From NCBI GenBank assembly GCA_029213065.1, contig JARGPH010000010.1, forward strand, positions 62,001 through 126,000: DNA of 64,000 bases. The letters are read 5' to 3'. Numbering within the stretch: position 1 is the first letter of the stretch; the number at the start of each line of letters is the position of its first letter. The DNA comes from Verrucomicrobiales bacterium. GTDB taxonomy: Bacteria > Verrucomicrobiota > Verrucomicrobiia > Verrucomicrobiales > DEV007. The notes under the pieces are model-generated. The model worked only from the letters and a program-made list of their open reading frames with translations, made no database searches and had not been told where the DNA came from. Made by a program: the position numbers and the translations under genes. Positions 1 through 64,000 of the stretch are shown here, in pieces.

Positions 1-1071
1 GAGAGGCTCGATAACACGACCTTCCGCTTTCAGCTCCATGATCCGGTCGACACGATTGTGGTGTGTTTTGATGGTCGAAGCAATTGAACCACTTGTAGCA
101 CTCTCAATCACATCCGGATAAAGCGTTCCCTGGGCCAGCAATTCGACATCATCACCAACAGCATCAAAGAAAACCTCAACGAAAAGGCGACCGATAATCT
201 TCCGCTTCTGCTCGGGATCTGTCTCTCCGGCGAGGGCGGTGAGAAAACGCTCCGACGCGTCAATCGTTTCAATCTCAATTCCGACCTCGCCGAAAAGGGA
301 AACAACTTCCTCACCCTCTCCTTTTCTGAGAAGACCGGTATCGACAAAAATGTTCCGCGTGTCGACCTTCGCTTCGTGAAGCAATGCCGCGAGAACCGAG
401 GAATCCACCCCGCCGGAGACACCGCAAACCACTTTTCGCCCGCCCACTTCGGCGCGCACTTTCTCGACCAATTCATCTTTAAACGAGTCGATCTTGAATT
501 TCGGAAGATCCTTCGCGAGATCGAGGAAATTCCTCAGAATATCTGCGCCCTCTTCAGTGTGAGAAACCTCAGGGTGAAACTGGATTCCGTAAAAAGTCTC
601 ATTCCACTTCAGAGCGACCGGAATGCCGTCGAGATTCCGCCCTGTGACCGAGCACCCCTCCGGCAGTTTACTCACTGTATCGGAGTGACTCATCCAGATC
701 TGTGAATGCCCCTTCAAACCGGAAAAGATACTCTCCACCTCCGGCTCAATCATCAGAGTCGCAGGACCGTATTCACGCGTATTACCCGGAGCGACTTCGC
801 CACCGAACTTACGGTTAAGAAGCTGCATACCATAACAAACGCCCAAAACAGGAACGCCCATTCCCAACAGGTAATCAAAATCAATATCCGGTGCGCCCTC
901 TTCAAGGGTCGAACGCGGCCCTCCTGAAAGAATCACAGCAGCAGGACTGCCTGTCTCTCTCAACTCGGACGGTTGATACAATTTTGAAAAATAACCGAGC
1001 TCGCGAATACGACGAACGATGAGCTGCGTGTACTGAGAGCCGAAATCAATAACGGCAATGGGATGTTCCAT
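1..1071 (-). CDS. guaA: GMP synthase (glutamine-hydrolysing), 3' end missing
   Basis: The last step of GMP synthesis: amination of XMP using glutamine and ATP in the cytoplasm. Only the first 357 codons lie in the window; the frame is open through base 1, so the dimerisation end is outside. The N-terminal class I glutamine amidotransferase domain is clear: it starts MEHPIAVIDFGSQYTQLI, has the nucleophile motif GVCYGMQ and the His-Glu pair in FHPEVSHTEEG. The ATP-pyrophosphatase P-loop follows as GVSGGVDSSVLAALL. The ATG at 1071 lies 48 bases after the guaB stop on the same strand, so guaB and guaA are very likely one operon. Nothing looks broken in the visible part. Confidence 0.97.
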   Translation of the reverse strand, partial: MEHPIAVIDFGSQYTQLIVRRIRELGYFSKLYQPSELRETGSPAAVILSGGPRSTLEEGAPDIDFDYLLGMGVPVLGVCYGMQLLNRKFGGEVAPGNTREYGPATLMIEPEVESIFSGLKGHSQIWMSHSDTVSKLPEGCSVTGRNLDGIPVALKWNETFYGIQFHPEVSHTEEGADILRNFLDLAKDLPKFKIDSFKDELVEKVRAEVGGRKVVCGVSGGVDSSVLAALLHEAKVDTRNIFVDTGLLRKGEGEEVVSLFGEVGIEIETIDASERFLTALAGETDPEQKRKIIGRLFVEVFFDAVGDDVELLAQGTLYPDVIESATSGSIASTIKTHHNRVDRIMELKAEGRVIEPL

Positions 1072-1118
1072 AGAAAAAAGAATTTACGTCTCGAAATATG
1101 AGAAAAAAGAATAGCCGA

Positions 1119-2570
1119 TTAGCCGGCCTGATAGTTGACCGGCTCTTCCGTGATCGTGATGTCGTGAGCGTGACTCTCTTTCAATCCACCGGAAGTGATC
1201 CGGACGAAAGTAGCACGCTCCCGAAGCTCGGCGAGATTACCGGCACCGACGTAGCCCATCCCGCTGCGAAGTCCCCCAAGCAGCTGAAAAACCGTATCAG
1301 CAAGGTGTCCGCGGTAGGGAACGCGTCCTTCGACGCCTTCTGCGACGAGCTTTCCTGAAGAATTCTGACCGTAGCGATCGCCGGAGCCTTTGCGCATCGC
1401 CTTGAGCGATCCCATGCCGCGATACTCTTTCCAGGTCCGTCCCTGGTAGTTCACCATCTCACCGGGACTTTCACGGCAACCGGCAAGCAACGACCCTAAC
1501 ATCACAATATCCGCACCCGCTGCCATTGCTTTAACGACATCGCCCGAATAGCGGATTCCGCCATCGGCGATCACCGGCACGCCGCGTTCGCGACAGACTT
1601 TGGCAACGTTTTGAATCGCACTGAACTGGGGAGATCCCACCCCGGCAATCACACGAGTGGTGCAAATCGATCCGGGACCGACCCCCACTTTCACCGCGGC
1701 AGCGCCCGCTGAGCAAAGATCAGCAGCGCCTTCTTCAGTGACGACGTTTCCAGCCACAACCGGAATTCCAAATTCACTCCGCAGTTTCTCGATCACGGAA
1801 AGAACTCTCTCGGTATGCCCTGTCGCCGCATCGATAAAGACCGCGTCAGCTCCCGCTTCCATCATTGCCTGAGCCCGCTCGTAATAATCTTCTCCCACAC
1901 CGATCGCAGCGCCGACGCGGAGTCTCCCCTGCTCGTCTTTGGCCGAATTCAGAAACATGTCTTTCTTCTCTATATCCTGCGCCGTAATCAGTCCGGACAG
2001 CTTGCCTTCGTCGTCGACAAGAGGGAGCTTCTCGATGCGGTTGTGATGGAGAATTCGACGGGCCTCGTTCAAATCCGTTGAAATTTTAGCGGTGACGAGT
2101 CTTTCCCGCGGAGTCATCACCGACGAAACCGGTGCCGACTCATCTTCGATATACCAAATATCACGACTCGTGACCATTCCGATAAGAATCCCGTTCCCAT
2201 CAACAACAGGGAATCCATTGACGCCCTTCTCCTTCATCACCGTCTGGAGCGTCGCGATCGAAATATCAGCCGAGGTCGTGAATGGATCGGAAATCACCGT
2301 ATTCTCGGAACGCTTCACCTTCGCGACCATGTCCGCCTGCTCGTTGATCGGCATATTCCGGTGAATGACACCAAGTCCACCTTCACGGGCGAGAGCGATC
2401 GCCAATTCATCTTCCGTGACCGTATCCATCGCCGAAGAGATGATAGGAATGTTCAACGGAATACCCGCCGTAACGCGTGTCGAGACATCGACCCCGGCAG
2501 GCAGCACGGCACTGCGCTGAGGCACCATTAAAACGTCGTCAAAACTGAGACCAAGAGGAAGTTCACCCAT
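1119..2570 (-). CDS. guaB: Inosine-5'-monophosphate dehydrogenase
   Basis: Oxidises IMP to XMP with NAD, the committed step to guanine nucleotides, in the cytoplasm. The 483-residue length is normal for a bacterial IMPDH. The TIM-barrel start has [13 protein letters not shown] (residues 8-20). Two CBS domains are inserted at about residues 95-205 (VNGFPVVD and IEKLPLVD motifs). The catalytic loop is GPGSICTTR with Cys303, and the flap residues follow near RYGQ. The start is an ATG at 2570. It is first in a guaB-guaA pair that supplies both steps from IMP to GMP. It is divergent from the gene at 2734, with 163 bases between them that must hold both promoters. Confidence 0.98.
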
Positions 2571-2733
2571 AGATAATGTTTAGGAGAGACCTCCCGATGA
2601 TCAAGCGAAAGTTTCAGGGAATTCGGGCCGAAAATGCCGAAAACGTTAATGATCCCGCGTTTACGCCAACCCTCCCCGGTCACTCACGCGCAAAAAATCT
2701 TGCCCACACTCTCCGTCTTCGAGATAAACAGCC

Positions 2734-4005
2734 ATGATTATCTGGTCCGGGTGGGGACTTCTCACCATCATTTCTCTTATCCTCGGCGCTATCGCCGGCA
2801 CCTTACTCTCTATCGGAGGCTCAGGCATTTTCGGCCCTGTCGTGGCGATTTTCGTCCCCGCGCTCATCTTTTCATGCGCGGCCGTCATCAACGGACTGTT
2901 CACAAAATGGCTCAACCGCGGGGAAGAGAGGCACCTCATCGATCCGAAAACCAACGAGGTGTTCATCCAGAAGCGGGGCGGCTCCTTCTTCTTCATTCCT
3001 CTGAAAGCATACACTTATATCTACGCCCTGATCGCACTGGTGCTCTGGGTCATGGGAGGTCTCGCTTCCGTCAGCACCGATATGACAGGCGTCACCGAAG
3101 CCCATAAAGAGCGATTTGAGAGTGCCTCAGACCTCGCCGATAACCGCTCCGCTGAGAATACAGGAAACAGCCTCGATGCCGCCCGCTCGGCTCAGAAATT
3201 CCAAACACTCGCCGTAACGCTGGACCGCGAAACATTTGATCGCAACTCGGTGCAGATGTCCGAAAAGAACTTCACCACTTACTGCCGCGCCAGCGGAGCG
3301 AATGTTCTTTTCATCACGCACGTAAACGACCTCAGTGATTACAAGGAATCCGAAACAAGAAACGCACTCTACAATAACTGCTGGAAATCAGCCCACCGGA
3401 GTATCTCGTCGAATATGAAAACAGCCGGAGCAACCGATCTTGCCGTCTGCCTTCAGGACGGGGTGACCTCCAGAGTTATTTCCGGCCTCATCGGGGAACG
3501 TTATTCCGTCCGATCCGGCTTCAGCGCTGAATTAACTCTCTTCAAGTATTTCGAAGAGGATGCCGAAGAGGATGCCAAAGTGTTTACCGCAGGTGATACG
3601 ACAGAGGCAGATGAAACTACGGAATCACCGGAAGCCGATACAACCGTTTCAGAGGCAATTCCTGAAACCCAGCCTGAGCCCGAACCCGCAGAGGAAACCA
3701 CCACCCCGGCTCCGAACTCCCCGCCAGCTGAGAAAGTGACGCCGCCAAGTTCTCCCGTTACCAACAAGCCTGAAACCGTCGAGCCGAACATGCCAGCCGC
3801 AGTGAAACCTGAACCGGAAGCCCCCCTCGAAGATCTCACGAAAATCCGGACATGGAAGGCCAGCGACGGGAAAACGATGGAAGCCCGATTGATCGAGCTC
3901 AAAGGAAATACCGCTGTTTTTCAGAAGGAGGACGGGAACACTTACAATGTTCCGCTTTCAAGGCTCAGTGAAGAGGACATTGAATTGATCCGGAACAACC
4001 AGTAG
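2734..4005 (+). CDS. Membrane protein with C-terminal SHD1-like domain
   Basis: A 423-residue protein of unknown role. Hydrophobic segments lie at about residues 4-27, 32-57 and 90-112, so the N-terminal quarter is membrane embedded. Residues 115-280 form a soluble region with several Cys. A low-complexity acidic and Pro/Thr/Glu-rich linker covers about 285-365. The C-terminus (about 368-420) matches the SHD1-type pattern common in PVC bacteria: RTWKASDGKTMEARLIEL, then an acidic segment and LSEEDIELI. SHD1 domains are usually taken to be protein-binding, but that is family knowledge, not shown here. A second, smaller SHD1-like protein lies at 28262-29053. No operon partner: guaB is divergent and the giant adhesin is convergent. 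Confidence 0.8.
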   Translation: MIIWSGWGLLTIISLILGAIAGTLLSIGGSGIFGPVVAIFVPALIFSCAAVINGLFTKWLNRGEERHLIDPKTNEVFIQKRGGSFFFIPLKAYTYIYALIALVLWVMGGLASVSTDMTGVTEAHKERFESASDLADNRSAENTGNSLDAARSAQKFQTLAVTLDRETFDRNSVQMSEKNFTTYCRASGANVLFITHVNDLSDYKESETRNALYNNCWKSAHRSISSNMKTAGATDLAVCLQDGVTSRVISGLIGERYSVRSGFSAELTLFKYFEEDAEEDAKVFTAGDTTEADETTESPEADTTVSEAIPETQPEPEPAEETTTPAPNSPPAEKVTPPSSPVTNKPETVEPNMPAAVKPEPEAPLEDLTKIRTWKASDGKTMEARLIELKGNTAVFQKEDGNTYNVPLSRLSEEDIELIRNNQ

Positions 4006-4035
4006 GAAGGAGCGGACAGGACTGATCGCCCGGAC

Positions 4036-4070
4036 TCAAGAGGGTTGGATCGATGACCCAACCCTCTTGA
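4036..4070. repeat. 13-bp perfect hairpin between convergent genes; member of the 22-bp repeat family
   Basis: TCAAGAGGGTTGG (4036-4048) and CCAACCCTCTTGA (4058-4070) pair perfectly around a 9-base loop. It sits between the stop of the SHD1 gene and the stop of the giant gene, so it could end transcripts from both sides, but there is no T-tract on either strand. Bases 4039-4060 are a 22-base unit (AGAGGGTT plus 14) followed directly by inverted ACCCTCT, the same layout as the repeats near 25.0 and 36.2 kb. Confidence 0.7.
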
Positions 4071-4142
4071 ATGACCCATCGGCGGATCGGAAATTCCATC
4101 CAGATCTCTCATCGCCATTTCCTCAAGCGTCCGGAAGACCCC

Positions 4143-7100
4143 CTACGGTTGAATCAGCGGTGACTCAGTGTGGGCATTGAGCACTCCGATTTCTTTTTGA
4201 AAACTGTAATCGAAGATACTTTCTCCATTCGGCCCGTATTGAGAATAGCCCTCGTAGAAGAGCTTGTAGGGATTCACGACGCGGAAAGATCTTTTCCTCT
4301 TACGCTGTACGTCATCGTTTTCCTCGTCGTCGATACCGTAGAGAAAACTAAGAGTCTCTTCACCGCCTCCTGATCCAGAGGAGCCAGCCCCTTCTTCACC
4401 GCCCGCTGACTCGCCGGGAATGACAATGACCTCGGGAAGGGCTTCCAACACGATAGTGTCATAGTAAAAGGCATATCCTGCCGCATTGACTGGAGTCGGT
4501 CCGCTCCCAAGTTCATTGGTGTGCTCGTTCGGGAAGAGAATCTCATCACCGAGAATGTTGATCGTGAATTCGTCATCGCCCTGAGTCGGAGAAGGATCGA
4601 CCTGTGCACCCGGGTAGATAACACCGTTCAGAATCGCGCCATTCGCCACCTCGTTGTTATCGCGGCTTGGAAGATAGAAACGGAGCTCGTCCTCACCGGC
4701 AAACTCGCTCTGCGCATCCGCAGTGAGGGTTCCACCCAATGGATCGGCCGGTACATTCCGGCTCACACCGATTTGGGTGACGCCTCCGGTGGAGGTGCCG
4801 AGGCTCAAGGCATTGGCATGACCGATCATCGCATCGATCATCGTCAGGTCGCCACCCGCGCCGACAGTAATGTCGCCGCTCCAGTTCCCCGTTGAACCGA
4901 GCGAAGCAATCGCAAGATCGAGGTCGTCGCCATGGCCGATCTTAGCAAATGAGGCGCCGCTACCTTTGGTCGCCATGAGAACGATCTCGTTTCCGGCGAC
5001 TACATCGATATCTCCGGAAAGATTCCCTGCCCCTCCGTATCCTCCGAAACCGATCTGGGCGTATGAGAAGTTACCAAGCCCACCCGATACGAGGATATCA
5101 ATGGTAACGTCGACCGTCAGCGCAGTGCCGGCAATGTTGCCGCTGAAGCGCGATCCACCGTGACCGATCTGAGCGCCCGCCATCACTCCGGGACCGCCAC
5201 GCACTTCAAGGTCACCACCGACTTGCAGTGAAGTCAGGGTTGAGTTGACGGCTCCGGCGTAAAAGGCACCACCATGCCCGATAGCGGCTGAGGCAAAATC
5301 CCCGCTGTTTCCGAAGAGAGAGACATCTCCGAGCGCGACAAGATTAATGGATCCACCAATCGCGCCGGATCCTTCGCCTCCGCCGTGTCCGATAGAGGCT
5401 GAAGTGAAGTTATCGGTTCCACCGGCGAGTTCCACCGAGTTGGCGGCGATCGTGATATTGCCGGATTTTGAGCCGCTGGCCCAGCGGCCACCGTTTCCGA
5501 TCAAAGCGTAGGAATCACTTCCACTACCACCACGAACGGTAAGGCCGGCAGTAGCGTTCCCTTTTCCAAGATCAATGACAATATCACCGCTGAAGCTGGC
5601 ACTGATTCCATTGCTCCCACCGTGACCGATCTGGGCTGCGGCGTTCGTTACCGAACCACCCTGAAGCGCAAGTCCCCCCTCTTTAGTGAACACCATAATC
5701 GCTCCGGTCGAAGCAAGCCCGTTTGCTCCTCCACCAAGACGGTAAACTTCTTCGTTGAATCCGATTTGAGCAGCCGAACCGACCATCGCGGCACCACCAT
5801 TCACCTCAACGGAATTTCCGGCGACGCGGGTCGTTCCATTAGCAGAACCGACCACGACCGCGCGGACCTGCGCCGCATTGCCCACGATAACACCGCCGGC
5901 ATTGCCGAAGCCATTTGCGTCGGCGAAAACACTGTCTGCGTTCAGCGAGAGAACCGGCAGAGGAGCAACCGCATCGCGATCGATCGTGCGCATCAGCCCC
6001 GTCGAACCGTCCCATCCCCCCACGACAGCAACGCTACCGGTTCCGGCATTCTGGACGGAGCTCATGAAGGTCACATCACCCGTCGCGAAGAGATCGATAC
6101 CGTTGGCGTTGCTGGCAAACACTCCGGTGCCATCAATGAGCAGGTTGCCATTCGTCACACCGATCTCGACATCACCTCCGCCAATCATGTTCTGAATCAG
6201 GCCGGTGGTTTTGCGAAGAGTCGCGCTCGTGTCGAGCTGTCCGGTGATAAGAGCCAGGCGTGAACCGGCGGCTACACCGGTGGTTCCGAGATGCCCCATG
6301 AATCCGATTGTGGTCTGATCGACCAGGCTCGTGGTCCCACCGATGTTGGCAAGAATGTTGCCGGTGCGAGTGCCGGTGGTGTAGTTGGCATTGGCAGGAA
6401 CAAAGGTATCGCGAACGCCGCCGTGGCCGACAAGCGCATAGGCTTCAACTCTTGTTCCACCTCTCACGGTGAGGTTCCCGGTCGCGTCAATCTGGATGCT
6501 ACCGGCGTGATTTCCGTTGGATCCGAATCCACCGTTTCCGATCTGCGCGTAAGCTTCGTCCACCGTCGTTCCGCCATTGAGCACGATGTTGTTCGCGAGC
6601 ACCGCAATAGTGTCGGAAGCGACTCCGTGGTTTCCGATGTTCTCGTGTCCGCCATGTCCGATCTGGACATAGTTCGCAGTCTGAGTGGTGGTTCCGACCT
6701 GGCCTGCGCCGGCGGTCAGGATCACATCGCCATTGCTGGCGCGAACTTTGACACTGCCCTGAGTGGTCGAGGTCGTCTGCGCCCCACCGTTTCCGATTTG
6801 AGCAAAAGCATCATCGACCGTCGTGCTCGCACCACCGATCAGGACGATGTTTCCATTGGTGGTTTCAACAAGAATGTCGGCTTCGCGGGTGCCGGTGGAG
6901 GTAAGACCACCCAGTCCGATCATCGCAAAAGAATCGTTGCCGGCGCCACCAAGAACTCTGACACCCGTTCCGGCGCGAACCGAGATGATGTCGTTCGCAT
7001 CGCCGAGAGTGCCGTCGGTGATATTTCCACCGTGGCCGATCATCGCAAAGCTGGCGTCAGTGCCCCCACCCTGAACGAGCACCTCTCCCTCAGCAGTGAT

Positions 7101-10100
7101 ATCGATGGCTCCATTGTGAGCGCCGTCGGCATCATGTCCGCCGTGACCAATCATTCCGTAGGTTCGTGCCGCAGTGCCGTTGGTCGCAGGAAGTCCGCTG
7201 CCCTGAATGAGGACCGAACCGCCATTGGAACCACTGACGCTGATATCTCCCGTGCTGTTGCCGGTCGCCGAACGGGTTCCGTGACCGATCTGGACATAGG
7301 CATCGTCGGCAGTTCCGCGGTTGAGGATAACATTGCCTCCGCTAATCACCTCAATACCACCGCTTCGGGCACCGGTCGTCTGCATACCACCATGACCGAG
7401 CTGAGCGTAGTTGTTGCCCCCCTGACCTGCGGTAAAGGCAATGTCTCCGCTCGTCGAAGCGACTGTAATTTCCCCGCTCTTGCTGAGCTTCGCTGTCGCG
7501 GCTCCGGTCGGGTCGGAATCATAGCCACCGTGACCGAGTTGCACGTAGCCGCGCGAGTAACCGGAATGGTTGTAGGCGACACTGACCGCGTTGGCCCTTG
7601 AACTGGATACGGCAGTCGTGAAGGTCACCACTCCTCCTGCGGAAATGGTTCCGACCTGGTTGTTCATCGCGTCAAACAACTGCCCCGCAGCGTTGGAGGT
7701 CAGAGCGGCATATTCTGGTAGAACCGGATCGGTAACCGTGATCACGATGCTGCTGCGGTCGATATTACTGGTGATTGCGAGAGTCGCGGTCGCGCCACCT
7801 CCCGCGGCTGCGTCGATGAGGGCACCACTGCTTTCTCCGCTCACCGCTGCAATGCCGCCACTGGTGAAGCTGACACCGGAAGCGCCCATCACGTCGATAT
7901 CTCCGCTGTGATCGCCTTTGGCTGAACGACCTCCGTGACCAATCTGCGCATAGCGCTCATTCACCTCGCCAGCTGTGAACACCACCGAACCGCCAAGAGC
8001 GTGCGCAGTGATCGATCCGGAAAAGTCACCATTGGTGGAATGGCCACCGTGCCCCAATTGAACGTAGGCGTTCGCTCCAACGCTTCCGGCGGCATTGAAG
8101 GTGATATCACCCGCGTTGCTCTCGACGAGAATGTTACCGCGATTGCTCGCATTGGGTGCAGTCGTCAATGCATCGGAATCGTAGCCGCCATGACCGAGTT
8201 GAGCGTAAGTCTGACCGGCGCTGCCTGCGGTGAATGCAACCGATCCGGTGGAACGGGCCGTGATATCACCGTCGAGGATCATGTCGTTGTCGACATCGAC
8301 GAGACCGAAGTTGCCTCTCGCGGAGCGACCACCGTGGCCGAGCTGGGCATAGGTTTCAACGCGGTTGCCCGCAGCGAAAGTAATCGATCCATTCGTGCCG
8401 AGCGCCTCAACTGCGATGTTGCCGCTGTGATCGCCGTTCGTCGTGTAGCCTCCGTGGCCAATTTGCGCGTAGGATTCAGAGCGGCTTCCGGCTGCGAAGT
8501 GGATCGCGCCGTCGTTGCTCGTCACCGAAACATTACCGAGGTTTCCACCATCGCCGGGAGTGAGTGCGGTGGGAAAATCCGCGTCATGTCCACCGTGGCC
8601 GATCTGCACGTAGGAGCGAAGGCCGAGATTGAGATGATCGAAAGTGATCACCGAGGCAGGTGCTCCGGCAACGGAGTCGGATACGGTCTCAGTGAGGTCG
8701 ATGACACCGCCGGTGCTCACGGTTCCCACCTGAACATCACCATCGAAAAGGCGGCCGAAGGAGTCACTCCGAATTTCACCGGTAAACCCGGCAAGCGGAT
8801 TGGCGTAGGTGATCACGATCGTGCCGCGCTCGAGGTTTCCGGTCTGCGCCATGGTGTAGTTGGACGCGCCGTTGTTCTGAAGGAGATTATTAAGGGTGCC
8901 ATTGTTAGTCACCGTTTGGCTGGCTGCACCTCCGTTGAATGAGACAAAGGAGATGTCACCGGATGCCTGCACGTCGATCTCACCGCGATGATCACCGCGG
9001 GCATTACGTCCACCATTTCCGATCTGCGCGTAGGCATCATTGCCTGCACCGGAAGTGAAAGTCACTGCGGTGCCTGGATTGGTCGTGCTACCGGTTCCGG
9101 AGAGCACCGTGACATTTCCGCTCATTCCCAGTGGATCAACCGATGGAGTGTTGAGGTGATAAGTAGTCGTCGAGGTATTCGCTGCCGGAGCGCTTTCCTC
9201 AGGATCAATGTTGAGAGTCGAAGAGAACGAGGAACTCGCCCCACCGTGCCCGATCTGTGCGTTGGTATTGGAACCTGTTCCCGCGGTGAAGAGCACCCCT
9301 GCGCCTCCGTCGACAAGAATGTCACTGCCGCCGTAAAGGTAGGCGACTTCAACAGCATCGCCTGCGCCATTGACGTTCGTCGAGAACGCCACTTCCCCGG
9401 TGAGATAATTGACGGTTCCGACCACCGTGAGAGTGGCATCGATCAGATTGCCTTTTCCGTCGTCAGCGAAAGTCACGGTGCCAGCGCCAGCTCCCTGTGG
9501 ATCGACAATGATCTTCACAGATCCGGGAGCCAAAGCCCCATTTTCAAGAGTCGCCGATCCCGCCTGAGTTGCCGCAATTGAACCCGCTTCGGTCCGGACG
9601 ACTTCATAGCCGTGATTGCCGAACGCCTCGTAGCCGCCGTGACCGACCTGGACGTAGGCCTGACTGCCGTTCTGCGCAGTGAAACTCACCGCTCCGCCTC
9701 CGACCACAGAAATATCACCGTTGTGTCCTTCACCCGCTTCCGCAGCGTTGCGGTAACCACCGTGACCGATCTGGCCGTAGGAACCCGTTCCCACTCCGCC
9801 GGTGAAGCTGATCTCAGCCCCCGCGGACACATTGATCGCACCGCTGTGGGTTCCTGAGAAATATCGGTCGTTGTTATTGGCCTGCGTAAAATTCGGGCTG
9901 CTGCCGCCACGTGTGAGGCGATGATCGTTGTATCCACCGTGACCAATCTGAGTGTAACTGCCGGTTGTGCCGGCTGCGAAGGTGATCGCACCCGTGGCGT
10001 TCACAGTGATGATACCTTCATGGCCGCCACTCGCGAAGTAGCCTCCATGCCCCAACTGTGCGTAGTGCGTGGAGCCCACTGAACTGGAGGCGTCAAAAAG

Positions 10101-13100
10101 AATATCTACGGCGCTAACCGTGATGCTGCCGACATGATCACCATCAGTGAGCGACCCGCCATGACCAATCTGGACAAACGATTCGGTTCCACTTCCGGTC
10201 GTGAATGCCACCTTACCCGCTGAGGATGTCACCGCGATATTGCCGTCGTTACCGACCCGCTCGGCCGCTGTCGGACCGCGTTCCAAAGTCGCAGGATCAT
10301 TGTCAGGGTAGTAAGTTGAGTTCGGATTGTCCGCGTCGCGTCCACCGTGCCCGATCATCGCGTAGGTCTGCCCTGCGCTGCCTCCGTTGAAGGTGATATC
10401 ATTGAGAGCCGTAACGTCGATTTTTCCGCTGTGATCGCCACGCGCGGTCCGGCCGCCATGACCGATTTGCACGTAGGTATCGGTTCCGTTTCCGGCGAGA
10501 GCAGTGATCCCACCGCCAGTCGAGGAAACGGAAATCGTTCCGCTGTGATTGCCTGCCGCAGCATTGCCACCATGTCCCAGTTGAGCATAGTTCGTCGCAC
10601 GGGAGTTCAACATTCCTGTCGCGGTATTGGCAAAAGTTCCCGCTGTGAATTTCACATCACCTGCTGCCTCCACCATGATCTCGCCGCTGTGGTCACCGCT
10701 CGTGGTGAAACCGCCATTGCCGAGCTGAGCGTAGTTGGCGTCACCGAGGCCGGCCGTGAACTCAATATTTCCGGCAGTGGAGACCACCTTGATGTTCCCC
10801 TGCTGGTTGGGGGTGCCTCCTGCTGCTCCGGTTGGGTCGGCGTCGTGTCCGCCGTTGCCCAACTGCACATATCCCCGTGAGTAGTTGATATGATTGTAGG
10901 CAACGCTGATCCCATCCGCTCCGGCTTTTGCGACAGCGACGTCGAAAGTCACCGTGCCATTCGTGGCGACCGAACCAACGGGGGCACCATTTCCGTCATA
11001 AAGAATACCAGCCGCATCTGAAGTGATCGTCGCATACTCAGGAGAAACCGGATCAAACACCGTGATCACAAAGCTACTGCGATCGAGGTTGCCGGTGTTG
11101 GCGAGTGTCCCTGTCGCTCCGCCCCCTGCTGCGGCGGCATCATTGAGAACGGTTCTTTTTTCACTGGTCACGGTGGCGACTCCGCCTCCGGTGAAGAAGA
11201 CACCGTTCGCACCGAGTACTTCGATGCCCCCGTTGTGATCACCTCTCGCGGCACGTCCACCGTGACCGAGCTGAGCATAGCCGTCATTGGCTTCGCCTCC
11301 GGTGAAAATGACAGCCCCCCCGTGAGCGCGTGTCGTGATACTTCCTGAGAAATCACCACTTGTGGACATACCACCGTGTCCGAGTTGGACATAGGAATTT
11401 GACCCGACGCTTCCCGCTGCGCTGAAAGCAATATCACCCGTATTACTCTCGACGAGAATGTTCCCCCGGTTGCTTGGATTACCCGGCGTCGTCACGGTAT
11501 CGGCATCGTAGCCGCCGTGGCCGATCTGAGCATAAGTCTGACCGGCGCTTCCTGCGGTGAAAGTGATTGCCCCCGCGGCCCGCGCAGTGATGTCACCGTC
11601 GGCGAGCATGTCGTTATCAACGTCGACGAGACCGAAGTTGCCTTTCGCGGAGCGCCCGCCATGACCGAGTTGGGCATAAGTTTCCGCGCGGTTGCCTGCG
11701 GTAAAGGTGATCGCTCCGTTTGTGCCGAGCGCTTCAACGACGACATTGCCACTGTGATCCCCGTTGGTTGCGTAACCACCGTGACCGATCTGAGCATAGC
11801 TTTCGTTACGACTTCCGGCAGCGAAGCTGATCGCACCGTCATTGCTTATCACCGAGATATTGCCGAGGTTACCGGGATCGCCTGGAGTGGTTGCGTTAGG
11901 ATTATCGGCATCGTCACCACCATGACCAATCTGCACGTAGGCGCGAAGTCCCAGGTTCAAATGATCGAAAGTGATCACCGATGCGGCGGCTCCGGCGCTG
12001 GAATCAGAGACCGTAACGGTGAGGTCAACAACGCCCGCAGTCGTTACAGTTCCCACCTGAGTTTCCCCGTCGAATAGACGGCCCGCGTCATCGCTCCTGA
12101 TCGTTCCGGTAAACCCGGCGAGAGGATTGCTGTAGGTGATCACGATGCTGCCGCGCTCGAGGTTTCCGGTCTGCCCCATCGTGTAGCTGGTCGCAGCGTC
12201 GTTCTGAAGCAGGTTGTTGAGCGTGCTGCTGTTGGTTGAGGTTTGGGTGGCCGCGCCGCTATTGAAGGCAGCGAATGAAATGTCACCGGCAGCTCTCACA
12301 TCAATTTCGCCACGGTGGTCACCACGAGCGTTGCGTCCACCGTTTCCGATCTGAGCATAGGCGTCATTGCCTGCACCTGAGGTAAACATTAACGCAGCGT
12401 TAGGGTCAGTCGTGTTCCCGGTTCCGGAAAGCACCGTGATGTTCCCGCTCGTTCCCAGTGGATTCGCAGAAGGAGTGTTGAGGTGGTAAGTCGTGCTCGA
12501 AGTGTTCACCGCCGGAGCGACCTCCTCCGGATCAATGTTGAGGGTCGAAGAGAACGAAGAGACCGGGCCACCGTGACCGATCTGAGCGTTCGTATTCGTG
12601 CCGGTTCCCGCCGCGAAGGTGACTCCGGTGCCACCATCGACGAGGATGTCACTGCCGCCATGGAGGTAGGCCACTTCCACCGCGTCGCCTGCAGTGTTAA
12701 TGTTGGAGGTAAAGCTCACTTCGCCGGTCAAGTAGTTGACCGTTCCAACCACAGTGAGAGCACCGTCGATCAGATTGCCTTTTCCATCATCAGTGAAAGT
12801 CGCTGTTCCCGCGCCGGTTCCCTGAGGATCAATGATAATTTTCACTGAACCGGGAGCCAACGCGCCATTGCCCAGATTAGCTGAACCCATCTGAGTAGCA
12901 GCAATCGAACCCGCCTCGGAGCGGACCACTTCATAGCCGTGGTTACCGAAAGCTTCGTAGCCACCGTGACCCACCTGAACATAACCCTGAGCGCCATTCA
13001 GCGCGGTGAAGTTGACGCTTCCCCCTCCGACGACAGAGATGGCGCCATTGTGACCTTCGCCCGCTTCAGCCGCGTTGCGGTACCCACCGTGGCCAATCTG

Positions 13101-16100
13101 CGCGTAGGCAGCGGTTCCGCTTCCACCGGTGAAGGTAATGTTAGAGCCCGCGCCAACCATGACCGATCCAGAGTGTGTTCCGGGGTAGTAGAGATCGTTG
13201 TTGTTTGATTGCGTGTAGTTGGGGCTGCTTCCTCCGCGTGTGACACGATGATCATTCATACCACCGTGACCGATCTGAACGTTATTGTTAGTGCTGCCGC
13301 CGGTAAAGGTGATCGCTTCCCCTGCGGTGACGACAATCGCTCCGGTGTGTCCACCGCTCGCCTCAAATCCGCCGTGACCGATCTGAGCTGAATGAGTCGT
13401 GCCGGAGGTGTTGGCGCGGAAGGTGATATCTCCCCCGCTACCAGCGTTGCTCTTATCTGCGTCGGCGATCACGGTGATGTCACCGATGTGGTCACCGTCG
13501 GTGTAAGTGCCGCCATGGCCGATCTGAACCGGGGTGAAAGTACTGCCGGTCGCATTGCCGGTTGTGAAGAGAATGTCGCCATCGAGGGTCTCGACGTGGA
13601 TGTTTCCAGTGTTGCCGATTCGCTCTGCGGCGGTTGGACCACGCAGAGGATTGAGCGGATCATTGTCCCCGTAATAATCAGGATTGTGGCTGTCGGCATC
13701 GTGCCCGCCGTGTCCGATCATGGCGTATCCCCGGGTTCCGGTTCCGGCAGTGAAAACGATATTACCAAGAGCGGTCACAGAAATATTTCCGTCGTGATCG
13801 CCTCGGGCAGTGGTTCCGCCATGACCGAGCTGAGCGTAACGGTCCGCCTGACTGCCGCCGGAGAGGAAGGTGATCGATCCTGCACCTGTCGAGGTGAAAG
13901 TCACTTCATCGAGAGAGGCTTCGCCGTAGACGCCGTTCATGTTAAGGTCAAACACGTCAGTAAACCCACCATCGGTGCCGGCCGAAACCGTAAGATCACC
14001 GCTGTGATTGCCCGCCGCCTCGAAGCCCCCGTGGCCAAGTTGAGCATAGTTCCCGACAAAACCGGTAGCAGGAGCCGTGTTGCCGGTTCCTCCGCGGAAT
14101 TGAATCAGGCCACCTGCCCGCACCGTGGTATCGCCGGAGTGATCACCCGCGTTCCGGTATCCCCCGTGCCCGAGCTGCACATAGCTGAATTCGCCGGGAG
14201 TGTCAGTGGAGGCGTTCCACTGGAAATTGATATTGCCGGTTTGTGAAGCAACACGAATGTCACCGGTGTTGCCGAGAGCGGTACTTTCGTCGTCGGCATC
14301 AAGACCGCCGTGACCGAGCTGAGCGTAACCGCCTTCAACCCGACCGCCCCGGAAGGAAATGCTTCCCAGAGAAAGAACCGAAATATCGCCCGAGTGATCA
14401 CCCCTTGCCTGAAAGCCACCATGACCGAGCTGCACGTAGCGGTTTTGAGAAATTCCAGCCGCTGCGGTCGTCAGGTTGGGTGCGCTGAAAGTGACCGTGC
14501 CTGAAACACCGGCCGTGCCTGCCCGGGCAGCGATGTCACCCGAGTGATTACCAACCCAGCGAAGTCCACCGTGGCCCAGTTGCGCGTAGTTGGAATTGCT
14601 GTCGACGGTGGCATCATCGGTGCTGCGGAACAATATATTCGTTCCCGCCTCGACCGCGATCTCACCGCTATTGTCACCACCGGCATCCACACCGCTGATG
14701 AGCGGATCACTGACAAAACCACCGTGACCGAGTTGGATATACGTTTCACTGCTGGTGGCAGTGTTAGTGGCGACCCAGAGGAAATTCACCGCTCCGGTGC
14801 GCGCCCGAACATCGATGTCGCCGCTGTTAGCGAGGCCAATCGGATTGAGAAGATCGATCACTGATGCTGCGTCATGCCCACCGTGACCAAGTTGTGCGTA
14901 GGTTCTTGCTCCGAGAGCTCCCGCCTGGAAACGCACCGTGCGCTCCACATCAACGAGAATATCGCCGGTGCGGGTTCCCGTCGCGAGGCGACCTCCGTGA
15001 CCAAGCTGTGCGTAGGCATCGCTCGCAGCGTCAGCCGTTGCATTTGTTCCCGCGAGGAAACTGAACGGGTTGGTTGTTGTCGCTCCGCCCACCATTGAGA
15101 TCACCTCATTAAAGCCGTCGCCGTCGAAATCACCGATGTCGACAAAGTCTCCGCTCAGCTGGCTGCTCGCGGTGATGTCGCCCGAGTGGTTGCCCGAAGC
15201 GGCGTAGCCACCGTGACCCAGCTGCGCGTATCCCCGGTTCTCGATGCGTGTCGGAGGATTGTTAATCGGGTCGATCGCGTCAGGAATGATCGTATCCGTT
15301 CCCGTGCTCGCATTGAAGATCAGAGTATTCCCCGCCCGTGCGACGATGTCGCCATCCTGATTCCCCGTCGCACCGAAACCGCCGTGGCCCAGTTGAGCAT
15401 AAGATTCCTCCGAAGCGCCCGATCCGGCGGTGAAAGTCAGATTGGTTCCAGCGGCAACACCGATGCGCCCGCTATGGCCTTCGCCGGCCAGCGCGTCGGC
15501 ATTGTAACCACCGTGGCCCAGTTGAGCGTAGTTGCGAATTCCAGCGGTTCCGCCAGTGAAGGTCGTTGTCGTCGCCGACTGCACCGCGATGTCGCCGGAA
15601 TGACTGCCCGTTGCATTGGTTCCGCCGTGACCGAGTTGGGTATAGGAATCAGTGGAACTGCCGGCCGCTCCGGTGAACGTGATGCTCGATGTTCTCGATG
15701 TCACCGCGATATCGCCGGTGTGTCCCACTGTCGAAGTTGCATTCAATCCGCCATGCCCCAACTGCGTGTAGCTGCCGATCGTGGCCGAAGTGCTCTGGTT
15801 CGTAAAAGTGATCGCATCATCGGCAAGAAGGCGGATATCACCGCTGAAATTACCAAGGGAATTGGTGCCACCATGGCCGAGGAGAGCGTAACGATTGTTG
15901 CCGGCCGTAGTCGTCGTGCTCGTGCTCGCTCCGGAACGGAACTGAGCGTAACCGGTGTTGGCGGTTGCCGTGATATCACCGTTGAAATTCCCCGAGGCAT
16001 CGATTCCCCCGTGACCCAATTGAACGTAGGTGTCGCTGCCGGTCCCCGTGGAAGAGGAACTGCGGAAGAGCAGGTTGGTTTCCGCGGTCACGTCGATGCT

Positions 16101-19100
16101 GCCGGTATGGTCGCCACCGGTCAAATTCCCTCCGTGACCAAGCTGCGCATACGCATCCGTGCCGGGACTGGTGTTGGTCGCAGCGAGGCGGAACTCGACC
16201 GCGCCCGCCGTTGACTGCACATTGATGCCGCCGCTGTTGCCGGGATCACCGGCGCCGACACCCACCGCGGCGGCCTCATGACCACCGTGTCCAAGCTGAA
16301 CGTAGTTGCGAGTGCTCGTCCCTGTCTGGAAAAGAATAGTATCCAGCGTGGTCACTTCTATCTCACCCGAATGACTTCCACCGGCGAGACGACCGCCGTG
16401 GCCAAGTTGAGCGTAACGGTCAGCAGCTCCTCCGCCGGAGCGCACTGTCAAACCGCCCGAGACGCCTCCAACCCCTGCGTTTACTGTGATATCACCGCTA
16501 TGGTTGCCGATGGCACTGCGTCCGCCGTGTCCCAGTTGCGCATAGGCATTCGCGACAGTTCCCACCGCCGCAGCGGCGACAGTGATATCCCTGTCTGCCG
16601 TCACTTCAATTGTGCCACGATGGTCTCCGCTGGTAGCATAACCGCCGTTACCCAGTTGCACGTAGGCCGCATCTCCGCTTCCGGCTTGTTCTGTTTGAAA
16701 AAGAATACTGCCCCCTCTCGAGGTGACATTGATATTCGCCGCAGAGCCGAGTGGAGCCACCGTCGAATCAGCATCATATCCGCCGTTGCCCAACTGAGCG
16801 TAGCTGCGGGCTCCTGACCCGCCACTGAACGTGATATCTCCCGCCGCAGTGACACGAATAGTCTCAAGCGCCTGGCCCATCGCATCGATAAGACCATGAT
16901 TACCTCGCGCGGTCCGACCGCCGTTCCCCACCTGAGCGTAATTATCGGCACCGGTTCCCGCCTCGAAAGTGATCGCTCCGGACAACGCTGAAACCGTGAT
17001 ACTCCCACTTGTCCCACCATCGACATCGCGTCCACCATGTCCAATCTGCACATACGCTTCAGTGGCGTTCGATCCTTTAAAAACGATGTCACCGCCAGTC
17101 GCCGTCACACTGATATTGCCCACTTTAGACAAAAGGTCAGCACCGCCGTATCCGTCTGCAGCATAACCTCCGTGTCCGATCTGAGCGTAAGCATCCTGAC
17201 TGAGGTTGGCTGTTGCGGCAGGATCAACACCGCCCGCAGTGAAGGCGATACCGTTGCCGGCTGTCACCGTAATACTGCCACGGTGATCACCGTTTGCAGC
17301 AAGACCACCATGGCCCAACTGAACGTAGTTACGAAAGTCCTGTGCCTGCATGTCAGGGCCGGCGACCGGATCGATAAGGTCGCTCGCGGTAAAGGTGATC
17401 GCCCCGGCGGCTTGCACATTGATGTTCGCATCGTGCCCGTCACCATCAACGCCGCCCGACGAGGCCGCATCAGAATCATATCCACCGTGACCCAACTGTG
17501 CCCAGCTGCGTCGACCGTTGCCCTCGCTGGCAGCTGTGTCGTCTCCGAATCCGGAGCCGTCGCCCGACACGAAAATGATGTCGCCTCCTGCCCGCACATC
17601 GATGCTATTCAAACCGAGCAGATTCCCGCTGTGGGCGCCTTGCGTTGCATGACCGCCGTGCCCCAACTGCACGTATGATTCCTCTCCGGTTCCCGCCGTG
17701 AAGAAAACGCCTCCGGTATTAGTAACCAAAGCACTCCGCGTGTTTACGAAGATGTCACCACTGTTACCCACTTTTGCTGAAACTCCGGTGAGGTAGTCAG
17801 CATCGTGCCCGCCATGCCCGAGTTGCGCATAGGTGCGGAGCGTCGAACCGCCAAGGAACGAGATAGCACCGAAAGCGTCCGTATAGATATCTCCAACGTG
17901 ATCGCCTTTTCCGAGACGCCCGCCGTGCCCCAGCTGCGCGAAGCCGTCGACACCTGCCTTTGAGGCATCGAATGTGATTGCTCCGCCCAAAGCCGCAACA
18001 TCCACTTTTCCCTTCTGGCTGCCGTCAACATTCAGACCGCCATGACCAAGTTGCACATAACCATCGTTCACCGCAACGGCCTCTCCCGAAGTCCCGGCGT
18101 TGAATGCCGTGAAGGTGATACCGCCGCCGGCTTCCACCCGGATATCACCTGAATGCCCGGTCGTGTCAGCGGTTCCGTAACCGTCCGAATCGCGACCTCC
18201 GTGGCCCAACTGTGCGAAACTGTCCTGAGAGAAAAACGACACCGGAGCATTGACCGGGTCACTGGCGAGAATGCCCCCCGAGGTGAAGGTAAGGTTTCCC
18301 TCTGCCACTACGGTGATATCACCCGAATGATCGCCACTGGATGCCAAACCTCCATGACCCAGCAGCACGTAGTTCCGGTAATCTTCTGCAGCAGGATCGG
18401 TTACCACTGCTGAAGTAAAGCTGACATTTCCACCGGAGGTCACATTAATATTTCCCCGGTGTCCGATACCATCGACGCCACCGGAACTCGCGGCATCAGC
18501 ATCATAACCGCCGTGACCCAACTGAGCGTAACTGCGTCGGCCATGTCCGACAGTGGCGACGAAGGCCGTGCCCGAGCCGTCCAAATCACCAATGCCGGAT
18601 CCATCGCCGGAGGTGAAGGTGATATCCCCTGCCGAGCGCAAGTCGATCATCCCGAAATTGGCCCCCATGTTGAGGTGGCCGCCGTGTCCGAGTTGGACAT
18701 AGGATTCCTCTCCGCTGCCGCCGAGAAACGACACGGATCCCACCGCATTGACCAAGGCACCGATCAGATTGTTATTGATGAGAATGTCACCCGTGTTTCC
18801 TTTGGTGGGAGTGAGAATGTTGGAATCGGAATCATAGCCACCGTTTCCAATCTGAGCGTATGTCCGCTGATGCGAACCACCCGCGAGAAGTATATCACCG
18901 GTCGCATCAACAGTGATGTTCCCGACATGATCACCATCCGTCGCCCTGCCGCCGTTGCCGATTTGCACGTAAGCATCTGCTCCACTGCCTCCGGTAAATG
19001 TAATTTGAGCGTTTGCGTTAGTCACTTTGGTGCCATCGAAACCGGCTCGTACCGTGATGTTACCGCTCGATCCCAGCGGCACTCCCGATGGGGTATTAAG

Positions 19101-22100
19101 ATGATAACTCGTCGTCGAAGCATTAACCGCAGGCGAGACCTCCTCGGGCCGGATGTTCCGGTTTGTTGCGAGGTCAGCGTCGTAGCCGCCATGACCAATT
19201 TGCGCGTATGCCTGGCTGCTTTGGCCTCCGGAAAACAGCACTCCATCTGCACCTTCCACCAGTATGTCGCTGCCTCCATAGAGGTAGGCCACGTCGACCG
19301 GGTCACCGGAGCTGTTGACATCGGAAACGAAAGTCACTTCCCCACTGAGATAGTTGACGGTGCCGACGACAGTGGAAGCGCCGTCGATAAGATTGCCGTT
19401 TCCATCATCGGTGAACACCGCCGTGCCCGCGCCAGCCCCCTGAGGATCGACTGTGATGCGCACTGATCCCGGTGCGAGCGTTCCGTTGACCAGATTAGCT
19501 GTTCCCGCCTGAGTGGCAGTGATCGAACCGACTTCGGTACGGACCACTTGATACCCGTGATTACCGTATGTCTCGTATCCTCCATGGCCCACCTGAGCGT
19601 GTGTCTGACCAAGGGCTCCTGCCGAAAAGCTCACCAGACCGCCCCCGACTACGGAGATATCGCCATTGTGTCCCTCGCCTGCTTCCGCGTCGTTGCGATA
19701 GCCACCATGACCAACCTGCGCGTAGGCGGAAGCCTGATTACCCCCGGTAAAAGTGATATTATTGCCGCCTGACACAGTGATTCCTCCTGTGTGAGTTCCG
19801 GGAAAGTAGCGATCATTGGCATTATTCTGCACATAAGCCCCGGTGGTGCCGCCACGGTTCACGCGGTGATCGTTGCGTCCACCGTGTCCGATCTGGACGT
19901 AACTGCTCGAAGTTCCGCCGGTGAAAACAACGTCACCACCTGCCGTCGCCGAGATATCCCCGGTATGTCCCCCACTGGCGAGGTAACCACCATGACCGAG
20001 TTGGGCATAGTGAATCGTGCCCGCTGCATTCGAGGCATCGAAGACGATTCCCCCGGCAGCGTTTACCGTGATGTGTCCTACCTGATCACCATCGGTGTAT
20101 GATCCCCCGTGGCCCAAAAGGACAAAAGATTCCGTTCCCGAACCGGCCGTAAAAAGCACCCCGCCCACGGTTGAGGTAACATTGATGTTCCCCGAATTGC
20201 CGATACGCTCGGCAGCGGTGGGACCGCGATCCACGGTGTTTGGATCATTGTCAGGATAGTAATTGGGATTCGGATTGTCGGCGTCACGTCCCCCGTGGCC
20301 GAGCATCGCATAAGTTTGCGTCGTCGTGCCACCTGAGAATGATATGTTTCCAAACGCACTGACGTCGATGCTGCCGCTGTGATCACCGCGCGCAGTCCGG
20401 CCACCGTGGCCAAGCTGAGCATACTTGTCGGTACCACTGCCTGCGGAAAAACTGATCGTGCCGGGACCACCTTTAACGAAAGACACATCGTCTTCCCCCG
20501 CTTCATTAAAGATTCCGTCACGATCGACATCGAAAACATCTGAGAATGCACCATCCGTTCCGGCGCTGACAATGATTGCCCCGCCGTAATTACCAATCGC
20601 ACTGAGACCTCCGTTCCCCAGCTGAACGTAGGCATTCGTGCCTACGCCGGTATTCCCGTCGAAAATGATATCCTGAGCGGCTCTCGCGGTGATCGATCCG
20701 GTATGATTTCCGTCAGTACTCAACCCGCCATTACCAAGATGAGCGTACGCGTTTGTCCCCGTGCCGGAACTGAAAAGAATACTTCCAGCAGCCGACGCCA
20801 CCCGGATACTACCGGTTTTGTCGGTGGTGCCTCCGCCGGAATCAGCGTCATTCCCCCCGTTGCCGACCTGAACATAGCCGCCGCTGTTGGCGCTGCCGGT
20901 GAACTGAATATCACCTTTTGCTAAAATCGCCACATCGCCACTGTGAGCACCCCGAGCGAGGCGCCCGCCATTTCCAATTTGCGCATAGTTATCCGTGCCT
21001 GCACCAGCCAAGCCAGTGATGCCACCATTCGCTGAGAAGACCGAGATATTGCCACCGTGGCTGCTCCCTGCAATACCCGCCTGGTATCCGCCGTGCCCAA
21101 TTTGAACATAGTTCTGAGTCGATGCGGAGCCGGCGTTCATCACGATGCCATTGGCCGCGGAAACCCGGATATCTCCGGAAAGATTGCCCGCCGCCGTCGT
21201 TGTCGTTCCGTCAGCGCCACCATGTCCGATCTGTGCGTAGTTCCTGACCTGACCGTTGCCAGCTGTCATCGTAAGCTGATTGGTAAGCTGAATGTTGATG
21301 CTGCCGGTACTCGCCAACCCCGTGGAGACATCCCGGTATCCCACCTGGGCATAGCGATCCGCTGCGACCGATGCTGCCACGCCCACGACCGGAGCGACGA
21401 CATTGAGATCGTATCCGAGGATCCCGGTCCGTCCGTCACGGCTCCCCACGGCGATTCCCTGCACCGCAGACTCGCTACCAATGTAGACCGAACCCTCGTT
21501 GCTGCCGTATTCCCCAACTGCAAACGTCTCATCCGTGACCACCGGAGCAGCGTAAGAGTTGGCGCCCGCTGAACCGGGCTGATTGGCCGCACCATCCCAA
21601 CCTGCGACTAGATAGATGCCGCCATTGCTACTGTTCTGTATGTTCGCATTGATGAAAATATCGTCGTGGGCGAGCAGGGTGAGAGAGTTTGAGTTCGTCC
21701 AAACCACATTTGCACCCGCATTTACAGTGATGTCCCCGTCCTGGCCCGGCGTGTCGAGCGAGTCAGTGGCAATGATGACGTTGTTATTTGCCAGTTGCCC
21801 CACCAATGTCGTGGAACCGATTGAGTTGGTCGTCGAAGCGCCTGCACCGGCTGTGATTGTAAAATTCGTCGGGTCAAGGAGAAGAGTGCCGTTGAATCCC
21901 GATTCCGCCCTCGTAGAGACATTACCGTCGAAGAGCAAATTTTGCTTACCGCTGACCTCGACGAAACCACCATTGCCTGCGCCGGAAGCCTCCGCGCTGA
22001 TCTCACCGCGAAACTCCGTGTCACGGTCCGACCAAACTATCACAGTACCCGCGTCGCCATCGCCAGTGGCGTCGGCAAGAATCAGTGATCCCGACTCTAC

Positions 22101-23297
22101 ATTAACACTCCGGGCATTGCCCAGGTCCGTGTCACGTCCTTGAAATCCACCGCCGATCCGCACCGATCCACCGCCGGTTGATCCGCTCGCGTCTACTACT
22201 GCTGTTCCGCCGATGGCGACATTCTGTCCTTCGACGGTGATATCGCCACCTTTGCCGGCTCCGGATGATACATTGATTAAACCGCCCACCTCGACCGATT
22301 CACTACCCGTGATGCGCACCGATCCGCCTTCGGCACGAATCGCACCGTCGACACGCGCGTAGGCCGCTTGAATCACGGCGCTCGCAGACTTGCCAGCAGA
22401 ATAAGAAGAGGATGATGAGGTCACTTCGATCGAACCCGAGTTCGATACGGAACCTCCCACTCCGCGGAGGAAGGCACGCCCGCCCTGATTCACCGCACCA
22501 ACGGCACGGATCGATCCCTTATTGTTGATCGCCAGCGCATACATATTTCCATGTGCCTTCAATTCGACAGCAGCACCTTCAATCGACCCCGTATTCAAAA
22601 TGCCCGTGTTCCCGCTACCACCCGCACGAACAAAAACACGCTCTCCCATCGTGTTCGATTTTGCAGCGAGAAGCACTTCGCGACCCGCACCGATGCCCAC
22701 GGTTCCGTCGCGGGCTGTGATCGATCCCTCGTTCGTCACCGTATTACCGAAAAGAAAAACATCCCCGCCGATCGCATTGATCTTACCCAGGTTGACGACC
22801 CCTGCGTCACCGCTTCCGAGGAAGGTCATGTCGCCCCCGGCAAGGAATTCTCCATTACTGAGGTCAAGGGTCGAAAGCACGAGTCCATGCACATCAATAA
22901 TCCCGGTGGAACCGACGAGAATACCATTGGGGTTGATCACGAAAACGCTTCCGTTCCCCTGCAGTGCCCCGAAAATCGCGGAGGGGTCACCTCCCGTAAC
23001 CCGGTTCAAAACCGCCGCCTGCGCTCCCGGTTGATTGAAACGAGTCGTCTCGCCGGCAGCAATGCTGAAGTCCGACCAGTTGATGATCGCCATCGCGGAA
23101 TTCTGATTCACGTTGAGAAGACCATTGCCGCCGTTAGCGATAGAAATATCACCATGGACGACCACGCCTCCACTGGGATTGGCCGCAACCGGGCCAGTGG
23201 AGAACAACAGCGCAGGAAAGAGGACTGCGAGAGTCGTTGCCTGGAGTGGGGAGTTACGCCGAAGAGGCGATTGGGGGATTAAGGTACACGCGTTCAT
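4143..23297 (-). CDS. Giant filamentous-haemagglutinin-type secreted repeat protein (about 6,384 aa)
   Basis: Probably a surface or released adhesin of the two-partner-secretion type. A signal peptide spans about residues 1-40 (arginines at 13-14, hydrophobic LAVLFPALLF, cleavage near VAANP). A TPS domain follows to about 290, with the hallmark NGSVFVINPNGILVG. From about residue 620 to 6,000 it consists of about 100 units of 40-60 residues, each with YxQ(L/I)G(H/N)GG, then usually GDHSGDI and a short beta-prone stretch ITFxAG; this suits a long beta-helix. Spaced inserts carry TFTDDGxGNLID or DxDxDG Ca-loop-like motifs. The C-terminus is a Ser/Gly linker, an acidic-basic patch and an unrecognised end, with no autotransporter barrel or sorting signal. 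I saw no Cys after the leader. The ATG at 23297 is preferred to TTG at 23303. No TpsB partner gene lies in the window. The frame is intact over 19 kb. Confidence 0.9.
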   Translation of the reverse strand: MNACTLIPQSPLRRNSPLQATTLAVLFPALLFSTGPVAANPSGGVVVHGDISIANGGNGLLNVNQNSAMAIINWSDFSIAAGETTRFNQPGAQAAVLNRVTGGDPSAIFGALQGNGSVFVINPNGILVGSTGIIDVHGLVLSTLDLSNGEFLAGGDMTFLGSGDAGVVNLGKINAIGGDVFLFGNTVTNEGSITARDGTVGIGAGREVLLAAKSNTMGERVFVRAGGSGNTGILNTGSIEGAAVELKAHGNMYALAINNKGSIRAVGAVNQGGRAFLRGVGGSVSNSGSIEVTSSSSSYSAGKSASAVIQAAYARVDGAIRAEGGSVRITGSESVEVGGLINVSSGAGKGGDITVEGQNVAIGGTAVVDASGSTGGGSVRIGGGFQGRDTDLGNARSVNVESGSLILADATGDGDAGTVIVWSDRDTEFRGEISAEASGAGNGGFVEVSGKQNLLFDGNVSTRAESGFNGTLLLDPTNFTITAGAGASTTNSIGSTTLVGQLANNNVIIATDSLDTPGQDGDITVNAGANVVWTNSNSLTLLAHDDIFINANIQNSSNGGIYLVAGWDGAANQPGSAGANSYAAPVVTDETFAVGEYGSNEGSVYIGSESAVQGIAVGSRDGRTGILGYDLNVVAPVVGVAASVAADRYAQVGYRDVSTGLASTGSINIQLTNQLTMTAGNGQVRNYAQIGHGGADGTTTTAAGNLSGDIRVSAANGIVMNAGSASTQNYVQIGHGGYQAGIAGSSHGGNISVFSANGGITGLAGAGTDNYAQIGNGGRLARGAHSGDVAILAKGDIQFTGSANSGGYVQVGNGGNDADSGGGTTDKTGSIRVASAAGSILFSSGTGTNAYAHLGNGGLSTDGNHTGSITARAAQDIIFDGNTGVGTNAYVQLGNGGLSAIGNYGGAIIVSAGTDGAFSDVFDVDRDGIFNEAGEDDVSFVKGGPGTISFSAGSGTDKYAQLGHGGRTARGDHSGSIDVSAFGNISFSGGTTTQTYAMLGHGGRDADNPNPNYYPDNDPNTVDRGPTAAERIGNSGNINVTSTVGGVLFTAGSGTESFVLLGHGGSYTDGDQVGHITVNAAGGIVFDASNAAGTIHYAQLGHGGYLASGGHTGDISATAGGDVVFTGGTSSSYVQIGHGGRNDHRVNRGGTTGAYVQNNANDRYFPGTHTGGITVSGGNNITFTGGNQASAYAQVGHGGYRNDAEAGEGHNGDISVVGGGLVSFSAGALGQTHAQVGHGGYETYGNHGYQVVRTEVGSITATQAGTANLVNGTLAPGSVRITVDPQGAGAGTAVFTDDGNGNLIDGASTVVGTVNYLSGEVTFVSDVNSSGDPVDVAYLYGGSDILVEGADGVLFSGGQSSQAYAQIGHGGYDADLATNRNIRPEEVSPAVNASTTSYHLNTPSGVPLGSSGNITVRAGFDGTKVTNANAQITFTGGSGADAYVQIGNGGRATDGDHVGNITVDATGDILLAGGSHQRTYAQIGNGGYDSDSNILTPTKGNTGDILINNNLIGALVNAVGSVSFLGGSGEESYVQLGHGGHLNMGANFGMIDLRSAGDITFTSGDGSGIGDLDGSGTAFVATVGHGRRSYAQLGHGGYDADAASSGGVDGIGHRGNINVTSGGNVSFTSAVVTDPAAEDYRNYVLLGHGGLASSGDHSGDITVVAEGNLTFTSGGILASDPVNAPVSFFSQDSFAQLGHGGRDSDGYGTADTTGHSGDIRVEAGGGITFTAFNAGTSGEAVAVNDGYVQLGHGGLNVDGSQKGKVDVAALGGAITFDASKAGVDGFAQLGHGGRLGKGDHVGDIYTDAFGAISFLGGSTLRTYAQLGHGGHDADYLTGVSAKVGNSGDIFVNTRSALVTNTGGVFFTAGTGEESYVQLGHGGHATQGAHSGNLLGLNSIDVRAGGDIIFVSGDGSGFGDDTAASEGNGRRSWAQLGHGGYDSDAASSGGVDGDGHDANINVQAAGAITFTASDLIDPVAGPDMQAQDFRNYVQLGHGGLAANGDHRGSITVTAGNGIAFTAGGVDPAATANLSQDAYAQIGHGGYAADGYGGADLLSKVGNISVTATGGDIVFKGSNATEAYVQIGHGGRDVDGGTSGSITVSALSGAITFEAGTGADNYAQVGNGGRTARGNHGLIDAMGQALETIRVTAAGDITFSGGSGARSYAQLGNGGYDADSTVAPLGSAANINVTSRGGSILFQTEQAGSGDAAYVQLGNGGYATSGDHRGTIEVTADRDITVAAAAVGTVANAYAQLGHGGRSAIGNHSGDITVNAGVGGVSGGLTVRSGGGAADRYAQLGHGGRLAGGSHSGEIEVTTLDTILFQTGTSTRNYVQLGHGGHEAAAVGVGAGDPGNSGGINVQSTAGAVEFRLAATNTSPGTDAYAQLGHGGNLTGGDHTGSIDVTAETNLLFRSSSSTGTGSDTYVQLGHGGIDASGNFNGDITATANTGYAQFRSGASTSTTTTAGNNRYALLGHGGTNSLGNFSGDIRLLADDAITFTNQSTSATIGSYTQLGHGGLNATSTVGHTGDIAVTSRTSSITFTGAAGSSTDSYTQLGHGGTNATGSHSGDIAVQSATTTTFTGGTAGIRNYAQLGHGGYNADALAGEGHSGRIGVAAGTNLTFTAGSGASEESYAQLGHGGFGATGNQDGDIVARAGNTLIFNASTGTDTIIPDAIDPINNPPTRIENRGYAQLGHGGYAASGNHSGDITASSQLSGDFVDIGDFDGDGFNEVISMVGGATTTNPFSFLAGTNATADAASDAYAQLGHGGRLATGTRTGDILVDVERTVRFQAGALGARTYAQLGHGGHDAASVIDLLNPIGLANSGDIDVRARTGAVNFLWVATNTATSSETYIQLGHGGFVSDPLISGVDAGGDNSGEIAVEAGTNILFRSTDDATVDSNSNYAQLGHGGLRWVGNHSGDIAARAGTAGVSGTVTFSAPNLTTAAAGISQNRYVQLGHGGFQARGDHSGDISVLSLGSISFRGGRVEGGYAQLGHGGLDADDESTALGNTGDIRVASQTGNINFQWNASTDTPGEFSYVQLGHGGYRNAGDHSGDTTVRAGGLIQFRGGTGNTAPATGFVGNYAQLGHGGFEAAGNHSGDLTVSAGTDGGFTDVFDLNMNGVYGEASLDEVTFTSTGAGSITFLSGGSQADRYAQLGHGGTTARGDHDGNISVTALGNIVFTAGTGTRGYAMIGHGGHDADSHNPDYYGDNDPLNPLRGPTAAERIGNTGNIHVETLDGDILFTTGNATGSTFTPVQIGHGGTYTDGDHIGDITVIADADKSNAGSGGDITFRANTSGTTHSAQIGHGGFEASGGHTGAIVVTAGEAITFTGGSTNNNVQIGHGGMNDHRVTRGGSSPNYTQSNNNDLYYPGTHSGSVMVGAGSNITFTGGSGTAAYAQIGHGGYRNAAEAGEGHNGAISVVGGGSVNFTALNGAQGYVQVGHGGYEAFGNHGYEVVRSEAGSIAATQMGSANLGNGALAPGSVKIIIDPQGTGAGTATFTDDGKGNLIDGALTVVGTVNYLTGEVSFTSNINTAGDAVEVAYLHGGSDILVDGGTGVTFAAGTGTNTNAQIGHGGPVSSFSSTLNIDPEEVAPAVNTSSTTYHLNTPSANPLGTSGNITVLSGTGNTTDPNAALMFTSGAGNDAYAQIGNGGRNARGDHRGEIDVRAAGDISFAAFNSGAATQTSTNSSTLNNLLQNDAATSYTMGQTGNLERGSIVITYSNPLAGFTGTIRSDDAGRLFDGETQVGTVTTAGVVDLTVTVSDSSAGAAASVITFDHLNLGLRAYVQIGHGGDDADNPNATTPGDPGNLGNISVISNDGAISFAAGSRNESYAQIGHGGYATNGDHSGNVVVEALGTNGAITFTAGNRAETYAQLGHGGRSAKGNFGLVDVDNDMLADGDITARAAGAITFTAGSAGQTYAQIGHGGYDADTVTTPGNPSNRGNILVESNTGDIAFSAAGSVGSNSYVQLGHGGMSTSGDFSGSITTRAHGGAVIFTGGEANDGYAQLGHGGRAARGDHNGGIEVLGANGVFFTGGGVATVTSEKRTVLNDAAAAGGGATGTLANTGNLDRSSFVITVFDPVSPEYATITSDAAGILYDGNGAPVGSVATNGTVTFDVAVAKAGADGISVAYNHINYSRGYVQLGNGGHDADPTGAAGGTPNQQGNIKVVSTAGNIEFTAGLGDANYAQLGNGGFTTSGDHSGEIMVEAAGDVKFTAGTFANTATGMLNSRATNYAQLGHGGNAAAGNHSGTISVSSTGGGITALAGNGTDTYVQIGHGGRTARGDHSGKIDVTALNDITFNGGSAGQTYAMIGHGGRDADNPNSTYYPDNDPATLERGPTAAERVGNDGNIAVTSSAGKVAFTTGSGTESFVQIGHGGSLTDGDHVGSITVSAVDILFDASSSVGSTHYAQLGHGGYFASGGHEGIITVNATGAITFAAGTTGSYTQIGHGGYNDHRLTRGGSSPNFTQANNNDRYFSGTHSGAINVSAGAEISFTGGVGTGSYGQIGHGGYRNAAEAGEGHNGDISVVGGGAVSFTAQNGSQAYVQVGHGGYEAFGNHGYEVVRTEAGSIAATQAGSATLENGALAPGSVKIIVDPQGAGAGTVTFADDGKGNLIDATLTVVGTVNYLTGEVAFSTNVNGAGDAVEVAYLYGGSDILVDGGAGVLFTAGTGSNTNAQIGHGGASSSFSSTLNIDPEESAPAANTSTTTYHLNTPSVDPLGMSGNVTVLSGTGSTTNPGTAVTFTSGAGNDAYAQIGNGGRNARGDHRGEIDVQASGDISFVSFNGGAASQTVTNNGTLNNLLQNNGASNYTMAQTGNLERGTIVITYANPLAGFTGEIRSDSFGRLFDGDVQVGTVSTGGVIDLTETVSDSVAGAPASVITFDHLNLGLRSYVQIGHGGHDADFPTALTPGDGGNLGNVSVTSNDGAIHFAAGSRSESYAQIGHGGYTTNGDHSGNIAVEALGTNGSITFAAGNRVETYAQLGHGGRSARGNFGLVDVDNDMILDGDITARSTGSVAFTAGSAGQTYAQLGHGGYDSDALTTAPNASNRGNILVESNAGDITFNAAGSVGANAYVQLGHGGHSTNGDFSGSITAHALGGSVVFTAGEVNERYAQIGHGGRSAKGDHSGDIDVMGASGVSFTSGGIAAVSGESSGALIDAAAGGGATATLAITSNIDRSSIVITVTDPVLPEYAALTSNAAGQLFDAMNNQVGTISAGGVVTFTTAVSSSRANAVSVAYNHSGYSRGYVQLGHGGYDSDPTGAATAKLSKSGEITVASTSGDIAFTAGQGGNNYAQLGHGGMQTTGARSGGIEVISGGNVILNRGTADDAYVQIGHGTRSATGNSTGDISVSGSNGGSVLIQGSGLPATNGTAARTYGMIGHGGHDADGAHNGAIDITAEGEVLVQGGGTDASFAMIGHGGNITDGTLGDANDIISVRAGTGVRVLGGAGNDSFAMIGLGGLTSTGTREADILVETTNGNIVLIGGASTTVDDAFAQIGNGGAQTTSTTQGSVKVRASNGDVILTAGAGQVGTTTQTANYVQIGHGGHENIGNHGVASDTIAVLANNIVLNGGTTVDEAYAQIGNGGFGSNGNHAGSIQIDATGNLTVRGGTRVEAYALVGHGGVRDTFVPANANYTTGTRTGNILANIGGTTSLVDQTTIGFMGHLGTTGVAAGSRLALITGQLDTSATLRKTTGLIQNMIGGGDVEIGVTNGNLLIDGTGVFASNANGIDLFATGDVTFMSSVQNAGTGSVAVVGGWDGSTGLMRTIDRDAVAPLPVLSLNADSVFADANGFGNAGGVIVGNAAQVRAVVVGSANGTTRVAGNSVEVNGGAAMVGSAAQIGFNEEVYRLGGGANGLASTGAIMVFTKEGGLALQGGSVTNAAAQIGHGGSNGISASFSGDIVIDLGKGNATAGLTVRGGSGSDSYALIGNGGRWASGSKSGNITIAANSVELAGGTDNFTSASIGHGGGEGSGAIGGSINLVALGDVSLFGNSGDFASAAIGHGGAFYAGAVNSTLTSLQVGGDLEVRGGPGVMAGAQIGHGGSRFSGNIAGTALTVDVTIDILVSGGLGNFSYAQIGFGGYGGAGNLSGDIDVVAGNEIVLMATKGSGASFAKIGHGDDLDLAIASLGSTGNWSGDITVGAGGDLTMIDAMIGHANALSLGTSTGGVTQIGVSRNVPADPLGGTLTADAQSEFAGEDELRFYLPSRDNNEVANGAILNGVIYPGAQVDPSPTQGDDEFTINILGDEILFPNEHTNELGSGPTPVNAAGYAFYYDTIVLEALPEVIVIPGESAGGEEGAGSSGSGGGEETLSFLYGIDDEENDDVQRKRKRSFRVVNPYKLFYEGYSQYGPNGESIFDYSFQKEIGVLNAHTESPLIQP
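7500..10500 (-). repeat. Superblock 3 of the giant gene (16 repeat units)
   Basis: The second copy of the 16-unit block, offset by 18 units from superblock 2. The copies have diverged mostly by substitution (for example NLERGSIVITY against NLERGTIVITY, and NLDRSSFVITV against NIDRSSIVITV), so the duplication is not recent but the unit order is fully kept. Confidence 0.8.
10840..13880 (-). repeat. Superblock 2 of the giant gene (16 repeat units)
   Basis: Units 51-66 align one-to-one with units 69-84 of superblock 3, about 3.33-3.36 kb away, including all insertions (PTAAER, NDHR, GEGHNG, TFTDDG, TYHLNTPS, NLERGSIVITY, NLDRSSFVITV). Its first eight units also match superblock 1. Boundaries are approximate. 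Confidence 0.8.
17170..18880 (-). repeat. Smaller 5-unit tandem duplication in the giant gene
   Basis: Units 16-20 align with units 23-27, about 1.03 kb apart. Shared special features are the GDGSG...GRRS(Y/W)AQLGHGG segment, (D/S)DAASSGGVDG, and a (E)D(Y/F)RNYV segment before LLGHGG or QLGHGG. This is a separate event from the larger superblocks. Confidence 0.7.
19000..20600 (-). repeat. Superblock 1 of the giant gene (8 repeat units)
   Basis: Within the giant gene, the repeat units numbered 7-14 from the N-terminus share unit-specific insertions with two later blocks: a YYPDNDP...RGPTAAER segment, an NDHR...TRGG-like segment, an AEAGEGHNG segment, the TFTDDGNGNLID insert and a TYHLNTPS segment, all in the same order. 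Boundaries are approximate. Confidence 0.75.
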
Positions 23298-23443
23298 ATC
23301 CAAACCCGAAGAATGTCGGGGCCAGAGTTAGAGGTGGGGGGAGGTTGTGGTAAACGGTGCCTAAACGAACTGGATGATGATTGTAGAACTATTGCTCCGA
23401 GTCGTTTTTATGGGGATTGGCAAACCGCTAGTTAAATGAGATT

Positions 23444-23466
23444 GTCACATTTGAAATCTTTGTGAC
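23444..23466. promoter_or_regulatory. Inverted repeat upstream of the giant gene
   Basis: GTCACA and TGTGAC are separated by 11 bases, about 150 bases before the start of the giant gene. It could be an operator. The half-site order is opposite to the classical CRP site. No convincing -35/-10 pair was found. The surrounding interval 23298-23653 is AT-rich, contains no gene I can support, and must hold the promoter of the giant gene. Confidence 0.25.
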
Positions 23467-23483
23467 TTTTTTTGCAATATAAA

Positions 23484-23495
23484 TTGATGCATCAA
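23484..23495. promoter_or_regulatory. 12-bp perfect palindrome upstream of the giant gene
   Basis: TTGATGCATCAA is a perfect 12-bp palindrome in the AT-rich gap between pyrE and the giant gene, 18 bases from the inverted repeat at 23444-23466. A role as an operator is a guess from position and symmetry only. Confidence 0.25.
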
Positions 23496-23653
23496 ATCAA
23501 AAAATTTCCATGTGCCTAACCCCTTGGAAAGCACGTGGTTTCGAAAAATGTTTTATTTTTTTACGCGGCTTTTCCGATGACTTTGAAAGCCGGGCATTGG
23601 ACGATATTGCCCCCGCCTCAGGAAGGGCAATTTTCCATGTGGAATAAAGGAAT

Positions 23654-24253
23654 TCAGACCTTTTTGGTTCCCGGACGCACTGCGGGAATCTCAGCGAGCC
23701 ACTCGGGAACTTCGTCCGCTTCGTAGACCGGAAACTGAATCTCCATGCAGGAAACGACGGGGTAATCCCCCACCTTGTCCTTGCCGGAACGATTCACGAC
23801 GACAAACACGCCGGCCACTTCACCGCCCTGTGACTGGATAAAATCGGTCAGTTCAAGCAGCGTCCCACCTGTCGTGATGACATCCTCCACGAGGAGAAGT
23901 CGCTCGCCCGGCTTGATTTCAAAACCGCGTTTCAGCTCGAGCTCGTTCGTCTCCGGATTGCGCTCGGCGTAGATCGTCCGGGCATGCACCGCGAGACCTA
24001 CCTGCTGGCCAACGGGAACCCCTCCCATCGCAGGACTCAAAACAACATCAATCTGCCCGAGTTCGCGCATTGCCTCAACGCGCTGCTCGATCATGGCCTG
24101 CAGCTCGAAAGGATGCTGAACCAGCTTCCCCTTTTTGACATAGAAATTCGAGTGCTTTCCGCTCGCGAGAACGAAGTGGCCCTGTTCGACCGCTCCGTAA
24201 TCCTTGAGCAGTTCAATCGTTTCTTCAGGTGATGCTGGCAATTCGGTTCGCAT
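23654..24253 (-). CDS. pyrE: Orotate phosphoribosyltransferase
   Basis: Joins orotate to PRPP to give OMP, the fifth step of pyrimidine synthesis, in the cytoplasm. The 199-residue form starting MRTELPASPEE is normal length; a longer frame exists upstream but adds a non-conserved basic leader. The PRPP-binding motif is LLLVEDVITTGGT (about residues 119-131), and FVLASGKHSNFYV (27-39) and SPAMGGVPVG (73-82) are typical. Its ATG at 24253 lies inside the end of pyrF, a 29-base overlap, so the two enzymes that act consecutively are translationally linked. Confidence 0.96.
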   Translation of the reverse strand: MRTELPASPEETIELLKDYGAVEQGHFVLASGKHSNFYVKKGKLVQHPFELQAMIEQRVEAMRELGQIDVVLSPAMGGVPVGQQVGLAVHARTIYAERNPETNELELKRGFEIKPGERLLLVEDVITTGGTLLELTDFIQSQGGEVAGVFVVVNRSGKDKVGDYPVVSCMEIQFPVYEADEVPEWLAEIPAVRPGTKKV

Positions 24254-24995
24254 AATCTTTGGCTTTTTCAGAGAATGAAAGATGGTCGTCCGCGTAGAGA
24301 ATGCCACGGGAAACATTGATCACGGAAGGCGCTTTTCGATTTTGTCCCGCAAGCGCATCGAGATCACCTCCCTGCGCCCCGAGACCCGGAATCAGAAGCG
24401 GAACATCAGGCAAACGCGCCAGCACTTCCGCCGAAGCATTCGTGAGCCCGAGGACGAGACCGATACTGCCCGCCTCCGTGGCCCGCCCCGCCATATCACC
24501 GACGAGTTCGAAGACCTTCCGGCCACTCGCGAGGTCGTGGAGTTCGAGATCCGTTGCCCCTGCATTCGAGGTCACCCCGAGCAAATAAACGCCCTTGCCC
24601 GGATACTTGAGAAAGGGCTCCACCGAGTCAAAGCCCATGTAGGGACTGAGTGTCACCGCGTCGACATCCCAGTTTCCGAAATAGCCCATCGCGTAGTGCT
24701 CCTGAGTCGTCCCGATGTCGCCGCGCTTCGCATCGAGGACGATGGGAACGCCGGTCTCTTTCATCCGACCGATGAGGGTTTCCATGATCTGATAGCCGAC
24801 GACACCGAGCGCTTCGAAGTAGGCGATATTCGGCTTAAAAACCGCCGCGTATTCAGCGGTCTCCTCGATGACCTTTTCGCAAAACGTCTGAATCGCCGCC
24901 GGAGAATCGTGGAGGTCCGGCCGTGGATCGATCCCCACACAAAGGCCGCTGCCTGTTGCTGCGATGCGATTCTGAAGCGTTTCTGCGTAAGTCAT
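24225..24995 (-). CDS. pyrF: Orotidine 5'-phosphate decarboxylase, type 2
   Basis: Decarboxylates OMP to UMP. The catalytic Asp-Lys-x-x-Asp set is in VLDAKRGDIGTT (Asp88, Lys90, Asp93), and the N-terminal substrate motif is CVGIDPRPDL. The length of 256 residues and the long loop after GDIGTT fit the type 2 subfamily (about 270 residues), not the shorter E. coli type. The ATG at 24995 is chosen over a start 14 codons upstream because the family begins near this point. Together with pyrE it forms a two-gene operon reading away from a 190-base gap that carries two 22-bp repeat units. Confidence 0.96.
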   Translation of the reverse strand: MTYAETLQNRIAATGSGLCVGIDPRPDLHDSPAAIQTFCEKVIEETAEYAAVFKPNIAYFEALGVVGYQIMETLIGRMKETGVPIVLDAKRGDIGTTQEHYAMGYFGNWDVDAVTLSPYMGFDSVEPFLKYPGKGVYLLGVTSNAGATDLELHDLASGRKVFELVGDMAGRATEAGSIGLVLGLTNASAEVLARLPDVPLLIPGLGAQGGDLDALAGQNRKAPSVINVSRGILYADDHLSFSEKAKDYANRIASIT

Positions 24996-25010
24996 GGCGG
25001 GAGATTGAGA

Positions 25011-25065
25011 CCTGAGAGGGTTAAGCCCAGCACTCAACCCTGTTAGGCCGATGAGTCAACCCTGT
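25011..25065 (-). repeat. 22-bp repeat family, two direct units plus an inverted end
   Basis: On the minus strand, units begin ACAGGGTTGACTC (25065 down to 25044) and ACAGGGTTGAGTG (25043 down to 25022), exactly 22 bases each, followed immediately by inverted ACCCTCT. It lies just upstream of pyrF and could fold into a hairpin. The same family occurs at 4039, 36201 and 58317. Confidence 0.75.
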
Positions 25066-25185
25066 TTGATGCCGCCCTTTTCCTTTTTCTTAATCCTGAT
25101 CATGCTCTCCAACCGCGCTCAGCCCTGTAAACGCACTTTCCACATTGCAGATCCAGTTTCCACTATGCTAAAATAGCTTCCACCG

Positions 25186-26955
25186 ATGCCCCCAATCCAA
25201 CATTCTTTGATACGCCTGTTGGTGATCGTCATCTCATTCGCAAGTTTCAGTTCAGGAGCCGAGGCACCGCACCCGTCAATTCGAGAGCAAATCGAAGCAG
25301 TATCTGATGACGACCCGCAAGTTAGCAAGTTCGAGTCTGAAACTAGCAGGAAGATTAGTAAAATGGGAGCCGCTGCCATCCCGGAGCTACTTGCGCTATT
25401 GCAGCACGAGAATGTCGGAATCCAAGACAATGCTTCATATACCCTGTCCGGTATGACGGGGTTTACCGAAAAAGATTTGCCACTTCTTTTTCAGGAGGTG
25501 GAATCTAAAGATCGCTCGTGGGCTCTTCGTAAAATTGCAGAGATTGGAACCCCTGAGGCTATTGACTATCTGCTCGAAGAACGCCGGGAGAACAGCGAGT
25601 TCCAATACCCGAACATTGGAGCGTTCTCATATCTTGGCGCAAAGGCTCTCCCCTATCTCATTCCGTTATTCCGCGTAACTCCGCCAAACGAAATCCTATT
25701 CCGAAGAATTTCTTCTATCCTGACGGATCTGGACGGCATTCCGAAGGAAGCCGTTGTACCTCTTCTCGATATCGCAATGGATACGGCAGTTTCAACCGAT
25801 GGTAGGAAGTCTGCCATCGTAGTAATTGGGCATATGCAGAGGGATGCAGCTCACGCAGCGCCGCAACTGATCTCATTGGCTGAAAGGGAGCCACACTTGT
25901 CTGATGCAGTTGATCGTGCGCTAATTGGAATGATGGTCCCTGAGGCGGTCCCAATTTTGCTTGGGCAGATGGGCGACCACTATGATGCCTTTCGAATCAG
26001 AGATATCGCAACGATCGGTTCGAGCGCAGCTGCCGCCGGACCAGATTTTATACGGTTTTTAGATGCTGACGATTGGGATGTCCGAGTAGCCGCAGCGCGT
26101 GCACTCGGATTTATCAAATACGAAAAAGCAGCTCCTAATCTCATCAAATTACTTAGTGATCAGTCCGATTGGAGGCTAGTGTATGCAGCTGCGGACTCGC
26201 TCGGTATGATGAAAATCAAATCAGCGAAATCCGGCCTCCTCGAAGTCGCCAAAAGTCACTGGTTCAGTGTGGTCCGAGACACAGCCAGGCAAGCAGCAGA
26301 CGAAGTTTCCGAAGCTAAACGTCCAATCGATGACGGCGAAAGCATCAACTTCCCACAACGTTTTTTCATCTACGATTCCTTAGAATTCGACGATCTTTTC
26401 GAAAGTATGAGAACGTGGAATATGGAGCCCACGATCAATCTCCGTGACATGGTGGCAACACCACATCGTGATATTTTCACGAATGAAGAAACCGCTTCCC
26501 TTCAATACCCCATGAGAATTGCTAACAGGATGATGCCGGAAGGCATCGAAAGATGGATTGATAGACTAAGAACCCCATCATGTGGAGTCCATATTTTTGA
26601 CGGTAAAATTTTAGGCTTCGACTGTGGAGAATGGGGAGGAAAACTCATTCATGAAGACTATTGTGGAAATAAAATCGAGCTGCTCGACAAGAACATTCAT
26701 TCCCTCCATCGGATGAAATCCGGCCTCGTTGCGGTAACAGGAATCGGCCACCTGACGATGGCCTTGGGATCTGTATTTCGAGTCAAATTTGATCCACGAC
26801 ATGGTTGGGCTGCGGAGCATTGGCTAGCTTTACCCGGAGATCCACTCAACGCTCAACTCCTGAAATCAGGCGACCTCTACATCGATTGCCGAGGAGGTGA
26901 GATTCTTCTTTCTCCCGATGGGAAAATCAAAATGATCGCTCCGCCCAGCAAGTGA
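25186..26955 (+). CDS. Secreted HEAT-repeat protein
   Basis: A 589-residue protein of unknown specific role. It has a signal peptide (IRLLVIVISFASFSSGAEA, about residues 8-26) and a helical repeat region at about 50-385. Several HEAT or PBS-lyase-type repeats are visible, such as DDWDVRVAAARALGFIKYEKAAPNLI shortened here to the core VRVAAARALG and LVYAAADSLGMM. The C-terminal 190 residues look beta-rich and contain no motif I recognise. HEAT arrays generally bind proteins; the partner cannot be read from the sequence. The gene is visibly richer in A and T than its neighbours, which suggests a different history from the surrounding housekeeping genes. It is alone on the plus strand between pyrF (divergent) and leuB (convergent). 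Confidence 0.8.
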   Translation: MPPIQHSLIRLLVIVISFASFSSGAEAPHPSIREQIEAVSDDDPQVSKFESETSRKISKMGAAAIPELLALLQHENVGIQDNASYTLSGMTGFTEKDLPLLFQEVESKDRSWALRKIAEIGTPEAIDYLLEERRENSEFQYPNIGAFSYLGAKALPYLIPLFRVTPPNEILFRRISSILTDLDGIPKEAVVPLLDIAMDTAVSTDGRKSAIVVIGHMQRDAAHAAPQLISLAEREPHLSDAVDRALIGMMVPEAVPILLGQMGDHYDAFRIRDIATIGSSAAAAGPDFIRFLDADDWDVRVAAARALGFIKYEKAAPNLIKLLSDQSDWRLVYAAADSLGMMKIKSAKSGLLEVAKSHWFSVVRDTARQAADEVSEAKRPIDDGESINFPQRFFIYDSLEFDDLFESMRTWNMEPTINLRDMVATPHRDIFTNEETASLQYPMRIANRMMPEGIERWIDRLRTPSCGVHIFDGKILGFDCGEWGGKLIHEDYCGNKIELLDKNIHSLHRMKSGLVAVTGIGHLTMALGSVFRVKFDPRHGWAAEHWLALPGDPLNAQLLKSGDLYIDCRGGEILLSPDGKIKMIAPPSK

Positions 26956-27025
26956 CTAAATCCACTCGGTGGGCTCGCGGCTCGACGGCGCTTCGGATCG
27001 AATTGGCAGTCAACTCCCGAACCAC

Positions 27026-27066
27026 AAAAAAAGCCAGCGAACCTCATACGAGATTCGTGGCTTTTT
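27026..27066. terminator. Bidirectional Rho-independent terminator (leuB and HEAT gene)
   Basis: AGCCAGCGAACCTC and GAGATTCGTGGCT form a strong stem with a 4-base loop, flanked by seven A on the left and five T on the right. On the minus strand it lies just after leuB and ends in a run of T; on the plus strand it lies after the HEAT gene. Confidence 0.85.
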
Positions 27067-27102
27067 CCTGCAGGGCGGCCCCGGAAGACCGCACTTTCAA
27101 AA

Positions 27103-29053
<1,951 letters not shown>

Positions 29054-29078
29054 TTATGAAAATTACAGCCAAAACCGT

Positions 29079-29096
29079 TAAAGTCATGCGACTTTA
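29079..29096 (-). terminator. Possible weak terminator hairpin after the aldo/keto reductase
   Basis: TAAAGTC and GACTTTA pair around a 4-base loop, followed on the minus strand by ACGGTTTTGG. The stem is AT-rich and the T-tract short, so the terminator call is tentative; it may equally be an operator for the gene that starts at 29053. Confidence 0.3.
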
Positions 29097-29144
29097 GCGT
29101 CGAAATAACGTCATTTTAACCGGCCATTTCGGGCCACCTGAAGA

Positions 29145-30182
29145 TTACGGGCATGGGTTGGGGAAACGGTGATGCACCGTGTCAATCGCCTTCCGAACGG
29201 GTCCTTCCAGCTCGATATCGACACTGGCGATGTTCGATTTCAACTGCTCCATCGTCGTCGCGCCAATCAGATTGCTCGCGACATGAGAACGTTGATTGAT
29301 CCAGGCGAGACACATCTGGGCCATGTCCAGCCCCGCCTCGTCGGCGATAGCAGCGTATTGCTCGATCGCCTCATCCGCGGTCGGACCGTTGTAGCGGGCG
29401 AATCGCTCCCATTTCGTGATCCGGGCACCCTCCGGCATTTTTCCTCCGCGATACTTTCCGGAAAGCCGTCCGAAAGCGAGTGGCGAGTAAGCAAGAAGTC
29501 GGACCCCCTCTTCGTGGCAGACTTCGGAAAGCCCTCCGTCAAAGGTGCGGTTGAGGAGATTGTAGGAATTTTGAATCGTCACGACTCGCGGAAGGCCGAG
29601 CTCGTCCGCCAGCTTGAGAAACTTCATCGTTCCCCAGGGAGTTTCATTGGAAAGACCGATGTAGCGAATTTTTCCCGACTGAACGAGTTCACCGAGAACC
29701 GCAAGGGTTTCTTCTATAGGAACACCCTCATTCTGCTTCGGCGGAGAGTAATCACGCGCACCGAAAAGGGGCACGGTACGATCAGGCCAGTGAAGCTGAT
29801 ACAGATCAATCCGGTCCGTTTGCAATCTTCGCAGAGAACCGTCGATCGCCTCTTTGAGATTCTTTTCGTCAAAGTGATTGTCGTCACGAACATGGGTGAC
29901 GTGAGGTCCCGGGCCGGCCGCTTTCGTGGCGAGTGTGACCTCGTCGCGCTTCCCGCTCTTCGCGAACCAGGTTCCGATGATGCGCTCCGTCTCGTGGCAG
30001 GTCTCCGCAACCGGTGGCACCGGATACATCTCGGCGGTGTCGAAAAAGTTTACTCCCTGCTCAAGGGCGTAATCCATTTGTTCGTGCCCCTCGGCCTCGG
30101 TGTTTTGCTCGCCCCAGGTCATCGTTCCCAGTCCGATGAGACTAACAGAAAGGTCCGAGTTCGGAATATCGCGATAAATCAT
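29145..30182 (-). CDS. Aldo/keto reductase, Tas-like
   Basis: An NADPH-dependent (beta/alpha)8 oxidoreductase of 345 residues. The catalytic tetrad is recognisable: Asp48 in FFDTAEMYP, Tyr53, Lys87 in LATKAAG and His131 in YQLHWPD. The N-terminal LIGLGTMTWGEQNTEAE and the long loop with VPLFGARDY are typical of the Tas subgroup of E. coli, whose physiological substrate is unclear, so no substrate is proposed. The C-terminal cofactor-binding part has the usual SNLIGATTMEQLKSN. The start is the ATG at 30182. No partner genes are evident. Confidence 0.92.
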   Translation of the reverse strand: MIYRDIPNSDLSVSLIGLGTMTWGEQNTEAEGHEQMDYALEQGVNFFDTAEMYPVPPVAETCHETERIIGTWFAKSGKRDEVTLATKAAGPGPHVTHVRDDNHFDEKNLKEAIDGSLRRLQTDRIDLYQLHWPDRTVPLFGARDYSPPKQNEGVPIEETLAVLGELVQSGKIRYIGLSNETPWGTMKFLKLADELGLPRVVTIQNSYNLLNRTFDGGLSEVCHEEGVRLLAYSPLAFGRLSGKYRGGKMPEGARITKWERFARYNGPTADEAIEQYAAIADEAGLDMAQMCLAWINQRSHVASNLIGATTMEQLKSNIASVDIELEGPVRKAIDTVHHRFPNPCP

Positions 30183-30228
30183 GCCGCCAAGTTAATCGCC
30201 GGCATAGCCACAAATCAAAAGGGATTAC

Positions 30229-30263
30229 AAAAAAAGTGCCCGGCAAACGAATTCACCGGGCAC
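30229..30263 (-). terminator. Rho-independent terminator for the secreted protein gene at 30293
   Basis: On the minus strand GTGCCCGG and CCGGGCAC form an 8-bp GC-rich stem with a 12-base loop, followed by seven T. It lies 30 bases after the stop of the gene at 30293-30829. Confidence 0.9.
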
Positions 30264-30292
30264 CTCACACCAAAAACAAATTTTTACGAAAT

Positions 30293-30829
30293 CTAGCCAC
30301 CGCGAATGATGAGCATATTCTGACCTCCGCGGCCTTTTTCCTCTGCCCAGACACGCCGGGCATGCTCGTAAATCTGACCCACGGTCGCCTTGTTCTTCAT
30401 CCGATATTCAGAGGTCTTCGCATGAGTCGTGTCGGGGTAGTGCTTCGTGACGTTGGAATCGACATCTCCGTGACCGGTCTTTTCACCGACCTTGTTCGCG
30501 ATGCTCGTGATACGATCAATCGTGGCACTGCCGGCAGTAATCGATGAACTCGCCGATACCGGCTCAATGAAATAGAAACGGGCCGTCTGCATCCCTCTGG
30601 TATCGACGGTGCACTCAAAAACCCGAACCGCGCCGTCGATGATATACTCGTGTTCACTCACCGAAGTAATATCACTGAGTCGTGCCACAAAACGCCCCGA
30701 GGAAGTGACCACTTCCCAGAAACCGGCGATCCCCGGCTGTTGTCCGTCAGGATTAGCGGAGTCCTGCGCCTGAGCAGGAGACAAAAAAATGGCAGCAGCG
30801 GTTGCAATCAAAACGGGAAAAAACTTCAT
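30293..30829 (-). CDS. Small secreted protein, unrecognised
   Basis: 178 residues starting MKFFPVLIATAAAIFLSPAQA, a clear signal peptide with cleavage near residue 21. The ATG at 30829 is preferred; a longer frame adds a hydrophobic leader without a good initiation site. The mature part contains WEVVTSSGRFVARLSDITSVSEHEYIIDG compressed here to its key features: a beta-type region with a single Cys (FECTVD), then a Ser/Ala/Thr stretch and a basic C-terminus ending IIRGG. I recognise no family. It has its own strong terminator and is divergent from the PSCyt gene, so it is probably a single-gene unit. Confidence 0.65.
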   Translation of the reverse strand: MKFFPVLIATAAAIFLSPAQAQDSANPDGQQPGIAGFWEVVTSSGRFVARLSDITSVSEHEYIIDGAVRVFECTVDTRGMQTARFYFIEPVSASSSITAGSATIDRITSIANKVGEKTGHGDVDSNVTKHYPDTTHAKTSEYRMKNKATVGQIYEHARRVWAEEKGRGGQNMLIIRGG

Positions 30830-30977
30830 GGAATAATCGTATCTCAAAAAAATCACGATGTCTCCCATAAACGCATTACAAACCTGTCATCTTACGCCTC
30901 TTTTTTGAAGGAAACACGTACCCTGAAAGATCGGGTCATGCGGGGTGCCTCTTGGTATAGTCACTACTCGCTCCCCT

Positions 30978-33900
30978 ATGAAGACGCCCCTTTTCATCCT
31001 CGCAACCCTCTTGTTGCCGTGCACCCACGGAATCGCGGTAGAGGTCAATTTTGCGAGAGATATTCGCCCGATCCTTTCCGACAAATGCTTCTTTTGTCAT
31101 GGCCCCGATGAAGAGCACCGCGAAGCAGACCTGCGTCTCGACCGCAAAGCGGATGCCTTTCGTGCCATCGACGGCATGACAGCGTTCCGCGCCGGCGACC
31201 CCGAGGGAAGTGAAGCGTGGCACCGTATCATCACGGACGAACCGGATGACATCATGCCGCCCGAAAAGTCTAACAAAACACTTACAAAGCGGGAGAAGGA
31301 TCTCATCAAAGCGTGGATCGAAAGCGGCGCGGAGTGGACCGAACACTGGTCCTTTATTCCTCCGGCGAAAGGCGAAATTCCCGGAGGAAACGCGAACTCC
31401 CCCATCGACGCATTCATCCGCGCGAAGTTGAAAGCCGAATCGCTGAACCCTTCTCAGGAAACCGATCGACGCACCTTGATCCGTCGACTCACCTTCGATC
31501 TGACAGGACTTCCTCCAACAAAGAAGGAAGTGGAGAACTTTCTCGGGGACACTTCCGATAATGCCGTCGGTACTCTCGTTGACCGCCTTCTCGCCTCGTC
31601 TCACTTCGGCGAACGCATGGCACTGATGTGGCTCGATGCAGCGCGCTACGGCGACACCTCGGTGATGCACGCCGACGGTCCCCGCGACATGTGGCCGTGG
31701 CGGGACTGGGTCGTAAATGCCTTCAACGAGAACCAACCCTACGATCAGTTTTCCATCGAACAGATTGCGGGTGACCTTCTCCCCACCGCGACCAACGCCC
31801 AGCTCATTGCCTCGGGCTTCAACCGCAATCATCCTTCATCCGACGAAGGCGGCGCGATCGCCGAAGAGCTTCGCGTCAGCTACGTCGCCGACCGCGTCAA
31901 AACGACTTCGAACGTCTGGCTCGGACTTTCGATGGAATGCGCCCAGTGCCACGATCACAAATACGATCCCATTTCGCAGAAGGAATACTATGAGTTCTAC
32001 GCCTACTTCAACAACACCGAGGACCCCGGGATGCAGACGAGAAAGGGCAACCAGGCCCCGTTCGTGGAAGTCGTCACCGAGGTGGAGGAGGACGCTCTCA
32101 AAGAAATCGAAGAAACCCTCTCCGGGCATCAAAAGAAAGTCGAAGGAGAACGGAAGAAGGCACTCACAAAAGTTCCTGCCGGCACAGTGGACCCGTCGCC
32201 TGACACTGACAAACGCCTCAAAAACCTGAAGCATTACTTTCCGCTTAATGAGGCCAACGGATTCGTATTACTCGACGCGCGTTCCGCTAAAGACCTCGCC
32301 GGAAAAACGATCCTCCTGAATCAGCCCGACGGGAAATTCGGTTCCGCGATTGAGCTCAACGGAACACGCACCTTCGACGGTCCCGGCTTTACCGAGTTCG
32401 ACAACAAGAGCAAAATGACGATCTCCGCCTGGATCAAGATCGCCAACGCGAATGCCGGAGGAGCGGTATTTTCAAAGATGGATTCAGCCAACAATTACCG
32501 CGGCTGGGATCTCTGGCTGCAGGGAGGAAAACCCGCGATCCACCTCGTGAACAAGTGGCCGTCCAACGCGGTCAAAGTGGTCGCAAAAGATAAGCTGAAA
32601 CCGAATCAGTGGGAGCACGTCGCGATCACTTACAACGGCGGCGGAACACCTGACAGCGTCAAAATTTTCATCAACGGAAAGCCGGTCGACCACGACATTG
32701 AAGCAAAGAAACTGACCGGCACGATTAAGAACGATGTTCCCTTCCGGATCGGAGGACGCTCTCAGGGAAGCGGGGCCAAAGCCGAGGTCGACGAGGTTCA
32801 CATCTACGACCGCGAGCTTTCCGAAAAGGAAATTGCCTGGACTCAGCACGATCTCACTGCCGAAGCCATCGAGACCCTCGCCGCGAAACGAACCGCGTCT
32901 CAAAAGACAATCGCGAACACCGATGCCCTTTCCCAATCCAGCGCATTCAGGAAGGCGCGATCAGAGGAAATCCTAACCGAAGCAAAACGGCTTGAGATTC
33001 TCAACGGCAAAACCACCTCCATGGTCATGGCGGACAATCCTCCGGAAAAAATGCGGAAAACTTACATCCTCGACCGCGGTGCCTACGACGCGCCGAAAAA
33101 AGACGAAGTGATCACTCCGGGAACGCTCGCCATTCTCCCGCCGCTTCCGGCAGGGGCACCGGCGAATCGACTCACCCTCGCGAACTGGCTTTTCAGCGAT
33201 GATCATCCCCTCACCTCCCGCGTCGCGGTGAACCAAATCTGGCAGCTCTTTTTCGGCCACGGGATCGTCAACTCAACCGCAGACTTCGGCGCTCAGGGCG
33301 ACTTCCCCACTCACCCCGAATTGCTCGACTGGCTCGCGGTCGATTTCCGCGAGAGCGGGTGGAACATGAAACGACTCATCCGGCAGATTGTGATGTCATC
33401 GACCTACCGACAGTCCTCTCATGTCGGAGCGAATGATCTGGAAAAAGATTCCGAAAACCGCCTTCTTGCGCGGGCGCCCCGCTTCCGGCTCCAGGCCGAA
33501 ATGATCCGCGACAATGCACTCGCTCTCAGCGGGCTCTTGTTAGACGAAGCCGGAGGCCCCGGGGTAAAGCCCTACCAACCACCCGGTCTCTGGGCCGAGG
33601 TCAGCCTCGGGGGAAATCCGAAGTTCGTTCAGGACAAAGGCGACAAACTTTTCCGTCGCAGTCTCTACACTTACTGGAAGCGCTCATCGCCACCGCCCGC
33701 GATGGTGATCTTCGATGCACCGAATCGCGAAACCTGTGTCATGAAACGCACCCGCACGAACACACCGCTGCAGGCTCTAGCGGCGATGAACGATGTGCAG
33801 ATCATGGAGGCCTCCCGCCATCTCGCGAACCGGATCATGAAAGAAGGCGGAGCGACAACACCGGACCGCGCCGGCTACCTCTTTGAGCTCGCGACGGCAC

Positions 33901-34109
33901 GACCTCCACTCAGCGGAGAGCTGGAAACACTCGTCGAAGTGCATGACCGCAGTCTCGCCCGCTACAAAGGCGAACCGGAAAAAGCGACCGAAGTCCTCAG
34001 TCATGGTGACTCCGAAAATGAGAGCCCTTTTCCCGCCCCCGAACAGGCAGCGTGGACCCTCGTCGCCAGCCTCGTTCTCAACCTCGACGAAGTCCTGACA
34101 CGCAACTAA
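30978..34109 (+). CDS. PSCyt1 / DUF1549 / LamG / DUF1553 cytochrome-type protein
   Basis: A 1,043-residue exported protein characteristic of Planctomycetota and Verrucomicrobiota. The signal peptide covers residues 1-20. A c-type haem motif CFFCH is at 37-41 in the Planctomycete cytochrome C domain. DUF1549 follows at about 150-355 ([20 protein letters not shown] and WDW-like signatures, plus [12 protein letters not shown] with a second CxxCH). A LamG/concanavalin-like domain lies at about 420-630 ([27 protein letters not shown]). DUF1553 fills about 715-1,030 ([34 protein letters not shown]). The ATG at 30978 is used, not the upstream GTG at 30945. The DUF1501 gene follows after 19 bases, the usual pairing. 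Roles in polysaccharide breakdown are often suggested but unproven. Confidence 0.93.
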
Positions 34110-34128
34110 TTTTCTTACCCGACCTGAG

Positions 34129-35583
34129 ATGAACCCCCTGACCGAACTTCACCAGATCAACAACCGGCGCCAGTTTCTGGGACGCTCCTGCAGCCTTCTC
34201 GGCGGAGCGGCCCTATCAAGCCTCCTCCCGTCCCGACTCAGTGGAGCCGTTTCCGCTCCCGGCGGCTCCGGCCCGGCACTGCCCCATTTTGCCCCGAAGG
34301 CGAAACGGGTCATTTATCTGTTCATGGCGGGCGGCCCGTCCCACATCGACATGTTCGATTACAAGCCGGCGATGAAAGACCTCCACGGCACCGAACTTCC
34401 GGAATCGATTCGCAACGGTCAACGCATCACCGGAATGACGAGTGGCCAGAAGGAATTCCCCTGCGTCGCTCCGATGTTCAACTTCGAACGGGTCGGGGAA
34501 CGCGGCACCTGGATGAACACCGACATCCTCCCGCATACCGCCTCCATCGCCGACAAAATCACCCTGATCCGCACGATGAACACCGAGGCGATCAATCACG
34601 ATCCCGCGATCACTTACATTAACACCGGCACCCAGCAGTTCGGCCACCCCAGCATGGGGTCGTGGCTTGCCTACGGACTCGGTTCGCTGAGCGACAACCT
34701 GCCCGCTTACGTGACGATGATCTCGACGGGCAAGAAGCCCGGGCAGGCTCTTTACGCCCGGCTCTGGGGAAGTGGCTTTCTCCCCTCGAAATATCAAGGC
34801 GTTCAGTTCCGAAGCGGCGATGATCCGGTTCTCTATCTCAACAATCCCGAGGGGATCGATCGTGAACTCCGGCGCGGCATGCTCGACGGCTTGGGCGATT
34901 TAAATCGTCAACGCCTGCAGGAAGTGGGAGACCCTGAAATCGCCTCGCGAATCTCCCAGTATGAAATGGCGTTCCGGATGCAGTCCTCGGTTCCCGATCT
35001 GATGGAAACCAAAGAGGAACCGGATTACATCTTTGATCAATACGGCCCCCAGTCCCGGGAAAAGGGATCCTTCGCCTCAAACTGCCTTCTCGCCCGACGC
35101 ATGGCCGAGCGCGGCGTGAGATTCATCCAGCTCTTCCACCGGGGGTGGGATCAGCACGGCAACCTTCCCAAGGATCTCTCCGGCAACTGCGAAAGCGTCG
35201 ACCAACCTGCAGCCGCCCTCGTCAAAGATCTCGAAGAGCGAGGCATGCTGGAGGACACCGCGGTTGTGTTCGGAGGCGAGTTCGGGCGAACGATCTACAG
35301 CCAGGGCAAACTGACCAAAGACAATCACGGTCGGGATCATCACGGACGATGTTTCTCAACCTGGGTCGCCGGCGGCGGATTCAAAGCCGGATACGATCAC
35401 GGCGAAACCGACGACTACGCCTACAACATCGTGAAGGACCCGGTCCACATCAACGACTTCAACGCCACCGTGCTCCACACCCTAGGGATCAACCACGAAC
35501 GATTCACCGTGAAACACCAGGGTCTCGATTCCCGCCTCACCGGTGTGGAAAATCGCCGCGTTGTGAAGGAGATTCTGACGTGA
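34129..35583 (+). CDS. DUF1501 protein with Tat-type signal
   Basis: 484 residues. The N-terminus has a twin-arginine signal ([10 protein letters not shown], arginines at about 12-13, then [12 protein letters not shown]), so it is folded before export. The body has the DUF1501 features [27 protein letters not shown] and NHGRDHHG, which resemble the alkaline-phosphatase or sulfatase superfamily metal site, although DUF1501 activity is not established. It is second in an operon after the PSCyt/DUF1553 gene; such pairs recur many times per genome in PVC bacteria and are thought to work together in the periplasm. The stop TGA overlaps the GTG start of the next gene. Confidence 0.93.
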
Positions 35584-36179
35584 GTCTTTTTAAAACAGAA
35601 TCCTGGCAGCGGTGTGAGGCAGAGCTCCGTCGGAGGTATTCTTCTCAGGGCCGCCACTATCACACGCTTCAGCACATCAGAAATTGTCTTTCGAAACTGG
35701 ATTCAGTCTCACACTGCCACAATCGGGAAGCGCTCAAGCTCGCGATTTGGTTTCACGACGCGATTTACGATCCCCTTCGAACCGACAACGAAGAAGCGAG
35801 CGCTGAACTCGCTGATGAGTGGCTGGCTTCCATCGACGCCTCTTCCCAGCTCCGCGAAGACGTGGCCGGACTCATCATTGCGACTGACCACAAAACAGCT
35901 CCCGCGAACGATGATGAAAAACTCATCGTCGACATCGACCTCAGCATTCTCGGCAGTTCTGAGATCGACTATGTGCGCTATGCGGGGAACATTCGCAAAG
36001 AGTATGCAGCTTTCTCCGACAAGGATTACACCGAAGGCCGGAAGAAGGTGCTACGTCATTTCCTCGATAAACCAGCCTTGTATTCCATCCCGCTTTTCAG
36101 TGAGCGCTTCGAAGCACCGGCGAGACGCAATCTCGAACGCGAACTGAAGTCCCTCGCTCAATCAGAAGAACCACCGTGA
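35580..36179 (+). CDS. HD-superfamily metal-dependent hydrolase (predicted)
   Basis: 199 residues, no signal peptide. Metal-ligand motifs fit the HD family: HYHTLQHI (27-34), IWFHDAIYD (56-64, His59-Asp60), DNEEASA (69-75), TDHK (102-105) and DIDLSILG (118-125). The set matches a small predicted HD phosphohydrolase group whose substrate is not known. The start is placed at GTG 35580, which overlaps the upstream stop in a GTGA arrangement, giving translational coupling to DUF1501; the coding frame extends upstream only as an overlap. It being in this operon is unexpected since the other two products are exported while this one looks cytoplasmic. Confidence 0.8.
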
Positions 36180-36200
36180 AGGTGAAGGCGGGGGCACCGA

Positions 36201-36230
36201 ACAGGGTTGAGTGCCTGACCTGACCCTGTA
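36201..36230 (+). repeat. 22-bp repeat family, single unit with inverted end
   Basis: ACAGGGTTGAGTG begins a 22-base unit (36201-36222) followed directly by ACCCTGT, giving a 7-bp stem with a 15-base loop. It lies in the 149-base gap between the HD gene and the first transglutaminase gene. Confidence 0.7.
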
Positions 36231-36328
36231 TAGTCGACCTTGGAGCAACTCTCGCAACCAACCAATATCGACCCAATCGAATCACTGCCGGCAATTGGCA
36301 CAAGATGGGCTGAAAGTAAGCTAACATC

Positions 36329-37189
36329 ATGAAATTTACGATCTGCAGCTCCCTTTACTACAACATCAGCAGCGCCTCCACCGTGCTCTGCTCAATCAGT
36401 TGCAGTGAGACCCCTTACCAGAAAATCTCGAACGAAAGTCTCACCGTCAACAGACCGGTAACGCGGTCGGATCTTTCAGTGGGGCTTGACGGGAACCGCT
36501 TCACCAAATTGCAAACCGACGAACCCGGGGATTTGCAAATCCAGTATTCAGCGCTGGTCGAAACCTCTCCCAGGTCGGTGCCTGCCAACGAATTAAGCAA
36601 CCGCCGGGACAGCACCCTCGATGCAGTGGCGCTCCCCTATCTTTTCCCGAGCCGCTACGCTCCGGCTGACCGGATGCGGGCAGTGGCGATGGATCTCTTC
36701 GGAAATATTCAAGGGGATTTCAATATTGCGATGGCAGTGGAAGACTGGCTCTTCAACCACATTACTTATGAAGCCGGCTCCTCCGACGAACAGAGTTGGG
36801 CACTCGACACCCTCGAAACCCGGACCGGAGTGTGTCGCGATTTTGCACACCTCGGGATTGCATTTTGCAGAGCTCTGACGATTCCGGCCCGCTATTGCAC
36901 GGTTTACTCCTACCAGTTGGAACCGCAGGATTTCCACGCGGTCTTCGAAGTTTACATTGGCGGCTCATGGTATGTCATCGATGGCACCCGGAAAGCCCCC
37001 CTCAACGGCATGATACGGATCGCGACGGGACGGGATGCCAGTGACGCAGCCGTGGCGACGCTCTTCGGCGGAGTGAAAGGTCAGGGTATCGCGGTGGACG
37101 TTCAGCTCGCAAGCAATCAGAACGAAGCTTTCAATCCCGTAACGAGGGAGGCACTGATGGCCGATGGAAAAGCATTCTTTCTTTCATGA
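36329..37189 (+). CDS. Transglutaminase-like protein 1
   Basis: 286 residues with a transglutaminase-like cysteine-hydrolase core. The triad is Cys169 (TRTGVCRDFAHL), His203 (QDFHAVFEVYI) and Asp218 (WYVIDGTRKAP). The preceding 120 residues are a beta-type domain; PYLFPSRYAP (103-112) is typical of the group. No signal peptide is obvious. Bacterial members act as peptidases or amide hydrolases more often than as cross-linkers; no substrate can be named. A second transglutaminase-like gene starts 15 bases after its stop, so they form a pair. In other bacteria such genes often sit with alpha-E and circularly permuted ATP-grasp genes, which are absent here. Confidence 0.88.
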   Translation: MKFTICSSLYYNISSASTVLCSISCSETPYQKISNESLTVNRPVTRSDLSVGLDGNRFTKLQTDEPGDLQIQYSALVETSPRSVPANELSNRRDSTLDAVALPYLFPSRYAPADRMRAVAMDLFGNIQGDFNIAMAVEDWLFNHITYEAGSSDEQSWALDTLETRTGVCRDFAHLGIAFCRALTIPARYCTVYSYQLEPQDFHAVFEVYIGGSWYVIDGTRKAPLNGMIRIATGRDASDAAVATLFGGVKGQGIAVDVQLASNQNEAFNPVTREALMADGKAFFLS

Positions 37190-37204
37190 AAACATCCCGC
37201 TGAG

Positions 37205-38113
37205 ATGGAGATCGTAAACATTGACGACGAGGCCGTGGCGCGGTTGCATTTCTCGCACACCACGGAGTATCGCTACAGCGGGCCGGTGGAGTTCGGCCGG
37301 CACCGCCTTGTGATGCGTCCGCGAGAGACCCATTTCGAACGGGTCGAGCACATGAAAATCACAACCTTCCCGGAATCGAGACTGCATTGGTTTGAAGACA
37401 TCTACGGAAACATCATCGCAAGCGCCGATTTCCTGACACAATCAGACACGCTTTCGATTCAGAGTGAATTTGAAATTTGTAAGTACCTTCCCACCGAGCC
37501 GACGATCGGCGCTGAGGTATTGGCGGGTGAGGAATATCCCGTCTATTACCCCGGTCTCGAAGAGGGAGCCTCACACCTCTACCGACGCTCGGTTTACCCC
37601 ACCGAAGTCGAGGGCGTCCGCGCGTGGGTGCGTTCCCTCGGGATTCTCCCGCCGACAGGAACGCGGGGCCCCATTTTCCTATCCCTCGCATCAGCGATCA
37701 ACGAGCAGATCAACTATCAACGGCGTGAGAAGCCGGGAGTGCAGTCGCCGCTGGAAACACTCCGGAAAACCTCAGGATCGTGTCGCGACACCGCCGTCCT
37801 CATGATGGAGGCGGGCCGATGCTTCGGCTACGCGACCCGTTTCGTAAGCGGCTACCTTGAAAGTCAGAATTCGAAAGTGGGCCGGGGCTCGACGCACGCC
37901 TGGATGGAAGCCTACCTGCCTGATCGCGGCTGGACCGGCTTTGATCCTTCCATTGGCGAACAGGCCGGGGTTGGCCATGTCGCGGTTGCGGTCAGCAATC
38001 ATCCCCGCGGGGTCATGCCGATATCCGGCAGCTTCACCGGATATGGAAATAAATCGGCGGGAATGACCGTGGCAATCCACTCGAGGCGATCCGGTCCGGG
38101 CGTTCAAGAATGA
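37205..38113 (+). CDS. Transglutaminase-like protein 2
   Basis: 302 residues. The N-terminal part (about 12-100) is the bacterial transglutaminase-like N-terminal region (LHFSHTTEYRYSGPVEFGRHRLVMRPR). The catalytic core has Cys193 (TSGSCRDTAVLMMEA), His231 (STHAWMEAYLP) and Asp247 (GWTGFDPSIG), an intact triad. It differs from the preceding gene in the N-domain and in the triad context, so the two are diverged paralogues, not a recent copy. Probably co-transcribed with it. The ATG at 37205 follows GCTGAG; the ribosome site is weak. Convergent with the next gene, leaving only 5 bases between stops. Confidence 0.9.
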   Translation: MEIVNIDDEAVARLHFSHTTEYRYSGPVEFGRHRLVMRPRETHFERVEHMKITTFPESRLHWFEDIYGNIIASADFLTQSDTLSIQSEFEICKYLPTEPTIGAEVLAGEEYPVYYPGLEEGASHLYRRSVYPTEVEGVRAWVRSLGILPPTGTRGPIFLSLASAINEQINYQRREKPGVQSPLETLRKTSGSCRDTAVLMMEAGRCFGYATRFVSGYLESQNSKVGRGSTHAWMEAYLPDRGWTGFDPSIGEQAGVGHVAVAVSNHPRGVMPISGSFTGYGNKSAGMTVAIHSRRSGPGVQE

Positions 38114-38118
38114 CGTAA

Positions 38119-38673
38119 TTACTCCCCGCGCATCGCCCTGCCAATATCACCCGGCTCGTAGCCGTAAAGCTCTCCCGGTAAGTCAGGGTTGTCGATCTTG
38201 ACGAGACGCCAACTTGTCGGCAGAAAACTATCCTTTTTCCAGGTGAACGTGAACGGGCTCTTCAGTTGGTTGACGCGCTTCGTTGCCTCCTGCCCGGCGG
38301 GGCCAACCGGTTTACCGCTCACAATGAGTTTTGCGGTGACGACGGCAATCCCGTCTTCATTGATTTCGAGGGTCTGATCTTCAGCCGTCACTACCAGGGC
38401 CATAAACTGACTGCCCACATCCACGACCGCCTCGACGATCTCTTCATCCGTAAACTCCCACCGGTCGGAATATTCCTCCGAAAGCAGTCGCTGTATTCGA
38501 CTGGCACTGCGCCTCTCGATGCCCTCGATGAGAGATGCCTGCTTTTTCGCCACCGCCGTCGCAGGTCGAAACTGCAACCCGACGAAAACGAGCAAACCCA
38601 CCGCCGCAGCGGCAATCAGCATGACAATGACACGGGCGGAACCTTGTTCAGTTTTGTGTTGCGTATCTTTCAC
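38119..38673 (-). CDS. Small membrane-anchored protein, unrecognised
   Basis: About 184 residues if it starts at GTG 38673; starts further upstream would overlap the divergent Nudix gene. One transmembrane helix lies near the N-terminus (VIVMLIAAAAVGLLVFVGL), followed by a soluble domain with an alpha-beta look that resembles NTF2-like or SnoaL-type folds in layout (IEGIERRSASRIQRLLSEEYSD, then strands with FTWKKDSFLPTSWRLVKI), but this is a weak impression. The domain probably faces the periplasm. No catalytic motif is seen. The start is uncertain. Confidence 0.55.
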   Translation of the reverse strand: MKDTQHKTEQGSARVIVMLIAAAAVGLLVFVGLQFRPATAVAKKQASLIEGIERRSASRIQRLLSEEYSDRWEFTDEEIVEAVVDVGSQFMALVVTAEDQTLEINEDGIAVVTAKLIVSGKPVGPAGQEATKRVNQLKSPFTFTWKKDSFLPTSWRLVKIDNPDLPGELYGYEPGDIGRAMRGE

Positions 38674-38743
38674 TGAAGCTATGTTCTCTAAAGTGACTTT
38701 GGATGTAAATGTAAAACACTCCAAAGCTCCCCGCACACTTTCC

Positions 38744-39232
38744 ATGGCCACCTACCGCCCCAACGTTGCCGCAATCCTCCGGGACCCCGAAACAGGAAAA
38801 ATTCTTGTGGGAGAGCGCATTGATCACAAAGGCAGCTGGCAGTTCCCCCAGGGGGGCGTCGACAAAGGGGAGGACCTCATCACCGCGCTCTATCGCGAAG
38901 TGGAAGAGGAAATCGGGGTCCCGCGTGAGCTTTACACCCTCGTCGAATGTCGGACCGACTACCGTTACAAATTTCCTTCAGGCCACCTCAAGAAAGGAAG
39001 ATACTGCGGCCAGACTCAGACATACTTTCTTTGTGACTATTACGGAACCGACGAAGACTTTGACCTCGACGCACACGTTCGGGAATTCCGCCGACTGAAG
39101 TGGATCAAGCCGAAGAAATTCAAACTGTGGTGGGTGCCACGCTTCAAGCGGGAAGTGTTCCGTCGCGTCTTTCGTGATTTTTTCGGAGTGACGCGCATGG
39201 CTTCGAAGAAGCCGCCAAAGCGGAAAAAGTAA
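38744..39232 (+). CDS. rppH: Nudix hydrolase, RppH-like RNA pyrophosphohydrolase
   Basis: 162 residues. The Nudix box is complete: Gly37 to Val59, GGVDKGEDLITALYREVEEE then IGV, with Arg51, Glu52, Glu55 and Glu56. The beginning MATYRPNVAAIL and GSWQFPQGG closely resemble RppH, which removes pyrophosphate from 5'-triphosphorylated RNA and starts mRNA decay; related enzymes act on dinucleoside polyphosphates, so the substrate is not certain. The C-terminus is basic (KKPPKRKK), which would help RNA binding. The ATG at 38744 begins the conserved sequence; the frame extends upstream into antisense of the neighbouring gene. It precedes the histidine kinase by 96 bases. Confidence 0.85.
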   Translation: MATYRPNVAAILRDPETGKILVGERIDHKGSWQFPQGGVDKGEDLITALYREVEEEIGVPRELYTLVECRTDYRYKFPSGHLKKGRYCGQTQTYFLCDYYGTDEDFDLDAHVREFRRLKWIKPKKFKLWWVPRFKREVFRRVFRDFFGVTRMASKKPPKRKK

Positions 39233-39328
39233 GCCCGATGGGCATAGCCCGCTCTCCCCCGCCGTGAAAAAACTTTCTCTTTCGCCGAATACCTGAGACG
39301 ATGTAAACGTCTAAGCCCACTACCGCTC

Positions 39329-42300
39329 ATGTATTTTGGAATCCGAGGAAAAGTAGCATTGTTAGTGATGCTGGCGACAGCAGCCTGTGCCCTGCTCGTG
39401 GCGACAGCGCTCTCCCATCGCGCCACCGATATTCTGCGGGAACACGAACTGGTTGATCTCGGGGACGAGGCCTCACTGAAAGGATGGCAGATCGTCGATC
39501 AGGTGGCGGGCCTGCAGGGGGATATTCTCAGTCTCGCTTACAGTCTTCCTTTTCGCGAAGCCGTCATCAACGGGGCATCACAGCAGCAGCTCTCCACCAT
39601 GGTCAGAGGTCTTTGCCGCCATCAGTGGAAGATGCACCTGCGATTTGACATCGTCGCTTTCGAAGAAGGCGAGCAAACGTTTCAGCTCATCGAGGAAAAG
39701 GCGTCAATCGCGCGCGAGGATCTCTGGTTTCCTGAAAAAGACTCTCAGGCCGGCGAGCGCATCCACCTCTCCAATATTCGAAGGGCCATGGTAACGAGAA
39801 CGGACCTGGGTGGCTCGCAGGAACTCCAGCGAATCGAACCGGTTATCTGGGCTGTGGCGCCGTTGACTTCGCAGAACTCACAGCCCCTTTCACCTCCCAC
39901 TTACATTCGCATCATGATGTCCCTCTACACGACACCTTCGTCGAGGCACCTCTATTCGCTGGTCGACACCACGGTGAAGAAAGACGCTGAGGGAAACGTC
40001 ATCAGATCCACTCCCCTGATCCGACACGATGAGACAAAGCCCCTCAACGGTCCCAACGATACTATCTTCGAAAGCCTCAACGACAACGAAGACGTCCAAG
40101 TGGCGCTTGAAATCAGCCGGGGATTGAACAAGACCCCCGGCATCCCTGTCGCGGAACCCAAAGTGGATAAACTGCAGAAACTCGAGAATGTCCCGCTCGA
40201 AGAGCCCTACTATTTCATCGAAGGAGAACCGCGAAAAAAACTGCGCGAGGCCATCAACAGCGAGAGTGAGGAAACGCTCGACGACTTCATCGATTTACTT
40301 GAAGTGAAAATCGGAGACCTCGGACGGGCAGGAGGTTTAAAGGCAGGCGTGAAGGAACTGCGACTGCTCGCGAATTCCGCTGAGAATCTCGCGGCTCTCA
40401 AGAAGCTCGTTGAAACAGAACTCGAAACTTATTTTTGTGATGCCTACGATGGCCTCGACTGGAGAAACCGGGTCGAGTGCGACATGATCCACGCCTGGGC
40501 GGTTCGCCTCCTCGTCGGCGAAGGCGCTCTGCGCTCCGAGTATCTGCTCCAGTATGCGGTTCTCGACGACGAACTGGCTTCATCGATTGAGTATGAAATG
40601 ACAGAACTTCGCAATCTGGCACTTCTCGTCGCAGGCGGATTCGGCATCATCGGCTTCCTCATTGCGATGCACTTCATCAGGCCTTTGAAACAGATGACGA
40701 CAACGGCCCAACAGCTCACGGCCAGTCACCAGGACCGCCTTTACAAAAAGGTCGGTGTCCTCGCGCGGACCCTCGACATCAAACGGCGTGACGAAGTCGG
40801 CGATATCGCCCGGGCATCAAAGCGGCTCTTTGAAGAGCTCATCGCCTCGCAAAATGAACTCGAGGAACGAGTCAACGAACGAACTCTTGAGCTGCGGAGA
40901 AGTTACTCGGAACTGGAAACAGCGAACGAAAAACTCATGAGCCTGAGCCATGAGAAAGACGCCTTTGTTGCCAAAGTGAGCCATGATCTAAGGCAACCTC
41001 TCAACGCCATTTTTCTGCAGGTCGAGGCGTTGAAACTTTCCGATCTCGATGAAATGCAGAAATCGGATGTCCAGCGTATCCACGACCACGCCGCGAGGGA
41101 ATTGAATCTCGTGAATGACATTCTCGAGTATCAGAAAATCATTATGGGAGCGGAAACGCTCAGCAAAGACACCATTGAAGTCGCCAAACTCATCCACGAC
41201 CTTGAGGAAAGCCACGAACCGTCGCTGCGGGGAAAAGAGGTGAAAATGGAAACGGGGCACGCCAAAGATATCGGGAGTCTCGTCGCAGACGATCGCCGCG
41301 TTCGCCAGATCCTCGGCAACCTCGTCGGGAATGCCTGTAAATTCACCAGGGAAGGCACCGTGACGGTCGATGCGCGTCCGCGGGAGATTAACGGCGACGA
41401 GTGGGTCGAATTTACCGTCACCGACACGGGCCGGGGAATGAGTCCTGACGAGCAGGCGAAGGCATTTGTTCCCTTCGTATCCAACAAAAAAGACAACGCC
41501 GGCGGCAGTGGCCTCGGACTCTCAATCTGTAAGGAACTTGTCTCCCAGATGGGAGGAAAAATCGGATTCGTCTCCGAGCTGGGAAAAGGCACCCATTTCA
41601 GCATTTTTCTTCCCCGGAAACCCTCATCAGAACACTACGATCCCCCGAAGGAACTCTCCCTCCCCGCATCGCTGGCACTGCCGACCGAAGACAACGGAAA
41701 AGAAATCGACTCCGTTAAAGGCGGCGGGACCATCCTCGTGATTGATGACGACAGGAAAGTCAGAGAACTGCTTGGCCGTATACTTGAGCACGACGGCTAT
41801 CGCGTTTTGGAAGCGGCCGACGGTGCCTCCGGCCTCGAAATGGCTCACACCCATCACCCCGATGCGATCACACTCGACGTCGTCATGCCGGGTGGGAAGG
41901 ACGGATGGGATGTCCTTCGGGAATTGAAAGAATCGCCAATCACCAATTCCATCCCCGTCATCATGGTCTCGGTCATGGCCGAACAGGAAAACGGGCTCGC
42001 TCTCGATGTTGAAGATTATCTCGTAAAGCCGATCGATGTGGATCGTCTCGGACGGGTTATCTCCCGGATCACCGCGCGGATTCCCCAACGGAATATTCTC
42101 CTCGTCGATGACGAACAGGATTCTCTCGACTCGCTCTCACGAATCCTTGAGAACGAAGGCTGGCACCCGACTCTGGCGCACGACGGGCAGGAGGCACTGG
42201 ATATTCTCGAGAAAACCCGCCCCGCCGCCATCGTCCTCGACCTGCTGATGCCGGGAATGGACGGTTTTGAATTCCTTCAACACGTCCAATGTGATCCGAA

Positions 42301-42466
42301 ACTCAGATCCATTCCCGTCATCGTCATGAGCGGTAAAGAGCCCGACGAATCAGAACAGGAATTTCTTGAGAAACGGGTCACGGCAGTTCTCAGAAAGGGG
42401 AGCAACTCGACAAAAGATCTTCTCGCCAACATCAACGAACGCATCCGCTCGAGTCGAATAGAATAG
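39329..42466 (+). CDS. Hybrid sensor histidine kinase with two receiver domains
   Basis: 1,045 residues. A first membrane helix (about 7-28), a large extracytoplasmic sensor region (about 30-430) and a second helix (about 432-452) frame a periplasmic sensor. A HAMP domain follows (RPLKQMTTTAQQLTA), then a coiled coil. The HisKA phospho-acceptor is His552 in KVSHDLRQPLNAI. The ATPase domain has NACKF, DTGRGM and GSGLGLSICKELV. Receiver 1 has the acceptor Asp850 (ITLDVVMPG) and receiver 2 has Asp971 (IVLDLLMPGMDG), both with the acidic pairs (VIDDD, LVDDE); receiver 2 ends with RKG in place of the usual KP. No output regulator is adjacent, so the phosphate must go to an unlinked partner. The signal is unknown. 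Confidence 0.92.
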   Translation: MYFGIRGKVALLVMLATAACALLVATALSHRATDILREHELVDLGDEASLKGWQIVDQVAGLQGDILSLAYSLPFREAVINGASQQQLSTMVRGLCRHQWKMHLRFDIVAFEEGEQTFQLIEEKASIAREDLWFPEKDSQAGERIHLSNIRRAMVTRTDLGGSQELQRIEPVIWAVAPLTSQNSQPLSPPTYIRIMMSLYTTPSSRHLYSLVDTTVKKDAEGNVIRSTPLIRHDETKPLNGPNDTIFESLNDNEDVQVALEISRGLNKTPGIPVAEPKVDKLQKLENVPLEEPYYFIEGEPRKKLREAINSESEETLDDFIDLLEVKIGDLGRAGGLKAGVKELRLLANSAENLAALKKLVETELETYFCDAYDGLDWRNRVECDMIHAWAVRLLVGEGALRSEYLLQYAVLDDELASSIEYEMTELRNLALLVAGGFGIIGFLIAMHFIRPLKQMTTTAQQLTASHQDRLYKKVGVLARTLDIKRRDEVGDIARASKRLFEELIASQNELEERVNERTLELRRSYSELETANEKLMSLSHEKDAFVAKVSHDLRQPLNAIFLQVEALKLSDLDEMQKSDVQRIHDHAARELNLVNDILEYQKIIMGAETLSKDTIEVAKLIHDLEESHEPSLRGKEVKMETGHAKDIGSLVADDRRVRQILGNLVGNACKFTREGTVTVDARPREINGDEWVEFTVTDTGRGMSPDEQAKAFVPFVSNKKDNAGGSGLGLSICKELVSQMGGKIGFVSELGKGTHFSIFLPRKPSSEHYDPPKELSLPASLALPTEDNGKEIDSVKGGGTILVIDDDRKVRELLGRILEHDGYRVLEAADGASGLEMAHTHHPDAITLDVVMPGGKDGWDVLRELKESPITNSIPVIMVSVMAEQENGLALDVEDYLVKPIDVDRLGRVISRITARIPQRNILLVDDEQDSLDSLSRILENEGWHPTLAHDGQEALDILEKTRPAAIVLDLLMPGMDGFEFLQHVQCDPKLRSIPVIVMSGKEPDESEQEFLEKRVTAVLRKGSNSTKDLLANINERIRSSRIE

Positions 42467-42716
42467 AAATCCGCCCCCTCCCCCTGCTGGAAACGAGACC
42501 GTCCGGCAACAAAAACCTCGCAGATCCAAGGCTCGGAACAGGTTCGCTGACTGGCTCTGGATCAACAGGTCAGCGCGATAAAAGCCCCTCGGAAAACTTC
42601 CATTTTTCAACAACCGGCTCCTAATTCCCTCAGATAAAGAAGCTTCCATCTTGAACGGGGACAATTAAACGAGGTCGAAAAGGCGCATTTATTTAGGCAA
42701 AAACCGAATTCTCGGT

Positions 42717-42746
42717 TGCCAATGGTGCGCTTTGAATAACTATACC
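42717..42746 (+). promoter_or_regulatory. Possible promoter of the EF-G gene
   Basis: TTGCCA (42717-42722) and CTATAC (42741-42746) are spaced by 18 bases, 36 bases before the ATG. A small hairpin AACCGA...TCGGTT overlaps the -35 region. AAGGA lies 5 bases before the start. The rest of the 315-base gap from 42467 shows no gene or structured RNA that I can support. Confidence 0.35.
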
Positions 42747-42781
42747 GGCTAATAAAACGGTTCAATTTAGACTAAAGGACG

Positions 42782-44878
42782 ATGAAAGACCTCTCCAAAT
42801 ACAGAAACATTGGTATTTTTGCCCACGTTGATGCGGGTAAGACAACCACGACTGAGCGTATCCTCAAGCTCACAGGTAGAATCCACAAAACCGGTGAGGT
42901 GCACGACGGTGCAGCTACAACAGACTTCATGGAGCAGGAGCAGGAGCGTGGTATCACGATTCAGTCCGCTGCGACGACATGTTTCTGGGACAAGCACCGT
43001 TTCAATATCATTGATACTCCCGGTCACGTTGACTTCACCATTGAGGTTTATCGTTCACTGAAAGTTCTCGATGGCGGTGTTGGAGTGTTCTGCGGATCCG
43101 GAGGTGTTGAGCCTCAGTCCGAGACGAACTGGCGTTACGCGAATGACTCGGGTGTTGCCCGTGTTATCCTCGTTAACAAGCTCGACCGAATCGGTGCAGA
43201 CTTTTACAATGTTGTTAAGCAGGTGAAAGAAGTGCTCGGTGCCAAGCCTCTCGTCATGGTTCTTCCAATCGGAATCGAAGATGACTTCAAAGGCGTCGTC
43301 GATCTCCTCTCCCGTAAAGCATGGGTATGGGATGATACAGGTCTTCCTGAGAACTACGAAATTCAGGACGTTCCTGCCGACATGGTCGACAAAGTCGAGC
43401 AGTATCGCAACGAACTCATCGAAACGGCTGTTGAGCAGGACGACGAAGTCATGGAGGCATACCTCGAAGGTAAAGAGCCGGACATCGACACGATCAAGCG
43501 ATGCATCCGCAAAGGAACCATCGATCTTGAGTTCTTCCCCACTTACTGCGGATCAGCATTCAAAAACAAAGGTATCCAGCTTCTCCTCAATGCGGTTGTT
43601 GATTACCTTCCAAGCCCGACAGAAGTGAAGCCTCAGCCTGAAGTCGACCTCGAAGGTAACGAAACAGGCGCATACGCGATTGTCGATGTGAACAAGCCAC
43701 TCCGTGCGCTTGCTTTCAAAATCATGGATGACCAGTATGGAGCGCTTACTTTCACACGAGTTTACTCGGGTAGCCTTCAGAAAGGCGACACGATCCTGAA
43801 CACTTTCACCGGTAAAACCGAGCGTATCGGCCGTATCGTCGAGATGCACGCTGATTCCCGTGAAGATCGCGACAGCGCGAGCGCAGGTGACATCGTAGCC
43901 CTCGTTGGCCTCAAGAATGTTCAGACCGGTCACACCCTCTGTGACCCGAAAGATCCCGCGACTCTGGAGCCAATGGTGTTCCCGGATCCCGTTATCTCGA
44001 TTGCTGTGGCACCGAAAGACAAAGCCGCTTCCGAGAAGCTCGGTGAAGCGATCGGTAAAATGGTTCGTGAAGATCCTTCGTTCTATGTTGAAACCGATGT
44101 CGAAACCGGTGAAACGATTCTCAAAGGAATGGGTGAGCTTCACCTCGACATTAAGATCGACATCCTCAAGAGAACACACGGTGTTGAAGTGGAAGTGGGC
44201 GCACCTCAGGTGGCCTACCGTGAAACAATCACCCAGCGCGTTGAGGATTCCTACACTCACAAGAAGCAGTCCGGTGGTTCCGGTCAGTTCGGTAAGATCG
44301 ACTACATCATCGAGCCCCTCGAACCCGGTAGCGAAGGCTTCGAGTTCGAATCTAAAGTGGTTGGTGGTAACGTTCCTAAAGAATACTGGCCTGCGATTGA
44401 GAAAGGCTTCCGCCTTTCCAAGGACAAAGGTGTTCTTGCCGGCTTCCCAATGCTCGACTTCAAAGTAACCCTCGTTGACGGTGGATTCCACGCCGTCGAC
44501 TCCTCAGCTGTTGCTTTCGAAATCGCCGCTAAGTCTGCTTACCGCCAGTCCATTCCAAAGGCCGGTCCTCAGTTGCTTGAGCCGATCATGAAACTGGACG
44601 TATTCACTCCGGAAGATCACGTCGGTGATGTCATCGGCGACCTTAACCGTCGCCGCGGAATGATTAAGAGCCAGGATTCGACAGCTACCGGCGTTCGCGT
44701 CAAAGCGGATGCTCCACTCAGTGAGATGTTCGGATACATCGGTGACCTTCGTACCATGACCTCCGGTCGTGGTCAGTTCTCGATGGAATTCTCACACTAC
44801 GCACCTTGCCCACGAAACATCTCTGAAGAGATCGTCGCCAAGGCCGTCGCTGAGAAAGAGGCGAAAGACAACAGCTAA
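42782..44878 (+). CDS. fusA: Elongation factor G, EF-G2 type
   Basis: 698 residues, a full translational GTPase. G1 is [11 protein letters not shown] (about 14-24), G2 region is [16 protein letters not shown]3 is DTPGH and G4 is NKLD. Domains II-V are complete, with domain [13 protein letters not shown] and the end [14 protein letters not shown]. The G-domain wording [20 protein letters not shown] is what I associate with the second EF-G (EF-G2/FusA2) of gammaproteobacteria more than with the str-operon EF-G. Consistent with that, it is alone: no rpsL, rpsG or tuf beside it. Codon use is striking, with GGT, CGT and GTT preferred much more than in neighbours, a sign of high expression or of a different origin. 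A strong terminator follows. Confidence 0.9.
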
Positions 44879-44902
44879 GCGATTGTCATAAAACAAGATT
44901 CC

Positions 44903-44935
44903 AAAAAGCCGGGCCTGACCGCCCGGCTTTTTTTG
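44903..44935 (+). terminator. Rho-independent terminator of the EF-G gene
   Basis: AGCCGGGC and GCCCGGCT form an 8-bp stem with a 6-base loop, followed by seven T, 25 bases after the stop codon. A run of five A on the left could allow use in the other direction too. Confidence 0.93.
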
Positions 44936-45006
44936 TGCCCCGCTACCCGGATGATGCATGAATCGGCTTCCCCGCATCATGGCAACCAGGGGCAATGGCA
45001 GAACAG

Positions 45007-45039
45007 AAAAAGGCACCGACATTGCTGTCGGCGCCTTTC
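45007..45039 (-). terminator. Rho-independent terminator of the gene at 45069
   Basis: On the minus strand AAAGGCGCCGACA and TGTCGGTGCCTTTTT form a long stem with one G-T type mismatch, a 4-base loop and a T-tract, about 30 bases after the stop. Confidence 0.9.
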
Positions 45040-45068
45040 TTCAACTAAACGACTATGAGAAAGATAAA

Positions 45069-45551
45069 TTAAGCGGCAATCGGCTGTTCGAGAACATCGA
45101 GACGGAGACGGGACCAACCGACTTGTGACCCATCGGAGTCAGCCTCCTGACCGACGAAAGCGACCAGTTTGGCATTGCCTTCAAGAGCGAACGCAGGATA
45201 GAGGAAAATCTCACCGAGAATACGAACACTGCAGACGAAATTTTTGCCGAAGCGATACAGAGTGAGATCGCATGGAACCGGCTCACCCGGGCTCAGAGGG
45301 GCCTTGGAGAGATAACCAATCACCTCACCTCCGTTACTGAGATCGCAGACCTCACCGGTCGCGGGGTAAATCGCAACCGTGATCCCGTTTTTGCGGCTCT
45401 CATCCTGAATTCCCACCACGATGCGCCGGGTGACACGGGCAGGCTCAAGATCAACTTTGAAGCTGACTTCAGCATTCGGTTGGTCAACGTTCGGGGTCTC
45501 GCCAAGCTTTTCGATCGTAAACTGGCTAAGATCAGGAGTAGAAAAATTCAT
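45069..45551 (-). CDS. Small cytoplasmic protein, unrecognised
   Basis: 160 residues without a signal peptide or membrane helix. The composition suggests an all-beta fold: short alternating strands such as EVSFKVDLEP, RRIVVGIQDE, ITVAIYPATGEVCDL and GEIFLYPAFAL. Two Cys are present in the C-terminal half. I recognise no family. The ATG at 45551 is supported by a single open frame with a strong terminator after it. The 249 bases upstream to rarA are notably AT-rich and must contain the promoters of both divergent genes. The concanavalin-like strand pattern could mean a carbohydrate-binding-type sandwich, but that is only an impression. Confidence 0.65.
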   Translation of the reverse strand: MNFSTPDLSQFTIEKLGETPNVDQPNAEVSFKVDLEPARVTRRIVVGIQDESRKNGITVAIYPATGEVCDLSNGGEVIGYLSKAPLSPGEPVPCDLTLYRFGKNFVCSVRILGEIFLYPAFALEGNAKLVAFVGQEADSDGSQVGWSRLRLDVLEQPIAA

Positions 45552-45800
45552 GGGATTGTGGGAATGAATGTTTAGTAAAACGGGTAAAGAAGGATCTCTT
45601 TATTTTTAAAAACTTTACGTTATTTACTACGGAAATACAAACAAATTATTGTAATTATTGAAAATTTTAGAAATTTACAGCGTTTTCACCGGCGAATGAG
45701 CCTCTTTTATGGCTATTCTAAGAAACGGCCCCGTTACGAAAGGGCTGGATAGAGGTCCCCGGACGCCGTATGAATGACCTTCTGAAACGAAAATTGCGTA

Positions 45801-47201
45801 ATGGAAGATGATTTGTTCAACGAGTCTGGCGGGGACGATGCTGACGAAAGCGGAACTGGAGCCTCCGGACCGCACAAGGTCGATCCGACAATGCCTCTCG
45901 CTGCGCGGATGCGGCCGCGTAATCTGGATGAGTATGTTGGACAGAAGCACATTCTCGGAGAGGGAAAGCTTCTCAGGCGCGCGATCGAGGCCGACCGATT
46001 TACCTCTCTTATCTTCTACGGTCCCCCCGGAGTGGGAAAAACGAGTCTCGCTGAATTGATCGCGCAGAGAACCGAATCACGGTTCATCAACCTTTCCGGC
46101 GTGGAGAGCAACGTCGCCGAAATCCGCAAGGCCGTGGAGGGAGCCCGCCAGTTTCAGCGAACCCGCAACGAGATCACAACCCTTTTCGTGGATGAGATCC
46201 ATCGCTTCAACAAATCCCAGCAGGATGTTCTCCTTCCCCACATCGAACGCGGCACCGTGCGATTCATCGGAGCCACAACGCACAATCCCTACTTCTATAT
46301 TAACAGCCCGCTTGTTTCACGGAGTCAGGTCTTCCAACTCGAACCACTCACCGAAGAGGATCTTCTTGAATTGCTGAACGCGGCCGTCTCCGATCCCGAA
46401 AGAGGGTTCGGGAAGAAAGAGATTACACTACACAGCGACGCAGCGGCTCACCTCGTGACGATGTGTGATGGTGACGCCAGAAAATTACTCACCTCATTCG
46501 AGCTCGCCATTCTCACGACAGACCCCGATGAAGAAACCGGCGAGACACTCATCGACCTCGAAGTCGCCGAAGACTCGATCCAGCGAAAGAGCGTCGTCTA
46601 CGATGCCGACGGTGACGCTCACTATGATACCATCAGCGCTTTCATCAAATCGATGAGAGGCTGCGATCCTGACGCCGCGCTCTACTGGCTCGCGAAAATG
46701 CTCTATGCGGGGGAGGACATTCGCTTCATCGCCCGTCGTCTTGTCATATCAGCGAGTGAAGATGTGGGCATGGCGGACTCGAATGCCCTTCGCGTTGCCG
46801 TCGCCGCACAGCAGGCGGTCGAGTTTATCGGAATGCCCGAGGCCCGTGTTCCCCTTGCCCACGCCACCGTCTATATTGCAACGGCGCCGAAGAGCAATCG
46901 GGCCTACGCAGGAATCAACGCCGCCCTCGCGGATGTGAAAGACGGCAGAACTCTCGCTGTGCCACCTCACCTCCGAACAAGATCGAACAAGAAAATCGGC
47001 GAGGAAGGCGGAACGATCAAAGAAGGCGAAGCCGTCTATCACTACGGGCACGACGCGGAAGACGGCTACAGTCCCCAGGCTTACCTACCGGAGGGAAAAC
47101 GCTACTACGAGCCCTCTCAAAACGGACTCGAACAACGAGTCGCGGAACGGCTCGATCACTGGCGGGCCAGATTCGAAGAAAGTCGCAAAGGGTCTCAATA
47201 G
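45801..47201 (+). CDS. rarA: Replication-associated recombination protein A
   Basis: A 466-residue AAA+ ATPase (RarA/MgsA, WRNIP1 relatives) that acts at stalled replication forks. Walker A is GPPGVGKT (74-81), Walker B is LFVDEIHRF (128-136), sensor 1 is GATTHNPYF, and arginine-finger region SRSQVF follows. The typical C-terminal tetramer domain is visible ([29 protein letters not shown], and [15 protein letters not shown] near the end). There is an extra acidic N-terminal extension of about 30 residues ([15 protein letters not shown]) before [10 protein letters not shown], the usual beginning; a start at Met31 is possible, but the ATG at 45801 is the only one preceding it in frame. Confidence 0.96.
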
Positions 47202-47333
47202 CCTGTTTATCCGGAGAAACACCGGGCGGAACCACTCCCGCCAGGCTTATCAAATTTTGATACTCGCTGGAAAAATTCCAATGAGAGCATCTTTTGGACG
47301 GTAATTGGTCGTAATTTCTGTTACAACCATATC

Positions 47334-47681
47334 ATGACGGAAGCACAACTTGAAGATTTTCGCAGCATTTTAGAGAGCCAGCGTGACGAAGTTCAAAAGA
47401 ATCTCAAAGATCACGAAGCAACCCTGAACACTCCCTCGGACAATCGCGACTTCGTGGGAGGCGACAAAGCTCAGGAACTCGAAAACAACGAGACCAACAC
47501 CGCGCTGGTAAAGAGCGAGGAAAACCTCCTTCAGAAGATCCATCATGCCCTCGATCGCATTGACGCCGGCACCTACGGAATATGCGAAGGCTGCAATGGC
47601 TCAATTCCTCTGCCAAGACTCGAGGCCAAGCCCAGCGTATCCCTCTGCATCACCTGCCAGGAAGCACACGAGAACGGATAG
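47334..47681 (+). CDS. DksA/TraR-type C4 zinc-finger protein
   Basis: 115 residues. A coiled-coil N-terminal half (residues 1-75, MTEAQLEDFRSILESQRDEVQ onward) is followed by a four-cysteine zinc finger (Cys84, Cys87, Cys105, Cys108 in GICEGC and LCITC). This is the shape of DksA-family proteins, which enter the RNA polymerase secondary channel and alter promoter response, often with ppGpp. The coil tip of true DksA carries two Asp; here the tip region has DNRDFVGGDKAQ, so the function is plausible but not proven. It is shorter than E. coli DksA (151 residues). It stands alone, 132 bases after rarA, with a terminator after it. Confidence 0.88.
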   Translation: MTEAQLEDFRSILESQRDEVQKNLKDHEATLNTPSDNRDFVGGDKAQELENNETNTALVKSEENLLQKIHHALDRIDAGTYGICEGCNGSIPLPRLEAKPSVSLCITCQEAHENG

Positions 47682-47691
47682 AATTTCCCCA

Positions 47692-47727
47692 CAAAAAAAG
47701 GGACCGCAGAAAATCTGCGATCCCTTG
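47692..47727. terminator. Bidirectional terminator between the DksA-like and haem protein genes
   Basis: AAGGGACCGCAGA and TCTGCGATCCCTT pair with one mismatch around a 3-base loop. The left flank has seven A, so on the minus strand it ends in a run of T and serves the gene at 47765; on the plus strand the T-tract is weaker. Confidence 0.88.
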
Positions 47728-47764
47728 AAATTTTCCCGCGAGAAGCGAGCAGGTTTAAACGACC

Positions 47765-48157
47765 TTATTTCTTCTCTTTCTTAGGCTTGTGATCTCCGTG
47801 GCAGGCTTTGCAGTCTGAAGCGGTGTCGAGGCGATTGAGCGCAGGAGTATCGGTTGCTCCGCCGGCTACCGCGCCAATCGCAGCAATCAGTTCAGCGACT
47901 TTCTCGTCGTAACCTGCCTGGTCACCAACAGGAGCTTTCGTGCCCTCCATCGTCTTGATCAGTTCATCGAGGTCTTTGATTTCACTTTTAGAAGCTTCTC
48001 CCTCGAGAACTTTCGCGAGCGGACTCTCATCTCCTTTGAGGCCCTCTTTCATCACTTTTTCAATGATTTCGTGATTCTCGTGATCGTCATCAGCGACAAT
48101 CGGGGAAGCGATGAGTGCAGCAACAGCAAGGACTGGAAGAAAGATAGTTTGTTTCAT
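47765..48157 (-). CDS. Small exported c-type cytochrome-like protein
   Basis: 130 residues. The signal peptide MKQTIFLPVLAVAALIASPIVA is clear. The middle is helical and acidic (about 25-105), and a single CxxCH haem site is near the C-terminal end (Cys116, Cys119, His120 in SDCKACHGDHK), followed by a lysine tail. The layout resembles a small class-II-like monohaem cytochrome, with the haem site at the end of a helical bundle. Its electron partner cannot be read from here. It is a single-gene unit with its own terminator. The upstream 143 bases are very AT-rich and shared with the divergent DUF2089 gene. Confidence 0.78.
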   Translation of the reverse strand: MKQTIFLPVLAVAALIASPIVADDDHENHEIIEKVMKEGLKGDESPLAKVLEGEASKSEIKDLDELIKTMEGTKAPVGDQAGYDEKVAELIAAIGAVAGGATDTPALNRLDTASDCKACHGDHKPKKEKK

Positions 48158-48300
48158 TGGCAGGAAATCTACAGGGAGAAATAGAGTTGGAGCAAGACTT
48201 TTCAGGTAAAAACATCGAACCTTTCGAACATTATTTTATTCACTTATCCATTTACTTTATTTATCATTTTGTTAATTTTATTTAACCCCATCTCAACAAA

Positions 48301-48570
48301 ATGATAAAATTCCCCACTCGCTGCCCCAGTTGCAACAGTGGCCTTGTCGTGAGAAAACTTTCGTGTGACCACTGCGAGACCGAGGTTGGCGGGACCTTTC
48401 CCCTGCCCCGCTTAACGGGCCTCTCCCCTGACGATCAGGACTTTATCCTCAGTTTCGTAGAGAGCAGCGGAAGCCTCAAAGAGATGGCGACGCGACTCGG
48501 TGTCAGCTACCCGACGGTGCGAAACCGGCTCAACGAGATCATCGATACCCTGAAAGAGAAAACCCCATGA
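48301..48570 (+). CDS. DUF2089-type zinc-ribbon / HTH regulator
   Basis: 89 residues. Four cysteines (Cys8, Cys11, Cys22, Cys25 in CPSC and CDHC) form a zinc ribbon. FPLPRLTGLSPDDQDFILSF is the linker typical of DUF2089. The C-terminal half has a helix-turn-helix: SLKEMATRLGVSYPTVRNRLNEII (58-81). It is probably a DNA-binding regulator. Its stop overlaps the start of the next gene by ATGA, so the two are translated together; in other bacteria DUF2089 proteins are often next to a membrane protein and may control it. Confidence 0.9.
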   Translation: MIKFPTRCPSCNSGLVVRKLSCDHCETEVGGTFPLPRLTGLSPDDQDFILSFVESSGSLKEMATRLGVSYPTVRNRLNEIIDTLKEKTP

Positions 48571-49211
48571 CTGAAACCGAATCCCCCAAACTTCCCCGAA
48601 AGAATCTCCTCACCTGGCTTTGGAATCCCTTTGCGGTCATCGCAGGAGGCCCGGCTCTGGCGGCCGGGGTTCTCATCATCCTCGCAACCGGCTACCTCGC
48701 CTCACATACTCTCACGCACTTCGACGGGGTTCTCGACACGCACGTCGGTCTGAGAGCGCCCCTCTGGTTCTTTCTCGCGGAAGGCATCCTCAACTGGCTT
48801 TGCCTCTTTATCGTCCTCCTCTTTGGCGGCACGATCGTAGCAAAACACCGCAGTTTCAGGATCATTGATCTTTTCGGCACTCAGGCGCTGGCCCGGTGGC
48901 CCTTTCTGATCACAGCACTGGTGACTTTTCTCCCCGGATTCAAGAGCTTCAATGCAAAACTCCTTACGATCGTCAATCAGGGTAAAATTGCTTTTCCCTC
49001 CGCTCCGGCTTCAGAAATAATCACCTTCATCTTTGTCACCTTCATGATGATCGTGGTAACGGTGTGGTTCGTCGCTCTCGCCTGGAAGTCGTTTCGAATC
49101 TCCTGCGATGTTCGCGGATGGAAGGCGATCACCGTCTTTACCATCGGAGTCATCATTGCCGAAGTCCTCTCGAAATTGGCGTTCATCTTCGTTCTCCTGC
49201 CGATGCTCTGA
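48567..49211 (+). CDS. Five-helix membrane protein, Yip1-like
   Basis: 214 residues with five predicted membrane helices at about 22-46, 64-91, 105-124, 148-173 and 184-213. The arrangement and the start NPFAVIAGGPALAAG resemble the Yip1 domain group, though the match is only by topology. It has no enzyme motif. It is the second gene of an overlapping pair with the DUF2089 regulator, which suggests the regulator acts on or through it, for instance as a sensor or as its target. The N-terminal 20 residues are cytoplasmic and polar. Confidence 0.75.
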   Translation: MTETESPKLPRKNLLTWLWNPFAVIAGGPALAAGVLIILATGYLASHTLTHFDGVLDTHVGLRAPLWFFLAEGILNWLCLFIVLLFGGTIVAKHRSFRIIDLFGTQALARWPFLITALVTFLPGFKSFNAKLLTIVNQGKIAFPSAPASEIITFIFVTFMMIVVTVWFVALAWKSFRISCDVRGWKAITVFTIGVIIAEVLSKLAFIFVLLPML

Positions 49212-49231
49212 AGCGATCGAGATACGATCGA

Positions 49232-50437
49232 TCAAGGAGGCGTCCGCTTGAATAATTTGAAGAAACCGGGTTTCTTCTTCTCCGAAGAGGATTCCTCCTG
49301 CTTTGTTTCCTCCCGCGGCTTCCGGTTGAAAAGCGGAGTCGACTTACGCTTTTCCTCAGCCTCCTCCCGGGGGTCTTCAATCGGATCCTCAATGTAGCGC
49401 TTCACGAGCCAGTGCTTCTGCAGACCGATCACGAGAATTTCCATCTCGCGAATCGCCTCGTTGAGATTCGCAGTTGCCACTTGAACCCCGACAATCGTCT
49501 CGTTCGTCTCCGCCACCGTCGTCGGAAGCTTCTCCGCAGCGCGGTTGATCGAATTAATCCCTTCCGAACGAAGCTCCGTAATCCCCACATCAAGGTTATC
49601 AATCGCCGCCTTCAGATTCTCCGTTCCCGAATTCAAGGTCACCGCAAATTCGTTGAACTCTTTTCGCATCTGCGAATCCGGCGAAATCATATCCCCGAGC
49701 GCGCCGTCTCCGCTGCTCGCCAGTTTCACAAAGGCATTGAGTTCACCAATCCCCTCCTCCAGCGAGTTCAGCGAACGATAGAGCGCCTCATTGTCATCGG
49801 AGAGCTTCTCAATGAAAGCCGTCATCGTTTCGGCCGTCTTCCGATAGGTCTGAATCGCAGGAAGAATCTCATCTTCGATCCGCTTCACGGTTTCGAACAC
49901 TTCCTCCTTCGTATCCTTCTCACTGTCGAAGTCCAGAATACGGGGGGCGTCTTTATCATAAAGCCCTTCGGGAAACGGGACAATTCCCCGGCTGATGTCA
50001 AAATACGCCGAACCGAGGCCGCCGAGATCGTACTTCAAGACCGCCTTCGAATCCGCCCCGATAAACCGTCCAAAGTCTCCTTTCACGCTCAGAACAGCAG
50101 CGAGCCGAATCTCTTTGAGATCAATGTTTTCGAATGAATCGATGGGCTTCAGGTCCTCTCCGAGACACAATTCAACACGCTTCACGTTTCCGACCTGATT
50201 CCCGATCACGCGGACATCTGAGCCCGCCTTGATTCCCATCGTCCCGCCATCACTGACCGTCCCGTCGTCTGACGGCAGCGCGGCAGGCAGCTCGACGCGA
50301 TAGAGCGAAACCTCCGCAAACCACTCCTGGGATTTCCCCGCAAGCACCGCCACGACGATCAAGGTCGCCGCCGTGAAAAACAGAAACGCCCCGACAATCG
50401 GGTTCACGTGTCTGAATTTAAACGGATTGGATTGCAT
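49232..50437 (-). CDS. mlaD: MlaD-type MCE lipid-transport protein
   Basis: 401 residues. One membrane helix at about 14-34 anchors it to the inner membrane. The MCE domain follows (about 45-150), with the key strands GIKAGSDVRVIGNQVGNVKRVEL. The rest is a long helical coiled-coil region (about 180-340) seen in longer MCE proteins, then a basic, charged tail (KKPGFFKLFKR). MCE proteins carry phospholipids between the inner and outer membranes. It is the last gene of FHA-mlaE-ATPase-mlaD, with only 2 bases between it and the ATPase-like gene. A C-terminal insertion of about 60 residues rich in Arg/Glu/Lys is unusual. Confidence 0.9.
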   Translation of the reverse strand: MQSNPFKFRHVNPIVGAFLFFTAATLIVVAVLAGKSQEWFAEVSLYRVELPAALPSDDGTVSDGGTMGIKAGSDVRVIGNQVGNVKRVELCLGEDLKPIDSFENIDLKEIRLAAVLSVKGDFGRFIGADSKAVLKYDLGGLGSAYFDISRGIVPFPEGLYDKDAPRILDFDSEKDTKEEVFETVKRIEDEILPAIQTYRKTAETMTAFIEKLSDDNEALYRSLNSLEEGIGELNAFVKLASSGDGALGDMISPDSQMRKEFNEFAVTLNSGTENLKAAIDNLDVGITELRSEGINSINRAAEKLPTTVAETNETIVGVQVATANLNEAIREMEILVIGLQKHWLVKRYIEDPIEDPREEAEEKRKSTPLFNRKPREETKQEESSSEKKKPGFFKLFKRTPP

Positions 50438-50439
50438 GC

Positions 50440-51105
50440 TTAAAATTCAAATTCAGGGATCAAGCCAAGCTTGTCAAAATCCGGCCATTCCTCGCTCACC
50501 CAGATAACCGCTACGCCATTGGAGAGAGATTCCCGAACCATATTGATAAAATCAGGAATAAACTTACGAGGAGCACCTTCAAGTGGGTTTTCAAGAATTA
50601 CCAGCGCTAGATCGTCGGGCATAAAAGCACGGACCCACTGGGATCTCACCAGATCAGCAACACTGGTGGAATCCGGACGGGTCGAGGGAACCCCTTTCTC
50701 CAACCCGAGACGGGAGGCGAGTTTCTCCATTTTCGCGAAGGCGGCCTTACTCCCGATCCCCCTGTCGAACAGCGCCCCGAGAAGAACATTCTCATCCACA
50801 TCGAGGTTTCCGACCCACTCCGTCGAGGTTTCGCTGTCGGAATCCGCCACGTAACTGATTCGACGCCGGTCCCTCTCAACGCTGCGCACCGTCCGGGATT
50901 CCCAGGTTTCGCCGAGGATTTCGATCTCTCCCGCGTAAGCCTGCTTGATGCCCAGAGCGACGAGCGCGAGAGCCTCCGCTTTCAAAAACGCGAACTCCCC
51001 CTGATGCAAAGCGAACGACAAGGGCGACGAGGCACTTTGAAAATCCAACACCACTTCCGAAAATTTCACGACCGGAGTCTCCGCTCTTTCACGATCCTCA
51101 GTCAT
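50440..51105 (-). CDS. Catalytically dead ABC-ATPase homologue (MlaF position)
   Basis: 221 residues if it starts at ATG 51105 (MTEDRERAETP). It keeps the order of an ABC ATPase: VVKFSEVVLDFQ, then LHQGEF, GEIEILGETWESR, a central region, LALVILENPLEG and GVAVIWVSEEW. Every functional motif is lost. The Walker A slot reads LKAEALALVALG with no GKS/T; the Q-loop has no Gln; the signature slot is STSVADLVRSQ in place of LSGGQ; Walker B Asp and catalytic Glu are Glu and Asn (LVILENP); the switch His is gone (VSEEW). It sits exactly where mlaF belongs between mlaE and mlaD, so it is probably a retained pseudo-ATPase subunit, not noise: the frame is open and the spacing is tight. Confidence 0.8.
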   Translation of the reverse strand: MTEDRERAETPVVKFSEVVLDFQSASSPLSFALHQGEFAFLKAEALALVALGIKQAYAGEIEILGETWESRTVRSVERDRRRISYVADSDSETSTEWVGNLDVDENVLLGALFDRGIGSKAAFAKMEKLASRLGLEKGVPSTRPDSTSVADLVRSQWVRAFMPDDLALVILENPLEGAPRKFIPDFINMVRESLSNGVAVIWVSEEWPDFDKLGLIPEFEF

Positions 51106-51110
51106 CACAA

Positions 51111-51902
51111 TCACATGTAGGTAAGGATTCCAAATATCGCTGAGATCACCAGCGTCGCAGCAATCGAGCGCAGCATCCCTCGCGTGACCGCCTGGGGAAC
51201 TACCGTCGACGAGCCTCTCACACTGAGCCCTTCGAAACAGCAAATCCCCCCCATGAGGAAAGCGGTAATGGCACTCCGCCCTATCAAGTTCACAAAATCA
51301 GCGAGCCCGAGAGAGCTGAAAATCGAATCAAAAAACGGTCCCGGGGGAATGCTCCCGATCCACGCGATGCCAACCGCCGACGCCAGAAACGCGCTCGCGA
51401 CGAAACTGGTCGCGAGCCCCACCCCCGCGATCGCCAATCCGACCGCCCGGGGCATCACCAGAAACTGAATCAGATTGATCCCCTGCGACTCGATCAAATC
51501 AATCTCGCCCTTCACCCGCATCGTCGCCATCTCCGTGGTGATCGCAGAAGCACTCGCGGCAATGATAATGACCGAGGAGAAAAACGGCGCCGCCTCGCGG
51601 ATCAGAAGGAGGCTCAGAGCCGGCCCGAGAAAGTCGATCCGCCCCGTGAACTCCAGCCATTTGAATGAATTAATCGCGAGGACCACTCCGAAAATCGCTC
51701 CCGAAAACACCGTAAACGGAATCGCTTCCACCCCTCCGAAAAGGATCTGTCTGACAAGTCGTTGCCGGACCGGTTGCGCCCAGGATTTTGACCGGAACGC
51801 GCTGAAAAGGCACTCCACCGAAATGGCGGCGAGGTAGTAGTTTTTCCTGACCATCTCGCTCAACCACCTCCCCGGTCCGGAAAAAGCGGCTAAACGACTC
51901 AT
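51111..51902 (-). CDS. mlaE: MlaE-type ABC permease
   Basis: 263 residues with about five or six membrane helices. The MlaE family marks are clear: VEAIPFTVFSGAIFGVVLAI, the EMATMRVKGEIDLIES coupling region (normally binds the ATPase) and GLATSFVASAFLASAVG. In the Mla system MlaE forms the membrane channel over which MlaF hydrolyses ATP and MlaD docks. Here the genes run FHA, mlaE, dead ATPase, mlaD on the minus strand. The coupling region is intact, which suggests a working ATPase from elsewhere could still dock. Starts at ATG 51902, 21 bases after the FHA gene. Confidence 0.93.
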   Translation of the reverse strand: MSRLAAFSGPGRWLSEMVRKNYYLAAISVECLFSAFRSKSWAQPVRQRLVRQILFGGVEAIPFTVFSGAIFGVVLAINSFKWLEFTGRIDFLGPALSLLLIREAAPFFSSVIIIAASASAITTEMATMRVKGEIDLIESQGINLIQFLVMPRAVGLAIAGVGLATSFVASAFLASAVGIAWIGSIPPGPFFDSIFSSLGLADFVNLIGRSAITAFLMGGICCFEGLSVRGSSTVVPQAVTRGMLRSIAATLVISAIFGILTYM

Positions 51903-51923
51903 CAGAAAAGCACGGGAACCGCG

Positions 51924-52373
51924 TTACTTATTTCCTTTCGACGCACGCGCCACAGCGGCAGCGACGGGGTTAATCGAGGGGCGGGCGGCGGGACCGGGGC
52001 CCGAAAGCTTTTTGGTGAGTTCACCGGGAGAATCAAACCCCGGGGGCTTGGCACCTTCGATCTCCTTGAGCGCCACAAATTTGCCTTTCACATCGAGACC
52101 GATCTGAAGTGAATCCCCTTCCCTCAACTCCATAGGTTCCTCACCCAGTGCCTGACGATTCAACTTCGTCCCGTTCGTCGAACCCATATCACAGATTTCA
52201 AAACGACCGCGCTTCCGGCGAATTTCACAGTGCCAAACCGAAACCGTCTCCGCATCGAGAACGATCGAGTTCTTGGGTCCGCGCCCGATCGCAATCACAT
52301 CCGGCTCGAGAAGGAAATAGTCCATTTCCCCGTCGGCATAGGTGATCACGAGGCAGTGTTTCGAGTTAACCAT
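51924..52373 (-). CDS. FHA-domain protein
   Basis: 149 residues. The forkhead-associated domain covers about 10-105: IAIGRGPKNSIVLDAETVSVWHCEI contains the Gly-Arg and Ser-x-x-His phospho-peptide-binding residues, and ICDMGSTNGTKLN the Asn-Gly turn. A Pro/Ala/Ser-rich tail of about 45 residues follows. FHA domains recognise phosphothreonine proteins. It is the first gene of the mlaE operon, 21 bases from mlaE, suggesting lipid transport here answers to a protein kinase. The start is ATG 52373. It is divergent from the large dehydrogenase gene with 98 bases between. Confidence 0.92.
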   Translation of the reverse strand: MVNSKHCLVITYADGEMDYFLLEPDVIAIGRGPKNSIVLDAETVSVWHCEIRRKRGRFEICDMGSTNGTKLNRQALGEEPMELREGDSLQIGLDVKGKFVALKEIEGAKPPGFDSPGELTKKLSGPGPAARPSINPVAAAVARASKGNK

Positions 52374-52471
52374 CTGGCCTATGATACTTCCTCAACGAAG
52401 CGATTGTCAAACGCTCACGATGTCGGTTTCGAAGTTGCCTCAACCGGCCATCCGGCGTATCCATTTCAGCA

Positions 52472-55400
52472 ATGGAAATGAAACCTCCCTTTCTCAAACT
52501 TCTCGCGGCTTTCGCGATGCTTTTCGCCTGTACATTCAGCTCAGCGATCACTCCCGAAGAGCTCGAAAGTCGCTTCAAACAACTCCCCACCGTTCCCGAA
52601 GCGGAGTTGCCCGAAATGTCCAACGAGCCGACCTCATTTCGCGGCCTCATTGAGCACGAGGGACTTGAAGGAAACACCTGGGTCTCATTCCCCTTTGTCG
52701 AAAACCCCGGCAGCTTCGGGTTCGATCCCAAAGGCCGACTCTTCGTCGCCGAGGCAAACCGCTTCTGGCTCGGCGTCCCCGACCTGCGCGGAGCCAACGA
52801 ATTGATCCGCGACGACTTCAAGGCCGTTGCCCTTGAGGATCGTACGAAACTGTATGAAAAATACGCCTCGAGCTTTCCCGAAGGCTGGTTCAGCCGCGTC
52901 GCCGACCGCATTATCCGGCTCGAAGACAAGGACGGCAACGGTGCAGCCGACCATCGCACCCTCTTCTCCGACCGCTTCAAAGAACCTCTCGACGGGATCG
53001 GCTTCTCCATTCTCGCCGACGACGGGCATGTCTATTTCACCTGTATCCCCAGCGTCTGGAAACTGACTGATACCGATGACGACGGCGTCGCCGACAAAGA
53101 GGAAGAGATCTCCACCGGCTACGGCGTTCGGGTTTCCTTCATCGGGCACGACCTCCACGGCATCATCCGCGGACCCGACGGAATGCTCTACTTTTCGGTG
53201 GGAGACCGCGGCTACGACATCACTGACAGCGAAGGAAATAGACATCAGGGCGATGGCAAAGGGGCCATCTTCCGCTGCGAATCGGACGGTTCAGGATTGG
53301 AGATCTACAGCGATGGACTTCGCAATCCTCAGGAGCTCGCCTTTGATAACTACGGCAACCTCTTCACCTTCGACAACACCGGCGACATCGGTGACAAAGC
53401 CCGCATGGTCTACGCCCTCGAAGGCACCGACTCGGGCTGGAACATGGCACACCAGTCACCGCACCACTACGCGACGCACCTCGACTGGGGTGACTTCCGC
53501 CCCAAGCTTTCGATGTGGGTCAAAGAACGCATGTTCGACACCTACAACGAGGAACAGCCCCAGTGGGTTTACCCGCCCGCAGCGCACCTCGCGAACGGCC
53601 CCTCCGGCGTTACCTACCTCACTGGAAAGTCACTGCCCGAAGATCTTCGTGATCAATTCCTCCTCGCGAACTACCGCGGTCCCTCCGATCGCTGCACCGT
53701 CCTCACTGTAAAAGTGGCCCCCGAAGGAGCCGGCTACACCACCACCGCGGTTGAAGAGCTTTTCAAAGGCGTCGGAGCCAGTGACGTCGAGCTCGGATTC
53801 GACGGCGCGATCTACCTCTGCGATTTCGGCGGAGGCTGGAGCGTCAACGAAAACGGATCCATCCAGGTCGCCAAATCGAAAAACACCGAAGAACAGGCCG
53901 CCGGCGCTGCCGTGGCAAGGCTTTTCAAAGACGGATTCGACCAGCGCACCCCGCAGGATCTCGAGAAAATGCTCGACCATCCCGATCGCCGCGTCCGCCA
54001 GGCCGCGCAATTTGCTCTCGTTAAAAAAGGAGACGCCGGTGCCGCCATTCTCACGACCAACGCCACCAACGGGGAAACCCTTCATTCGCGCCTTCACGCG
54101 CTCTGGGGACTCGGACAGCTCACTCGCAGCGGCGCCGATCACAGCGCCACGCTTCTCTCCCTCCTCGAAGACCTCGATCCTGAAATTCGCGCCAACGCGG
54201 CCCGGGTCATCGGCGAAACCAACCTCACCAGTGCCAAAGCACCGCTCATCGATCTGCTCACCAAAGACAAATCGCTCCGCGTCAAATCACTCGCCGCGAT
54301 CGCTCTCAGCCGGATCGGTGAAAGAGGTGACGCTGAAATCTCCAATGCCCTCTTCGAAGTGATCCGCGAGAACGGCAAAGAGAGCAAAGACATCGTCCTC
54401 CGCCATGCCCTCCTCACCGGAATCGATCGCATCGCCACGACCGAAGACATCGCCGCCAAAGCCGCGTCGGAATCCAGCGAGGAACGCCTCGTTTCCGTGA
54501 TCGCACTCCGCCGACGCGAAAGCCCCGAGGCAGCCAAATTCCTCGACGACAGTGATCCTCTCATCGTCAGAGAAGCGGTTCGCGCCATCTACGACACCGC
54601 CGCCGCCGACACCGAAGCCGGAGACCTCGTTTCAGCCTTCGGCAAAAAGACCGCAAGCCTTCCCGAAGCGATCCAGCGTCGTGTCGTCGCGAACAACTAC
54701 CGTCGCGGGACAACCCAACACGCCAAACAACTTCTCGAGCTCGCAGCCATGGGCGAGCTCGAACTCTCGGTTCGCAAAGCGGCTCTCATCGGTCTGAAGA
54801 TGTGGGACGCCGGTATCGAAACCGATCCCGTGAACGGCCACTTCCGCCCTCTCGCCGAAGCGGAAAAGAACGACCGATCACTCGCGACTCTCGCCACCTC
54901 CATCGGCCCCGATCTCAAAGCCTTTCTCAAGGCGCCGAACGACTCCGAGCTCGTCACCCTCGGAATGGAACTCGCGACTCTCGCCGAAGTTCAACTCGAT
55001 CCGGCGACCCTCACCGCGCAGGTCGCGAACAAAGACCTCGGCCCCGAACTCCGTGTCGCCGTCCTCGACTCACTCGTGAAATCAAAAGCGGACAACACCG
55101 CTGAGATCGTCACTACGCTGCTGACAGACGAAGACGCCATGATTCGCGCCGCCGCCTTTTCCCACGCCTTCGCCCTCAAACTCGACGGCATCGCCGACAA
55201 AGGAAAAGCCGCCATCAAAAGCGACAACTTCATCGTCGCCCGCGCCGCCCTCGAAGGCATTTCCAAAACCGATCTGCCTCAGATCGAAACCTACTGGAAA
55301 GAGCGTAAAAGCCAGCTCCGCCGTGGCCTCTGGCTCGACGCCTACCTGATCCTCAGCGCAGCCGGCAATGCCGATGCCGCCGCCTACGCCGCCGCGGATC

Positions 55401-55897
55401 CCGGCAACGTCTTTGCTCTCAGCCTCGAAGGAGGAAATCAGGGAGCCGGGGAAATCGTTTTCCAAAATCAGGGAGCCTGTCTCCAGTGTCACAAAATCGG
55501 AGGCAACGGTGGCGTCCAGGGACCGGATCTCACTCAGGTAGCGACACGCCTCACCCGCGAGAAAATCCTCGAGTCCGTCACCGTCCCCGGAGCCGAAATC
55601 ACCGAAGGCTACGGCATGACCTCGATCACCCTCAACAGTGGTGACGCCGTCGTCGGGAGAATTTCCAACGAAGCCGATGATCACCTCATCGTCGTCGGGC
55701 TCGACAACAAACCCACCCGGGTCGAGCGAAGCGACATCAAAGCGATCGCACCACCCGTCTCAGCGATGCCTCCCGTCGCGATGGCTCTTCCTCCCAAAGA
55801 CCTCCGTGACCTCGTCGCCTACCTCGCAGGAAGAACCGGCGGCGGAAAGAAGAAGGATGACGCCTCCCACGGCGACGACGAGAAGATTGCGAAGTAA
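52472..55897 (+). CDS. PVC-type membrane-bound dehydrogenase with HEAT repeats and haem domain
   Basis: 1,141 residues. A signal peptide is at residues 1-24 (ATG 52472; ATG 52478 is also possible). An N-terminal beta-propeller-like dehydrogenase domain (about 60-460) has FDPKGRLFVAEANRF, DDGHVYFTCIPSVW and LRNPQELAFDNYGNLFTFDN. HEAT repeats fill about 490-960. A C-terminal haem domain has CLQCHKIGGNGG (Cys1003, Cys1006, His1007) and GPDLTQVATRLTREKILESV. This fits the Piru/Ver-type proteins restricted to Planctomycetota and Verrucomicrobiota, which are thought to oxidise sugars or their derivatives in the periplasm. An 8-bp microsatellite begins inside its last codons and continues past the TAA. 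Confidence 0.93.
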   Translation: MEMKPPFLKLLAAFAMLFACTFSSAITPEELESRFKQLPTVPEAELPEMSNEPTSFRGLIEHEGLEGNTWVSFPFVENPGSFGFDPKGRLFVAEANRFWLGVPDLRGANELIRDDFKAVALEDRTKLYEKYASSFPEGWFSRVADRIIRLEDKDGNGAADHRTLFSDRFKEPLDGIGFSILADDGHVYFTCIPSVWKLTDTDDDGVADKEEEISTGYGVRVSFIGHDLHGIIRGPDGMLYFSVGDRGYDITDSEGNRHQGDGKGAIFRCESDGSGLEIYSDGLRNPQELAFDNYGNLFTFDNTGDIGDKARMVYALEGTDSGWNMAHQSPHHYATHLDWGDFRPKLSMWVKERMFDTYNEEQPQWVYPPAAHLANGPSGVTYLTGKSLPEDLRDQFLLANYRGPSDRCTVLTVKVAPEGAGYTTTAVEELFKGVGASDVELGFDGAIYLCDFGGGWSVNENGSIQVAKSKNTEEQAAGAAVARLFKDGFDQRTPQDLEKMLDHPDRRVRQAAQFALVKKGDAGAAILTTNATNGETLHSRLHALWGLGQLTRSGADHSATLLSLLEDLDPEIRANAARVIGETNLTSAKAPLIDLLTKDKSLRVKSLAAIALSRIGERGDAEISNALFEVIRENGKESKDIVLRHALLTGIDRIATTEDIAAKAASESSEERLVSVIALRRRESPEAAKFLDDSDPLIVREAVRAIYDTAAADTEAGDLVSAFGKKTASLPEAIQRRVVANNYRRGTTQHAKQLLELAAMGELELSVRKAALIGLKMWDAGIETDPVNGHFRPLAEAEKNDRSLATLATSIGPDLKAFLKAPNDSELVTLGMELATLAEVQLDPATLTAQVANKDLGPELRVAVLDSLVKSKADNTAEIVTTLLTDEDAMIRAAAFSHAFALKLDGIADKGKAAIKSDNFIVARAALEGISKTDLPQIETYWKERKSQLRRGLWLDAYLILSAAGNADAAAYAAADPGNVFALSLEGGNQGAGEIVFQNQGACLQCHKIGGNGGVQGPDLTQVATRLTREKILESVTVPGAEITEGYGMTSITLNSGDAVVGRISNEADDHLIVVGLDNKPTRVERSDIKAIAPPVSAMPPVAMALPPKDLRDLVAYLAGRTGGGKKKDDASHGDDEKIAK

Positions 55898-55956
55898 AGA
55901 AGTAAAGAAGTAGAGGAGTAGAGGAGTAGAGGAGTAGAGGAGTAGAGGAGTAGAGG
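55893..55956 (+). repeat. Octamer microsatellite, 8 copies
   Basis: Two copies of AGTAAAGA are followed by six of AGTAGAGG with exact 8-base spacing. The array starts over the TAA stop of the dehydrogenase gene (55895-55897) and runs into the first 101-bp repeat, whose end GTAGAGGAA is the same core. Because 8 is not a multiple of 3 it would change frame if it were coding, but here the stop is already passed. Confidence 0.9.
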
Positions 55957-56347
55957 AACAGCGTGAGCATTTCTCCGCAGAGTCTTTCCGCACCAGCCTC
56001 CGCCCGTAGCTTCCGCCGGAAATCCTCACGGATTCCTCTACCTCCCACTTGTAGAGGAACTGCGTGAGCATTTCTCCGAAAAGCCTGTCCGCACCAGCCT
56101 GCGCTCGTAGCTTCCGCCGGAAATCCTCACGGATTCCTCTACCTCCCACTCGTAGAGGAACTGCGTGAGCATTTCTCCGCAAAGCCTATCCGCACCAACC
56201 TGCGCCCGTGGCTTCCGCCGGAAATCCTCACGGATTCCTCTACCTCCCTCTCGTAGAGGAACTGCGTAAGCATTTCTCCGCAAAGCCTATCCGCACCAGC
56301 CTCCGCCCGTAGCTTCAGCCGGAAATCCTCACGGATTCCTCTACCTT
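55950..56347. repeat. Four tandem 101-bp palindromic repeats
   Basis: Units begin with GTAGAGGAA at 55950, 56051, 56152 and 56253, exactly 101 bases apart, and each ends in TTCCTCTAC. The ends form an imperfect inverted repeat of about 25 bases (GTAGAGGAACTGCGTGAG against CTCACGGATTCCTCTAC). The units are nearly identical. Inside each unit is a conserved GCATTTCTCCG and a second stem around CTTCCGCCGGAAA. The array fills the gap between the dehydrogenase and the ABC-F gene. Not CRISPR: no unique spacers. Confidence 0.9.
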
Positions 56348-56360
56348 TCCCAACACCACC

Positions 56361-58271
56361 CTACCCCGCCTCAAACGCCAGACGAATCGCCTCGAGCTCT
56401 TCCCATCTCGCGTAGAGAGCCTTAACCCCCGCCTTCTTCTCCTCGAGACCCGCAGCCAGTGCGGCCGCTTCCACAGCGTGATCCACAAAAAACTGAGGAT
56501 CGTTCAGCTTCGCTTCGATCTCCTCGACTTCGGTCTCCGCTTCGAGAATCGCATCCTCCATCCCCTCGAGCTCGCGCTCCTCTTTCCACTTCAGCTTTCT
56601 CGGTTTCTCCGCCTTCGCCGGAGTTTCCTTTTTCTTCTTCACCGCTTTCGGTTTCGCCGCCGCTGCAACCGCATCGTAGGCGCGACGCTTTTCCAAATAG
56701 TAGGAGTAATTCCCCTCATGAATCCCGAGGTCTCCCTTCCCGTCAAAAACGATGACGCGATCACAAACCCGGTCGAGGAACCAACGGTCGTGACTCACCA
56801 CCAGTGCGGTCCCTTCGAAATTGATCAACGCTTCCTCAAGGACTCGCAGGGTTTGCAAATCGAGGTCGTTGGTCGGCTCATCGAGAACGAGAAAGTTTCC
56901 GCCTCTTCGCAAAATCTTCGCGAGAAGGACCCGGTTTTTCTCACCCCCTGACAAATTACCAATCCGGTCATTGATGCGATCATCGGTGAAGAGGAAACGC
57001 TGCAAATAGGCACGCACCGAAATCGACTCATCGCCGAACTTCACAAAGTCCAGATTCTGCGCGACCTCTTCGAGAACGCTTTTGTCCTCATCCAGTTCGA
57101 GCCGGGTCTGATCGACATAGTTAAACTCGGTCCGCTTTCCGATTTTCACAGAACCGGCCGAAGGCTCCAACTCGCCCATGAGAATCTTCAGCATCGTCGT
57201 TTTGCCGGCACCATTCGGCCCAACAACCCCGACGCATTCACCTGCCTGAAACTCCAGATCGATCCCGACAAAGAGCGGATCCTGATCGTAAAAGTGCCCC
57301 ACCTCTTTAAGATCGACAACGATGTTCGCCAGCCTCGGCGGCGTCGGAATCACGAGGTCCATATTCAGCTCGCGCTCAGGCGCTTTCTGAGCCTTCACCG
57401 CGTAGTAGTTATCGAGACGGTTCCGCTGCTTCGTTCCGCGTGCTTTCACTCCGGCGCGGACCCACTCGATCTCGCGGCTGAGAAAGCGCTGCCGCTTATG
57501 CTCCGAGGCTTGCTCGCGCTCGACACGCTCATCTTTAGCGATGAGGTAGTCGCTGTAGTTGCCGTCATGAGAAAAGAATCGCCCGTCTGACAGCTCAACA
57601 ATTCGCGTCGCAATTCGGTCGAGGAAGTAGCGGTCGTGGGTCACGAACAAACACGCGCACTTCGAACCCGCGAGATAGGTCTCCAGCCACGCGATCGCCT
57701 CGGCATCAAGGTGGTTGGTCGGCTCATCGAGAATCAACAGATCCGGCTCCGCAACGAGGGCCCGGCACAGTCCGACACGGCGTTTCTCACCACCGGACAA
57801 CGGCCCCACGGTCCGATCGCCGGAAGGCGTGCTCAGCGAGCGCATCAGAGTTTCGATTCGCTGCTCCAGATTCCACCCGTCAGCGTGCTCGATCGTGTGG
57901 AGAAGCCGCTCGGACTCGGCGTCGCCCATCTCTTCGCCGCTTTCGTAACGCTCAATCGCCGCGATCAAATCAGCCGCTCCGGCACGAATATTCTCCTCAA
58001 CCGTCAATTCATCATCGAGTTGAAATTCCTGCGGCAAATAGCCGACCACGAGCCCCTGCTTCCGCGAAACGATCCCTTCGTCCGCGGTTTCCTCACCACC
58101 GACAATGCGGAGGAAGCTCGACTTTCCGCATCCGTTCCGGCCTACCAGGCCCGCTTTTTCACCGGGATAAATCGCGAGAGTGGCCCCGTCGAGGACAGGA
58201 TCCTTCCCGAAAGAAAGCTGGAGCTCATTCGCCGACAAAAGGGCATCGTTCTGGACTTGTGGATTCGCCAT
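56361..58271 (-). CDS. ABC-F family ATPase, Uup-like
   Basis: 636 residues with two ABC cassettes and no membrane segments. Cassette 1 has GLVGRNGCGKSS (41-52), LSGGEKRRVGL and LLILDEPTNHLD; cassette 2 has GVVGPNGAGKTT, LSGGEKNRVLL and FLVLDEPTNDLD. The linker is the charged P-site tRNA-interaction motif type, and the C-terminus (about 560-636) is a Lys/Glu-rich coiled coil as in Uup. ABC-F proteins act on the ribosome, either helping translation or resolving stalls; Uup-like ones also affect DNA junctions. The ATG at 58271 (MANPQVQNDA) is preferred to a TTG 15 codons earlier. It follows an MFS gene, separated by the 22-bp repeat array. Confidence 0.93.
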   Translation of the reverse strand: MANPQVQNDALLSANELQLSFGKDPVLDGATLAIYPGEKAGLVGRNGCGKSSFLRIVGGEETADEGIVSRKQGLVVGYLPQEFQLDDELTVEENIRAGAADLIAAIERYESGEEMGDAESERLLHTIEHADGWNLEQRIETLMRSLSTPSGDRTVGPLSGGEKRRVGLCRALVAEPDLLILDEPTNHLDAEAIAWLETYLAGSKCACLFVTHDRYFLDRIATRIVELSDGRFFSHDGNYSDYLIAKDERVEREQASEHKRQRFLSREIEWVRAGVKARGTKQRNRLDNYYAVKAQKAPERELNMDLVIPTPPRLANIVVDLKEVGHFYDQDPLFVGIDLEFQAGECVGVVGPNGAGKTTMLKILMGELEPSAGSVKIGKRTEFNYVDQTRLELDEDKSVLEEVAQNLDFVKFGDESISVRAYLQRFLFTDDRINDRIGNLSGGEKNRVLLAKILRRGGNFLVLDEPTNDLDLQTLRVLEEALINFEGTALVVSHDRWFLDRVCDRVIVFDGKGDLGIHEGNYSYYLEKRRAYDAVAAAAKPKAVKKKKETPAKAEKPRKLKWKEERELEGMEDAILEAETEVEEIEAKLNDPQFFVDHAVEAAALAAGLEEKKAGVKALYARWEELEAIRLAFEAG

Positions 58272-58316
58272 ACAACTAATCAATTCTTCAAAAAACCGAT
58301 CCGTCTCCGTCACCAA

Positions 58317-58404
58317 ACAGGGTTGGATGAACGACCGGACAGGGTTAAGTCGAACTCTTAACAGGGTTAGGTCAAACTCTCAACAGGGTTGAGTCCCTAA
58401 ACGC
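58317..58404 (+). repeat. 22-bp repeat family, four direct tandem units
   Basis: ACAGGGTT occurs at 58317, 58339, 58361 and 58383 with exact 22-base spacing. Consensus: ACAGGGTTRRGTC, then 9 less conserved bases. Flanks: the stop codon of the MFS gene (58397-58399) lies in the last unit, and the ABC-F start is about 46 bases from the first. Unlike the other sites, it has no inverted ACCCT end. Confidence 0.85.
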
Positions 58405-59731
58405 TCTCTTTTCGCTGTGGATTATCGGCCCCGAAACTGGCAATCGCGAGGATCGCAGGGAGCGCGACACTGAAAACGAGGGCCGGAAAGTAACTGCCGC
58501 TGTATTGCTTCGCGAGCCCGAACAGCAAGGGTCCAATCCCGCTTGCGACCACGATCAGGCTCATATTCACCCCGTTGATCGACCCTAGCCATTCCCGCCC
58601 GTAGAATCGCGGCCAGACCAGTCCAAGCAGGCAGAGAAAAGCGCCTCCACAGAGTCCGTTCCCGACGACGTAGGCGATTTTTCCCGCGGGCGTGTCCAGA
58701 TTCAAGAGCCCGAGTGCCCCGGCGACGCCGCCCAGATTCATCGCGAAAAGGATGTATTTGAGCCGCGTCTTCGAATTGATCCAGCCGCAGAAAAGGCTCA
58801 CCGAAACACTCACTGCCGCCATGGGAATGAAGAGCGCAATGATGTCGTCTTTCGCAAAACCAAACTCATTCCCAATCGAGACAATGTGAAAAGTGAACGC
58901 AGTCGAGAAGAACGCGTAGAAACTGAAGGAAAGCGAATACGCCCAGAAGGAGAAAGTGCGCAGCGCCTCGTGACGCGTGTACTGGTGGTGGATGATCATG
59001 TCCGGATTTTTCTCCTCCACCTCATCAGAAGTCCCTCCGTCCATGACCATGTCACACTCCTCCGGAGAATCGCGGAACACGAGCCAGGCCAGCGGCATCA
59101 TAAACCCGACCGTCAGAAGGCCGAGAACGATCCACGCCCCCTCATAACTGAACCGCTCGATCAGCAGGTCGAGACAGCGGGGCGCCGCCGAAAAAGCGAA
59201 GGAAACGATGATCCCGCTCAATGAAAGGGCGAGTCCTCTTTTCCGATCAAACCACTTCCCGACAACGTTCCGACAACTCATCGTGAGAACGCCCTGTGCA
59301 GAAAGCCGGATCAGATAAAAGCCCAGCCCGATCAATACAAATCCCACACCAACCACCACCGCGCTGCCGGCACCCGCTGTGACCGCGTCCTGGATTCGCC
59401 CCACCGAGGCGAGATAAAAGAGGACCAACGCAGTCGCGATCGTCGCCAGAACCGCCATTTTCCGTCCACCCCACCGGTCGTAGAGCCGCCCCATCAGTGG
59501 CAGGGTCAGACCGCTGCAAACCGTCCCGACGAAGTAGGCCGCGCTCAGGGCGACGCGGGAAAGCCCGAGATCCTCCATCAGAATTTCCGTAAAGACACTG
59601 AATCCCATCGTCTGCCCCGGAATACTGAAAAGCATCCCCAAAGTGAAAGCGATCACGATCCACCACCCGTAGAAAAAAGGTCGGGATCCGGGACGGAAAG
59701 GAAAAGAAGGAAGCCAGAATTTCGAATTCAC
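58397..59731 (-). CDS. MFS transporter, oxalate/formate-antiporter-like
   Basis: 444 residues, about twelve membrane helices. It begins with a GTG (59731) and the cytoplasmic start PFFYGWWIVIAFTLGML that is typical of the OFA-like and monocarboxylate group. A conserved loop GRLYDRWGGRKMAVL between helices 2 and 3 is the MFS signature. The central loop is large and acidic (MVMDGGTSDEVEEKNPD). The substrate cannot be read; small organic anions are usual in this group. It precedes the ABC-F gene in the same direction. Confidence 0.88.
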   Translation of the reverse strand: MNSKFWLPSFPFRPGSRPFFYGWWIVIAFTLGMLFSIPGQTMGFSVFTEILMEDLGLSRVALSAAYFVGTVCSGLTLPLMGRLYDRWGGRKMAVLATIATALVLFYLASVGRIQDAVTAGAGSAVVVGVGFVLIGLGFYLIRLSAQGVLTMSCRNVVGKWFDRKRGLALSLSGIIVSFAFSAAPRCLDLLIERFSYEGAWIVLGLLTVGFMMPLAWLVFRDSPEECDMVMDGGTSDEVEEKNPDMIIHHQYTRHEALRTFSFWAYSLSFSFYAFFSTAFTFHIVSIGNEFGFAKDDIIALFIPMAAVSVSVSLFCGWINSKTRLKYILFAMNLGGVAGALGLLNLDTPAGKIAYVVGNGLCGGAFLCLLGLVWPRFYGREWLGSINGVNMSLIVVASGIGPLLFGLAKQYSGSYFPALVFSVALPAILAIASFGADNPQRKESV

Positions 59732-59838
59732 AAGGCCGGAGGCTAAAGCCGTCAGCGCTCAATTCAAGCGGCAGCCAATAGTAATAATCGTCGCTTCACC
59801 ACTTGCAGGCAGGCATTTGAAACGCTAAAAGAGAGCTT

Positions 59839-60483
59839 ATGCAGAGAAATATCGAGGCAATGAAGAGACTCAGAGAGGGCAATCAACGATTTGTTGACGG
59901 CACTCCCAACCAAATTCTGACGTGTCCCGTAACCAGCCGTACCAATCTCGTCGACGGGCAGGATCCGTTCGCAGTCATTCTCGGCTGCTCCGATTCACGG
60001 GTTCCGCTCGAACTGGTCTTCGATCAAGGGCTTGGAGATCTCTTCGTCATCCGCGTTGCCGGAAATGTCGTTGCGCCTTCTCAAATCGGCAGCATCGAAT
60101 TTGCGGTTGAGCAGTTCAGGACAAGACTCATCGTCGTTCTCGGGCACTCCGGATGCGGAGCGGTATCGGCAACGATCGACCAGCTTAACAAGCCTGAAGA
60201 AAACCGGTCACCGAACCTCAGTTCCATCGTGAACCGAATTCGTCCGGCCGTTGATGCACTCGGCCCCGAAGCATCAACTCTGGATCGCGACACCCTGATT
60301 GAAAGAACCGTGAGATCCAACGTCTCCGCCTCGATCAGAGACTTGCAATCAGGATCGAGCATCATCCGTGATATCATGGAGAACGATCACCTTCGCATCG
60401 TCGGAGCGGAATACTCTCTCAAAACCGGGGAGGTCGACTTTTTCGAAAACGCTCCTGACGAATCGTCGTCTACGGAAAGCTGA
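59839..60483 (+). CDS. Beta-class carbonic anhydrase
   Basis: 214 residues. It hydrates CO2 to bicarbonate. The zinc ligands and catalytic dyad are complete: Cys50, Asp52 and Arg54 in CSDSRVP, and His103, Cys106 in GHSGCGAV. RVAGNVVAPSQIGSIEFA follows the expected dimer strand. No signal peptide, so cytoplasmic. It is a lone gene in this stretch, divergent from MFS and convergent with the frameshifted gene, 6 bases from its stop. A 23-residue N-terminal region precedes the core as in many bacterial enzymes. Confidence 0.95.
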   Translation: MQRNIEAMKRLREGNQRFVDGTPNQILTCPVTSRTNLVDGQDPFAVILGCSDSRVPLELVFDQGLGDLFVIRVAGNVVAPSQIGSIEFAVEQFRTRLIVVLGHSGCGAVSATIDQLNKPEENRSPNLSSIVNRIRPAVDALGPEASTLDRDTLIERTVRSNVSASIRDLQSGSSIIRDIMENDHLRIVGAEYSLKTGEVDFFENAPDESSSTES

Positions 60484-60489
60484 GAGGCA

Positions 60490-61453
60490 TCACGCCATCA
60501 AATACGGGAAAGCCAGATCAGCAGCCCGGCACTTTGCCTCGTCGTCGACAGCTGATTTTACGACCTCGTAGCCGTAGAGAACTTTGATCCGGTGAGTCAG
60601 GTCCGCTGACCACTGCACCGATTTTCGCTTCGCCCAATAGGCGGGATCGAACGGAGTCCCGTGAGACTTTTTCAGAGCACCCAACTCCTCATCGAGAACC
60701 GGAAGTTGCTTCAGCAATTCGAGATGATGCCGATGCGCCGGCAATCCCTCCTCCGCCAAATCGTGGATTCCACACTGGCTGAGGTCGAGCAGTCCCGCCG
60801 CATGATCGATGAGGTGAAACGGACCGCCAAATCCCTGCCGATGCTCATGCGCGTGACCAATCAGGTAATCAAGCGTCGCTTCGGCCATCGCCTCCATCGA
60901 ATCGTAGTCATGCCCCCCGCCGTTTGCAAAATCACCCTGCTTCCAACCGGCCGCAGCTCCGTAGTAGCCCTTCCCCGGTCCCACTGAGGTGAAGGTCGCA
61001 AGGAGCTTCACCAGTCCCTCCGCGACTTCCTCCGTCGCCAGCTCAGGATGACTGTCGAGAGCGCGAATCCCGAGCGATCCGAAGATCACATTGTGTCCAC
61101 TCTGCCGCGTCTTCGCAATGGAATGCCGCAACGACGCCCCCCACATCGCGCTTCGCAGATTTCTTTACCGCCCCGCCTTTCGGCAGCGGCGCAAACAATT
61201 CCGGAATCGTGATTCCTTTCTTCTTCTGGTCAAACCAGAAATCCTCCTCCCCGCGCATGACCCGCTCGAGATCGCGCTCGATCCCGAGGTAGACGCCCGG
61301 GTCGAGCTCCGCTCTCAACTCGCTGAAAAAATAACCCGCGAGAAGGGCACCCCCCAAATGTCCTGCCATCCCGCCGGCACGGTGCGCTCGAGACAACGCG
61401 GCAAGCCCCGACTGCAAATAGAAGAAATCAACCATCTCCACGAATTCTACCAC
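60490..61453 (-). pseudogene. Unrecognised gene broken by a 1-base insertion in a G run
   Basis: Two minus-strand frames together read as one protein of about 320 residues. The first part (61453 to about 61142) is VVEFVEMVDFFYLQSGLAALSRAHRAGG to GGAVKKSAKRDVG; the second continues ASLRHSIAKTRQSGHNVIFGSLGIRALDSHPEL to AFPYLMA. The junction is a run of six G (C6 on the plus strand, 61137-61142); with five G the frames join as RDVG-ASLRH. The start GTG 61453 has GGAGAGG before it. The C-part has several His/Asp (GGGHDYDS, GHAHEHRQGFGGPFHLIDHAAG), suggestive of a metal enzyme, but I recognise no family. Either a real frameshift, a sequencing or assembly error, or phase variation in the run. Confidence 0.75.
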
Positions 61454-61539
61454 GATCCCTCTCCGAACCGCAACCGCACCCGCGCCAGCACGCGCTCTTG
61501 TTTTCCCTCTGCAAAATGAGTACACACGGGGAGATATTC

Positions 61540-62997
61540 ATGAAACCGTTCCGCCTCACGCTGCTCTCCCTTGCCTCATTGTTGGCACTCTCGCCCTGTA
61601 TTCCAACCGAAGCGAAAGCCTACAACGTCCTCTTCATCATCTCGGATGACCTCACCTACAGCGCGCTCTCCTGCTACGGGAACGAAGTCTGCAAAACGCC
61701 TAACATTGACGCCATCGCCGCGAAAGGAACCCGCTTCACCCGGGCCTATTGTCAGGGCACCTACTGCGGCCCGTCCCGCGCCTCCTTCATGTCGGGCTAC
61801 TACCCTCATGCCACCGGAGTGCTCGGCTACACCAATCCCCGACCGCAGATCGGTGACCGCGCAACCTGGTCGCAACATTTCAAAAACAACGGCTACTACG
61901 CTGCCCGGGTCAGTAAGATTTTCCACATGGGCATCCCCGGCGGCGTGCAGTACAGCGGCGACGGACGCGATCACGACGGCTACAACGGAGCCGATGACGC
62001 CCTTTCCTGGACCGAACGCTTCAACAGCCCCGGCCCCGAATGGATGGCCGCCGGAGTGGGCGAAACCCTCGAAGGAAATCCTGACGGGAAGAAACCCGTC
62101 GTCGGAGGAAACACCTTCGTCGTCGTCGAAGCGGACGGCGATGACCTCGTTCACTCGGACGGCAAGACCGCGCAGAAAGCCGCGGAACTGATCAAGAAGC
62201 ACAAGGACGAAAAGTTCTGGCTCGGGGTCGGCTTTGTCCGTCCGCACATTCCCTTCGTCGCGCCGAAGGCCTACTACGAGCCTTACAAGCCCTACGAGAA
62301 CAATTACCTCCCCGAGAAGCGCCCCGGTGACTGGGACGACATCCCGAAGCCGGGGATCAACTACAAGACGAGCGAGAACATGAAGATGGACGAACGCAAG
62401 CAGCGGAAAGCAATCGGTGGCTACTACGCCTCGGTCGCCTACATGGACGCGCAGGTCGGGGTCGTCATGAAGGCGCTCGATGACGCAGGACTCCGCGACG
62501 ACACCATTGTTATCTTCACGAGCGATCACGGCTACCATCTCGGTGAACACGACTTCTGGGCCAAGGTGAGCCTCCTCGATGTCTCCTCCGGCGTTCCCCT
62601 CATCATTTCCGTCCCCGGCAAAAAACCCGCAGTGTGCCATTCGCTTGTCGAAATGTTAGACCTCTACCCCACGATCTCCTCCCTTTGCGGATTGTCCGTT
62701 CCGGAAAACATTCAGGGAAAGAATATTGCGAAGCTTCTCGACGATCCGGCAGCAAGGGTGCGTGACGCCGCCTTCAGCGTCGCTCCGATGAGAAAAGGTT
62801 TTCTCCTCCGCACCGATGACTTTGCCTATATCCAATATCAGGAGGACGCCTCCGGTGGAATCGAGCTTTTCGACATCAAAGCCGATCCCGGACAGTTTAC
62901 CAATCTCGCCGAAAAGCCGGACTACGCAGACACCGTCGCCGCTTTCAAAGTTCGCATGGCGGAGAAGCTCGCCGAAGTGAGAGACAACGATCTCTAG
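61540..62997 (+). CDS. Exported formylglycine sulfatase
   Basis: 485 residues with a signal peptide at 1-26 (MKPFRLTLLSLASLLALSPC onward). The formylglycine motif is Cys76 in YCGPSRASFMSG (CxPSR), with metal-binding Asp36 and Asp37 in IISDDLTYSALSCYG and TSDHGYHLGEHDFWAK further on. The spacing and end (IELFDIKADPGQFTNLA) fit the iduronate-2-sulfatase-like S1 group common in Verrucomicrobiota that use sulfated polysaccharides. It needs a formylglycine-generating enzyme, which is not in the window. ATG 61540 has GGGGAG 8 bases ahead and begins the signal peptide; ATG 61516 would add 8 residues. Confidence 0.94.
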   Translation: MKPFRLTLLSLASLLALSPCIPTEAKAYNVLFIISDDLTYSALSCYGNEVCKTPNIDAIAAKGTRFTRAYCQGTYCGPSRASFMSGYYPHATGVLGYTNPRPQIGDRATWSQHFKNNGYYAARVSKIFHMGIPGGVQYSGDGRDHDGYNGADDALSWTERFNSPGPEWMAAGVGETLEGNPDGKKPVVGGNTFVVVEADGDDLVHSDGKTAQKAAELIKKHKDEKFWLGVGFVRPHIPFVAPKAYYEPYKPYENNYLPEKRPGDWDDIPKPGINYKTSENMKMDERKQRKAIGGYYASVAYMDAQVGVVMKALDDAGLRDDTIVIFTSDHGYHLGEHDFWAKVSLLDVSSGVPLIISVPGKKPAVCHSLVEMLDLYPTISSLCGLSVPENIQGKNIAKLLDDPAARVRDAAFSVAPMRKGFLLRTDDFAYIQYQEDASGGIELFDIKADPGQFTNLAEKPDYADTVAAFKVRMAEKLAEVRDNDL

Positions 62998-63093
62998 TTG
63001 GTCAGATTCACGTTGAGACCGTTTACACTTTAACACTGAAGACCGCGAATTGAGACTCACACGAATGACACGAACTTAAGGAAGGCCTTCTTT

Positions 63094-63171
63094 GTGGGAT
63101 GGACATCCCTGTCCGTCTTGCAGAGACTCCGCGCCGGTCGCCTGCTTACGGACAGGGATGTCCGTCCTACC
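63094..63171. repeat. Inverted-repeat element of about 78 bp
   Basis: Two arms of about 24 bases, GGGATGGACATCCCTGTCCG (63096 onward) and the reverse complement of CGGACAGGGATGTCCGTCC (63150 onward), pair almost perfectly around about 30 bases. Each arm is itself partly self-complementary (GGACATCCCTGTCC). Such elements are scattered in many Verrucomicrobiota and Planctomycetota genomes. The rest of 62998-63249 holds no gene I can support. Confidence 0.75.
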
Positions 63172-63249
63172 AAAACATTTTTCAGCGAAAAAAGCTGGAA
63201 TCTTTTAGGCCCATAGCTCTGGAGTCGAGAACTGCGAGCAACCCAGGCT

Positions 63250-64000
63250 TCACTGCGAAGCAAATTTCGTAAGGAGCCCTTTCTCCCTCGCCGTATTCAT
63301 GACGCGGACCCAGAGCCACCCTGCCAGTGCGAGGTAGATCAGATTCAACGCCGTCGCGAGCCCGAGCTCTCCCCAGTCCAGCTTACCTGTCGCGAGCGCC
63401 TCACGCATTCCTTCAAAAATGTAGGAACAGGGCAAGGCCTTTGCGACCCACTGCAAGCCCGCAGGCAGGATCGAAATCGGGTAGTAAACCGCCGCAAAAG
63501 GCTGGATAAAAAACGGCACCGCCCACGCCAGCGTTTCCGCGGCAGGCCCCCATCTCACGATGAGCGCCGTCGAGATCATCCCCAACGCCCAGCCGAAGAT
63601 AAGGAGGTTGGCAATAAAAGGAATCAGCTTCCAACTGAGAATAAAAATGTTGAACTGATAGAGCACCAGCGAAAGCCCTGTCAGCATCACCGTCGTCACC
63701 GCCGCCCGGAGAAAACCGACCACATAGGTCGCACCGAGATAGTCAGCATTCGTCACCGGCGCCGCAAATATATTCAGCAAATTCCGCGACCAGACATCCT
63801 CGAGAAAGAAGATCGCCACGCCCTGCTGCGCCCGGAAAAGAATATCCCAGAGGATCACTGCCCCGATCAGATAAGTGATCTCCTGCGGAAATCCCTCACC
63901 GGTATTTTGCTGGAGATACTTCGTCAGGTAGCCCCACACGAGCAGGTGAACGAGCGGCCAGAAAATCAGCTCAACCGCCCGAACCGGCGTCCGCGTGTAG
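63250..64000 (-). CDS. ABC-2 type permease, 5' end missing
   Basis: At least 250 codons; the frame is open to base 64000, so the N-terminus is beyond the window. An apparent start at 63939 is a GTG inside the protein, since YTRTPVRAVELIFWPLVHLL upstream is in frame and fits the family. About six membrane helices are visible, with the ABC-2 pattern FRAAVTTVMLTGLSLV, PFIANLLIFGWALGMI, and ISILPAGLQWVAKALPCSYIFEGMREAL (the export-type amphipathic turn). It would export a lipid, polysaccharide or drug with an ATPase encoded outside the window on the same strand. Confidence 0.88.
   Translation of the reverse strand, partial: YTRTPVRAVELIFWPLVHLLVWGYLTKYLQQNTGEGFPQEITYLIGAVILWDILFRAQQGVAIFFLEDVWSRNLLNIFAAPVTNADYLGATYVVGFLRAAVTTVMLTGLSLVLYQFNIFILSWKLIPFIANLLIFGWALGMISTALIVRWGPAAETLAWAVPFFIQPFAAVYYPISILPAGLQWVAKALPCSYIFEGMREALATGKLDWGELGLATALNLIYLALAGWLWVRVMNTAREKGLLTKFASQ

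Follow-up and report, generated by a model that had tools for sequence, protein, structure and literature searches.

TpsA exoproteins such as FHA, HMW1, EtpA and HxuA combine a TPS domain bearing an NPNG motif with a parallel beta-helix passenger. Within this family the adjacency of tpsA and tpsB is usual, not obligatory, large members are often CdiA-like toxin carriers, and the coils of the FHA repeat are 19 residues long; the rise of a beta-helix is 0.48 nm per coil. In the PL6 alginate lyase BcelPL6, an asparagine ladder (Asn/Cys) lies in the T2 loops, on their hydrophobic side, and its 10 steps are called the longest reported to date in the 2019 paper (PMC6879350). The leucine-rich-repeat (LRR) protein Crov588 carries a surface histidine ladder with tungstate clusters at histidine patches (PMC9525666).

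Here we analysed a window of 64,000 nucleotides (the whole stretch of DNA under study, from a Verrucomicrobiales genome), in which one gene encodes an exoprotein that resembles the TpsA proteins in its TPS domain with NPNG motif and in its parallel beta-helix passenger, as predicted here from eight of the 99 units and from one relative, and that differs from them in having at least 37 aa per coil, a near-invariant G-[H/N]-G-G corner, a length of 6,384 aa and no TpsB beside its gene. Our preferred reading, to which we assign a probability of roughly 0.64, is that of a giant TpsA-type exoprotein with a beta-helix of ~99 coils, whose His/Asn ladder is a structural corner brace and which serves as an adhesive fibre.

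The gene occupies 4143..23297 on the minus strand, with its ATG at 23297 and its stop ending at 4143, in agreement with the position and the 6,384-residue length given in the initial annotation. Its first 40 residues (23178..23297, minus) read as a signal-peptide-like N-terminus, and residues 40-292 (22422..23180, minus) form a TPS secretion domain matched by Pfam PF05860 (E 1.3e-28, 101 bits against a cut-off of 33.5) and NCBIfam TIGR01901 (E 1.1e-22, 79.7 bits against a cut-off of 29.1), with the NPNG-type motif INPNG evident in the translation and in the TIGR01901 match. Searches of structures with phmmer matched this domain to chains of EtpA, of 2odl (HMW1) and of the heme/hemopexin-binding protein (HxuA). 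The PF05860 match supports, at the level of sequence, the earlier view of a secreted protein resembling filamentous haemagglutinins; a TpsB pore would act on the N-terminal TPS domain, and secretion presumably takes place through that pore.

The genome (5.9 Mb, 80 contigs) holds seven TPS domains, and the TPS-domain frames were located on contigs C49, C55, C39, C78, C80 and C62, the exoprotein being on C78. No TpsB gene lies beside that of the exoprotein, ShlB matches (E<=0.01) being confined to C32, C7 and C80 and absent from C78. On C80, one ShlB-type transporter adjoins two tandem TpsA frames, and the imbalance of seven TPS frames against three ShlB transporters suggests shared TpsB pores or missing contig pieces. 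In a related gene (L048), which also has a TPS domain, tpsB lies 7 bases downstream. Next to the exoprotein gene, at 2734-4005 (plus), lies a gene whose C-terminal part matches the SHD1 domain (E 1.2e-6).

At the other end of the protein, residues 6344-6384 (4146..4268, minus) form a C-terminal tail. Since large TpsA proteins are often contact-inhibition carriers of the CdiA kind, a toxin-delivering C-terminus was considered here; the last 185 aa had no Pfam match at E<=10, and the tail, rather than being unrelated to other tails of the genome, is weakly similar to those of two paralogues (E 0.007 and 0.14), so that we regard a toxin carrier as highly improbable. An aromatic-rich tail motif, roughly xGFNxxxMYxEGYxxYDxxGNPxF, was seen 36-68 residues before the end of five frames (the paralogues on C55, with two frames, and C39, and the relatives L059 and L072), and the exoprotein's tail holds a weaker version of it. 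This aromatic-rich tail is possibly a sorting or capping signal.

Behind the TPS domain, the protein is dominated by the core Y-x-Q-[LI]-G-[HN]-G-G, with 65 exact copies and none in 200 composition shuffles. A slightly looser regular expression found 99 copies beyond residue 600, bearing out the initial count of about 100; these 99 units span residues 687-6124 (4926..21239, minus), at a median spacing of ~45 aa, with 37 and 38 aa the commonest. With Y numbered as position 0, so that H/N is position 5, the tallies over the 99 units were Y 81, A/V 62/31, Q 85, L/I/V 50/42/7, Gly (position 4) 99, His 81 plus Asn 16 (position 5), Gly 99 and Gly 97, the polar corner H/N being present in 97/99 units. 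Codons at the invariant positions were varied, with all four Gly codons at each Gly and His encoded by CAC 56 and CAT 25 times, and these mixed codons indicate that the core is kept alike by selection at the protein level and not by recent DNA copying. The strong selection proposed earlier for the H/N spot is supported. The G(D/N)HSG(D/S)I turn said to follow most cores is present, but it is only partly conserved: at a fixed offset, with indels not realigned, its residues G, D/N, H, S and G were found in 63, 45, 40, 31 and 60 of the 99 units, which makes "mostly" generous. A second, weaker histidine stands at position 14 (40/99 units).

Searches for known relatives of the repeat were consistent with the earlier remark that no named repeat family with this core was known to its author. 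Against Pfam and NCBIfam at E<=1, three pieces of 1,584-1,600 aa gave no match and a fourth matched TPS models only, and no PHROG was matched at E<=0.01 by a 343-aa segment or by residues 1-1600. A 63-aa unit had no match in plasmids and phages, and a repeat-profile sequence search of the PDB returned only two unrelated matches (E 0.25 and 0.68). Searches of the literature text for the core strings found no paper on the repeat, the IGHGG matches being unrelated by title; nothing on it appeared among the matches listed for giant genes or two-partner secretion in Verrucomicrobia, and a search of the "filamentous hemagglutinin" literature for a GHGG repeat found none.

The fold was predicted with AlphaFold2 for eight units of the exoprotein (model 1; residues 2203-2545, 15663..16691, minus; pLDDT 92.1, pTM 0.92) and for the L048 protein, from a MAG labelled Gammaproteobacteria (model 2; pLDDT 91.5, pTM 0.88). 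A common set of 63 sequences, made up of the query and 62 of the 65 candidate segments, served for both. The two models share one layout: YAQL forms a strand, G-H interrupts it for two residues, a bridged Gly comes next in most units, and further strands follow near 18-22 and near 26-30. In model 1 the first strand covered core positions 0-3, and positions 8-12 held no strand as long as three residues, although isolated bridged residues occurred near 11 in some of the units. Model 2 had two compact units whose 18-22 and 26-30 strands were fused into one 12-residue strand. Since no such strand at 8-12 is available to partner the 26-30 strand, each strand would find its partner in the corresponding strand of the following unit, giving one coil per unit. 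In structural alignments with VIA, model 1 matched EtpA (Z 12.7 and 2.8 A over 174 aligned positions), level with Cthe_2159 (12.0), and model 2 matched the TPS domain of HMW1 (Z 13.4 and 2.9 A over 186 aligned positions), level with a match at 12.7. Both likenesses to TpsA exoproteins are shared with other helices, since lyase-like ones scored less than 1 Z away and count as ties, and by the tool's own note a Z of 10-13 is middling for repeats. Foldseek with model 1 found nothing at E<=0.001 in the PDB or viral libraries.

Two 19-residue coils per 37-residue unit, as in FHA, had been our first assumption, under which His would recur in every second coil only and would form no continuous ladder. 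The commonest spacing of 37-38 is indeed twice a 19-residue coil, but the strand pattern of both models speaks against this arrangement, and so do the predicted coil counts from structural alignments: when aligned to the antifreeze protein 3p4g, whose coils are of 19 residues, the eight units of model 2 covered 164 residues (~8.6 coils) and those of model 1 covered 185 (~9.7), well short of 16 coils.

Covariation between units bears on the same question. We assembled 2,911 units from the 61 reading frames that carry 12 or more cores, the exoprotein's own genome supplying five of these frames, and left out frames with fewer cores and overlapping loci; the core regular expression fixes Gly at positions 4, 6 and 7 and restricts positions 2 and 3, so that composition at these positions is uninformative. 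After an anchor filter, 2,759 units gave 2,629 neighbour pairs (not redundancy-weighted), among which the strongest couplings between unit i and unit i+1 were, in order, 3-3, 2-0 and -9 with 3, followed by the same-position pairs at -2, -1 and 5; same-position pairs at -2, -1, 5, 1 and 0 all ranked within the top 11 inter-unit couplings, and couplings that link the core strand to the 18-22 strand were scarce in the top rows. Strand pattern and covariation together overturned the two-coil assumption, which we now consider very improbable. One repeat unit is thus predicted to be one coil of a parallel beta-helix, on the agreement of the two models with covariation, and His/Asn would consequently recur in every coil, ~0.5 nm apart; the same models and covariation favour the earlier suggestion of a His at the same place of every coil.

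Neighbouring units were also alike at particular positions, and at 0, 3 and 5 their likeness greatly exceeds that seen in codons or loops. Unweighted agreement at position 5 reached z 19.0, 4.8 and 1.3 at lags 1, 2 and 3 (and z 3.2 at lag 8), and at position 3 z 27.9, 18.0 and 11.0 at the same first three lags. When 17 positions were analysed with redundancy weighting (effective 1,636 of 2,847 pairs), agreement persisted at position 3 (z 19.2), position 5 (z 11.6) and position 0 (z 6.3), with z <=1.9 at the other 14 positions and negative values at positions -6, 2, 8, 9 and 14 (z -2.3 to -4.6). Positions -9, -3, 10, 21 and 24 had unweighted values of z 3.6 to 6.0, those of -9 and -3 falling on weighting to 1.9 and 0.0. 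By frame, position 5 lay above the shuffle mean in 51, at or below it in 7, and was invariant in 3. Across gaps of at least 60 residues, the agreement ratio was 1.32 at position 3 and 1.10 (z 4.5) at position 5, and was reversed at position 0 (0.88); across gaps of at least 80 residues, agreement at position 5 was down to 1.05 (z 1.7).

Like neighbours might have arisen solely from recent tandem duplication of units, and traces of copying do exist. A 1,109-aa higher-order block is doubled within the protein (first copy, residues 3140-4262, 10512..13880; second copy, residues 4263-5371, 7185..10511; both minus, from amino-acid and nucleotide comparison of the two), at the three invariant Gly, neighbours share third bases slightly more often than expected (ratio 1.03, z 2.5), and some single codon columns reach z 2.4. 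The two block copies are 72% identical in amino acids over 1,096 aligned positions and 68% in nucleotides over a 300-nt stretch, and on this sequence comparison the pair (7185-13880, minus) is an old tandem duplication. Against copying of single units as the whole cause, identity outside the core is above 50% in only 20 of the 2,847 neighbour pairs, and the amino-acid signal at positions 0, 3 and 5 outlasts redundancy weighting. Moreover, the His codons at position 5 show no neighbour excess (z 0.5), nor do loop residues, whose identity between units is flat (0.119 at lag 1, 0.120 at lag 10); together with the mere 3% excess in Gly third bases, this indicates that tandem duplication is not the main cause of like neighbours, and duplication as their only source seems to us highly improbable.

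Position 5 was examined for its composition and orientation. It is charged in only 5 of 2,911 units (Asp 4, Arg 1), with no Glu, Lys or Cys, as against 21-42% charged residues at positions 8, 9, 11 and -2; charge is scarce at position 0 (0.7%) and position 1 (0.3%) too, so that low charge by itself does not prove burial at position 5. His was replaced by Asn 346 times, and by Leu (49), Ser (47), Ala (38), Ile (18) and Met (15). These replacements cluster, Asn occurring beside Asn 2.46 times as often as expected and small or hydrophobic residues (AVILMFG) beside the same class 3.7 times, while His beside AVILMFG is depleted (0.47x). In the paralogue A49, the rest of the core is kept through two stretches of mostly non-His units, and with A49 removed, overall neighbour agreement at position 5 was still z 19.1. 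For position 5, dMI was 0.107 with the same position one unit on, three times the value for any other position tried (<=0.032); its weaker couplings were alike for core positions (1, 18, 22 and -9) and loop positions (9, 11 and 14-16), and covariation accordingly does not put position 5 in the core.

The initial annotation proposed that the ladder of His could bind metal ions or respond to pH, which would make it an exposed functional face. Such a face would agree with the His found in every coil of the two models, with its strong conservation, with the weaker His at position 14 and with covariation that does not put position 5 in the core. In Crov588, a viral protein, His likewise recurs at a fixed position of stacked repeats, and its surface ladder binds tungstate clusters (PMC9525666). 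That ladder lies on the concave surface of a leucine-rich repeat (PMC9525666), whereas ours belongs to a predicted beta-helix and is apparently buried. The near absence of charge (5/2,911), the lack of any Cys or Glu, the 346 Asn, the runs of hydrophobic residues and the persistence of the other core residues of A49 across its two mostly non-His stretches all disfavour metal binding, and an exposed metal-binding face at position 5 is unlikely; the metal-or-pH reading as a whole we rate as improbable. The position-5 His fits an inward or tightly packed corner instead.

BcelPL6 and related beta-helix enzymes offer another parallel, since one coil after another carries the same polar residue in the same spot (PMC6879350). 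Its placement on the hydrophobic side, described for the T2 loops of BcelPL6 (PMC6879350), would have a counterpart in the exoprotein. The two differ in that BcelPL6 is an enzyme with a 10-step ladder of Asn/Cys (PMC6879350), whereas the exoprotein has mostly His (81 His and 16 Asn in 99 units) and no catalytic domain by Pfam. Given the 5 charged residues in 2,911 units and the swaps to Asn or to hydrophobic residues in runs, position 5 is more readily seen as part of a structural ladder, comparable to the lyases' asparagine ladder, than as an exposed metal-binding face.

We propose the following architecture, in which the ladder is a structural corner brace. Behind the TPS domain, ~99 parallel beta-helix coils, one per repeat unit, are predicted to form a shaft of ~47 nm at 0.48 nm per coil (~59 nm for an 8,293-aa paralogue). 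In each coil Y-A-Q-L/I would be a strand and G-[H/N]-G-G a tight corner after it, with L/I (position 3) and H/N (position 5) each stacking on its counterpart one coil further to form continuous ladders. The His/Asn ladder would brace the corner in the manner of the asparagine ladder of lyase beta-helices, with side chains that may point inward. A more speculative version, which we rate as very doubtful, is that a nearly unbroken buried file of ~80 His, 0.48 nm apart along the ~47-nm shaft, links its imidazoles into a cooperative pH switch or a proton-conducting wire. As a structural brace, the repeated H/N corner probably stiffens a long surface fibre instead of binding metal.

Loops and inserted stretches between the strands appear to vary freely and would decorate the shaft. 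From sequence and spacing, a non-repeat insert lies between two coils at residues ~1240-1366 (19200..19580, minus), with similar inserts at 12582-12962 (minus) and near residues 4555-4675; two of the inserted stretches, tried against Pfam, had no match at E<=10. Recurrent inserts of ~75-100 aa were observed between coils at 19200-19580, 12582-12962, 11943-12260 and 10872-11180 (minus), and a calcium-loop-like D-x-D-x-D-G occurs twice (residues 923 and 2723; 20490-20531 and 15093-15131, minus) inside long inter-coil insertions.

The repeat is not confined to this gene, since six further frames of the same genome carry its cores (9-119 copies each). Five are TPS frames of 8,173, 8,293, 4,974, 2,270 and 1,970 aa with 83, 119, 54, 9 and 12 cores, respectively, and the sixth, a 924-aa frame cut by a contig end, has 14 cores and no TPS match; a 1,257-aa TPS frame running to a contig end has none. 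Among related genomes, the unit profile matched 28 of 56, comprising 27/33 of the same genus (own genome included), 0/2 in the rest of the family and 1/21 elsewhere in the order, and in a phylum-wide draw over 152 genera (E<=1e-8) the single match among 288 was the genome itself. A named scan yielded 60 loci, 52 with verrucomicrobial labels and eight whose records are labelled Gammaproteobacteria (1), Alphaproteobacteria (2), OCS116 (1), Anaerolineae (2), Planctomycetaceae (1) and Theseobacter (1); TPS domains were present in nine of the ten genomes behind such loci.

These data add a predicted beta-helix repeat family that had no Pfam, NCBIfam or PHROG match in our searches and that is represented by 2,911 natural units in 61 frames. 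Its polar corner, in 97 of 99 units of the exoprotein, compares with the 10-step asparagine ladder called the longest in the 2019 PL6 paper (PMC6879350), and, if ~80 His are indeed buried, it would be the longest polar ladder known to us. Like-with-like neighbours, little affected by tandem duplication, provide a statistical handle on stacking side chains in a beta-helix. For the organism, one genome holds four repeat-bearing frames of 4,974 to 8,293 aa, and by analogy with other TpsA proteins the likeliest role is that of an adhesive or structural surface fibre, the exoprotein being most likely a long stiff fibre, surface-attached or released, that would serve adhesion.
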